Shown in pieces: positions 1-64,000 of a DNA stretch of 64,000 bases (positions are counted from its first letter, which is position 1; each line of letters opens with the position of its first letter). The stretch is from Halichondria panicea. Taxonomy: Eukaryota; Porifera; Demospongiae; Suberitida; Halichondriidae. The notes beneath the pieces are model-generated. The model searched no databases. It saw only the letters and a list, made by a program, of their open reading frames with translations, and was not told the origin of the DNA. A program made the position numbers and the translations under genes. Location: the NCBI RefSeq assembly GCF_963675165.1, contig NC_087378.1, positions 2,039,525 through 2,103,524 on the forward strand, written 5' to 3'.

Positions 1-75
1 AAGCAGAAGTCTAGTAGCTGCCAGCCCAATGCCTTGAGCAGCCCCAGTGATAAGAGCAACTTTACTAGCCAACAT
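1..75 (-). CDS. Short-chain dehydrogenase/reductase, N-terminal fragment (runs off the left edge)
   Basis: Twenty-five codons are visible, starting at an ATG at 75-73. They read into a Rossmann-fold start with the nucleotide-binding motif TGAAQGIG (family pattern TGxxxGIG), followed by LAATRLLL. This is the first beta-alpha unit of a classical SDR, which uses NAD(H) or NADP(H) to oxidise or reduce alcohols and ketones. The next gene to the right, on the same strand, is another SDR with a very similar opening, so the two are probably tandem duplicates. The catalytic Tyr-Lys region lies outside the window, so the substrate cannot be judged. Confidence 0.8.
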   Translation of the reverse strand, partial: MLASKVALITGAAQGIGLAATRLLL

Positions 76-332
76 ACTGACTCTTTGTTAATAGGTAAAG
101 ATCATTACCAAAACACTTTGCATATAGAGGTTATGCAGATCCGCCCACTTCCGGCCAAAACTCCCTAATAATAATTAATAATAATTATGTAGGTAAAGAT
201 CATTAAGTGTATTTATGAATTCAGCTTTAGGGAGTTTGTATTATCAAGAGTTCATTAGGACTCTTGGTATGGTGCATAACATTATCCTGAGTGTATAAAA
301 TCATGATTGGTGAATGCGACAATTTAAAAGGT

Positions 333-2719
333 TCATTGAGGCATTGATGGCAGTTCTGGAAAGGTGGCTCCATACTCAGAGGTAAGGGCCATGATGGCTC
401 CAGCCTTGCTTGTGTCCAGGATCAACTTGAGCACTCCAACAGCCACTTGGTCAGCACTGGAGGGAGGGGAGGCCGGAATGATACACTTACAGAAGCACCA
501 TTCCCTTTACAAAGTACTAGATATCTACTTACACCTGCTACATTTCACACATACTATAGCACACTAAACATTAATACTAAAGTACACCATCCACCCACAT
601 GGCTCACCTGAGCATGGTAGCCTTGACGTACTCTTGCACCTCTTTGGAGAGAGGGGACTGGTCAGTGAACATGTCCTTGACCATGGCCGTGTTGACCATC
701 CCGGGGCAGATGCAGTTCACACGAATACCATCACTCTTCGCAAGGTCCTGCAAACACACACATTTTTGAGTATTCAAGTCTTGTTAGGATTAACAGTCTA
801 GAGTTACACACTAGTATCACACTACATTTTTGTGTGAAATTCGATGCTGTGTCTAAACGTGGCATACCAATAGCATACCCATCTCACATTGTATTGATTA
901 CAGTCATTCCTTACAAGTGCCAACTCATCAGGTGCAGTATAACTTATACAGGTAGTAAGAGATTATTAAGTTGGGACTTACCTTTTTGCAGCGAGTGTAG
1001 CCAACAATGGCATGCTTGGTGGCACAGTAGGTGGGTGCGTACGGGTTGGGCACATATCCTAGAGACACAGAGAGTTATGTGGGTGGGAATGCATTCTTGG
1101 AAACATAATAATGACCACTGGTAGTGCATTATTGTAAACAAATATCCCCCTCACTAAAAGAGTTGGCATGGTAATTCTATAGAATCCAATCAGTCAAAAT
1201 GTTGCTAAGTACCAGTGAAATCATTGCCCCACACCCTTGGGACTAGGAGGCTAACTATGAGCCTGTAATTCCTCACACCTCGTTCTCAGTATCATTTACT
1301 CCCACATCCTAATACATAACCTTATATAAACTCTAGGAATTACTTGTGTATATAATAGAGTCAGTAGTCACCTGCGACAGAGGCTGTGTTGATGACCACT
1401 CCGCCTTGTCCCCCGTTGCGTGTGGACATGTGATGGATGGCCAAGTGGACTCCTTCTATCATGGCCATCTGTGTGTGTGTATGTGGGGAGGGGATAGATG
1501 ATAACTCCGCGTATCAGCCAAAGAATGAGTGAGAGAGTGCAACTAGTCAACTGTATTTTGGTGTTTGTTTTGGTACATCAATTAGTGAGCTAAAAAGGCC
1601 ACAATTATTATAAAACCATGGCAACGTGGTTTGTTTTGGCTGAGAGAGGTACACCACATTCAATACCAGACAACACCTTTGTATCAACATGTACTGAGAA
1701 GTATGAACTACTACACAATACTGCTGTACGGAATGTTATACTGCAGCTGTCTACTTGCAAATTGACAGAGTTAAATAGTCTAAGGCTTCCGTGAGATATT
1801 CAAATTCTCACCATATTTGTCTCCACCAATTTTCTCCAGTCTACTTCATTAGCCACACCGGCATTGTTGCACACTATGTCCAGACCATTGAACCACTCCT
1901 TGGTCTTGGTAAACGCTTTTACCTGATGTGTGAGATATACCGGGGTACAGAGTATAGTGGTTGTGATGCACTAGGGCAGTCAAAGCATTAGTAACTCTAG
2001 GCTAGTACATGTGAAGCATGTGATGTGCAGGAGAGAGAGAGGGAGAGAGACTAGTACAACAGAATGTATTACCAGTTGCTCTTTGACTGTCACATCCACC
2101 ACCATGAAGACGACATTCTCTTTATGTTTCTTCTGAAAGTGTTTGAGAGCCCTCTCCCCGGCCTCCTTGTTAATGTCCAGCATGCTCACCTACGCACATG
2201 CAGGTTACTGTGATCAGGTGGCACATTGTAGTGGGACGGAGACAATGCAGACTAAACAATGACTAACACACAAGTGGATGGTGCTAGCCAAATATAATGA
2301 AGAATAGTAGACATCTAGGCCTATTCTCTTGGGTTATCAAGTAACAGCCTATAGACTAGGCTGTTACTTACATAACCAGATATTGGGCTGGGTTTGCTGA
2401 CAAAGAACACTTACTAATTAATTAATGTAACCTGTGACAGCGAAGTTACTAAATCTACCTTGGTCCTAGTATTAAATACATCTCTCTAGCTATGATTGGT
2501 AGGAATCTTGCTTATTCAAGCTAAACCTAGCTATAATATTATAGCAAGCTTTTATATTATTAACATAGATTCTAGCTATTAAATCTTCAGTGGACATTTT
2601 ACCTTGGCTCCTTTCTTCAGTAGGCATCTTGTGATAGAGAAGCCTATCCCAGAGGCTGCCCCAGTCACTAGGGCTACCTTGCCCTGCACCTCAAACTCTT
2701 CTGGGCTTGGTGTAGCCAT
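333..2719 (-). CDS. Short-chain dehydrogenase, 15-hydroxyprostaglandin dehydrogenase-like
   Basis: Seven exons (2719-2603, 2189-2073, 1922-1812, 1468-1372, 1058-982, 747-608, 504-333) join in frame to 276 aa, close to the roughly 266 aa of animal 15-PGDH. Visible SDR motifs in order are TGAASGIG for the cofactor, the acidic residue of MLDINKE at the second strand end (favouring NAD), NNAG, the INTASVAG catalytic-serine strand, YCATKHA with the Tyr-x-x-x-Lys pair, and the ICPGMVNT loop. The C-terminal part resembles the 15-PGDH cap region (GAIMALTSEYG). 15-PGDH inactivates prostaglandins by oxidising the 15-hydroxyl; here the substrate is inferred from overall similarity only. The acceptor chosen for the last exon (before 504) is the one that keeps phase; it adds a short EWCFCKC segment and is the least certain junction. 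Confidence 0.85.
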
Positions 2720-2928
2720 TTCCACGCATTTCTCAGCTCACAGTACAGTAGAGAGAGCTAGAGAGAGAGAGGGGGGGCAAAAACCACAGGAATGTAATGA
2801 AGACTGCCAGATTGAGTAAAGATCGTTAACTACACAAATAGATATTGACATGCACCCTGTAAATTTTACTGTGTGGTCCTTATATAAAACACTTGCAGTA
2901 AAATGTTTTAGTTCTTCATAGAATAGGA

Positions 2929-4160
2929 ATGAACATGCTCTGTGTGTATGGAGTTATTTTGGTAAGACTACAGGAATATTAATTTTATGTTGTAAATACT
3001 AATCAGTATAGGTCACTGCACTTGTGCAAGGACAACCACAGTATGAGGTGCAAGTACAGTTGCCTGTCACATTTACCTACAGAGAGGGAGCATCAACTAG
3101 GGGTGTTTCGTATAATAACACACTAGCTGATGACAGTTGTTGCACGCCTACTCCTGGAGGTACCTCTTGTCCCATTTGTGATAATCGTATCACCCTCTGT
3201 TTCCGAGAGGCTCAGCATCCAGTGGATGACACCAACACCGCCATCTGTCCTCTAGGAGATATGGTTTTCACCCCATCTGTACTGGGCACAGATATCATTA
3301 CATTTGATTCTACAGTGTCAACAACTACCACTACATATCCGGTGAGTTCGATTAAGGTGATTGAGTTAATCTTCTATACGTTTTCTTAGGGAAGTTTCCA
3401 ACTCTACTATTGAATATTTACACTACCAAGTGGACAAGAGGTTGAGAGTGGACAACGAACACTGACCCGGCCAAAACAAGACAGAACATCTACTCTGACT
3501 GGTAGCAGTCAAGTTGGTGGTGTGAGGACTAAACTATTTCTTGGAGGACTACGAGTAGTGTGCAAGGAAGGCTACTTTGGTCCTGACTGTGGTATACTTT
3601 GTACCTCAAGAAACGACTCCACTGGACACTTCACCTGTGACACTAATGGTATCAAGGTGTGTCTCCCCGGTTACCAGAATCCGGAGACCATCTGTGTGGA
3701 AGAAGAAGAAAATACAGTTACGCCCAAACCTTCCAGTACTAACATTGTGATAGAGTTGACTAGTAACAGTGACGTCTCTCCATCAGCTGCTGGTGCGGAC
3801 ATTGTACCCATTGTGGCTGGAGGAGTTGCTGCGGGGTTGGTGGTGTTAGTGTTGATCTTAATTGTCAACATTGTGTTGGTGGTTGCTTACGCGAAAGTCA
3901 AGTTTATGAAAGACACTTCAAATAAACAAGGTATGCTGTGATATCCGCACTGGAAAAACAACTAATTCATTATCATTCAAATCCCTTCTGTATGAATACA
4001 ACATAATTCAGTACTACTTAGTTGCTTGTTTTACCACCATCATGCAGGGTCTGCAGCGGAGGAGCAAATCGGTATGGAGGTGAACCCAATGTATGGGAAG
4101 GGGGACAACCATGACTATGAGAGAGTACAGGACTCTGTGCAGGCGTATTCTGTACAGTAG
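2929..4160 (+). pseudogene. DR1: Delta-like (MNNL-DSL) transmembrane receptor, type A ectodomain, S1 tail, one nonsense codon
   Basis: Four exons: 2929-2961 (signal peptide MNMLCVYGVIL), 3012-3341 (MNNL-like module, with CC and CFREAQH), 3390-3930 (end of that module, DSL domain CKEGYFGPDC...GHFTC...KVCLPGYQ, short stalk, TM) and 4048-4160 (tail with NPMYG and DYERV). Intron phases 0,0,1 match all other copies and intron 2 is only 48 nt. The frame is open except for TGA at 3411-3413, where intact copies have CGA (Arg) after QLYY. This is a single likely C-to-T change, so the copy is probably a very young pseudogene, a null allele, or a sequence error. DSL domains bind Notch receptors in animals; this copy has no EGF repeats. 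It is the first unit of the array and lies about 200 bp from the divergent SDR gene. Confidence 0.8.
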
Positions 4161-4561
4161 CTTTAGATCTATAGAAAGAGTAGCTTACACTTTCCATTGA
4201 ACATGAATCACACTGAGTACATGACTCTGTATTGAAGCACACGTATTCTCTGTACAGTAGCTTTAGATCTATAGAAAGAGTAGCTTACACTTCCATTGAA
4301 CATGAATCACACTGAGTACATGACTCCGTATTGAAGCACACGTACACTGCACTACAGTCACCGTACTGCACAGTAGCTTTAGATGGGTAGCTTACACTTC
4401 TATTGAACATGAATCACACAATTTCATTATCAAAGTTTATCCATGAGAATGTGCATACTGATACTAACGAGATTACCGTACCGTAGTCATAATGACAAAA
4501 ATAATGGGCTAGTCAAACAGCGTTATGTGACAGGAGCAAAACATGTTATTAGTTTCTTAGG

Positions 4562-6150
4562 TACAAGCCTTGTACCAGCACCTTGTACTGTGATTGTCCT
4601 TGTAACAAGGACAATCACAGTACGAGGTGCAAGTTGAGTTGCCTGGCGGTTACCTACAGACAAGGAATATCGCTTATGCATGGGTGTTCTAAATCCATAT
4701 GAGAACAGGCTGGATATTTCTCACTTGCTTGCAGAAGGGGGGACCTCTTGTGATAATCGGATCCTCTATTTCAGAGAGACTTGGGATCCAGTGGATAACA
4801 ACACAGCCACCTGTCCTCTGGGAGCATTGACCTTCGCTCCATCTGCGATGGGTGCAAACATCATTACTACATTATCAACATAATTATACCACTACATATG
4901 CATGCAGTGAGTTTGATGATCTTTTTTGGGGCAATCTTTATATTTTTCTCAGGAAAGCCCTTGAGATTGAAATAAAAATAGTGTTCAGAGAAGGTTATAC
5001 TTTAATAGGTTGATCCTGACTGTATAGTTGCAGCTCACAGAACGACTCCACATGCAGGACACTTCACCTGTGACACTATATTGGTACCAAGGCATATCTC
5101 CCTGGTTACCAGAACCCCGAACCACACTGAACACCTGTAGAACACTCTCACCAAGTGTTTGCTTGCGCTGAGGTGTAGTTTGAAGATGTTCAGAGGGTTC
5201 AAACCACACCGAACACCTGTACAAAACCCTCTCCAGGTGTTTGCTTGTCTGGAGGTTCGTGCTTGCTGCAAGGCTCCTTTAGCTCAAGAATCATGGTCGT
5301 CACTATCATAGTCATAATCTTCCCAGGAATGGTATAATTAAAGTGTACGCTGAGGTGTAGTTCTAAGTTAGTCTCGCGAGCAGCCGTCGAAGGGGGAAGG
5401 ACCCTTCGACGGCTGCTCGCGAGACTAGTTCTAAGTACCATGTCAAGGAGATAATTTATCACTTAAGGCCTAATAACTGACTTTTACTTCCAAATTCTGC
5501 CTATTATTCTTACAATTGTTATAAAGGTGCTCATTATGTTAGCATAATTCTCACCTGTATAAGACCAACTGCACAGAAGAGGAAGGAAATACAGTTACGC
5601 CCAAACCTTCCAGTACTACGAGTAGTGTGATCCATGGTGAGTCTACTCCTGAGACAACGTTTACCACACAAGAGTTGATGACATTGATCAGCTGCTGGTG
5701 CAGATATGGTACCCATTGTGGCTGGAGGAATTACTGTGGGATTGGTGGTGTTAGTGTTGATCTTAATTGTCAACATTGTGTTGGTTGATTACGTGACAGT
5801 TTTTATGAAACAATAAACAAGGAAGATACGCTGTGACGTCCGCACTGAAAATAAAAATAATACATTATCATTTTGTATATTACAATACATACAGCATACT
5901 ACTTACCTGTTGCTTGTTTTACCACCATCTGGGTCAGCAACAGAAGAGAAAATCGGTATAGGTGAATCCAGTGTACGAGATGGGGGGAGGTGGACACAGC
6001 GGAATTAAGGACAAGAATGTTGAACACAGAATGGTATAATGATTGTTAACTTTACACAGCGGAGATATTTCCGTTTTCCATTTCCGTTTCCGTTGAATGA
6101 GAGAGTACGATGATTCTGAGTTGAACCAATCGTACTCTGTGCAGTAGCTT
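4562..6150 (+). pseudogene. DR2: decayed type A DSL receptor
   Basis: Recognisable parts occur in the usual order but with many frameshifts. MNNL exon relic 4609-4885; DSL relic about 4990-5115, with cysteine spacing still visible; a fold-back insertion at 5370-5426; a stalk and TM relic 5560-5815, still encoding an IVPIVAGG-like helix; and an S1 tail relic from about 5930, where GSATEEKIG is readable before the frame breaks. The 5' edge carries an inverted copy of the MNNL exon start (4562-4623). The segment from 5553 rightwards is duplicated at 25848. No reading frame can be joined, so it is not expected to make protein. Confidence 0.8.
5370..5426. mobile_element. Perfect 25-bp hairpin inserted in DR2
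   Basis: AGTCTCGCGAGCAGCCGTCG, continuing AAGGG, is followed after a 7-nt loop by its exact reverse complement. TAGTTCTAAGT occurs immediately outside both arms, as a probable target duplication. GC-rich in an AT-rich setting. Confidence 0.8.
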
Positions 6151-6598
6151 AGAAGAGCCGCTCAATGCTTATATATACTTGTGTGTTATCTGTTTACGTC
6201 ACTGAGCATTTATCATCTCATTTCATGGCTCAAAGTTATTATATTGATATTGATGTGACATTTGAATAATGGATACATAGTCACTCTGATTGACAATAAT
6301 TATGGGTTGTTGCTTGTACTGGTGCAAGGACAGCCACAGTACGAGTTGCAAGTAGAGTTGCCTGTCACATTTACCTACATAGAGAGGGGCTATCGCCTAT
6401 GAGTGCTCCATATGAGAACACGCTAGTTGATGTGTTGCTCACATGCTAAAAGAGGTACATTTACCTATTGTCCCACTGCGTGTGAGAATCGTATATCATC
6501 CTCTGTTTCAGCATCCAGTAAATGATAACAAAAAGCCATTTGTCCTCTGGAAGGAAGAATGACCTTAACTTTGATAGATAAGGCATCATAGTTATGCC

Positions 6599-7921
6599 TC
6601 GGTGCGCATGCGCAAGCGAGGTATACGGTAGTGTGTTTGTGTGTCTGTGTGTCTGTGTGTAGACTGCTACAGCTGCTCAAGGATGAATCAAGTGCAAGTA
6701 AGAGTTTCTATAGGCTTCTAGTCATGTTTACTTGGATTTTAATTCGTGGATTTGCAAAATAATGCTTTGTTCTCGAGTTATGCCTAGTTTTGCTTACTTG
6801 GAATGCCATTGCAGCCTTTTCAGAAGAGCACGTAGCCAAACTTGTTTACTGAGTGTTGCTACTCTACTTAGTACTTAGCTCTGCACTAGAACGCTAGCTA
6901 TTGGTAGCTGCAAGAGTGAGAAGAGAGCTGAAAGGCTCTGCTAATGCAGCCATTAATTTTAGACTTGAACTTTTGGCATCGATCGTTTTTAACAACAATC
7001 ATGGTGGATCATTACCCAATCTCTGAGTTTTTGCATGCAGCAAAATTAAATTGTTTATCATGTGCATTAGTAGCTTTATGTTATGTAGCCTCTACACAGG
7101 CTCTCCTTTTTCTGTTCTTTATCACAATCGTTCAATAAGATAAAATACTGTATTAATCGTTCAATGAGATAAAATACGGTATTAATTGGAGGAATAAAGA
7201 AAGAAATAGACGTAGAGTTAGGAAAAAGGAGAGCCTGTATCGGGAAGTCGCGTGAGGGTAGAAGGGTGGTAGAAGGGTGAAAATGAGCGTGGGCATGCTG
7301 AGCTAGAGATGTTGGACTGCCCACGTAGAGATCTATGACTAATAAAACTTTGCCTGCAGCAAGCTGGACATGGACTTGGAACTGGAAGTTTGCAAGCACT
7401 ATAGCTAGCTAAACCTTAGGCTTAGCTAGATGATCTACTAGTTATATGTTCAGATTCTATCAGACTATCCACCTTTTCTTGTGTCTTTCTATAGTCTACT
7501 GATAGTATAGATCAAGAATAGTTTAGTCATCATTATCATATAGCAGGTAGCTACTGCCACCAGAGCTGGCCACGCTGGTTCTCTGATCTGACTTGCAGCA
7601 CAGCTTGGTGGTTGTCTCAGTACAGTACAGTCTTATTAATTAATTAACTCTGAATGCGTGGGAGAATATCTTACGTCACGATTGTGGGCTACATATCGCC
7701 CATGTTCATAAAAATCCTTGTGGATCACGAGATTTCCCGAACCAGGCCTTACTTTTTCTTAACTGTACGCCCATTTCTTTCTTTGCTGCCTCACTATGTC
7801 TTTCTTATGATGTATGGATGAACAGTGACAACAGCAAGAAAAAGTGTAAGGCCTGGGATTGAGGCTATATGTTATGTAGCTTTGGCATCTCCACCGAGGC
7901 ATCAGCACCTGTGGTGCTTTC
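6599..7921 (+). mobile_element. 1.3 kb inserted element with 4-bp TTAT target duplication
   Basis: Comparison with the paralogous empty site near 26886 (GCATCATAGTTATTACAAGC) defines the insertion directly: the left edge follows GTTAT and the right edge precedes TTATTACAAG. The left end begins GCCTCGGTGCGCATGCGC, followed by AAGCGAGGTATACGGTA, a signature also found in introns at about 23634 and 45076; the right end includes CACCGAGGCATC. No transposase frame was found inside, so the element is non-autonomous or decayed. It contains a smaller nested inverted-repeat element at about 7096-7238 and a short tandem repeat at 7126-7185. Confidence 0.6.
7096..7238. mobile_element. Nested small inverted-repeat element
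   Basis: ACAGGCTCTCCTTTTTC near 7096 is the reverse complement of the GAAAAAGGAGAGCCTGT ending near 7238. The short interior holds two near-identical copies of ATCGTTCAATRAGATAAAATAC (about 7126-7185). This looks like a short MITE inserted into the larger element, with no coding capacity. Confidence 0.5.
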
Positions 7922-8754
7922 ATTATTACAAGCAACTAGATCTACCACTAAATGTCCAGTGGTAACGGTATTTCCAATCAGTTTCTCAGCGAAGCTTCCA
8001 ACTTTACTATCGAAGTATTACAAGGGGAAACGAGGTTGAGAGTGGACAACAAAGACCCAGCTAATACAAGACTGTATTGGTGACAATCGACTCGCTGGTG
8101 TAAGGACTATATACTACGAGATGGAGGACTACGAGTTGTGTGCAAAGAAATGCTTAAATGTGGTTGCAGCTCACGAAACAACTCCAATGGACACTTAACC
8201 TGTGAACTACAAGTAATCGTATCAAGGCATGCATTCCCTAGTTATACCCAAACCTTCCAGTACTATAGTATTGTGATAGTGAGTATACTGCTATTGAGAC
8301 ACGTTTAATAAGAGTCTACTATAGTAACAGTAACGTCTCTTCATCAGCTGTTGGTACGAAAGTCAAGCTTATGAAGCACTATTCAAATAAAAAGGAACAA
8401 TGCTGTGATCTGAAAATAATACTACAGTGGAACCCCTCTATAACGGACACCTTTGGGAAACAATGATTTGGCCTTTATACAGAGGTGGACTTTGTTGAGA
8501 GGTTGTTTTGTACACAAACTGTTCATTTGGGACCTAGGCATAGCAACTGGCCTTTATTCGGACGTGGTTGTTAACAGAGGTTCCACTGTAACACCATTAG
8601 ATACGTTAGTAAGCCTAATAAAAACTAGTAATTGCACTTTTACTTTCTTCAGTTACTATTGCATTCACATCAGAGGAGGAGAATCCAAGCGAACACACTA
8701 CATTTTTAAACAGGAAATTCCCATCTACCTATCACATACCTCCAGGCTAGCAGC

Positions 8755-8763
8755 TATAAATAG
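8755..8763 (+). promoter_or_regulatory. TATA-like box of DR4 (type B promoter)
   Basis: TATAAATAG lies 57-65 bp upstream of the DR4 start codon, in a block (CTCCAGGCTAGCAGC before it, TGTGTCAGT after it) conserved upstream of every type B copy that keeps exon 1. Confidence 0.5.
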
Positions 8764-8819
8764 TGTGTCAGTTAGTTAGAATCAGCATACCTACCAAGCA
8801 AAAGCACAACTTAGTGAAG

Positions 8820-9962
8820 ATGAGCTGGGCAAGTGGAATATTTTTGATTGTGGTAGGTTACTGATTGTTATCGTAGAATCAACTCAATACAATCATAGTT
8901 GCTACTTGTATTCAGGTCGTTGCATTGGTGCAAGCAACACCACAGTATGAGGTGCAAGTGCAATCACCTGTCTTATTATCATACACTCCTGGAAATCAAA
9001 ACCAACTATTTGATGGCACTTGCTGTTCACCTAATGAAAGCTGCTTGTCTGTGGAAACCAACTGCTGCTTTACTGCATGCAATGAAACTCAAATCACCCT
9101 CTGCTTCAGAGGCCCAACATTCAACAAATGACTCAGACTCTACCAACTGTCCTCTAGGAATGGCAACAGTCCTTTCTGATACAGTGGCTAATATCACATA
9201 TAATTCTACAGCAAACCTAACCACCACCACCACGTATACAGTAAGTTGCTTAACATTCTTTTACTGATAAAGATATCTAGTTACACACATTTTTCATAAC
9301 ACAGGGGAGTTTTCAACTTTTCTACAAAGTGGTATCTTTGCAGCCAGTAAGAGAAATTTACCATGGAGTAAGCACTCTCAATTATACAATACAATTGTGC
9401 GTCCAATAGTAAACAGTGGAGAACGAGCATTTCTATTGATTCGGGGCATTAGAGTGGTGTGCAGAGAAGGCTACTTTGGTCCTGACTGTGGTTGCAGCAC
9501 ACGAAACGACTCCACTGGACACTTTACCTGTGATACTAATAGTACCAAGGTGTGTTTCCCTGGTTACCAGAACCCTGAGACAAACTGTGTAGAAGAGGAA
9601 GGAAGTACACAAGAGCCTGCAATAACCATGAGCAGCAGTTCGGCTACTACCACTATATCATCTAGATCTGCTATTGCGGATATTATACCCATCATAGGCG
9701 GAGGTGTTGCCGGGGGGTTGTTGGTGTTGCTATTGATGCTGACTGTTAACGTTGTATTGGTGGTTGCTGCTATCAAGTTCAAGTTTACTGCACAACATTC
9801 AAGAGCTCAAGGTATATGCATGCTTAATATTCAACTTGTCACTTTCTTACTACATGTAATTCTCAATCCATAGTTGATGAGCACATTACCATGGGAGCCA
9901 ATCCAGTTTATGATATGAAACAAAGAGATGAAAGCGACACTTATTATGAAACTCTAAAATAA
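8820..9962 (+). pseudogene. DR4: type B DSL receptor with S2 tail, two frameshifts
   Basis: Exons 8820-8852 (MSWASGIFLIV signal), 8916-9240, 9305-9811 and 9874-9962 are all recognisable with standard splice sites. Compared with DR12 and DR15, exon 2 lacks two bases at the CFREAQH site (near 9110) and exon 3 lacks about seven bases after ACAATACAA (near 9393). Each shifts the frame. The DSL domain, a short Thr-rich stalk, the IIPIIGGGVAGG transmembrane helix and the S2 tail (GANPVYDMKQ and TYYETLK, stop at 9960-9962) are otherwise intact. A possible poly(A) signal AATAAA lies near 10093. A close relative with other defects is DR11 at 31384. Confidence 0.8.
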
Positions 9963-10235
9963 TAATTGTTGTTACGATAATTATAGTGACAGAAGGCCTC
10001 TATTATTATACACATCATGGTTTCATATACATGCAGCATAGATATGAACAGTGAACAATTGAATAGGAACTCTGTAAATCCTGTCTTCTGGGAATAAAAA
10101 ATACCTCTTATTGGTGTATATATAGATACTCTACACGATTATAATTCTGTGTCAAAGCTATATAAACTTAACCACAACCACATTAGCTATCCAGTTAGTT
10201 AACACTTTCAAGATAATAACTTTATAACATAACAC

Positions 10236-10940
10236 AGGGGAGCTTCCGGTTCTTTTGCAGCCAGTAACAGAGATCGACCATGCATATACCTGCACCATCA
10301 CTCTCAACTTTACAATACATCACTTTTGTGCACCAATAGTAGTATAAGAGTTGTGTGCAGAGAAATTACTGTGGTTGCAGCCCACGAAACAAAGCTTGTG
10401 ATATTAAAGGCTCTACTGAAGCACCCATTTTTACGCCATACCAATAGTCCAGCGTCCCTGCCCATTCTCCCGATATCAGTGGGTGGGGCGGACTAGTTTT
10501 GTAGTATAGTGTGTGTCTGCAAGTCCAATAGCAAAAGGAATCACACACCACAAGATACGTTTGTAAGCCTAACAAATGCATGTCTGTACTGTCATGTACG
10601 TACAGTCTTGTACTTACTTCTGTACATGCATGTATAAAACACCTAAGGCACTTAGCATAAATATAATTATAAGCTAGTCAACACTGAAATTGAAACATGG
10701 ACATGCACTTTACTGTATGCACTGACTCAGAATTGCATTCACACATCACAGGAGAAACCAAGCAACACAGAGGATGATACCTTTTCATTGTATTTAAAAG
10801 TCAACAAGGAGAATAGTAAGTAGCTTTGAAGTCAGTTTCAAGAGGCTTCTTAATATTCAACTTAGCACTTTCTTGATGATGCATGGAGCACCTTACCATG
10901 GGGACCAATCCAATCTATGAAGATATAAAAATGACAACAG
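10236..10940 (+). pseudogene. DR4r: relic of a further DSL receptor, L1-type 3' part
   Basis: Homology runs through a third-exon relic (10238-10390: GGGAGCTTCC, the GTTGTGTGCAGAG lead into DSL, GTTGCAGCCCACGAAAC). Next comes a TM-exon scrap resembling DR5 (about 10450-10530, GTGGGTGGGGCGGACTAG), a cytoplasmic exon relic (10735-10820, like the DR5 exon encoding LYTQV), and an S2-tail scrap (10885-10935). Many indels break it. Equivalent relics stand at 32811-33540 and 36396-37380, so this decayed unit has been duplicated with its neighbours. Confidence 0.65.
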
Positions 10941-10954
10941 GAGTATCACAGATT

Positions 10955-12032
10955 TCTGCAACAAGCTCGCACCCACTGACGCTCCTTTTTTCCATATTGA
11001 TAATCTAACCCAGATACACCCAGAACCCTCGTCAAACCCCTCCCTTTCGCAAATAAATGGTCGGAACGTTGAGAATCCTCGATGGTTTTCGACAGCGGCT
11101 CAAAGTACTTGTGGAACTGCAGCGCATGACGACAACTATATCAGAAAATGATGAGGTTCGTACCAAACAACTGTAGTGTATACCCCTCAGCTACTTGCCA
11201 AATGACACCTCGGGGTACTGAAACCTTAAAGTGCCAGTACAAGGTTCTAACCTTCCTATACGTTTCGGCAGGCGGGGGAGAGGGGGCGCGCCAAAACACG
11301 GGCGAAAAATTACGTTTTAGTACATACGTCGATTAAAGCAATTTTGTGCGCTGTCTGTGACCTTTCTGATGGACGCAGTGCAGTGCTGGGCACGCATTTA
11401 TGACTCAAATCGAGTCAATGGCAGGTATACATATATAAAGGGTTAAAGCTAGCCTCGTTTCCAGCCGAGTTGTCTCTAACAAATAATGCTAGGTCGCCGT
11501 ATTTTCCACTTCGTTTTAATAAAGAAAAATCAGCCTGGGACCGAGGCTACCTTAAAGCATGCAGCTCCAAGTCATGTATGCATGCATGGCTTCACTATAA
11601 GATGATGGTTTCAACTGATCCTGTATTATGACGAGCAGGAACTTTTCAACCCTTTGGGTGCACACAGGAAAAAGCACAAATAGTAAGTAACCTTACAGTC
11701 TGAACGTTGAGATATTGGTAATACACGTGCATGTATATTAATTGTGCAGGTACTTTTTATGACAACAATGTAAATGAGTGCAAAAAACTTATACACCTGT
11801 AAGGATACTCAGAATTAGTATGGTCCGGACACTATACTCGTGGATATACCGCTACCTACCTAGTTGTGAATGAACTCGGCATAACAATTACAAAGGTATT
11901 TGCCAGGAAATCCCCATTTACCTATATAATGACATACCTCCAGGCTAGCAGCTATAAATAGTGTGTCAGTTGGTTATAATCAATACAGACCTTGTTTGTA
12001 GAGATTCCAAGCAAAAGCACAACTTGGTGAAG
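10955..12032 (+). repeat. Upstream flank block of type B genes, copy 1
   Basis: About 1.1 kb of non-coding sequence starting ATTTCTGCAACAAGCTCGCA and running to the type B promoter. The same block is found at about 33660-35126, 37565-38548 and 41905-43214, always before a type B copy or its truncated form. It is therefore a co-duplicated 5' flank rather than an independent gene. No convincing coding sequence was seen; short open frames on both strands are not conserved between copies. Confidence 0.7.
11953..11961 (+). promoter_or_regulatory. TATA-like box of DR5
   Basis: TATAAATAG sits 72-80 bp upstream of the DR5 ATG, inside the conserved CTCCAGGCTAGCAGC / TGTGTCAGT context shared by the type B copies. 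Confidence 0.5.
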
Positions 12033-14338
12033 ATGAGCTGGGCAAGTGGAATATTTTTGATTGTGGTAGGTTACTGACTGTTATCGTAGAAACAATCATA
12101 TAGTTGCTACTTAATTGTATTCAGGTCGTTGCATTGGTGCAAACAAAACCACAGTATGAGGTGCAAGTGCAATCACCTGTCTCATTTTCATACGCTCCTG
12201 GAAATCAAAACCAACTATTTGATGACACTTGCTGTTCACCTAATGAAACGAACAATTGCTCGTCTACTGAAACCAACTGCTGCTTTACTGCATGTAACGA
12301 AACTCAAATCACCCTCTGCTTCAGAGAGGCTCAGCATTCAACAAATGACTCAGACTCTACCAACTGTCCTCTAGGATTGGCAACAGTCCTTTCTGATACA
12401 GTGGCTAATATCACATATAATTCTACAGCAAACCTAACCACCACCACCACCACCACGTATACAGTAAGTTGCTTAACATTCTTTTACTGATAAAGATGTC
12501 TACGCACATTATTTTCATAACATAGGGGAGTTTCCAACTTTTCTACAAAGTGGTAGCTTTGCAGCCAGTAAGAGAGATCGACCATGGAGTAAGCACTCTC
12601 AACTATACAATACAAGATATTTTTGTGCGTCCAATAGTATACAGTGGAGAACGAGCATTTCTATTGATTCGGGGCATTAGAGTGGTGTGCAGAGAAGGCT
12701 ACTTTGGTCCTGACTGTGGTTGCAGCACACGAAACGACTCCACTACCCTTGAACCACCCTCCTGGTCCAATGCCAATAATCTAGCATTCCTGTCCATTCT
12801 CCCGACAGCAGTGGGCGGGGCAGTGGGTGGACTAGTTTTTATGGTATTATTCCTTGTTTTTGTTATTGTGGTAGTGTGTGTCTGCAAGTGCAAGAGCAAA
12901 AGGAATCAAGCTACAAGAGGTGTTGGTATGGCTAAGATTAATCTGCATGCATGCACTTCTACATACATGTTACTAGTATAGTCTTGTTGCATGTACATGT
13001 ATAGAACCCTAAGGTACTTCGCGTTAGCTAGTATACTAAATACTGATATTGCAATCTTTGAATACAGTTACTATTGCATTCACGTCAGAGGAGAATCCAA
13101 GCAACACAGAAGATGATGCCCTCTCATTGTATACACAAGTCAACAAGGAGAATAGTAAGTAAACGTTAGCTTTGAAGTCAGTCTATGAAAGAGGCACATT
13201 AAAATTCAGAATGCAAGGTTTTAAAAATAACATTATCGATTGCATTGTTTTTGTATCAGATACCCAACAAGAGGAGGCCCCTCCAATTAACCCTTATCAG
13301 GAAAGCATCTACGCGGAGGTGAAGAAGACGAGATCGTTTACTAAGAACGGGCACGTTGACAAGGAGCCACACTACAGTACCCCTAGCAATGCCTCTACAC
13401 CACAGTACAGTGTACCTAGCACTGTTCTCATGGATACACCACAATACAGTACTCCACTTTCAAAGGACGCTAGCGATAACCTTAAGGAGCCACAGTACAG
13501 CACTCCTATTTCTAGGGGGGCTACCCTTACCTGTAAGCCCCAATACAGTACGCCTGTTAGCACACTACCCAGGGATTACCCTAAGGAGACACTGTACAGC
13601 ACACCTGTTTCCAAGGGGACTACATCACCACACACTAAGAAACCACAGGTATGCCTCTTTATAGCTAGTATAACGTAATTTTTGTGGGGTAAAAAAACGC
13701 GGTGATTTTCATGAGTAATTGACTTCGTTGCCTGTACTGCATGCATGCGTTCCGGTAAACCACGCCTGTACGCTCGAGCATTACTCAACCGAGAGCATTA
13801 TTGTATCATCTGAGTATAATATTGCTCTCGGTTGAGTATACTGCTCATGGTTTTTGTGATTTTTGTGGAGGTCAGCTTTCCCATAAAAAATAACGAATTT
13901 TTACAAAAATTATCCGCTACATGGTATGTGTTTGTACGGGATCACACTTGTACGTACTATTCCTACAGGTTGTGTATGGTGACATCTCGAGCATTACTCA
14001 ACCGAGAGCATTATTGCATCATCCGAGTATAATATTGCTCTCGGTTGAGTATACTGCTCATGGTTTTTGTGACTTTTGTGGAGGTCAGCTTTCCCATAAA
14101 AATAACGAATTTTTACAAAAATTATCCGCTACATGGTATGTGTTTGTACAGGATCACACTTGTACGCACTATTCCTACAGGTTGTGTATGCTGACATAAA
14201 GGTTTCCAGAACCACAGGGGATGAATCTACAAAGTCAAATAAAGTAGGTCACATAATAATTATCAGCATTAATTCGCTATGCAATCGTCTCCACAGAATG
14301 ACAAGATTGAAGTACAGTACTCGGAAATTCAAGCATAA
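12033..14338 (+). CDS. DR5: type B receptor with half a DSL domain and an L1 tail carrying six YxxP motifs
   Basis: Seven exons join without a stop to 450 aa: 12033-12065, 12125-12463, 12526-12925, 13068-13154, 13260-13648, 14181-14243, 14297-14338. Order: signal peptide (MSWASGIFLIV...), MNNL-like module (about 12-178), DSL start from Cys179 (CREGYFGPDCGCSTRNDST), TM (about 215-244) and tail (245-450). The DSL stops after three of six cysteines, where TLEPPSW replaces GHFTC...KVC...NC; the truncated form DR13 shares this. The tail has LYTQV, IYAEV, one HYSTP, one QYSVP, three QYSTP, one LYSTP, VVYADI and VQYSEI. YxxP sites typically recruit Crk/Nck-type SH2 domains, and IYAEV, VVYADI and VQYSEI fit the ITIM pattern. 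The donor GTATGG after codon 257 was preferred to a nearby GTGTTG; both keep phase 1. The binding partner is unknown. Confidence 0.8.
13773..14199 (+). repeat. 214-bp tandem duplication containing a fold-back element and a splice acceptor
   Basis: 13773-13986 and 13987-14199 are near-identical. Each begins CTCGAGCATTACTCAACC, contains a hairpin (13776-13846 and 13989-14059; arms built on CTCAACCGAGAGCATTATT) and ends in CCTACAGGTTGTGTATG, the acceptor and start of DR5 exon 6. The upstream duplicate exon start (about 13972) reads VVYGDI and then runs into the hairpin; the downstream one is the normal exon. The homologous DR13 locus has a single copy (hairpin at 39726-39794). Confidence 0.75.
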
Positions 14339-15285
14339 GCATAAGCGTTATTAGTGGCTGAAATTGCAGGGAAAACATTAGGTAATTATTACTGACTGAC
14401 TGTATATACACACATTGTTTTTATAGTGCTGTACAGTACTACAGCGGCCTGCAATGGGTTCAACATGCTTGGCCAAACAATATAATTAAATGTACTATAA
14501 TTATATATACAGTAATGTAGGTATGAAAGGTCATAATAAATTATTGTTTACAGAACAAAAGGTATAATAATCTTATGGTTTCTTTTTATGACTTCATAAC
14601 CTGTCTTACCTACCTTTAAAGTAGCTAATATCGTATTTAGATCAACTACACGGTAGTTCACAGTTATAAAAGAGTAGCTAAGCACCAACTGCACGGAAGA
14701 AGTATCAATCACACCTGACCCTAAACAGAATCTGTCCCTGACTCCTACTCATGCAGACTCTTACTTATTATATCAGAGTCCTACTTAATATATCGGAGTC
14801 CTACTTAATATATCGGAGTGGTACTTCATTAAAAAAAGAGGAACACAAATTGAAATGGCTTTTTGTCCTATTTGGCCCCTCATATAGGGCACGTATCTTC
14901 ATAATTAATTTGCTATGCAATCTTTCCTCTCCACAGAATGACAAATAATAGTACTCAGAAATTCAACTAAAACAGACTGTATTATTAGTGTCTTGGAGCT
15001 AGCATTTAGACGATCATGTAAACAACCCTACTGTTTAATCTGAAAGTGTTGCGTCAATGAACAGTGTTTTAAATTAGAAATTATAGGTCCAACATGCTTG
15101 GACAAGCATTCTTACTTCATGGTGGTTGACATGTATATATACCGGCAGTACACAGTAATGCAAACATTAACGGTTGTAATGATTGTGTACAGAAAGGCAT
15201 ATATAAACAATCTTATGGCTTCTTCCTGTATGACTTCACAACATTAGATAAACTAGTTCACCAGCAACTAAGCACAGCTACAAAG
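14339..15285 (+). other. Intergenic region with stalk-exon relic and type A upstream flank
   Basis: No gene is supported. At 14683-14760 a relic of a stalk exon is visible (CACCAACTGCACGGAAGAAG, then a Pro/Thr-like reading), followed by three tandem copies of a 20-bp unit CTACTTAATATATCGGAGT (about 14770-14822). A second relic of an exon 7-like sequence lies at about 14933. From about 14990 the sequence matches the upstream flanks of DR7, DR8 and DR14 (near 18110, 21300 and 40730) and probably carries the type A promoter. Confidence 0.55.
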
Positions 15286-17088
15286 ATGATCTTACACTGG
15301 ATACCTGAATTAATCTTGATGGTAAGCAGTTACATAATTATAATGTACTCGTAGGACAAACTATGCAAACAGGTCACAGTACTGGTGCAAGGACAACCAC
15401 AGTACGAGGTGCAAGTTGGACTGCCTGTCACGTTTACCTACAGACAGGGACTATTGGATAGGAATGTTTCATATGAGAACAGGCTAGCTGATGGCAGGTG
15501 TTGCTCATCTAATGAAGGAGGTACCTTTTGTCCCACTGCTTGTGAGAATCGTATCCTTCTCTGTTTCCGAGAGGCTCAGCATTTAGTGAATGACGCCAAC
15601 CTAGCCATCTGTCCTCTGGGAGGAATGACCTTCACTCCATCTGTAATGGATACAGGCATCATTACATTCAATTCTACAATTTCAGCAACTACCACTACAT
15701 ATCCAGTGAGTTGATATTTTCCAATCACTAATCAATTTAATTCTAATCCTCAGGGAAGCTTCCAACTCTATTAACTATCAAATTATTGCACTATCAAGGG
15801 GGTCACAAGAGGTTGAGAGTGGACAACGAACACTGACCCAGCCAATACAAGACAGAACATCTACTCTAACTAGCAGTCAATTTGGTGGTGTGAGGACTAG
15901 ACTATTTCTAAACAGAGGACTACGAGTTGTGTGCAAGGAAGGCTACTTTGATCCTGACTGTGATATCCCTTGTACCTCAAGAAATGACTCCACTGGACAC
16001 TTCACCTGTGACACTAATGGTACCAAGGTGTGTCTCCCTGGTTACCAGAGCCCTGAGACCAACTGTGTGGAAGGAACTGTCCCCCGCACTGCTAGCACTC
16101 CAGTCACTCAAACAACTACTCGTATTTTAACCATGGAAACATCATCACAAAGCAGCGATATGCCAACACGACAGACTATTACACCCACACCTCTTAGCAT
16201 TGTGGTGAGTACCGCTCCCGAGACAACATTTGTCATACAAGAGTTGACTACTAACAGTGACATATCTCCATCAGCTGTTAGTGCGGACATTGTACCCATT
16301 GTGGCTGGAGGAGTTGCCGCGGGGTTGGTGGTGTTAGTGTTGATCTTAATTGTCAACATTGTGTTGGTGGTTGGTGTTCTCAAAGTCAAGTTTATGAAAC
16401 ACTATTCAAATAAACAAGGTATGCTGTGATCATTGATGTTTTAAAGCATCTGTATTACAAAATAAACACATTAACCATTGAAGTTTGCATGTGAATCCCC
16501 TCTGTATTACATGAAACAGTGCGTGATTGTATCCCCTAAATAGATTGTCGTTACTAGATAAGCCTGAATTACCGCCACAATTATTCTAAACTTACAACTA
16601 TAAGCCCGTTTACCATCATAACTATACTAAAAGCAAATCGATAATAAAAAATAAAAGTCTGGCAGATAATTATATTTGCTGTTAATTGAACCCCTAATAA
16701 AAATTTAATGGCCCGAATCATAATTCCTTGTCTCAATAAGAACAAGAACTGCGGCTAACACTAAAGGCACACCCACTAGCTGGCATTAGGATACTTGAAC
16801 ATAAACCCCGATACTTGACATAGACATCCCAAATGTCATTACTAAATAATTTTGTGCAGTTTGTGTGAACACAAAAAAAGCTTACATGGCGATAATAATG
16901 TAATGTACGTACTAAACACAAAATAAAGAGTTATAATCACTCACTTTAACTGTTGCTTGTTTTCTTACCACCATGCAGGGTCTGCAACGGAGGAGAACAT
17001 CACTATGGGGGCGAATCCAGTGTACGAGATGGGGGGAGGTAGACACAACAGATCTGAGGACAATGTTGACTATGAGATAGTACGATGA
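15286..17088 (+). pseudogene. DR6: type A DSL receptor with S1 tail, disrupted at the start of exon 3
   Basis: Exons 15286-15321 (MILHWIPELILM), 15373-15705 (MNNL-like, 111 codons), 15754-16418 (DSL, long Thr/Ser stalk, TM) and 16979-17088 (tail with ANPVYEM and DYEIVR). The only defect seen is at 15774-15779, where CTCTATTAACTATC replaces CTCTACTATC. It adds four bases and an immediate TAA after QLY. The rest of exon 3 is open in the expected frame, including a DSL domain of the CDIPCTSRND subtype and the IVPIVAGGVAAG helix. No other acceptor rescues the frame, so this is either a young pseudogene or an assembly or sequencing error. Confidence 0.8.
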
Positions 17089-17369
17089 CTACCCAAATAT
17101 ACTCTGTGCAGTAGTTTTAGATCTATAGAAAGAGTAGCTTACACTTGTAATCTGTTTACATCACTGAAAATGGACCATCTGTCCTTCATAGATCAAAGTT
17201 ATTATTGATGTAACAGTTGTAAATCAGCCAAAACTAAAACTCACTGTATATGCCTAGCTAAGATGGATACCAACGAGATTACTGTAATCATCTTGACAGT
17301 ATGGGTGAGTCAAACAGCATCTTATAACAAGGTGTTATTGGTTTCTTAGTCTGTATACTGGTACAATTA

Positions 17370-18091
17370 AGCACAGCCACAGTATGAGGTGCAAGTTGAA
17401 TTGCCTGTTGTCAGATTTACCTACAGAGAGGGGCTATATATCACCAATGTGTGTTCCATACGAGAACAGACTATCTAATGGATTGTGTTGCTCGATTGTT
17501 TGTCCTATGCACTGCTTGTAAGAATCGGATCCACCTGTGTTTCCGAGAGGCTCAGCATTCATTGAATGGCACCAACCCAGCTGTCTGTCCTCCGGGAGCA
17601 CAATGACCTTCACTCCGTCTGTGATGGGTACAGACATCATTACACAATGCATTACAGTATACTCCTATTTATCTAGGGGGGTTACCCTTACCTACAAGCC
17701 CCAATACCCATGCAGGGATTATACCCTAAGGAGACACAGTAGGGCACACCTGTTTCTAGGGGGGCTACCCTTACCTACAAGCCCCAATAATTATAGTACG
17801 CCTGTTAGCACACTACCCAGGGATTACCCTAAGGAGACACTGTACAGTACATCTGTTTCCGAGGAGACTACATACATGACCAGTCACATGCAGGTATACT
17901 CCTGAGCTTGTACGGGATGAGTACTATTCTTAGGTTGTGTATAATTATGCTGACACATTAAGACTCCTACGATACCCAGAAATACGGGAAATGAATATAC
18001 AAAGTCAAATAAAGTAGGGCACATATCTTCATAATCAAAAATGTATGCCTCCACAGAATAACAAGTATAGTACTCAGAATTTCAACTATAA
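17370..18091 (+). pseudogene. DR6r: type A MNNL relic fused to L1 tail exons
   Basis: An MNNL exon relic (17370-17645) is joined directly to sequence from the middle of an L1 tail exon (17660-17895; repeated GGGGCTACCCTTACCTAC units and the TACCCTAAGGAGACAC units that encode YSTP repeats). Relics of exon 6 (about 17935-18030) and exon 7 (18051-18085) follow. DSL, stalk and TM are missing, so a deletion fused exon 2 to the tail. The frame is broken. A duplicate with the same junction is DR7r at 20568. Confidence 0.7.
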
Positions 18092-18396
18092 ACAGACTGT
18101 ATTAGTGTCTTGGAGCTAGCATTTAGACGATCATGTAAACAATCCTAGTTACAAGCTGTGAAAGTGTTGTGTCAATAAAAAGTGTTTTAAATTAGGTCCA
18201 ACATGCTTGGACAAGCGTTCTTACTTCATGGTGGTTGACATGTGTATATACCGGTAGTACACAGTATAATGCAAACATTACGGTCGTAATGATTGTGTAC
18301 AGAAAGGCATATACAAACAATCTTATGGCTTCTTCCTGTATGACTTCATAACGTTTTAAGAAAACTAGCTCACAAGCAACAAGTACAGCTACAAAG

Positions 18397-20266
18397 ATGA
18401 TCTTACAGTACTGGATACCTGGATTAATCTTAATGGTACGCAGTTACATAATTAGTGTACTCATAGGACAAACTATAATGCAAACAGGTCACAGCACTGG
18501 TGCAAGGACAATCACAGTACGAGGTGCAAGTTGGACCACCTGTCACATTTACCTACAGAGAGGGACTATCGGATAGGAATGTTTCATATGAGAACACACT
18601 AGCTGATGGCAGCTGTTGCTCACGTAGTGAAGGAAATACATCTTGTTCCACTGCTTGTGAGAATCGTATCTTTCTCTGTTTCCGAGAGGCTCAACATTTA
18701 GTGAATGACACCAACATAGCTGTCTGTCCTCTGGGAGATATGACCTTCACTCCTTCTGTAATGGATACAGGCATCATTACATTCAATTCTACAATTTCAG
18801 CAACTACCACTACATATCCAGTGAGTTGATATTTTCCAATCACTAATCAATTTAATTCTAATCCTCAGGGAAGCTTCCAACTCTACTATCGAATTATTGC
18901 ACTATCAAGGGGGGCACAAGAGGTTGAGAGTGGACGACGAACACTGACCCAGCCAATACAAGACAGAACATCTACTCTGACTGGTAGCAGTCAAATTGGT
19001 ATTGGTGTTGTCAGGACACAACTATTTATAAACGGAGGACTACGAGTGGTGTGCAGAGAAGGTTACTTTGGTCCTGACTGTGGTTGCAGCCCACAAAACG
19101 ACTCCACCGGACACTTCACCTGTCACATTAATGGTACCAAGGTGTGTCTCCCTGGTTACCAGAACCCTGAGATCAACTGCACGGAAGAAGCACTAATTAC
19201 ACCTGAAACTTCCCAGCCGACACCACACACTATACAGCACACTACTTTTATAACAGAGGCAATGACTACTACAGGCATAACAAATACTTTACCCACAATC
19301 ATGACAACTACGACTATTGATGAACCAACAGCTACAATACCGCCTAACATAATGCAGACGAGCTCTACAAATGAGCCTGCAAACGCAATAAGCTCACTAC
19401 AGCCGAGTTCAACTAGTGCTACAACAAACGCAGGTACTACTACGGATGTTTTGCCGATAGCAATAGGCGGGGCAGTGGGTGGCCTGGTTGTGGTGGTGAT
19501 AATCATATTAATCACAATTTTGCTGGTCCTCAAAACTAAGAGAAAGAAAAAGAGCGAAGAAGATGGTGAGTCAATCAGTGCATGAAACATATTCAAATAA
19601 ACAAGGTATGCTGTGATCATTGATGTTCTAAAGCATCTGTATTGCAAAATAAACACATTTACCATTGAAGTTTGGATGTGAATCCCCTCTGTATTACATG
19701 AAACAGTGCGTGATTGTATCCCTAAATAGATTGTCGTTACTAGATAAGCCTGAATTACCGCCACAATTATTCTAAACTGAAAACTATAAGCCCGTTTACC
19801 ATCATAATTATACTAAAAGCAAATCGATAATAAACAATAAAAGTCCGGCAGATAATTATATTCGCTGTTAATCGAACCCCTAATAAAAATTTAATGGCCC
19901 GAATCATAATTCCTTGTCTCAATAAGAACAAGAACTGCGGCTAACACTAAAGGCACACCCACTAGCTGGCATTAGGATACTTTAACATAAACTTGACATA
20001 GACATCCCAAATGTCGTTACTAAATAATTTTGTGCAGTTTGTGTGAACACAAAAAAAGCTTACATGGCGATAATAATGTAATGTACGTACTAATCACAAA
20101 ATAAAGAGTTATAATCACTCACTTTAACTGTTGCTTGTTTTCTTACCACCATGCAGGGTCTGCAACGGAGGAGCACATCACTATGGGGGCAAATCCCGTG
20201 TACGAGATGGGGGGAGGTGGACACAGCGGACCTGAGAACAATATTGACTATGAGATAGTACGATGA
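18397..20266 (+). CDS. DR7: intact type A DSL receptor, chimera of L2-type ectodomain exon with short S1 tail
   Basis: Four exons, 18397-18435, 18488-18820, 18869-19565 and 20157-20266, join to 392 aa with no stop. Signal peptide MILQYWIPGLILM; MNNL-like module (about 14-185) with paired CC and a CFREAQH core; DSL domain 186-228 with all six cysteines (CREGYFGPDC, GHFTC, KVC, final C); Ser/Thr-rich stalk to about 317, with many T/S/P and possible O-glycosylation; TM about 318-345 (VLPIAIGGAVGG...); tail with KTKRKKK stop-transfer, ANPVYEM (NPxY, PTB or endocytic type) and DYEIVR. Exon 3 is nearly identical to that of DR8, which has a long tail, but exon 4 is the DR6 type. The intron after exon 3 still holds the 3' end of a DR6-type exon 3 (19585-19608), marking the recombination point. 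Confidence 0.85.
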
Positions 20267-20567
20267 CTACCCAAACATACTCTGTGCAATAGCTTTAGAT
20301 CTATAGAAAAAGTAGCTTACACTACTTGCTTGTGATCTGTTTACTGAAATGAACCATCTGTATGTATATACTTCATGGATAAATTAAGTAAGTTATTATT
20401 GATGTGACAGTTGTAAGAATTAGAAAACTAAAGAAACTAACACTCACTGTATGCCTATAGCTAAGATGGATATCAACAAGATTACTGTAGTCATCTTGAC
20501 AATATAGGTGAGTCAAACAGCATCTTATAACAAGATGTTATTGGTTTCTTAGGCTGTACTGATTACA

Positions 20568-21292
20568 AGCACAGCCACAGTATGAGGTGCAAGTTGAATT
20601 GCCTGTCAGATACCTACAGAAAGGGGCTATATATCACCTATGTGTGTTCCATATGAGAACAGACTATCTTATGGATTGTGTTGCTCAATCATTTTGTCTC
20701 AGTGCTTATGAGAATCGGATCCACCTGTGTTTCCGAGAGGCTCAGCATTCAGTGAATGATACCAACCTAGCTGTCTGTCCTCCGGGAGCACATGCAATGA
20801 CCTTCACTCCGTCTGTGATGGGTATACAGACATCATTACACAATGCATTACATGCAGTACTCCTATTTATCTAGGGGGGGGGGGGCTACCCTTACCTACA
20901 AGCCCCAATATATACCCATGCAGGGATTACCCTAAGGAGACACAGTACAGCACACCTGTTTCTAGGGGGCTACCCTTACCTACAAGCCCCAATACAGTAC
21001 ACTTGTTAGCACACTACCCAGGGATTACCCTAAGGAGACACTGTACAGTACACCTGTTTCCAAGGAGACTACATACATGACCAGTCACATGCAGGTACTC
21101 CTTAGCTTGTACGGGATGAGTACTATTCCTAGGTTGTGTATAATTATACTGACACATTAAGACTCCCACGATACCCAGAATTACGAGGAATGAATATACA
21201 AAGTCAAATAAAGTAGGGCACATATCTTCATAATCAAAAATGTATGCCTCCACAGAATAACAAGTATAGTACTCAGAATTTCAACTATAAAC
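20568..21292 (+). pseudogene. DR7r: second MNNL-L1 tail fusion relic
   Basis: Near-identical in layout to DR6r. MNNL relic 20568-20845 is joined to tail-exon repeats (20865-21090, with a run of ten G at 20874-20883), then exon 6 and exon 7 relics (21130-21225 and 21253-21290). The shared fusion junction shows that the deletion happened once and was then copied together with the flanking type A unit. Confidence 0.7.
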
Positions 21293-21594
21293 AGACTGTA
21301 TTAGTGTCTTGGAGCTAGCATTTAGACGATCATGTAAACAATCCTAGTTACAAGCTGTGAAAGTGTTGCGTCAATAAAAAGTGTTTTAAATTAGGTCCAA
21401 CATGCTTGGACAAGCGTTCTTACTTCATGGTGGTTGACATGTGTATATACCGGTAGTACACAGTATAATGCAAACATTACGGTCGTAATGATTGTGTACA
21501 GAAAGGCATATACAAACAATCTTATGGCTTCTTCCTGTATGACTTCACAACGTTTTAGAAAACTAGCTCACAAGCAACAAGTACAGCTACAAAG

Positions 21595-24473
21595 ATGATC
21601 TTACACTGGATACCTGGATTAATCTTAATGGTACGCAGTTACATAATTAGTGTACTCATAGGACAAACTATAATGCAAACAGGTCACTGCACTGGTGCAA
21701 GGACAACCACAGTACGAGGTGCAAGTTGGACTGCCTGTCACATTTACCTACAGAGAGGGACTATCGGATAGGAATGTTTCATATGAGAACACACTAGCTA
21801 ATGGCAGCTGTTGCTCACGTAGTGAAGGAAATACATCTTGTTCCACTGCTTGTGAGAATCGTATCCTTCTCTGTTTCCGAGAGGCTCAACATTTAGTGAA
21901 TGACACCAACATAGCTGTCTGTCCTCTGGGAGATATGACCTTCACTCCTTCTGTAATGGATACAGGCATCATTACATTCAATTCTACAATTTCAGCAACT
22001 ACCACTACATATCCAGTGAGTTGATATTTTCCAATCACTAATCAATTTAATTCTAATCCTCAGGGAAGCTTCCAACTCTACTATCGAATTATTGCACTAT
22101 CAAGGGGGTCACAAGAGGTTGAGAGTGAACGACGAACACTGACCCAGCCAATACAAGACAGAACATCTACTCTGAATGGTAGCAGTCAAATTGGTATTGG
22201 TGGTGTCAGGACACAACTATTTATAAACGGAGGACTACGAGTGGTGTGCAGAGAAGGTTACTTTGGTCCTGACTGTGGTTGCAGCCCACAAAACGACTCC
22301 ACCGGACACTTCACCTGTCACATTAATGGTACCAAGGTATGTCTCCCTGGTTATCAAAACCCTGAGACCAACTGCATGGAAGTAGTACAAATCACATCCG
22401 AACTTACAACAGAATCTGTCCAGCCTACGCCACACACTATACAGCAGAGCACCACTACTTTTATAACAGAGGCAATGACTACTATAGGCATAACAAATAC
22501 TTTACCCACAATCATGACAACTACGACTATTGATGAACCAACAGCTACAATACCGCCTAACATAATGCAGACGAGCTCTACAAATGAACCTGCAAACGCA
22601 ATAAGCTCACTACAGCCGAGTTCAACTAGTGCTACAACAAACGCAGGTACTACTACGGATGTTTTGCCGATAGCAATAGGCGGGGCAGTGGGTGGCCTGG
22701 TTGTGGTGGTGATAATCATATTAATCACAATTTTGCTGGTCCTCAAAACTAAGAGAAAAAAAAAGAGCGAAGAAGATGGTGAGTTAAAAGAATTACACAT
22801 GCAGGTGCATACGAAAACTAACAAACACTACATTTACTTCAAATGCTTCTCCTTTGATGAGCTCAAACACACACAACACACTTGTACGCAAACAAATTCT
22901 GTTTTCTTTACTCACACATGTCCTATAGCTACCACAATCATGAATTTAGAGGAGCTTCCAAATAGTAAGAACAACACTGATGGTATTGACGCTTTGAACT
23001 TGTATGCTAGTGTCAACAAAGATGCAAGTGAGTAATAGTGCAGGAAAGCACCTACCACCACTTCAAACACTGTAGTGCTTGCAACACCCATTGCTAACCA
23101 TTCACCTTACAACAACTAGAGTACCCATATCAACATGGCTTTAAATTAATTTACAATCGTTTAGAAAGCACCCAGTACTGTACGCATGACATAAATTTTT
23201 TGTGTAGACAAATGTGCAGAAACACCACAAGAGGAAGCCCCTGCAGTTATCCCTTATCAAGGACAGATCTACTCGGAGGTGGAGAAGACGGGACTGTTTG
23301 GTAAGCAGGAGAGTGATTCAACTAGTGAGGAGCCTCAGTACAGCATGGCAACAGCTGGTACCTCTAAACTGGAGAGTGTCGATGACAACGAAGAGCCAAG
23401 ATACAGCACAACTCAATTCCTAGCTATTGATAAGGAGCCACAGTACAGTTCTCCCAATGCTGCGAGTGCATCGACTCAGGCACTCAATGAAGAGCCTCGA
23501 TATGACATCACTTTTAGAGGTGCCTCTACGGCAACTGGAACCAACGAAGAACCACATTACAGCACTGCCATTAGAAATGTGCCCTCAAACACAGCTACAC
23601 AGGTGATTACCACATTAATTTTGTTTGTTATGCCTCGGGGCGTAGCCGCACGAGGGATACGGTAAAGTTAACTTTGTGTGTGTGTGTGTGTGTGTGTGTT
23701 CCAGCTGTAACTGCTCAACGGTTGCAATGCGACGAAAACTAACAGCTTCTATAGGCCTCTAGCCACATCTTCTTGTTTATACACGTACCTTTGTTATTGT
23801 TACAGATGCAGATAAATGAGGCTGGCTACAGTATTCTAAAGGGTGACCCTAAACGCTTCGAAAATGTGAATATTGGACCGGAATACTCCAAGCTGGAGGG
23901 CACCACACAAGTGACACAACATCAGGTATTTATTGTAGCACTTAAAAAATCTATCGACATACTGTACAGGTACAGGACGAGAGTCAGTATTCGGAACTTG
24001 AGACTACCAAGAAGCCTGATGTTCAGGTATTCCTTTAGTGTTAGAACGTCCTTATAAGTCTTCGAAAACCTTTTACCAAAAAGAATGCTAGTGCTACATA
24101 GCTATACAGCTTCTTCCAACAGATCTATGTGGCTGGCTACAGTGCACTTGAAGAATCTCGATACTCTGAAATTGAAAGTGAAACTAAGCAACCACAGGTA
24201 TTCAAATTAAAATATGCTACAAATAGTATAAGGAATTTCAATATTACTATCAACTTGTGATACTCGTAAACAATTAATCCGCAGATTGTGTATGCTGATT
24301 TAGAGATTGCAGATAGCCAGAGTGCTGACAAAGCAACTACACAAACGGTACGGTACAGCACAAGACGTGATTACGTGTCTGATAATGACCACACAATTAC
24401 CCCCCTACAGTCTGACAACATGAACACAACAGAAGTACAGTACTCGCACATTAAGAACGGACAGTCAGTTTAG
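21595..24473 (+). CDS. DR8: complete type A DSL receptor with long L2 ITIM-rich tail
   Basis: Nine exons (21595-21630, 21683-22015, 22064-22778, 22929-23027, 23208-23602, 23806-23925, 23970-24026, 24123-24197, 24285-24473) join without a stop to 672 aa. Signal peptide 1 to about 22; MNNL-like module to about 184, with the YPGSFQLYYRI segment matching the PGTFSL region of Delta; DSL 185-227 with all six cysteines; Thr/Ser-rich stalk; TM about 323-350; tail 351-672. Tail tyrosine motifs include LYASV, IYSEV, EPQYS, EPRYS, QYSSP, EPRYD, EPHYS, YSIL, EYSKL, SQYSEL, YSAL, SRYSEI, IVYADL, RYSTR and VQYSHI. SQYSEL, SRYSEI, IVYADL and VQYSHI fit the (S/I/V/L)xYxx(L/I/V) ITIM consensus. Known DSL proteins carry EGF repeats and lack such tails. 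Predicted plasma-membrane receptor or ligand able to recruit SH2 proteins; the partner is unknown. Confidence 0.88.
23630..23765 (+). mobile_element. Small repeat in DR8 intron 5 (TGCCTCGG family)
   Basis: TTATGCCTCGGGGCGTAGCC, then CGCACGAGGGATACGGTAAA, a TG microsatellite and a conserved CTTCTATAGGCYTCTAG segment. The same arrangement starts the 1.3 kb element at 6599 and recurs in the DR15 intron at about 45072. It is read as a member of one non-autonomous family; no coding capacity. Confidence 0.45.
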
Positions 24474-25160
24474 TCATCCCCTGTCAAGACATAACAATAA
24501 CCCCATTATAATTTATTATGCATGCTCAGATACACTTCTATATTTTCTGCACTCGATCGATACCTTTAGTAGTATAGTACCGTAGCGGGTAGTTTTTGTT
24601 GTTGCAAATTTTAGTATAAATACTAAATATTTCGTACACTAAATATTCGTACATTTCAGGAGGGTGACCTACAACCTATTGCGTAACGATTTCTCAGTTT
24701 TAATTTTTGGATGATGCTCTCGAAAAATGCGAACATTTCCATCATACGAAAATAATTACCCGTTATACGTTACGTACGGTATTCATTTTCGCACTCACTC
24801 AGATCTCGTTGGTGGGCCAATGTAGGAAGAAATCAATATCCAGGGATTTCATTCAGATAGTACGTGGCTAGCTTATAGTTCCTGCATGTAATGGAGGGTG
24901 GAGGGGGGCATGTAATAGGGTGATTTGTCGGTGATGTATACCTGCACTTAGTTTTCAGTAATGCTAAGATAGCTTCCGCCCTGACATGCTGTACTCATGC
25001 GTCTGCCTTCCTGTTCCCTATGGCAACCTACAGTGACCACACAGGTATTGCATGCATTAGGAAGTAAACAATTCTACTTGCCAGCATTAGTTAAAGTATA
25101 AGCTAACAACACATGCAAAGCTGCGAACAATACATGTAAAGCTTCCCATATAGCTATGAA
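24474..25160 (+). other. Downstream flank of DR8, duplicated after DR15
   Basis: No gene is seen. The region is about 95% similar by eye to 45937-46860. It includes a small inverted-repeat element at 24578-24781 (ends TACCGTAGCGGGTA and TACCCGTTATACG...GTACGGTA) and a single copy of the 58-bp unit that is repeated five times at 46299. Confidence 0.6.
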
Positions 25161-25802
25161 CAGAGGAGTAGGAAGATGTTTTTGTAAGGGGGTGCTTTAC
25201 AAATCTGGGGATGCCCCCGGAACATTTTGGCATTCTACATTCCCGCAGATTAATTTTGAGCAAATTTGATATTTATAAAATTATCAGTATCAAAATTTAA
25301 ATTGGATTAATTGTTCTGCTATTATTATACTTTAAATCTGTTAAGTGGGTATGAATATACAATAAAAAAAAGATTGCATTGTGTCATTGTACTTCGGAGG
25401 AATGTTTCAATCTTTGCAGTGAAGAAAACGAACGTTTGGCAGTTAGACAGCATGCCTATTAATTTTTAGGATCCAATTACACTTGATCTATAATAGTCTA
25501 GCTACCCTCTTTTAGTAGCTGTTCATGGAGACTTACCATTGATGTCAAAAATGAGAGGAGACTTGCTTGTTGCAGATTCGCAATGTGCTTGCTCTTTAAC
25601 TTTATAAGAGATATATTATACAATGTGGTTCATCTAGCTGACCTTTGTACTGTGTATGTAACTATGCTAGTGTAGCTAGCTTCAGAGCTAGCTTAGTAAC
25701 TAATAGCTAGCTGTTCTGAACTTCATGGAGGCAAGTAGGTAAGGTAGCTTGAGATAAGGGGGTGCTCCAGCACCCTGAGCACCCGTGCTTCCTACGCCAC
25801 TG
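25161..25802 (+). mobile_element. hAT-like MITE, 642 bp, absent from the paralogous locus
   Basis: Left end CAGAGGAGTAGGAAG and right end CTTCCTACGCCACTG are inverted repeats of each other (13 of 15). The element is flanked by ATGAA on both sides, and the paralogous sequence at about 46855-46865 (TAGCTATGAGCGGAG) lacks it. CAGNGGCGTAGG-type ends are typical of hAT-related non-autonomous elements, although hAT elements usually give 8-bp duplications. No transposase frame was seen. Confidence 0.65.
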
Positions 25803-25847
25803 ATGAACGGAGTCAAATCAAATTTATTTATGGGATAATATATACAC

Positions 25848-26420
25848 CTATAAGACCAACTGCACATGCACAGAAGAGGAAGGAAATACAGTTACGCCCA
25901 AACCTTCCAGTACTACGAGTAGTGTGATCCATGGTGAGTTATATACTCCTGAGACAACGTTTACCACACAAGAGTTGATGACATTGATCAGCTGCTGGTG
26001 CAGATATGGTACCCATTGTGGCTGGAGGAATTACTGTGGGATTGGTGGTGTTAGTGTTGATCTTAATTGTCAACATTGTGTTGGTTGATTACGTGACAGT
26101 TTTTATGAAACAATAAACAAGGAAGATACGCTGTGACATCCGCACTGAAAATAAAAATAATACATTATCATTTTGTATATTATAATACATACAGCATACT
26201 ACTTACTTGTTGCTTGTTTTACCACCATCTGGGTCTGCAACAGAAGAGAAAATCGGTATAGGTGAATCCAGTGTAGGAGATGGGGGGGACACAGCGGAAT
26301 TAAGGACAAGAATGTTGAACACAGAATGGTAATGGTCGTTAACTTTACACAGCGGAGATATTTCCGTTTTCCATTTCCGTTTCCGTTGAATGAGAGAGTA
26401 CGATGATTCTGAGTTGAACC
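25848..26420 (+). pseudogene. DR9: stalk-TM-tail relic, second copy of the DR2 3' part
   Basis: Starts with the AAGACCAACTGCAC...GAGGAAGGAAATAC stalk relic and continues through the TM relic (about 25990-26100) and the S1 tail relic (about 26225-26290). It is nearly identical to 5553-6130 apart from small indels. It marks the left end of a duplicated block that extends to about 33540. Confidence 0.7.
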
Positions 26421-28395
26421 AATCGTACTCTGTGCAGTAGCTTAGAAGAGCCGCTCAATGCTTATATATACTTGTGTGTTATCTGTTTACGTCACTGAGC
26501 ATTTATCATCTCATTTCATGGCTCAAAGTTATTATATTGATATTGATGTGACATTTGAATAATGGATACATAGTCACTCTGATTGACAATAATTATGGGT
26601 TGTTGCTTGTACTGGTGCAAGGACAGCCACAGTACGAGTTGCAAGTAGAGTTGCCTGTCACATTTACCTACACAGAGAGGGGCTATCGCCTATGAGTGCT
26701 CCATATGAGAACACGCTAGTTGATGTGTTGCTCACATGCTAAAAGAGGTACATTTACCTATTGTCCCACTGCGTGTGAGAATCGTATATCATCCTCTGTT
26801 TCAGCATCCAGTAAATGATAACAAAAAGCCATTTGTCCTCTGGAAGGAAGAATGACCTTAACTTTGATAGATAAGGCATCATAGTTATTACAAGCAACTA
26901 GATCTACCACTAAATGTCCAGTGGTAACGGTATTTCCAATCAGTTTCTCAGCGAAGCTTCCAACTTTACTATCGAAGTATTACAAGGGGAAACGAGGTTG
27001 AGAGTGGACAACGAAGACCCAGCTAATACAAGACTGTATTGGTGACAATCGACTCGCTGGTGTAAGGACTATATACTACGAGATGGAGGACTACGAGTTG
27101 TGTGCAAAGAAATGCTTAAATGTGGTTGCAGCTCACGAAACAACTCCAATGGACACTTAACCTGTGAACTACAAGTAATCGTATCAAGGCATGCATTCCC
27201 TAGTTATACCCAAACCTTCCAGTACTATACACTGTTAAAAATGTGGTGCTATTGTAACACCCAAAAGTGGGGTAAAACCATTGTACCAAATATGGCACTC
27301 ATATATGGAGTTATTACAGCACCAGATTTTAGTGTTATTAAAACACTCATTTTGGAGTTGTAACAGCATGAAAATGTGCTGTACTTGCACTTTCTTGGAG
27401 TTACTGCAACTCCAAACTGTGTGTAACTTTTACAACTACACCTACAATGGTGTTATTAAAGCACTGGGGATGGGTGCTGCTGTTACTATGTTACTACAGG
27501 TACAGTTGTCATTGCTATACTCTTCATGCAAAGCATAAAATATTGCATGCATGCTTATTGCACTTCTCGATAAGCTCATGCACTTGACTTAAATGACGTA
27601 ACATAATTATAGCATGTGTATAATGATATGCATCACGATAGCATATACAATAAAAGTATAAAGATATGTATACCTATATAACCTCATAAAGTGTTTAATA
27701 ACTACGACCACAATACACTTAGGCAGTTCGGGACCTTAAAAATAAAAAATAAAAGGGTGCCATGCTGACATGCACGTGGGTACTAAAATGTCAAAAACAT
27801 AGTTACTTGTACAAGAGTTTCATAGAATGAATCTACTTCATACACTTCTTTCTCTACGATGACGAAGTAGTTCATTGATCCAGATTCAATAGCACTTTTT
27901 CTACCTTGAACGAACGTTGCATGTCATCCACCTGCATGTATATAATTATGATGGGATAAGGATGGGGCTCACAAAAACAGTAGGCAGTGATATAAGTGAT
28001 TAGGAGACAATTATTCAAATAAGCCGAAAGCCTAACACTTTAACATATCACCTTTTATTCTATCAAATATCCAGTGTGCATGCATTACTGTGTATCATTA
28101 TATATGTATGATGACAGGGTTATTCTCGTTATAATAAGCATATACCCCCCCACACAGGATGAATTCAAGGGCAACAGAAGAATCTGTTCTCAAGTATCAA
28201 GTATTTGTAACAGTATATCAATTTAGCTGTTTATGCATTACATACGTGGAGCAGCAGCTTGACAAATATCATTTGTACTGCATCCTTCTTCTTACAGTAT
28301 CATCTTCAGAACTGAATAAAAAAAAATGTATGTTTGAAGATATGGGTTTCTATTTACCATTAGATTGTGACTGCACCAGTGACTGCATAGTCTTC

Positions 28396-28762
28396 GACCA
28401 GCTCCTGTAGCTTAACATTGTTCTCCTTTGTTTGAATTCTTTCCTCAAAAGTAAATCTATAGGTAAAAAATTCTATTACTACTGCGAACATTTACAGCTA
28501 TATGCTTGAACACAATAATGATTAATAGTGGACTTACATAGACATAATCGGTCAGTGGTGGATAGAAGGTAAGTATATACGCACATCTGTTACTGCTGGT
28601 CGATCATAATTATCACTCCTGATATAGCACCTTTGTTACGCTTTGTTTTTGGACTATTCCTTTTAAAGAGCAGTGGTTTATCTTTGGACAGATGTTGAAT
28701 CTCAATTTGCGACGCATATTCTTTAACCTTGTTTAAAATAGCTCGACTCCATGAACCCTGCA
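28396..28762 (-). other. Possible minus-strand exons inside the 3.6 kb element
   Basis: On the minus strand, 28760-28624 reads GSWSRAILNKVKEYASQIEI and on into a Lys-rich stretch after a TTTCATGCAG acceptor. Near 28450-28396 a second open stretch reads ERIQTKENNVKLQELVEDYA before a stop. These could be exons of a decayed element-encoded protein, but no family was recognised and no joined frame was established. Confidence 0.2.
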
Positions 28763-28955
28763 TGAAAAGAGTACCTATAGCTCTTACGATGCGATAATTT
28801 TGTAAGAAACAACCATTATATATCTTGTATTGTCATTGGAAATTAGTTTAACAATAATTGGAAGACAAAAATTATAATTATGATGATTTGTATGCAAATG
28901 TAGATACGTGCGAAAAACCAGTCTGACAGGAAAGTGTTCCTAACGCTCAACATAC

Positions 28956-29508
28956 ATCTAACTGACGGACACGTGCCCACAAAGCCCAACATATCAGACT
29001 GACGGACAAGTGCCCACAAAGCCCAACATATCAGACTGACGGACAGCTGCCCACAAAGCCCAACATATCAGACTGACGGTCAAGTGCCCACAAAGCCCAA
29101 CATATCAGACTGACGGACAAGTGCCCACAAAGTCCAACATATCAGACTGACAGACAGCTGCCCACAAAGCCCAACATATCAGACTGACGGACAGCTGCCC
29201 ACAAAGCCCGACATATCAGACTGACAGACAAGTGCCCACAAAGCCCAGCATATCAGACTGACGGACAGCTGCCCACAAAGCCCAGCATATCAGACTGACG
29301 GACAGCTGCCCACAAAGCCCAACATATCAGACTGACGGACAGCTGCCCACAAAGCCCAGCATATCAGACTGACGGACAGCTGCCCACAAAGCCCAACATA
29401 TCAGACTGACGGACAGCTGCCCACAAAGCCCAACATATCAGACTGACGGACAGCTGCCCACAAAGCCCAACATATCAGACTGACGGACAGCTGCCCACAA
29501 AGCCCAAC
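28956..29508 (+). repeat. 37-bp satellite, about 15 tandem copies
   Basis: The unit CAGACTGACGGACAGCTGCC continues as CACAAAGCCCAACATAT. CCCACAAAG recurs every 37 bp from about 28975 to about 29493. Copies differ mainly at GACAAGTGCC versus GACAGCTGCC and at AACATAT versus AGCATAT. The last unit breaks off into AT-rich sequence. Confidence 0.9.
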
Positions 29509-31318
29509 CAGAATTATTATATAGTTACAATTATAGTAGTGAGTAGTAGACTTGCAGTCTGTCTATGTCAAGCTTTTTAGCACAACAATGGTTTTGCAGC
29601 AACTTACTCTATAGTTCCGAGTCAAAGCAGTGTGCCATCTTGCAGTGTAGTACATCTAGCAACTTAGTCCATGTAGTACCAGAGCAGCTAGAGTAGGCCC
29701 GGCGCCTTCGTACAGTTAAGGTGCACACAGCTGTGTGCAGAGACTCTCATGCAGGCAGCTATCTATCTCAAGGTTCACGTGAGATCAGTGCTGCACGTAT
29801 TAGATCTACCACCCACGATTTTGTTTTGTTTATGTAGTCTTGGCTACCCACCACGCATTTGAGTCTGTGCTCATCAATTAATTATGATCATAATTATCAT
29901 CAGTGTATGCCCTTGCATGGAAGAGGGGGGGTGGGAGCAGAGTAAGAGTTAAGTTTGCAGGGCAACTGTATGAGTAGAAAGAACACACTATAAGCCAGCT
30001 ACTTAGCTAAATACAGGATGTATGATTTTTCAGACAATTGAATTGTTAATAATTATTGTTGAGCATTAATAATTAATTGTCCGTTAGCGTGACATGCACA
30101 TAGTCTAGTCCTCAATAGATGTTGCAACTTCAAACACATAGTTACAGTAACTAATAATGATAACTGATTCATCCGGCACATAAGTTATAAATACTGAATA
30201 GCTAAAATATTGCCGGTACACTTGAAAAGTGCACTAATTTTTTCTTGGAAAGTTCCTCACAGGCCGGGCCGATTGTTCCGTCATCAGTACAAGCTAGTGT
30301 GCTGCTTCACCCCTGTATACATAATTACGCATGTGATTAGAATTTATAATAAGTATAATAAATAAGGTGACTATAATTATAATCTGCTCCTGCATGCATG
30401 CTTGAATACAAAGGTATAATAATTATACCAGATTCAACTATTTTAATGGAACGGGTTTGTTACTATATAAGCAACTATTTATTTACACATGCAACTACAT
30501 GAATCATTATAGACTGGCCTTGATTTGCATGCAGGTGATTTATAGAGGTGCTTACATTGCACCATGTATAGTGCTGCAATCACACAATTCTTATTTGAGT
30601 AACACCATCTGGTGTATAGTTAGAGTAATATGATTTTAACAACTAGGTAAGTGCATGCACAACACTGTTTAAAGTGTTCCACAAGCACTTATAAGTGTAT
30701 AATAGCACCCTTTATTGTTCTAGTAACACGTAGCAGTTACGACTGCACTCCTAGTGTTGTGATAGCACCATTAGGTGAGTGTTGGCATAGCACTTTGGGT
30801 GCTATTGTAACTACCCATTTTTAACAGTGTAGTATTGTGATAGTGAGTATACTGCTATTGAGACACGTTTAATAAGAGTCTACTATAGTAACAGTAACGT
30901 CTCTTCATCAGCTGTTGGTACGAAAGTCAAGCTTATGAAGCACTATTCAAATAAAAAGGAACAATGCTGTGATCTGAAAATAATACTACAGTGGAACCCC
31001 TCTATAACGAACACCTTTGGGAAACAATGATTTGGCCTTTATACAGAGGTAGGCTTTGTTGAGAGGTTGTTTTGTACACAAACTGTTCATTTGGGACCTG
31101 GGTATAGCAACTGGCCTTTATTCGGAGGTGGTTGTTAACAGAGGTTCCACTGTAACACCGTTAGATACGTTAGTAAGCCTAATAAAAACTAGTAATTGCA
31201 CTTTTACTTTCTTCAGTTACTATTGCATTCACATCAGAGGAGGAGAATCCAAGCAAACACACTACATTTTTAAACAGGAAATTCCCATCTACCTATCACA
31301 TACCTCCAGGCTAGCAGC

Positions 31319-31327
31319 TATAAATAG
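31319..31327 (+). promoter_or_regulatory. TATA-like box of DR11
   Basis: TATAAATAG, 57-65 bp upstream of the DR11 ATG, in the conserved type B promoter block. Confidence 0.5.
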
Positions 31328-31383
31328 TGTGTCAGTTGGTTAGAATCAGCATACCTACCAAGCAAAAGTACAACTTAGTGAAG

Positions 31384-32548
31384 ATGAGCTGGGCAAGTGG
31401 AATAATTATTTTGATTGTGGTAGGTTACTGATTGTTATCGTAGAATCGACTCAATACAATCATATATAGTTGCTACTTGTATTCAGGTCGTTGCATTGGT
31501 GCAAGCAACACCACAGTATGAGGTGCAAGTGCAATCACCTGTCTTATTTTCATACACTCCTGGAAATCAAACCAACTATTTGATGGCACTTGCTGTTCAC
31601 CTAATGAAAGCTGCTTGTCTGTGGAAACCAACTGCTGCTTTACTGCATGCAATGAAACTCAAATCACCCTCTGCTTCAGAGGCTCAGCATTCAACAAATG
31701 ACTCAGACTCTACCAACTGTTCTCTAGGAATGGCAACATTCCTTTTTTGATACAGTGGCTAATATCACATACTGCATGGTATAATTCTACAGCAAACCTA
31801 ACCACCACCACCACCACATATACATGTAAGTTACTTAACATTCTTTTACTGATAAAGATGTCTACGCACATTATTTTCATAACATAGGGGAGTTTCCAAC
31901 TTTTCTACAAAGTGGTAGCTTTGCAGCCAGTAAGAGAGATCAACCATGGAGTAAGCACTCTCAACTATACAATACAAGATATTTTTATGTGTCCAATAGT
32001 AAACAGTGGAGAACGAGCATTTCTATTGATTCGGGGCATTAGAGTGGTGTGCAGAGAAGGCTACTTTGGTCCTGACTGTGGTTGCAGCACACGAAACGAC
32101 TCCACTGGACACTTTACCTGTGATACTAATAGTACCAAGGTGTGTTTCCCTGGTTACCAGAACCCTGAGACAAACTGTGTAGAAGAGGAAGGAAGTACAC
32201 AAGAGCCTGCAATAGCCATGAGCAGCAGTTTGGCTACTATACCACTATATCATCTGCTATTGCGGATATTATACCCATCGTAGGCGGAGGTGTTGCCGGG
32301 GGGTTGTTGGTGTTGCTATTGATGCTGACTGTTAACGTTGTATTGGTGGTTGCTGCTATCAAGTTCAAGTTTACTGCACAACATTCAAGAGCTCAAGGTA
32401 TATGCATGCTTAATATTCAATTTGTCACTTTCTTACTACATGTAATTCTCAATCCATAGTTGATGAGCACATTACCATGGGAGCCAATCCAGTTTATGAT
32501 ATGAAACAAAGAGATGAAAGCGACACTTATTATGAAACTCTAAAATAA
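31384..32548 (+). pseudogene. DR11: type B DSL receptor with S2 tail, frameshifted
   Basis: Exons at 31384-31419, 31487 to about 31825, 31888-32397 and 32460-32548. Exon 2 has lost one A in GGAAATCAAACC (near 31568), gained a T near 31746, carries an extra segment near 31773, and has an altered donor (TACATGTAAG). Exon 3 breaks in the stalk near 32239. The DSL domain and the S2 tail (GANPVYDMKQ, TYYETLK) are intact as sequence. It is the partner of DR4 in the duplicated block but carries different disabling changes, so the two copies decayed independently. Confidence 0.8.
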
Positions 32549-32810
32549 TAATTGTTGTTACGATAATTATAGTGACAGAAGGCCTCTATTATTATACACA
32601 TCATGGTTTCATATACATGCAGCATAGATATGAACAGTGAACAATTGAATAGGAACTCTGTAAATCCTGTCTTCTGGGAATAAAAAATACTTCTTCTTGG
32701 TGTATAGATACTCTACACGATTATAATTCTGTGTCAAAGCTATATAAACAACCACAATAGCTATCCAGTTAGTTAACACTTTCAAGATAATAACTTTATA
32801 ACATAACATA

Positions 32811-33540
32811 GGGGAGCTTCCTTGGTTCCTTTGCAGCCAGTAACAGAGATCGACCATACATATACCATGCACCATGCATCACTCTCAACTTTACAATACA
32901 TCACTTTTGTGCACCAATAGTAAACAGTAGTATAAGAGTTGTGTGCAGAGAAATTACTGTGGTTGCAGCCCACGAAACAAAGCTTGTGATATTAAAGGCT
33001 CTACTGAAGCACCCATTTTTACACCATACCAATAGTCCAGCGTCCCTGCCCATTCTCTCGATATCAGTGGGTGGGGCGGACTAGTTTTGTAGTATAGTGT
33101 GTGTCTGCAAGTCCAATGAATCACACCACAAGATACGTTTGTAAGCCTAACAAATGCATGTCTGTACTGTCATGTACGTACAGTCTTGTACTTACTTCTG
33201 TACATGCATGTATAAAACACCTAAGGCACTTTGCATAAATATTACAGTAATTAATTATAAGCTAGTCAACACTGAAATTGAAACATGAACACTTGACTGC
33301 ATGCACTTACTCAGAATTGCATTCACACATCAGAGAAGAAACCAATTATTAAGCAACACAGAGGATGATACCTTTTCATTGTATGAAAGTCAACAAGGAC
33401 AATAGTAAGTAGCTTTGAAGTCAGTTTCAAGAGGCTTCTTAATATTCAACTTGGCACTTTCTTACTGTATAGATGATGCATGAGCACCTTACCATGGGGG
33501 CCAATCCAATCTATGAAGATATGAAAGCGACACTTACTAT
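32811..33540 (+). pseudogene. DR11r: relic unit, copy of DR4r
   Basis: Same order of pieces as at 10236: third-exon relic from 32812, TM-exon scrap at about 33040-33110, LYTQV-type exon relic at about 33315-33405, and S2-tail scrap at 33480-33530. All are out of frame. Confidence 0.6.
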
Positions 33541-33881
33541 ACATCCTTGTCATCAGGGAAGTACAGTATGAAAATGTTTTTGGATGGCCTTAACCATTTA
33601 CCTGCCGAGTTATTCTCGCACACATGTAAATCTCTGCTACCTCGCCCGATTCACATGCAGATTTCTGCAACAAGCTCGCACCCACTGACGCCCCTTTTTT
33701 CATATTGGTAACCTAACCCAGACACACCCAGAACTCTCGTCAAAGCCCTCCCTTTCGCAAATAAATGGTCGGAATGTTGAGAATCCTCGATGGTTTTCGA
33801 CAGCCTCAAAGTACTCGTGGAACTGCATGACGACAACTATATCAGAAAATGATGAGGTCGGTACCAAACTACTGTAGTGTA

Positions 33882-34329
33882 CAGTAGACTCTCGCTATTC
33901 GGCCACCTCGATATACCGGCCATTTGGCTTGGCACGGAATGCTAGCTATATGTTTACTGCACAAAACTCACCCTGAAGTACGGCCACTCGCTATACCAGC
34001 CAGTGTTGGCTGTCCCAACTAGTTGGGCGGAGTCCAACCAACTGCGTGGTTGGTTGAACTCCGCCCAACTAGTCCCAAACAAGGTTTTCAATACGTGTAT
34101 TATGGCCAGATACGACGTTTTGGGTGTGGTTTAGCAAATAAAATTGAATTACACTTAAATAGAGAACATAATGATTCATTATCCTTCATTATCCTCGAGA
34201 CAAGAACCGCAAAGTGAGTCATTAAATTTGAGGTTTTTAAGCCGCGGCTATTTTCAGAAATACAGCCACCTCGCTATTCCGGCCAAGCTGCATGGTCCCA
34301 AGGGTGACCGGATTAACCAGAGTCTACTG
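33882..34329 (+). mobile_element. Pogo/Tigger-like MITE, 448 bp
   Basis: Left end CAGTAGACTCTCGCTATTCG and right end (reverse complement) CAGTAGACTCTGGTTAATCC form terminal inverted repeats flanked by TA. The two other flank copies (about 11175 and 37783) have the empty site. CAGTRGACTCTCGCTATTC-type ends with a TA duplication are characteristic of pogo/Tigger-like elements. No coding capacity. Confidence 0.7.
34018..34073. mobile_element. Fold-back element nested in the pogo-like MITE
   Basis: Arms ACTAGTTGGGCGGAGTCCAA and its near-perfect complement ending CTCCGCCCAACTAGT around a loop of about 6 nt. It is flanked by GTCCCA on both sides, and the other MITE copy (about 42085-42105, GGCTGTCCCAAACAAGG) lacks it. 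A related hairpin lies at 58436-58502. Confidence 0.75.
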
Positions 34330-35038
34330 TACACCCTCAGCTACACGTTTCGGTGGGGGGGGGGTGTGCGCACCAAAACAGGGCGAAGAATTTCGTTTTA
34401 GTACATACGTCGATTAAAGCAATTTTGTGCGCTGTCTGTGACCTTTCTGATGGACGCAGTGCTGGGCACGCATTTATGACTCAAAATCGAGTCAATGGCA
34501 GGTATATAAAGGGTTAAAGCTAGCCTTGTTTGCCCAGCCGAGTTGTCTCTAACAAATAATGCTAGGTCGCCGTATTTTCCACTTCGTTCTAATACAGAAA
34601 AATCAGCCTGGGACCGAGGCCTTAAAGCATGCAGCTCCAAGTCATGCATGCATGCATGGCTTCACTATAAGATGATGGTTTCAACTGATCCTATATTATG
34701 ACGAGCAGGAACTTTTCAACCCTTTGGGTGCACACAAGAAAAAGCACAAAATAAGTAACCTTACAGTCTGAATGCGAGAAATTGGTAATACAAGTGTATA
34801 TTAATTGTGCAGGTACTTTTTATGACAACAAGAGTGCAAAAAACTTATACACCTGTAAGGATACTCAGAGTTAGTATGGTCCTGACACTATACTCATGGA
34901 TATACCGCTACCTACCTAGTTGTGAATGAACTCGGCATAATAAGTTAGTATATTATACGTAAACTACATTTTATAACTAAGGTATTTGTACAGGAAATCC
35001 CATGCATCTACCTAATCACATACCTCCAGGCTAGCAGC

Positions 35039-35047
35039 TATAAATAG
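35039..35047 (+). promoter_or_regulatory. TATA-like box of DR12
   Basis: TATAAATAG, 80-88 bp upstream of the DR12 ATG, in the conserved type B promoter block. Confidence 0.5.
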
Positions 35048-35126
35048 TGCCGTGTCAGTTTGTTAGAATCGATACAGACCTTGTGTGTAGATCAGAGATT
35101 CCAAGCAAAAGCACAACTTGGTGAAG

Positions 35127-36240
35127 ATGAGCTGGGCAAGTGGAATATTTTTGATTGTGGTAGGTTACTGATTGTTATCGTACTCAATACAATCATAGTT
35201 GCTACTTGTATTCAGGTCGTTGCATTGGTGCAAGCAAAACCACAGTATGAGGTGCAAGTGCAATCACCTGTCTCATTTTCATACACTCCTGGAAATCAAA
35301 ACCAACTATTTGATGGCACTTGCTGTTCACCTAATGAAACGAACAGCTGCTCGTCTAATGAAACCAACTACTGCTTTACTGCATGCAATGAAACTCAAAT
35401 CATCCTCTGCTTCAGAGAGGCTCAGCATTCAACAAATGACTCAGACTCTACCAACTGTCCTCTAGGAATGGCAACATTCCTTTTTGATACAGTGGCTAAT
35501 ATCACATACAGTTCTACAGCAAACCTAACCACTACCACCACGTATACAGTAAGTAGCTTAACGTTTTTTTTACTGATAAAGTTGTCTACGCACAATATTT
35601 TCATAACACAGGGGAGTTTCCAACTTTTCTACAAAGTGGTAGCTTTGCAGCCAGTAAAAGAGATCGACCATGGAGCCGTAATCACTCTCAACTATACAGT
35701 ACAAGATACTTTTATGCGTCCAATAGTAAACAGTGGAGAACAAACATTTCTATTGATTCGGGGCATAAGAGTGGTGTGCAGAGAAGGCTACTTTGGTCCT
35801 GACTGTGGTTGTAGCACACGAAACGACTCCACTGGACACTTTACCTGTGATACTAATAGTACCAAGGTGTGTTTCCCTGGTTACCAGAACCCTGAGACAA
35901 ACTGTGTAGAAGAGGAACGAAGTACACAAGAGCCTGCAATAACCATGAGCAGCAGTTTGGCTACTACCACTATATCATCTAGATCTGCTATTGCGGATAT
36001 TATACCCATTATAGGCGGAGGTGTTGCCGGGGGGTTGTTGGTGTTGCTATTGATGCTGACTGTTAACGTTGTGTTGGTGGTTGCTGCTATCAAATTCAAG
36101 TTTACTGCGCAACATTCAAGAGCTCAAGGTATATGCATGCTTAATATTCAATTTGTCACTTTCTTACTGCATGTAATCCTCAATCCATAGTTGATGAGCA
36201 CATTACCATGGGAGCCAATCCAGTTTATGATATGAAATAA
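35127..36240 (+). CDS. DR12: type B DSL receptor with a shortened S2 tail
   Basis: Four exons (35127-35159, 35216-35548, 35612-36128, 36191-36240) give 310 aa. Signal peptide MSWASGIFLIV; MNNL-like module (about 12-177) with CC, paired CSS/CF cysteines and CFREAQH; DSL 178-220 with all six cysteines; short Ser/Thr stalk; TM with IIPIIGGGVAGG; tail VDEHITMGANPVYDMK and then TAA. DR4 and DR11 continue with QRDESDTYYETLK; here CAA has become TAA, so NPVY is kept and the YETL motif is lost. Introns 1 and 2 (56 and 63 nt) contain no stop in the relevant frames, so an unspliced frame also reads through; the conserved GT-AG sites and comparison with sister copies favour splicing. Confidence 0.8.
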
Positions 36241-36515
36241 AGACTGAGATGAAAGCGACACTTATTATGAACTCTATCCTAACTCATTGTCATTACGGTA
36301 CATAGTGACAATACAAAATGAAGGCCTCTATATTATTATACACATCATGGTTTCATACATGCAGTATAGATAATACGAAAATTACTTTATAACACAGGGG
36401 AGCTTCCTTGGTTGTTTTGCAGCCAGTAACAGAGATCGACCATGCATATACCATGCACCATCTCTCTCAACTTTACAATTTTTGTGCATCCAATAGTAAA
36501 CAGTGGTATAAGAGT

Positions 36516-36753
36516 TACCGTATAGCGTGAAACTTTCGAGGCACTTATATTTCGTGGATTGGCTTCTAAAAGCCATTTCGTTGCACAATATTTGCGGAAT
36601 GACTGCTTACCAGAAGCTACGCCTTTAAATATTTCATGATAGCAGGTAATTCTAATTAAAGAACAATTTTCGTGGACTTAATTTTCGTGTAGAATTCTAA
36701 CCCACGAAATCCGCGAAAATTAAACCCCTCGAAAATTTCGCGCTATTACGGTA
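36516..36753. mobile_element. Small TIR element in DR12r
   Basis: Ends TACCGTATAGCGTGAAACTT and, as reverse complement, TACCGTAATAGCGCGAAATT; absent from the matching relic near 10350. Related ends are seen at 24578-24781 and at 54026-54251 in the kinesin gene. Non-coding. Confidence 0.6.
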
Positions 36754-37316
36754 TGTGCAGAGAAACACGAAACAAAGCTTGTGATATTAAAGAAGCACCC
36801 ATTTTTATGCCATACCAATAGTCCAGCGTCCCTGCCCATTTTCCCGACAGCAGTGGGTGGGGCAGTGGGTGAACTAGTTTTGTACTAGTGTGTGTTTACA
36901 AGTCCATGCAATAACAAAAGGAATCACACCACAAGATACGTTTGTAAGCCAAACACATGCATGTCTGTACTGTCATGTACGTACAAACCTACCAGTCTTG
37001 TACTTACTTCTGCACGTATAAAAACCTAAGGCACTTTGCATAAATATTACAAAAATTATAAGCTAGTCAACACTGAAATTGAAACATGAACACTTGACTG
37101 CATGCATTTACTCAGAATTGCATTCACACATCAGAGGAGAAACCAAGCAACACAGAGGATGATACCTTTTCATTGTATATAAAAGTCAACAAGGAGAATA
37201 GTAAATGGCTTTGAAGTCAGTTTCAAGAGGCTTCTTAAAAGTCAACTTGGCACTTTCTTACTGTATATAGATGATGCATGAGCACCTTACAAATACATAC
37301 CATGCATGGGGCCAAT

Positions 37317-37370
37317 TAGCCTCGACTCAAGGTCGATTAATATTTTAATCGGCCTTGAATCGAGGCTAAG
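37317..37370. mobile_element. Fold-back element, TTAGCCTCGA family
   Basis: Arms TTAGCCTCGACTCAAGG and CCTTGAATCGAGGCTAA around an AT-rich loop. It is flanked by GGGCCAAT on both sides and inserted into an S2-tail relic. A second member lies in the fucose mutarotase gene (61326-61398). Confidence 0.7.
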
Positions 37371-37564
37371 GGCCAATCTGAAATGAAAAGCAATGAACAC
37401 AGATATATATGAAAGCGACACTTACTATAAATCCTTGTCACCAGGGGAGGACAGTATATTATTATAGTGGAAAAATGAAAATGTTTTTGGATGGCCCGAA
37501 CCATTTACTTGCCGAGTTTTTCTCGCACACATTTAAATCTCTACTATCTCGCCCAATTCACATG

Positions 37565-38548
37565 CAGATTTATGCAACAAGCTCGCACCCACTGACGCCC
37601 CTTTTTTCCACATTGGTAACCCAACCCAGACACACCTAGAACCCTCGTCAAACCCCTCCCTTTTGCAAATAATGGTTGGAACGTTGAGAATCATCGATGG
37701 TTTTCGACAGCCACGAAGCACTCGTGGAACTGCATGACGACAACTATATCAGAAAATGATGAGGTTGGTACCAAACTACTGTAGTGTACACCCTCAGCTA
37801 CTCGCTAAATGACGTCTCGGGGTACTGAAACCTTATAAGTTCCGGTACAAGGTTCTAACCCCGATTAATCTCCCTACACGTTTCGGCGGGCGGGGGAGGG
37901 GGGGCGCGCCAAAACACGGGCGAAAAATTACGTTTTAGTACATGCGTCGATTAAAGGAATTTTGTGCGCTGTCTGTGACCTTTCTGATGGACGTAGTGCT
38001 GGGCAGGCATTTATGACTCAAATCGAGTCAATGGCAGGTATATATATAAAGGGTTAAAGCTAGCCTCGTTGTCTCTACAAATAATGCTAGGTCACCGTAT
38101 TTTCCACTTCGTTCTAATAAAGAAAAATCAGCCTGGGACCGAGGCTACCTTAAAGCATGCAGCTCCAAGATGCATCTATGCATGGCTTCACTATAAGATG
38201 ATGGTTTCAACTGAGCCTGTAATTATGACGAGAAGGAACTTTTCAATCCTTTGGGTGCACACAGGAAAAAGCATAAATAAGTAACCTTACAGTCTGAACG
38301 TTGAGAAATTGGTGTATATTAATTGTGCAGATGCTTTTTATGACAACAATGTAAATGAGTGCAAAAAACTTATACACCTGTGTATAAGGATACTCAGAGA
38401 GAGTATGGTCCTGACACTATAATTATACTCGTGGATATACCGCTATACTTACCTAGTTGTGAATGAACTCGGCATAATAAGTTAGTATAATATACAACAA
38501 TTATTTGCCAGGAAATCCCCATTTACTTATATAATGACATACCTCCAG
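37565..38548 (+). repeat. Upstream flank block of type B genes, copy 3
   Basis: Same flank as at 10955. It ends abruptly at ACATACCTCCAG, where the DR13 truncation joins. No gene was seen. Confidence 0.65.
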
Positions 38549-40082
38549 TGGAGTAAGCACTCTCAACTATACAATACAAGATATTTTTGTGCGTCCAATA
38601 GTAAACAGTGGAGAACGAGCATTTCTATTGATTCGGGGGATTAGAGTGGTGTGCAGAGAAGGCTACTTTGGTCCTGACTGTGGTTGCAGCATACGAAACG
38701 ACTCCACTACCCTTGAACCACCCTCCTGGTCCAATACCAATAATCTAGCATTCCTGTCCATTCTCCCGACAGCAGTGGGCGGGGCAGTGGGTGGACTAGT
38801 TTTTATGGTATTATTCCTTGTTTTTGTTATTGTGGTAGTGTGTGTCTGCAAGTGCAAGAGCAAAAGGAATCAAGCTACAAGAGGTGTTGGTATGGCTAAG
38901 ATTAATCTGCATGCATGCACTTCTACATACATGTTACTAGTATAGTCTTGTTGCATGTACATGTATAGAACCCTAAGGCACCTCGCGTTAGCTAGTATAC
39001 TAAATACTGATATTGCAATCTTTGAATACAGTTACTATTGCATTCACAGAGGAGAATCCAAGCAACACAGAAGATGATGCCCTCTCATTGTATACACAAG
39101 TCAACAAGGAGAATAGTAAGTAAACGTTAGCTTTGAAGTCAGTCTATGAAAGAGGCACATTAAAATTCAGAATGCAAGGTTTTAAAAATAACATTATCGA
39201 TTGCATTGTTTTTGTATCAGATACCCAACAAGAGGAGGCCCCTCCAATTAACCCTTATCAGGAAAGCATCTACGCGGAGGTAAAGAAGACGAGACTGTTT
39301 ACTAAGAACGGGCATGTTGACAAGGAGCCACACTACAGCACCCCTAGCAATGCCTCTACACCACAGTACAGTGTACCTAGCACTGTTCTCATGGATACAC
39401 CACAATACAGTACCCCACTTTCAAAGGACGCTAGCGATAACCTTAAGGAGCCACAGTACAGCACTCCTATTTCTAGGGGGGCTACCCTTACCCGTAAGCC
39501 CCAATACAGTACGCCTGTTAGCACACTACCCAGGGATTACCCTAAGGAGACACAGTACAGCACACCTGTTTCCAAGGAGACTACATCACCACCCACTAAG
39601 AAACCACAGGTATGCCTTAGCTAGATAACGTAATTTTTGTGAGGTAAAAAACGCGGTGATTTTCATGAGTAATTGACTTCATTGCCTTCACTGCATGCGT
39701 TCCGGTAAACCACGCCTGTACGCTCGAGCATTACTCAACCGAGAGCATTATTGTATCATCCGAGTGTAATAATGCTCTCGGTTGAGTACTGCTCAGGGTT
39801 TTTGTGATTTTTGTGGAGGTCAGCTTTCCCACAAAAATAACGAATTTACAAAAATGATCTGCTACATGGTATAATTATGTTTGTACGGGGGTTACACTTG
39901 TACATACTATTCCTAAAGGTTATGTATGCTGACATAAAGGTTTCCACGTTATCCAGAACCACGGGGGATGAATCTACAAAGTCAAATAAAGTAGGTCACA
40001 TAATTATCAGCATTAATTCGCTATGCAATCGTCTCCACAGAATGACAAGATTGAAGTACAGTACTCGGAAATTCAAGCATAA
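38549..40082 (+). pseudogene. DR13: 5'-truncated copy of the DR5 type (promoter, exons 1-2 deleted)
   Basis: The upstream flank ends at ACATACCTCCAG and continues directly into the middle of exon 3 (TGGAGTAAGCACTC, about 38548). TATA box, signal exon and MNNL exon are therefore missing. Downstream, everything is open: rest of exon 3 to 38889 (half DSL, TM), exon 4 39032-39114 (one codon shorter than DR5), exon 5 39221-39609 with the YSTP repeats, exon 6 39919-39990 (VMYADIKVSTLS..., three codons longer than DR5) and exon 7 40041-40082 (VQYSEIQA). Without a signal peptide it should not reach the surface. The preserved tail suggests a recent deletion. Confidence 0.75.
39726..39794. mobile_element. 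Fold-back element in DR13 intron 5
   Basis: Arms GAGCATTACTCAACCGAGAG and a CTCTCGGTTGAGTACTGCTC complement. Same family as the two hairpins at 13776 and 13989, here in a single copy. Confidence 0.7.
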
Positions 40083-41029
40083 GCTTAAGCATTATAAGAA
40101 TTGCAAGGAAAACATTAGAATCACTATTATTGACTGACTGTATAGGCACATATTGTTTTTATAGTGCTGTGCAGTACTACAGCGGCCTGCAATGGGTTCA
40201 ACATGCTTGGCCAAACAGTATAATTAAATGCATAGCACTATAATTATATATACAGTAATGTAGGTGTGAAAGGTCATAATAAATTATTGTTTACAGAACA
40301 AAAGGTATAATCTTATGGTTTCTTTTTATGACTTCATAACCTGTCTTACCTACCTTTAAAGTAGCTAATATCGTATTTAGATCAACTACACGGTAGTTCA
40401 CAGTTATAAAAGAGTAGCTAAGCACCAACTGCACGGAAGAAGTATCAATCACACCTGACCCTAAACAGAATCTGTCCCTGACTCCTACTCATGCAGACTC
40501 TTACTTATTATATCAGAGTCCTACTTAATATATCGGAGTCCTACTTAATATATCGGAGTGGTACTTCATTAAAAAAAGAGGAACACAAATTGAAATGGCT
40601 TTTTGTCCTATTTGGCCCCTCATATAGGGCACATATCTTCATAATTAATTTGCTATGCAATCTTTCCTCTCCACAGAATGACAAACATAGTACTCAGAAA
40701 TTCAACTAAAACAGACTGTATCAGTGTCTTATTAGTGTCTTGGAGCTAGACGATCATGTAAACAACCCTACTGTTTAATCTGAAAGTGTTGCGTCAATGA
40801 ACAGTGTTTTAAATTAGAAATTATAGGTACAACATGCTTGGACAAGCGTTCTTACTTCATGGTGGTTGACATGTACATACTAGCTGGTAGTAGAGTATAA
40901 TGCAAACATTAACGGTTGTAATGATTGTGTACAGAAAGGCATATATATAAACAATCTTATGGCTTCTTCCTATATGACTTCACAACGTTAGATAAACTAG
41001 TTCACAAGCAACTAAGCACAGCTACAAAG
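40083..41029 (+). other. Intergenic segment, copy of 14339-15285
   Basis: Contains the same stalk relic, 20-bp tandem units (about 40510-40562) and type A upstream flank as the region after DR5. No gene was seen. Confidence 0.6.
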
Positions 41030-41908
41030 ATGATCTTACACTGGATACCTTAATGGTAAGCAGTTACATATTATTAATGTACTCATAGGACACTCTATAA
41101 TGCAAACAGGAAGGACAATTACCACAGTACGAGGTACAAGTTGGACTGCCTGTCACATTTATCTACAGAGAGGGACTATCGGATAGGAATGTTTCATATA
41201 ATAACACACTAGCTGATGGCAGGTGTTGCAAACATAATGAAGGAAATACCTCTTGTCCCACTGCTTGTGATAATCGTATCCTTCTCTGTTTCCGAGAGGC
41301 TCAGCATCCAGTGAATGACACCGACCGAGCTGTCTGTCCTCTGGGAACAATGACCTTCACTCCATCTGTAATGGATACAGGTATCATTACATTCAATTCT
41401 ACAATGCAAGCAACTACCACTATACATATCCAGTGAGTATGACTAAACTATAAGTTGCTGTGAGCTAATCTTCTATTTTCTCAGGGAAGCTTCCAACTTT
41501 ACTCGAATTAGTACAGTATCAAGGGGAGAAGAGGTTGATAGTGTACAACAAACACTGACTGAGCCAATACAAGACAGAACATCTACTCTGACTGGTAGCA
41601 GTAACGTTGTTGATGTGAGGACTAGACTATTAAATGGAGGACTACGAGTGGTGTGCAGAGAAGGCTACTTTGGTCCTGACTGTGGTTGCAGCACACGAAA
41701 TGACTCCACTGGACACTTTACCTGTGATACCAAGGTGTGTTTCCCTGGTTACCAGAATCCTGAGACAAACTGTGTAGAAGAGGAAGGAAGTACACAAGAG
41801 CCTGCAATAACCATGAGCAGCAGTTCGGCTACTACCACTATATCATCTAGATCTGCTATTGCAGATATTATACCCATCATAGGCGGAGGTGTTGCCGACT
41901 ATATCAGA
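41030..41908 (+). pseudogene. DR14: type A DSL receptor, frameshifted and truncated in the TM exon
   Basis: The signal exon has a 10-nt deletion (ATACCTTAATGG), giving a stop after MILHWIP. Exon 2 (from about 41111) lacks its first codons but keeps a CC and CFREAQH core. Exon 3 (from about 41485) has a short deletion and in-frame stops before a clean DSL domain (GCSTRNDSTGHFTCDTKVC, lacking a short NGT/NST-type loop). The gene ends within the TM (IIPIIGGGVA), where it joins the ACTATATCAGAAAATGATG sequence of a type B flank. The deletion that fused them removed the tail. Confidence 0.75.
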
Positions 41909-43214
41909 AAATGATGAGGTCGGTACCAAACTACTGTAGTGTGCAGTAGACTCTCGCTATTCCGGCTCTCTGAAGTACGGCCACCTCGATATACCGGCCA
42001 TTTGGCTTGGCACAGAATGCTAGCTATATGTTTACTGCACAAAACTCACCCTGAAGTACGGCCACTCGCTATTCCGTATACGAGCCAGTGCTGGCTGTCC
42101 CAAACAAGGTTTTCAATGTAATTTTATACGTGTATTACGGCCGGATATGATGTTTTAGGTGTGGTTTAGCAAATAAAATTGAATTAAATAGAGAACAGAA
42201 TGATTCATTATCCTTCATTATCCTCGAGACAAGAACCGCAAAATGAGTCATTAAATTCGAGGTAAGGTCGTTTTTAAGCCGCGGCTATTTTGAAATACAG
42301 CCACCTCGCTATTCCGGCCAAGCTGCATGGTCCCAAGGGTGACCGGATTAACAAGAGTCTACTGTACACTCTCAGCTACTTGCCAAATGACGCCTCGGGG
42401 TACTGAAACCTTATAAGTGCCGGTACAAGGTTCTAACCCCGATTAATCTCCCTACACGTTTCGGCGGGGGGGAGGGGGTGCACCAAAACACGGGCGAAAA
42501 ATTTCGTTTTAGTACATATGTCGATTAAAGCAATTTTGTGCGCTGTCTGTGACCTTTCTGATGGACGTAGTGCTGGGCAGGTATTTATGACTCAAATCGA
42601 GCCAATGGCAGGTAAGGGTTAATTAAAGCTAGCCTCGTTGTCTCTAACAAATAGTGCTAGGTCACCGTATTTTCCACTTCGTTCTAATAAAGAAAAATCA
42701 GCCTGGGACCGAGGCTACCTTAAAGCATGCAGCTCCAAGATGCATCTATGCATGGCTTCACTATAAGATGATGGTTTCAACTGAGCCTGTAATTATGACG
42801 AGAAGGAACTTTTCAACCCTTTGGGTGCACACAGGAAAAAGCACAAATAAGTAACCTTACAGTCTGAACGTTGAGAATTGGTGTATATTAATTGTGCAGG
42901 TACTTTTTATGACAACAATGTAAATGAGTGCAAAAAACTTATACACCTGTGTATAAGGATACTCAGAGTTAGTATGGTCCTGACACTATAATTATACTCG
43001 TGGATATACCGCTATACTTATACCTAGTTGTGAATGAGCTCGGCATAATAAGTTAGTATAATATAGACAACAATTATTTGCCAGGAAATCCCCATTTACT
43101 TATAATTATAATGACATACCTCCAGGCTAGCAGCTATAAATAGTGTGTCAGTTGGTTAGAATCAATACAGACCTTGTTTGTAGAGATTCCAAGCAAAAGA
43201 ACAACTTGGTGAAG
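41909..43214 (+). repeat. Upstream flank block of type B genes, copy 4 (with pogo-like MITE 41944-42364)
   Basis: Homologous to the other three flank blocks. The MITE here has the same ends as the one at 33882 but lacks the nested hairpin; one of its two flanking TA dinucleotides has changed to TG. No gene was seen. Confidence 0.65.
43135..43143 (+). promoter_or_regulatory. TATA-like box of DR15
   Basis: TATAAATAG, 72-80 bp upstream of the DR15 ATG, in the conserved type B promoter block. Confidence 0.5.
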
Positions 43215-45123
43215 ATGAGCTGGGCAAGTGGAATATTTTTGATTGTGGTAGGTTACTGACTGTTATCGTAGAATCAACTCATAGTTGCTACTTGTATTCA
43301 GGTCGTTGCATTGGTGCAAGCAAAACCACAATATGAGGTGCAAGTGCAATCACCTGTCTCATTTTCATACGCTCCTGGAAATCAAAACCAACTATTTGAT
43401 GGCACTTGCTGTTCACCTAATGAAAGCTGCTTGTCTGAGGAAACCAACTGCTGCTTTACTGCATGTAACGAAACTCAAATCACCCTCTGCTTCAGAGAGG
43501 CTCAGCATTCAACAAATGACTCAGACTCTACCAACTGTCCTCTAGGAATGGCAACAGTCCTTTCTGATACAGTGGCATATAATTCTACAGCAAACCTAAC
43601 CACCACCACCACCACGTATACAGTAAGTTACTTAACGTTCTTTTACTGATAAAGATGTCTATGCACATTATTTTCATAACATAGGGGAGTTTCCAACTTT
43701 TCTACAAAGTGGTAGCTTTGCAGCCAGTAAGAGAGATCGACCATGGAGTAAGCACTCTCAACTATACAATACAAGATATTTTTGTGCGTCCAATAGTAAA
43801 CAGTGGAGAACGATCATTTCTATTGATTCGGGGCATTAGAGTGGTGTGCAGAGAAGGCTACTTTGGTCCTGACTGTGGTTGCAGAGATAATTCCACTGGA
43901 CACTTCACCTGTGACGCTAATGGTACCAAGGTGTGTCTCCCTGGTTACCAGAACCCTGAGACCAACTGCACGGAAGAAGCACTAATTACACCTGAACCTA
44001 CAACAGAAACTGTCCCCACTGCTAATCCAGCCTCTCAGACAACAGAAACTTCCCAGCCGACACCACAGACTATACAGCAGAACATTACTACCTTTATAAC
44101 AGAGGCACTGACTACTATAGGCATAACAAACGCAGGTACTACTATGGATGTTTTGCCGATAGCAGTAGGCGGGGCAGTGGGTGGCCTGGTTGTGGTGGTG
44201 ATAATCATATTAATCACAATTTTGCTGGTCCTCAAAACTAAGAGAAAGAAAAAGAGCGAAGAAGATGGTGAGTTAAAAGATTACACATGCAGGTGCATAC
44301 GAAAACTAACAAACACTACATTAATTTACTTCAAATGCTTCTTCCTTTGTTTCTCTTTACCCACACTCACGTCGTATAGCTACCACAATCATGAATTTAG
44401 AGGAGCTTCAGAACAACACTGATGGTATTGACGCTTTGAACTTGTATGCTAGTGTCAACAAAGATGCAAGTGAGTAATAGTGCAGGAAAGCACCTACCAC
44501 CACTTCAAACACTGTAGTGCTTGCAACACCCATTGCTAACCATTCACTTTACAACAACTAGAGTATCCATATCAACATAGCTTCAAATTAATTTACAGTC
44601 ACGTTTAGAAAGCACCCAGTACTGTACGCATGACATAAATTTTTTGTGTAGATAAATGTGCAGAAACACCACAAGAGGAAGCCCCTGCAGTGATCCCTTA
44701 TCAAGGACAGATCTACTCGGAGGTGGAGAAGACGGGACTGTTTGGTAAGCAGGAGAGTGATTCAACTAGTGAGGAGCCTCAGTACAGCACGGCAACAGCT
44801 GGTACTTCTAAACTGGAGAGTGTCGATGAGAACGAAGAGCCAAGGTACAGCACAACTCAATTCCTAGCTATTGATAAGGAGCCACAGTACAGTTCTCCCA
44901 ATGCTGCGAGTGCATCGACTCAGGCACTCAATGAAGAGCCTCGATATGACACCACTTTTAGAGGTGCCTCTACGGCAACTGGAACCAACGAAGAACCACA
45001 TTACAGCACTGCCATTAGAAACGTGCCCTCAAACACAGCTACACAGGTGATTACCACATTAATTTTGTTCGTTATGCCTCGAGGCGTAGCCGCACGAGGG
45101 ATACGGTAAAGCTAACTTTGTGT

Positions 45124-45160
<37 letters not shown>

Positions 45161-45936
45161 CCAGCTGTAACTGCTCAACGGTTGCAATGCGACGAAAACT
45201 AACAGCTTCTATAGGCTTCTAGCCACATCTTCTTGTTTATACACGTACCTTTGTTATTGTTACAGATGCAGATAAATGAGGCTGGCTACAGTATTCTAAA
45301 CGGTGACCCTAAACGCTTCGAAAATGTGAATATTGGACCGGAATACTCCAAGCTGGAGGGCACCACACAAGTGACACAACATCAGGTATTTATTGTAGCA
45401 CTCAAAAAATCTATCGACATACTGTACAGGTACAGGACGAGAGTCAGTATTCGGAACTTGAGACTACCAAGAAGCCTGAGGTCCAGGTATTCCTTTAGTG
45501 TTAGTACGTCCTTATAAGTCTTCGAAAACCTTTTACCTAAAAGAATACTAGTGCTACATAGCTATACAGCTTCTTCCAACAGATCTATGTGGCTGGCTAC
45601 AGTGCACTTGAAGAACCTCGATACTCTGAAATTGAAAGTGAAACTAAGCAACCACAGGTATTCAAATTAAAATATGCTACACATTTTAGTATAAGGAATT
45701 TCAATATTACTATCAACTTGTGATACTCGTAAACAACTAATCCGCAGATTGTGTATGCTGATTTAGAGATTGCGGATACACAGAGTGCTGACAAAGCAAC
45801 TACACAAACGGTACGGTACAGCACAAGACGTGATTACGTGTCTGATAATGACCACACAATTACCCCCCTGCAGTCTGACAACATGAACACAACAGAAGTA
45901 CAGTACTCGCACATTAAGAACGGACAGTCAGTTTAG
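43215..45936 (+). CDS. DR15: complete chimeric receptor, type B ectodomain with long L2 ITIM-rich tail
   Basis: Nine exons (43215-43247, 43302-43622, 43685-44267, 44380-44469, 44652-45046, 45266-45385, 45430-45486, 45583-45657, 45748-45936) give 620 aa without a stop. Signal peptide MSWASGIFLIV; MNNL-like module about 12-172 of type B (FSYAPGNQNQ, SFQLFYKVVALQ); DSL 173-213; stalk to about 273; TM about 274-301; tail 302-620. The tail is almost identical to that of DR8 (IYSEV, EPQYS/EPRYS repeats, YSIL, EYSKL, SQYSEL, SRYSEI, IVYADL, VQYSHI), although DR8 has a type A ectodomain. The change from B-like to DR8-like sequence falls inside the DSL domain near CGCRDNSTGHF, where two residues are missing compared with other copies. 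The stalk is about 35 residues shorter than in DR8. Confidence 0.88.
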
Positions 45937-47266
45937 TCACCCCCTGTCAAGACATAACAATAACCCCATTATAATTTATTATGCATGCTCAGATACACTT
46001 TTATATTTTCTGCACTCGATCGATACCTTTAGTAGTACAGTATCGTAGCGGGTAGTTTTCGTTGTTGCAAATTTTAGTATAAAATACACTTCTCGTACAC
46101 TAAATATTCAAACATTTCAGGAGAGTGACCTACAACCTATTGCGTAACGATTTCTCAGTTTTAATTTTTGGATGATGCTCTCAAAAAATACGAACATTTC
46201 CATCATACAAAAATAACCCGTTATACGTTACGTACGGTATTCGTTTTTGCACTCACTCAGATCTCGTTGGTGGGTCAATGGTAGGAAGAAATCAATATCC
46301 AGGGATTTCATTCAGAGAGTACGTGGCTAGCTTATAGTTCCTGCATGTAATGGAGGCCAGGGATTTCATTCAGAGAGTACGTGGCTAGCTTATAGTTCCT
46401 GCATGTAATGGAGGCCAGGGATTTCATTCAGAGAGTACGTGGCTAGCTTATAGTTCCTGCATGTAATGGAGGCCAGGGATTTCATTCAGAGAGTACGTGG
46501 CTAGTTTATAGTTCCTGCATGTAATGGAGGCCAGGGATTTCATTCAGAGAGTACGTGGCTAGCTTATAGTTCCTGCATGTAATGGAGGGTGGAGGGGGGC
46601 ATGTAATAGGGTGATTTAATTGTAGGTGATGTATACCTGCACTTAGTTTTCGCAATACAAAAAATTAATAGCTTCCGCCCTGACATGCTGTACTCATGCC
46701 TCTGCCTTCCTGTTCCCTATGGCAACCTACAGTGACCACACAGGTATTGCATGCATGAGGAAGTAAACAATTCTACTTGCCAGCATTAGTTAAAGTATAA
46801 GCTAACAACACATGCAAAGCTTTAAGCGAATAATACATGTAAAGCTTCCCATATAGCTATGAGCGGAGTCAAATCAAATTTATTTATGGGATAATATATA
46901 CACCTAATGGTGTACATGTACCATGCACATTTAAAATAGCATACATGCAACTCAATTTCACTACAGGTCAACAAAATAAGCAATTTATCATCAAAATTAC
47001 TTGTTGGTGGATTATTGCAAACAAAAGAGTAACCAGGCCAACAAGTAATATAATTATGACAGTATAACAATACAAACGAGCTCTGTGACACACAACAAAT
47101 TATACACAGCCCAGCATAACGTATGGCACAAGTGGAACGTCTATACTGGCTACATGCATACAATGTACACAAACTCAATTTTGGCTGAACTAGCTAAAAA
47201 GCACAAAAACTAGGTTCTCTGAAACAAACAAAGAAATTAGAAGCAGCTGCCTGAGCTGAAGACAGT
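45937..47266 (+). other. Intergenic: end of the array and spacer before the adaptor gene
   Basis: 45937-46860 matches the DR8 downstream flank, including a small TIR element (about 46037-46248) and the expanded 58-bp repeat. From about 46870 the sequence is unique. No gene is supported here; a 118-codon minus-strand open frame at 46822-47178 has no recognisable features. Confidence 0.55.
46299..46588 (+). repeat. 58-bp tandem repeat, five copies
   Basis: The unit CCAGGGATTTCATTCAGAGA continues as GTACGTGGCTAGCTTATAGTT and CCTGCATGTAATGGAGG. Copies begin at 46299, 46357, 46415, 46473 and 46531 and are almost identical. The paralogous position near 24839 has one copy. Confidence 0.92.
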
Positions 47267-51742
<4,476 letters not shown>

Positions 51743-52647
51743 GATTGGAACCAATCAGAAGCAAGGGGTTTTTGTAAAGCCACTCCAATTCCTGACGAAA
51801 AGGAAGGAAAATGCATATTAGGAAGATTGTTGTATAGTCTTTAGGGAAATACCTCGTTTAAATACATGTATACAGTACACACATAGGTGCTGAATCATAC
51901 ACACTTTCATAAGGTACAAGCTCCACCCACCATACACAGAGACACGTACACTCAACCACCACTGATATTTTATGCTCAATCTGTGTACATTTATAGTTTT
52001 TACAAGCGAAACAAGATCTGGTAGGCCACTAAAGGTCAACTATAAACCGAAGCACTTGTACGTACGAAGAGCCTGAGGGTAATCCATAAAACTGATCAAC
52101 CGTGACTATTTACACCTAAGACCATGCTCTGTATGATGTATGTGGTACTACAGCCAGTTTAAAAGTGGACTATACAAACATAATTATTCATCAAAATATA
52201 AATGGGCTGATTGAATGTAGTATTGTGTGAAAGGACATACCCTCTCAGGCTCAGATAAAGTTAGATCCCACACTTACCTACTAAAATGTTTAGTGATCTA
52301 AGGTAAGGTCCAGAGCGCTGTACGCTGTAGAGTGCTAGTGCTAACCAACTAGCTTGTACATGTACACTTGTTCACTACCTTAACCCCCTTTGATGTCGGC
52401 TGAGCTTGTTTGCAGAGCAATACGTCATAATCACAACAATTTTAGCCGGTTAGCCGCGAACATTATACAAATTTTTCTACAAATAAATGCCACACCCCTT
52501 CAAATAATATACAGCTACAGGGCATGCGCACACACTAAAATTCAAATTCTCAAAAAATTTAATCAACTCTCTTTAGCTTTGTGCTGTACTGATCTGCTTT
52601 TGATCTTATACTCCTATCACTGTAAAGAACCTACCACAAGAGAAGAC
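51743..52647. other. Divergent spacer between adaptor and kinesin-5 genes
   Basis: About 900 bp between the two start codons. It must carry both promoters and 5' UTRs (possibly with an untranslated first exon for the adaptor). No further gene or clear motif is recognised. An open frame upstream of the kinesin ATG (from 52390) is in frame, but the first Met that fits kinesin-5 N-termini is at 52648. Confidence 0.5.
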
Positions 52648-58285
<5,638 letters not shown>

Positions 58286-58435
58286 CTTGTAGCTAATTGT
58301 GAACATTACATACTCATAATTATACTCATAATTATTATGGTTTGTATCCTTTCGTTTTTGCTTTGTTTTTGAACATAAATGACTTAACTATACATTAATT
58401 ACATACTAAGTCTTATGATGGTAGTATAATAGTAG

Positions 58436-58502
58436 TTGGGCGGAGCCCGACCATCCCTGACAGTCGGGCTCTGTTGGGGTGCCGGGCTCCGCCCAGCTAG
58501 TA
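58436..58502. mobile_element. Fold-back element between kinesin-5 and CABCOCO1-like genes
   Basis: Arms AGTTGGGCGGAGCCCG and CGGGCTCCGCCCAGCT with a second small inner hairpin. Flanked by AGTATAATAG on both sides (10-bp direct repeat). Same family as the hairpin at 34018. It lies in the 306-bp tail-to-tail spacer. Confidence 0.75.
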
Positions 58503-58590
58503 TAATAGTTCTTAATAATAAGAATGATGTGAAGATAGGAAATTAAAAAGTTTACATGATGTAATGTACGTGTTATAATTACATAATTAG

Positions 58591-60743
58591 CTAAGTCAAT
58601 TTATTTTCTAGTTTGGAGAGTCTTGTTAGCATGACTTCTTCTTTTCTCTTCAGTTTCTGTGACATCTCCTCCTGCATGAAAACATACAAAGTCAATATTA
58701 TAGGTTCATAGTTCAGATAAGTAGCCAATTAACTTCACCTTGTAGCTAGTGAGTTTCATCTTAGCAATATCCTCCATGACAAGCTTCAACTCCTCAGCAG
58801 ACACTTTCATCTGCCTAACACCTAATACAGTGTGTACCTTAGTAACCACGCAAATTAACAAAACTTAAAACACACCTTCACTAACTTCTGGCACTTCAGA
58901 ATTGTCAGTTACATCTTCCTGCAATACACATTCAGTACACATTGAGATGGGAGTAAACTTAGGCTCAACTCAAGCACTGACCTCGTCTGCTTGCTCTTCA
59001 GGAGGTGGTGGTGGTGGTGGTGAGATACAACGCTGATATAGGTCAAGGGTCACTGCCTCCTCCAGAGGGGGTGGGCACAGAGTTGTCGGGTCAGGGGGGA
59101 CATTAACAATGAGCTGAGAGTGTGCGTAATGGGAGGGAGTTAGGTTAGCATGTAATAACTGCAATAATGGAACCTCTCTTAACGGAAACCCATGAAATAA
59201 GCTTAAAGGCCACCCCTGTATAAACTATAAACGTTCCCCAAAGGTGTCTGTCATGCAGTGGTTCAACTGTAAATCTAATAGGGGTATTGCTACCAAGCTA
59301 GCTCACATTCTGTATGATAATCTCTTCCTCCTGCTCCTCTGACAACAGGTAGTGGAAGAGTGAGTAGTGTTGGAACAGTGATGACTTGAGGTAACGTAGT
59401 GTAAACAGGCCCGTTTCCATAGTGAAGCACTTAAGGGGGTTTGGGACAACAGGGGAGGGGGGGTTCCCTACTGCAGCCACCATTTCCTTGAAGGCCAGGA
59501 TGTTTTCTTCTAGAGAAAGCTGCTTACCTAAGAGAAAAGTTTGAAGTGTGTGTGTGTGTGATAAAAAGCACTTACTTTTCAAGTTGTCAAGGAGAGTGTG
59601 CAGGATGGTGATAAACGCTGAGACCTGTACATCACTTAATCCCTCCTCTCTGGCTGCAAACGTTTTAATAGTCAAGGATGAATTATTAAGCTGTGTGATA
59701 CCAAGGGCGTATACAGAGAAGAGGGCATGCAACTCACTATGTACCCTACGTACTCATCCGACTTCGTATCAGAGACCGGATATGCTAAAAATAGAATCCA
59801 GTATACGGACGTGAACAAGTGGGCGGTGTTGTTTACGGAGTTATAATTATGGGCGTGTACATCAGAGCTGCCTTTGCTAGCTAGCTAACAGTGCAGTATT
59901 ATTTTAGAGAAGTGTCATGACCAGTCCTAGTCCAGCCAGGTCCAAGACAACCCCTTCGAGCATGAAGTTGAGTGCTGGGCGCATTGTTAAGAAGTACCAG
60001 AGACTCAGGAAGACAGGTTATTGTACCTAGGTTTCATCTTCTTGGAGTTGCAACTGTTGGATGGTTTGCCTTTGCCTTTGACACTGCTAGTACGAGCCAT
60101 ACTGCTGCTGAGAACTTTTTACTATGCTGCAATCGAGCTAGCTAGCTAGCACAGATATAAAAATTTGATTTACCTTGTGCGGTCAAAGGTTACGCGTGGG
60201 CGTTTTTGTGGGCAGTTCTAAAAATAGCTCAATACGAAGTCGAATGATTCTGAGAATAGGGCGAGTTGCATGCCTTCTTCTCTGTATACGCCCTTGGTGA
60301 TACAAAGACTACTAGATATTAAATGGGGAGGATATCAATATCCACTGACAAAGTAGTCTAGTAGAGCAGCCTCCCGCAGATCCTCCTCAGGACGGGACAT
60401 GGACAGAACTCTTGCCAGTTTACTGGGGGATCAAAGCTGAAATGTGTTGCTAGAATAAAGAGTGATGCTCACTTAGAAACTTCTTCCACCTCCAGTTCGG
60501 CCAGTTCTTTGGTGGCTTCTTCAGATAGGATCATCCACTCTAGTTGAGGCACCGTGATCTCTGCTGGACCTTCATCCTCCTGGAGTGTGTGCATGCAAAC
60601 ATAGACTATAATTATACACAGTTATCACTAGCTGGTTGCTATGGTAACTGGATCTTCCAACTCACTTCTGGCTCATTGTTTTTGCTTCCTTTGCCTTTCT
60701 TCTTACTGGAACCTAGTTTAGTTCTAGATCCAGACCGAGACAT
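58591..60743 (-). CDS. CABCOCO1-like ciliary protein (tentative)
   Basis: Nine exons (60743-60666, 60579-60473, 60422-60350, 59690-59576, 59527-59307, 59113-58982, 58918-58876, 58821-58739, 58671-58591) give 310 aa. The N-terminus is basic (SRSGSRTKLGSSKKKGKG). A conserved-looking core follows (LREAALLDYF, SAFITILHTLLDNL, KQLSLEENILAFKEMV, LKSSLFQHYSLFHYLL), then a Pro-rich segment (seven Pro in a row) and a charged C-terminal helix (EEMSQKLKRKEE). This order resembles what I recall of ciliary-associated calcium-binding coiled-coil protein 1 (C10orf107/CABCOCO1), a sperm and ciliary protein, but I cannot confirm it without a search. Intron 3 is enlarged by a 597-bp element next to the acceptor of exon 4. 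The donor GTCAGT after exon 3 is chosen because it alone keeps the frame. Confidence 0.6.
59701..60297. mobile_element. 597-bp TIR element carrying two short gene-start-like segments
   Basis: Ends CCAAGGGCGTATACAGAGAA and the reverse complement of the right end match for over 40 bp, with looser similarity beyond, and TGATA flanks both sides. It lies 10 bp from the exon 4 acceptor of the host gene. Inside, two divergent ATG-led stretches stand back to back: plus strand from 59917 (MTSPSPARSKTTPSSMKLSA..., ending at an AAGACAG/GTTATT donor-like site) and minus strand from 60099 (MARTSSVKGKGKPSN...). They may be captured gene fragments. Confidence 0.65.
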
Positions 60744-60950
60744 GATTCTGATAAGGGCATACAGCTTTCGGTACGGTATAATTATATGGGTCTAGTCGAT
60801 AGTCTGGTCTTCTATGTGCAAAAATATTCGGGAAAATCCCTTTTCTTTACAAATTTTATATGGATAATCTACAAAAATTTCCCATAACTAACCGCGGCGA
60901 GAATTAGAGTTCGTCACCCCATAAAAACTAATTATTGTTCCCCACTAAAA

Positions 60951-61847
60951 TCAATTTTCTTTAGCTTCAGGTGCAAGAACTCCTTTCTTGAGAATGATAT
61001 TCCCGTACAGAGCTCCTTCACTGCATAGGATTATTCATGCACTCCTGAATAATAATAATACGCTTACCCAGTAGCAACCACAGCAAATGCATTCTTTGCT
61101 CGCTCATAGAATGCGAATCTTTCCAGGAGTTCAATTTCAATCTGCAAATAACATATTCAGGTTAGATTTACTAATCATAGCAACACTGACAATTTTTCCT
61201 TCAGCTTGGTTGATGATCTTCTTATACTCGTCCCACACAGGTGTCTTTAGAGCTTTCATCTTGTCACTAGGTACTAGATCCATCAACAAAACCTGCAATT
61301 TCAATTAATATATATATAGACAGCATTAGCCTCGATCCAGGTGGCCCTTTAGTGAAAAGAGTCTTTCTCCTTCAAGAGCGGCCTGGAATCGAGGCTAAGC
61401 CGGACAGCATGAAACCATCAATTGCAATTAATAGTGCAATACATATTTATGAAGCTCGGATACTGTGAACTTACTGGTGCTGCTGTGTAAGTGTCCAGTG
61501 GGAGCAGTTGCATTACTCCCTTCAGTAGAGAAGGTATCCCGTGACCTATACAAAAAATTCCAGCCTACTCACAAAATTATGCGCCTAAAGCCTTATTTTC
61601 TTACGAAAGTATCTGTGAAGACACATGTTGACATACCATCTGCTCGGATGAGCTCCGGCCCACACTTAGACACAGACGCACTCGGGAAGTTTGCATCGGC
61701 AAGGACTACAGAGAATAGCTAATCATTTTCTGCACTGCACATAATAATTAGGGGAAGCTTACCAATTTCATCTCCATGGCCCATTCTGGCAAGTACTGTC
61801 AGCAGTTCAGGAGAGAGGATACGGGGGATTGTCTTCAGTACCACCAT
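60951..61847 (-). CDS. FUOM: Fucose mutarotase
   Basis: Six exons (61847-61763, 61705-61637, 61545-61475, 61292-61191, 61141-61068, 61020-60951) join to 156 aa, matching the family size of about 150. The RbsD/FucU fold signature is complete: LLTVLARMGHGDEI with the conserved His, VLADANFPS, CGPELIRADGHGIP, LLPLDTY, VPSDKMKALKTPVWDEY, RFAFYERAKNAFAVVATGE and ALYGNIILKKGV. The enzyme interconverts alpha and beta anomers of L-fucose in the cytosol, feeding GDP-fucose salvage (and so, in animals, O-fucosylation of Notch-type EGF repeats). It is divergently paired with EXOC2, with 118 bp between start codons. Intron 3 contains a fold-back element. Confidence 0.95.
61326..61398. mobile_element. Fold-back element in FUOM intron 3, TTAGCCTCGA family
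   Basis: Arms TTAGCCTCGATCCAGG and CCTGGAATCGAGGCTAA. GACAGCAT occurs directly before it and again a few bases after it, as a probable target duplication. Confidence 0.7.
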
Positions 61848-61965
61848 CTTTTCTAGCAGACTTGCATGGGACTTAATTTACAGTCCAGATTGAACGATCT
61901 TTACCTAAAAAGCTGAGAGTATCATCAAGGTGTGTACTTGTGTGTGTTGTCCTAGCTACACAGCA
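61848..61965. promoter_or_regulatory. Putative bidirectional promoter between FUOM and EXOC2
   Basis: Only 118 bp separate the two divergent start codons, so both core promoters and 5' UTRs must lie here or overlap the other gene. No TATA-like motif was recognised. Confidence 0.5.
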
Positions 61966-64000
61966 ATGGCCGATGATATTGATTACTGCCTACCAGAAGT
62001 GAGCGGTATTTCTCCCAATGAGGGACCTCCTGGCACCAAGATTACCATCCGAGGAGAGAACTTGGGAGAGAATAAAGATGATGTGATAGGTAAACACTAT
62101 AAAATGAACGATAATTTAAACAAAATGTAATAGCGCAACTATCTTAGGGGTGCATTTCAATACTTCTCTGTATCTCTCTCTCCAGCACTGACTCTCAACG
62201 ATAAAAGTTGTCTGGAGTCCCTCGAGTACTTTTCCTCAAAGAAGCTGGTGTGTTTGTCGCCGGACATAGTTGGCAGGAGTCATATCATTGTCACCACTAG
62301 ATCCGGTGGAGAGGGCACTTGTCTGGTTTATTTTACTGGTCTGGTGGTCGAACCGAAGCCACAGCTAGGTATAATAGTCTGCGAGAAAAACTAGAGCACC
62401 ATATAAGCTTACTGGTCACCCTCTAGTTACTCAACTAGCAGTGAATGACATAATTGTTAAACTGTTCACGGGTTTATAAAATAACAGACATCATCTCATG
62501 TATCTGCCACTCCCAGATACCCTGATGGAGTCGGATGTGTGGATAGATGAGGCATACAACCCCCTCACCCCTGGACTGTCCACTGCTGTGCCCGAGCGTC
62601 CTGCCTATATGCAGCTGTCTGTCGAGCCTCTGGGCGTGCCCGGTGCTTTCAGGAAGGGCCCAAAGTTAAACCCCTCTCAAGCTAACCTGGAGAAACTGTT
62701 CCCAGACTGTGAGCTCTTAATGATTTTAATGTTGTGTGAGAACTGCTTCTACTGTCGATGCCTGTAGTTATACTGTTGTTTTGAGGGTACCATAAGTTCT
62801 CGTTGGTCCGGGTCATGGTTTTGCTTCCTTGATAGCAACACTATTAGTTAGGTACATTTCACAATTACCCTTTGACCTAAAGGACTAGTTTGTTAATTAG
62901 CCATTATACATTTCTGGCTGCAGGTAGTGGTAATCTTTTGTCGCCCAAATTCAACCCCAAGTGGTTCCTAGTAGAGAGGCATCGCTCCACCTCATTCAGT
63001 GACCTAAAGAGAGGGCTTGTACAACTGCGTCACGAGCTGAACAGGAGTGAGGAGGCCCCTGTCCTCTTCATGAGGGACAACCTGCTCACCTTCTTGCAGT
63101 CCTACGACACCCTCTCTGGTATCCTAAACTGTTGCTGAAGCATGAATATAAATATCCTTGTATCAATCGGTCGTGAATTGTCTTGATTTGTATTTCTTGT
63201 CACTGCTCAGATGTGAATGAGCTGTTGATTCGCAATGAGAGTGAGACAGTTGGAGGGTCCCTCACTGACAAAGTGGAGGAGTTGCTCAAAGGTATGCATG
63301 GTTGTGATAGCCCTACCACACACGCCTATTCTGGGTGTGCTCTATACTACAGTTAAGGGGTCACCCCCTCCCCCAGTTAGAATGTCATAATTTGTAATTA
63401 AGTCCCCCTCTATACTACAGTTAGGGAGTTATATCAAGCTACTCCCTCCCTCCTTCCCCACACACACACCTTCCCCACACACACACACAGATGCAGCCAC
63501 TCACGCTGAGGAGGTATTTGAAGGGATCATTAAGTGCAAGATGCGGGCAGACACGACAAGAAATGGTCTCACTGTCCTACAGAGGTACCGTTTCCTCTTC
63601 AACCTACCTCGCAGCATTGAGAAAAACATCACCAATGTAAGATCAAGTCCATTGTTTTGATAGGCTCATATGATACATGTATGAGGTGCTAGAGTGGTTA
63701 AAATGTGTTTGCCTGACCTTTTACCGTATTACCAAGTTTCAAACAGTACTCTTTCCATCCAAGTTTTCGCATAGGTCACCAGCAAAAGACTCGCAAAGGA
63801 GAGAGCATGCAATTCATAATAGTTAGAAACACAATCAGGCTTGTAAAGTGTCATTCACAATTGATTAACTACAGATTTGAAATAATTATGGTATAGAGTA
63901 CTCTCTAAATTGTGCAGCATATGTTATGATTGTAAGACATGTACGTACATGTATGCTGTACACTCACACACAGGGTGAGTATGATCTGGTGACTACAGAC
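61966..64000 (+). CDS. EXOC2: Exocyst complex component 2 (Sec5), 5' part
   Basis: Seven exons are visible (61966-62089, 62186-62368, 62517-62708, 62924-63118, 63211-63291, 63491-63636, 63974-64000 and beyond), about 316 codons, running off the right edge. The N-terminus is an IPT/TIG immunoglobulin-like fold ([25 protein letters not shown]), the Ral-GTPase binding domain of Sec5. Then come the Sec5 core segments [35 protein letters not shown] and GEYDLV. Sec5 is one of eight exocyst subunits that tether secretory vesicles to the plasma membrane. Introns of phase 1 dominate, and all sites are GT-AG. Confidence 0.96.

Follow-up and report, generated by a model that had tools for sequence, protein, structure and literature searches.

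A tandem cluster of Delta-like genes with MNNL-DSL heads, no EGF repeats and putative phosphotyrosine-type tails

EGF-less Deltas and clustered tyrosine-tailed receptors

Delta is usually regarded as an outward-signalling ligand. An Amphimedon Delta with 0 EGF repeats is recorded in passages of one report (PMC2770060), and passages of a second describe AmqDelta4 as possessing a signal peptide, a software-detected MNNL domain, a DSL domain and a transmembrane (TM) segment, without EGF repeats (PMC3482393). The same passages give ELM-predicted SH2 and PTB sites in the Amphimedon Delta tails, with basic residues following the TM; for the five Deltas of Amphimedon queenslandica they refer to no tandem arrays of ITIMs and no swapping of heads with tails (PMC3482393). 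The FcoR receptors of Botryllus, as set out in parts of a third report, exhibit ITIM and hemITAM motifs that are swapped through alternative splicing at some loci (PMC12065747).

The window analysed here, meaning the whole stretch of 64,000 nucleotides, contains a cluster that resembles AmqDelta4 in its signal peptide, MNNL-like region, DSL, TM, basic residues following the TM and lack of EGF repeats, a comparison made by description only (PMC3482393, in the passages describing that protein). With Botryllus FcoR it shares, according to the parts of that report describing the receptors, a clustered arrangement of type I TM receptors bearing ITIM and Yxx[ILV] core motifs, whereas FcoR has Ig and sushi heads and known polymorphism, and exchange in the present cluster is between genes (PMC12065747). 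Genes with EGF repeats and MNNL, located in clusters on C6, C12 and C14 of the same genome, share an MNNL-like exon, a TM and tails with tyrosine motifs (e.g. NPIYG) with the window cluster and differ from it in the presence of the EGF repeats. Four of five such MNNL exons scored 22-37 bits and one 21.0, two being below the cut-off; one concatenated example matched neither DSL nor MNNL at E<=0.1, while its exon alone gave 26.1 bits to MNNL. A NOD profile search yielded no match anywhere, controls included, and was hence uninformative.

Gene models and state of the cluster

Eleven related, recognisable units were found on the + strand of the window, bearing out the clustered family proposed by the sequence-only reading. 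Uninterrupted reconstruction was achieved for only 5/11 (12.0k, 18.4k, 21.6k, 35.1k and 43.2k); the remaining six (3.0k, 8.9k, 15.3k, 31.4k, 38.5k and 41.0k) are broken in this assembly by a stop, a frame change or an absent exon. The second half of the DSL is absent from 38.5k and also from 12.0k, though the latter is uninterrupted. Further relics are scattered between the 11 units. Splice sites were hand-picked for frame-keeping, so their GT-AG boundaries do not constitute independent evidence, and the ends of g3k, g9k, g15k, g31k and g38k are approximate.

The reconstructed models of DR8 (21595-24473) and DR15 (43215-45936) each comprise 10 in-phase exons, encoding 651 and 599 amino acids respectively, in the order signal peptide, MNNL-DSL head, Cys-free stalk, one TM and a tail of about 300 residues with 16 tyrosines. 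Exon 1 of DR8 (21595..21630) runs from an ATG to a GT donor in phase 0 and encodes the predicted signal peptide MILHWIPGLILM (KD 1.68, residues 1-19). The N-terminal, MNNL-like half of the head is encoded by exon 2 (21683..22015), and exon 3 (22064..22778, ending in phase 1) supplies the rest of the head, the DSL (1.7e-7), a Ser/Thr stalk and the TM. The stalk, which had been read as replacing EGF repeats ahead of one TM, was indeed seen in DR8: it spans 104 residues with 37% S+T and zero Cys, and leads into a single TM (KD 3.43) followed by KTKRKKK. Cysteine was absent from all stalks measured. Seven tail exons (22929..24473; 22929-23027, 23208-23602, 23806-23925, 23970-24026, 24123-24197, 24285-24347 and 24411-24473) continue in phase to the stop and close with the ITIM pair IVYADL...VQYSHI.

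Exons 1-2 of DR15 (43215..43622; 43215-43247 and 43302-43622) encode a signal peptide and a B-type head, exon 2 grouping with that of g12k. Exon 3 (43685..44267) is B-type until about 43.9k and then becomes DR8-like through the stalk and TM, the mosaic junction being located in the DSL region by sliding identity. The modelled DR15 tail, near-identical to that of DR8, also comprises seven exons (44380..45936; 44380-44469, 44652-45046, 45266-45385, 45430-45486, 45583-45657, 45748-45810 and 45874-45936).

Among the other units with B-type heads, g12k (12033..14338) has seven exons with phases 0,0,1,1,0,0, exon 3 having two possible donors, both phase 1; its DSL stops after NDST and is followed by a TM and a YSTP-rich tail with the terminus VVYADI...VQYSEI. 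The B-type head of g9k (8916..9960) contains frame changes and precedes an NPVYD tail; g31k (31487..32550) is nearly a duplicate of g9k, its own frame change lying in exon 2. In g35k (35127..36240; exons 35127-35159, 35216-35548, 35612-36128 and 36191-36240) a B-type head is joined to a TM of its own type and a short NPVYDMK tail. A-type heads are present in g3k (3012..4165), which has an early in-frame stop in exon 3 and an NPMYG tail, in g15k (15286..17110), with a frame change where exon 3 starts and an NPVYE tail, and in the incomplete g41k (41030..41900), where the stalk and TM are B-type. The head, stalk and TM of g18k (18397..20266) are DR8-like (18397-18435, 18488-18820 and 18869-19565) and its tail is short, NPVYE...DYEIV (20157-20266). 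Exon 2 was not found in g38k (38538..40050), which has a truncated DSL, a TM and a YSTP tail like that of g12k.

Homology of the head and its Notch-contact face

The motif order from which a Notch-ligand head had been proposed (CC, CFRE, P and GSFQL spanning an intron, then CREGYFGPDC..GHFTC..KVC..C) was present. Genome-wide, the DSL profile (PF01414) gave 26 exon matches, 26/26 above cut-off and 8 in the window; the MNNL profile (PF07657) gave 53 at E<=0.1, of which 39 exceeded the cut-off and 4 lay in the window. Both DR8 (31.8 bits) and DR15 (26.9) surpassed the DSL cut-off of 24.2, as did the 35k read-through (27.6), which matched DSL alone, and L029 (39.7), a paralogue outside the window. 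The MNNL assignment was marginal in the cluster against a cut-off of 22.5 bits: the 21.7k exon (DR8 exon 2; 24.6) and the 15.4k exon (23.1) exceeded it, the whole of DR8 (22.2) and the L029 exon (19.0) fell below it, and the 12.1k and 43.3k exons had no Pfam match at E<=1. The alignment to DLL1 nevertheless spans this region. In a PDB search the spliced DR8 head aligned to DLL1 (4xbm) over the MNNL and DSL regions (query 33-212, E 1.2e-10), and 12/12 PDB sequences matching the head at E<=0.1 were Notch ligands. The six DSL cysteines are shared with canonical Delta/Jagged, from which the cluster differs in its absent EGF repeats, altered contact face and long, Tyr-rich tail. No Pfam EGF family was detected in DR8 or the 35k read-through at E<=1, nor in DR15 or L029 at E<=0.1.

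A Pfam RIFIN match to DR8 (1.7e-4, 22.1 bits against a cut-off of 32), obtained for DR15 also, covered the stalk and TM and was judged to reflect composition. The AlphaFold2 model of the 35.2-35.9k head was built on an alignment of 14 of its own paralogue fragments, 14/22 rows remaining after 8 were dropped as distant exons misplaced in the 22-row version; at pLDDT 33 and pTM 0.24 it was not used.

The residues of Jagged1 that contact Notch are F199, R201, R203 and F207, with D205 named in a figure legend (PMC3415683). These positions were mapped by spacing on the DLL1 alignment and are given in Jagged1 numbering. DR8 and L029 possess 0/4 of the contact residues, and the F207 position is Thr in 11/11 window units. 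Judged from sequence, the loss of the Notch face in the cluster is partial and not decisive, because Arg is kept at R203 in 8/11 window units, DR8 retains D205, all four residues are likewise missing from L002, an EGF-bearing Delta encoded in this genome, and the Amphimedon Deltas are said, in passages of their description, to be without them too (PMC3482393).

An ordinary, lineage-expanded set of sponge Delta ligands, signalling via Notch and using their tail motifs just for endocytosis or sorting, would account for the DSL and head homology and for the Arg kept at R203. YxxPhi and NPxY motifs do double as sorting signals. The EGF-less AmqDelta4 is also described, in passages of the Amphimedon study, as expressed with AmqNotch round the pigment spot (PMC3482393). 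We consider this explanation unlikely: DR8 and L029 have none of the four contact residues, whereas C8:672k (L031) keeps R201, R203 and F207; LNR profile matches were found at two places only; and the tandem ITIM pair, with its near-fixed spacing, exceeds sorting needs.

Tyrosine-rich tails and their exchange between copies

The ITIM-like, YxxP and NPxY tails described in the sequence-only reading were all recovered, but are spread over different copies as three types: a long ITIM array, a YxxP array with the same two terminal ITIMs, and a short NPxY tail. Seven motif patterns were tried, and the shuffle shares are uncorrected. Strict ITIMs ([SIVL]xYxx[ILV]) numbered 4 in DR8 (p=0.0006), 3 in DR15 (p=0.011), 3 in L029 (p=0.003), 4 in g12k (0/3000 shuffles had as many), 1 in g18k (shuffle share 0.03) and 0 in g35k. 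The tyrosines of the terminal pair lie 26-29 residues apart in four genes, a spacing taken as sufficient for ITIMs to engage two SH2 domains. Five Tyr columns were invariant in four hand-chosen tail pieces common to DR8, g12k and L029, outside which lie 11/16 DR8 tyrosines; in these pieces the flanking residues were not significantly better conserved (9/24 versus 13/61 invariant among gap-free columns outside -2..+3 of those tyrosines, p=0.11). Constraint on the long tail is indicated by a dN/dS of 0.26 at dS 0.046 between DR8 and DR15, whose tail introns differ at 16/673 sites. Exon matches at C3:8404-8406k, in the order SH2, SH2, PTP, indicate that a candidate SHP-type phosphatase gene exists in this genome; one SH2 exon best matched PTPN11 (4.1e-58), and the one PTP exon searched matched receptor PTPs first and PTPN11 next.

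The same architecture could carry activating tails, with YSEI-x10-YADL serving as an ITAM for a Syk-type kinase, or with Yxx-hydrophobic motifs serving as hemITAMs. One such ITAM-like pair, with 10 residues between, occurs in each of DR8 and DR15 and makes this reading possible; Yxx[ILV] core and hemITAM motifs also feature in the parts of the Botryllus FcoR report that describe the tails (PMC12065747). It is improbable all the same, the enrichment being weak (shuffle shares just 0.05 and 0.04), Yxx[LI] pairs at the classical 6-8 spacing being absent from all 6 tails, and no pair at 6-12 occurring in g12k or L029. A role in engulfment, with a Draper/CED-1-like tail, is more doubtful still: the NPxY and YxxV of Draper/CED-1 are paralleled by the NPVYE...DYEIV tails at 15.3k and 18.4k, but NPxY is absent from the tails of DR8, DR15, g12k and L029. 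The accompanying proposal of membrane-lipid sensing by the C2-like MNNL head draws on passages of one study in which human Notch ligands bind lipid through their C2 domain (PMC5538765).

DR15 possesses the head of another clade (dS to DR8 1.09) on the DR8 tail, and from DR8 22925 onward the two are 95-100% identical in every sliding window, introns too. Conversely, g18k has the DR8 head on an NPxY tail, its identity to DR8 collapsing past the TM exon, where g15k matches. An exon-2 tree of 9 genes (g9k, g31k and g38k excluded) placed DR15 with g12k in 97% of 200 bootstraps, and the tail tree split DR8 and DR15 from g12k and L029 (92%). Paralogues appear to have swapped heads and tails, and such natural swaps separate the two protein halves. 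Clustered paralogues with ectodomain/tail exchange, a feature of allorecognition and immune families, are encountered here in the predicted genes. Pairwise head dN/dS was 0.23-0.62; with all values below 1, positive selection on the ectodomain was not found in these four head pairs, compared pairwise only, which suggests constraint, not diversification.

L029 (1223-3120 of its locus) lies about 0.6 Mb off on the same contig, and its head has a dS of 1.57 to DR8. It comprises 7 exons with phases 0,0,1,1,0,0, matching g12k, and retains the terminal tandem ITIM pair, which argues that head and tail belong to one gene. A reading of head and tail as unconnected or non-functional pieces, the tail exons being relics or parts of another gene, or the copies being haplotypes placed end to end in the assembly, would fit the 6/11 broken units and the similar blocks 20-26 kb apart (e.g. 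8266-10936 / 30830-33532, 93.8%; 22636-24897 / 44125-46356, 93.6%), but is very improbable given the shared exon order and phases of L029, the constrained tail and the swaps between divergent heads, which imply that the copies are not allelic.

Putative inward signalling from a sponge-type Delta

What was observed by computation comprises the protein architecture and exon plan, the mosaic exchange of parts, the constrained long tail and the altered published Notch-contact face. On balance, the window probably holds tandemly arranged genes for type I membrane proteins that descend from a sponge-type Delta, with MNNL-DSL heads on phosphotyrosine-type tails and putative inward signalling. The head would be raised on the Cys-free stalk in place of EGF repeats and linked, across a phase-1 junction conserved at the end of the TM exon, to one of the three types of cytoplasmic tail. 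It may bind a partner displayed by an adjacent cell, perhaps one other than Notch. The tail would be phosphorylated by kinases, the terminal tandem ITIMs could then recruit an SHP-type phosphatase and the remaining tails YxxP-reading or PTB adaptors, and one kind of head could thus yield different inward signals. Of the earlier proposal that a Notch-ligand head is coupled to inward phosphotyrosine signalling, the coupling of an EGF-less head to phosphotyrosine-type tails stands, with the same exon plan in L029; the inward signalling stays putative.

The term undescribed receptor class is not borne out in that form. According to passages of the Amphimedon study, AmqDelta4 is already a DSL and TM protein devoid of EGF repeats, and the tails of Amphimedon Deltas have predicted SH2/PTB sites (PMC3482393), so the cluster is a variant and not a new kind. 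What is new here is the exchange of heads and tails between paralogues; among the matches listed in literature searches there was no published report of ITIM-bearing DSL proteins. More tentatively, these genes may represent combinatorial early-animal receptors, in which Notch-ligand heads were taken on as recognition modules and combined in varying ways with inhibitory (tandem-ITIM), YxxP and PTB-type tails, allowing a single contact to be read in several ways. Such a system would parallel the paired NK-type receptors without using Ig domains and might serve self/non-self recognition in sponges. A Delta head is found here on tails resembling those of inhibitory immune receptors, and the genome also has a candidate SHP-type phosphatase gene. 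Should the tails prove functional, a single molecule would unite ITIM-style signalling with Notch-ligand recognition in an animal that is probably non-bilaterian, and studies of cell-recognition receptors in sponges would have a defined family of candidates open to testing.

Notch-ligand heads and gene structure

The window spans C2:2039525-2103524 of a genome (131.5 Mb, 39 contigs) whose content is that of an animal. Six-frame searching of this genome yielded at least 26 DSL exon matches, 8 of them inside the window, and at least 53 MNNL matches, of which 4 were inside; LNR matches fell at two places only. The sequence-only reading had anticipated both head domains: DSL was recovered, while Pfam MNNL was marginal or absent for part of the cluster. 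In the PDB, the spliced head (MNNL-DSL ectodomain) of DR8, at 21595-24473, found only Notch ligands at E ≤ 0.1: 12 sequences, with DLL1 best (1.2e-10, residues 33-212). A profile of 14 paralogue fragments gave 12 matches at E ≤ 0.01, again exclusively Notch ligands.

DR8 was modelled with 10 exons (phases 0,0,1,1,0,0,0,0,0) and a single stop at the end of 651 residues, and DR15 (43215-45936) with the same exon plan and 599 residues. The copy at 12.0k (g12k) and L029, a paralogue at C2:1461k, have 7 exons each (0,0,1,1,0,0); the copies at 18.4k (g18k) and 35.1k (g35k) have 4 each, with a phase-1 junction after the TM exon as in the other models. GT-AG splice sites were hand-chosen to preserve the frame, so that individual sites are not independent evidence. 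The recurrence of the exon plan at L029, whose head differs from that of DR8 at dS 1.57, argues that head and tail belong to one gene. The architecture is real as far as genomic sequence can tell, and the earlier observation of an EGF-less Notch-ligand head with tyrosine-motif tails is borne out.

A Pfam scan reported no EGF families in DR8, DR15, the 35k read-through or the L029 protein. Ten of the 18 DSL matches beyond the window were read, representing 9 distinct places (L003 duplicates L002), the other 8 being six on C4, C16:4690005 and C15:2184612. By eye, EGF-type sequence follows DSL at 7 of the 9 (L001, L002, L005, L007, L008, L030 and L032); it was not seen at L029, which has a short stalk of 31 residues (16% S+T), or, as judged by eye, at C8:672k. 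At both C4:5457k and C4:5594k, a single open frame of 275 residues holds three tandem DSL matches, resembling the unusual DSL-only genes described in cnidarians; the same paper describes an Amphimedon Delta with no EGF repeats (PMC2770060).

MNNL-like exon clusters were also observed at C6:3972-4033k, C12:1815-1870k, C12:5770-5785k, C14:5642-5725k and C9:6579-6585k. From those on C6, C12 and C14, 20 loci were fetched and 4 read (L010, L018, L023 and L027). In each, the MNNL-like exon is followed by EGF repeats, with TM stretches and tails bearing NPIYG, YELA or YETP-like motifs nearby, which suggests a Delta-like receptor family much larger than the window cluster.

The Notch-binding face of Jagged1 comprises F199, R201, R203 and F207, with D205 added in a figure legend (PMC3415683). 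Located by spacing on the DLL1 alignment, the four positions are a gap, S, Q and T in DR8, with D205 kept, and P, I, Q and T in L029. The F207 position is Thr in all 11 window units. Eight of these have Arg at the R203 position and two have Gln; DR15, shorter by two residues, is ambiguous there. The C8:672k locus keeps 3 of the 4 residues. Since an EGF-bearing Delta of the same genome (L002) has none of them, and Amphimedon ligands are also said to lack the essential sites (PMC3482393), this loss would make Notch binding by the cluster heads less likely rather than exclude it.

Tyrosine motifs of the tails

The DR8 tail (301 residues, 16 tyrosines) contains 9 Yxx[ILVMF] motifs (2.59 on average in shuffles, p = 0.0004) and 4 strict ITIMs (0.50 on average, p = 0.0006), together with 5 EPxY and 1 YxxP but no NPxY. 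Under 3000 shuffles, strict ITIMs numbered 3 in DR15 (p = 0.012), 4 in g12k (0/3000), 3 in L029 (p = 0.003), 1 in g18k (p = 0.03) and 0 in g35k; g12k also has 6 YxxP (p = 0.0003, 3000 shuffles), and g18k and g35k one NPxY each. A tandem ITIM pair, spaced 26-29 residues, occupies the last two exons of DR8, DR15, g12k and L029. Tails with YSTP repeats occur in the 12.0k and 38.5k copies, and short NPxY tails in those at 3.0k, 8.9k, 15.3k, 18.4k, 31.4k and 35.1k. DR8 (p = 0.05) and DR15 (p = 0.04) each have a single ITAM-like pair, its members separated by 10 residues, so that these tails could instead be activating; none at 6-8 residues was found in the tails scanned.

Across four hand-chosen exon pieces common to the DR8, g12k and L029 tails (5, 5 and 6 tyrosines), five Tyr columns were invariant, against a background of 13/61 gap-free columns away from them; their flanks, Tyr excluded, were invariant at 9/24 positions, which was not significant (p = 0.11). 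Between DR8 and DR15, tail dN/dS was 0.26, calculated from 8.5 differences of each kind, synonymous and non-synonymous; the six tail introns differed at 16/673 sites.

The genome holds 61 SH2 exon matches, and exons in the order SH2, SH2, PTP lie at C3:8404-8406k. One of these SH2 exons matched PTPN11 at 4.1e-58; the one PTP exon searched matched receptor PTPs best (7.8e-17), then PTPN11 (6.1e-12). This arrangement makes it probable that a reader for tandem ITIMs exists in the genome. The PTP domain (PF00102) gave at least 174 matches (150 of 361 candidates scored); among the matches listed most fall in tandem clusters on C4 (C4:41k-2.6M), where tyrosine-phosphatase domains have multiplied very extensively.

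Exchange of heads and tails within the array

Between DR8 and DR15, identity is 41-70% ahead of DSL, rises to 85-89% over DSL and the early stalk, and reaches 92-100% across TM, tail and introns. Identity of DR15 to g12k is 95-99% until approximately 43.9k and 31-66% afterwards. Similarly, g18k matches DR8 at 94-100% through the TM exon, bar two stalk windows at 88-90%; past that exon it is 35-67% identical to DR8 and 91-99% identical, for about 750 bases, to the copy at 15.3k. The copy at 41.0k has a head 79-93% identical to that of DR8 and a TM 97% identical to that of g35k (one window). A nine-gene tree of exon 2, the N-terminal half of the head, placed DR15 with g12k (97% of 200 bootstraps) and g35k (100%), apart from DR8, whereas a four-gene tail tree separated DR8 and DR15 from g12k and L029 (92%). 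Given these identity switches and conflicting trees, the exchange reflects recombination or gene conversion, not duplication alone. Pairwise head dN/dS of 0.23-0.62, in the four pairs computed, gave no sign of diversifying selection at that resolution.

The array looks like a product of segmental duplication at 20-26 kb offsets that was rearranged later. Repeat pairs 94-98% identical were noted at 5558-6595/25849-26888, 8266-10936/30830-33532, 12585-13985/38549-39935 and 22636-24897/44125-46356. Adjoining the cluster, at 53681-57093, exons with a coiled coil appear by eye to belong to what we take to be a kinesin motor gene.

Relation to known Delta-like proteins

Amphimedon has five Deltas, among them AmqDelta4 without EGF repeats, and SH2, PTB and SH3 sites were predicted in their tails by ELM, with a caveat from the authors (PMC3482393). 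MNNL and DSL are present in a choanoflagellate (PMC6040629), and Botryllus FcoR carries ITIM, hemITAM and Yxx[ILV] motifs (PMC12065747). Among the matches listed by a literature search, no title or abstract opening mentioned a DSL protein with an ITIM tail. The cluster belongs to a known kind, the EGF-less sponge-type Delta, as a variant in which heads and phosphotyrosine tails have, unexpectedly, been swapped as modules; the novelty appears to be the clustered, mosaic joining of a Notch-ligand head to tandem ITIM tails. We infer that the tail motifs would be phosphorylated and would recruit SHP, and that the proteins may serve in recognition. The cluster proteins are likely to function as receptors and, hypothetically, may have an immune or allorecognition role.
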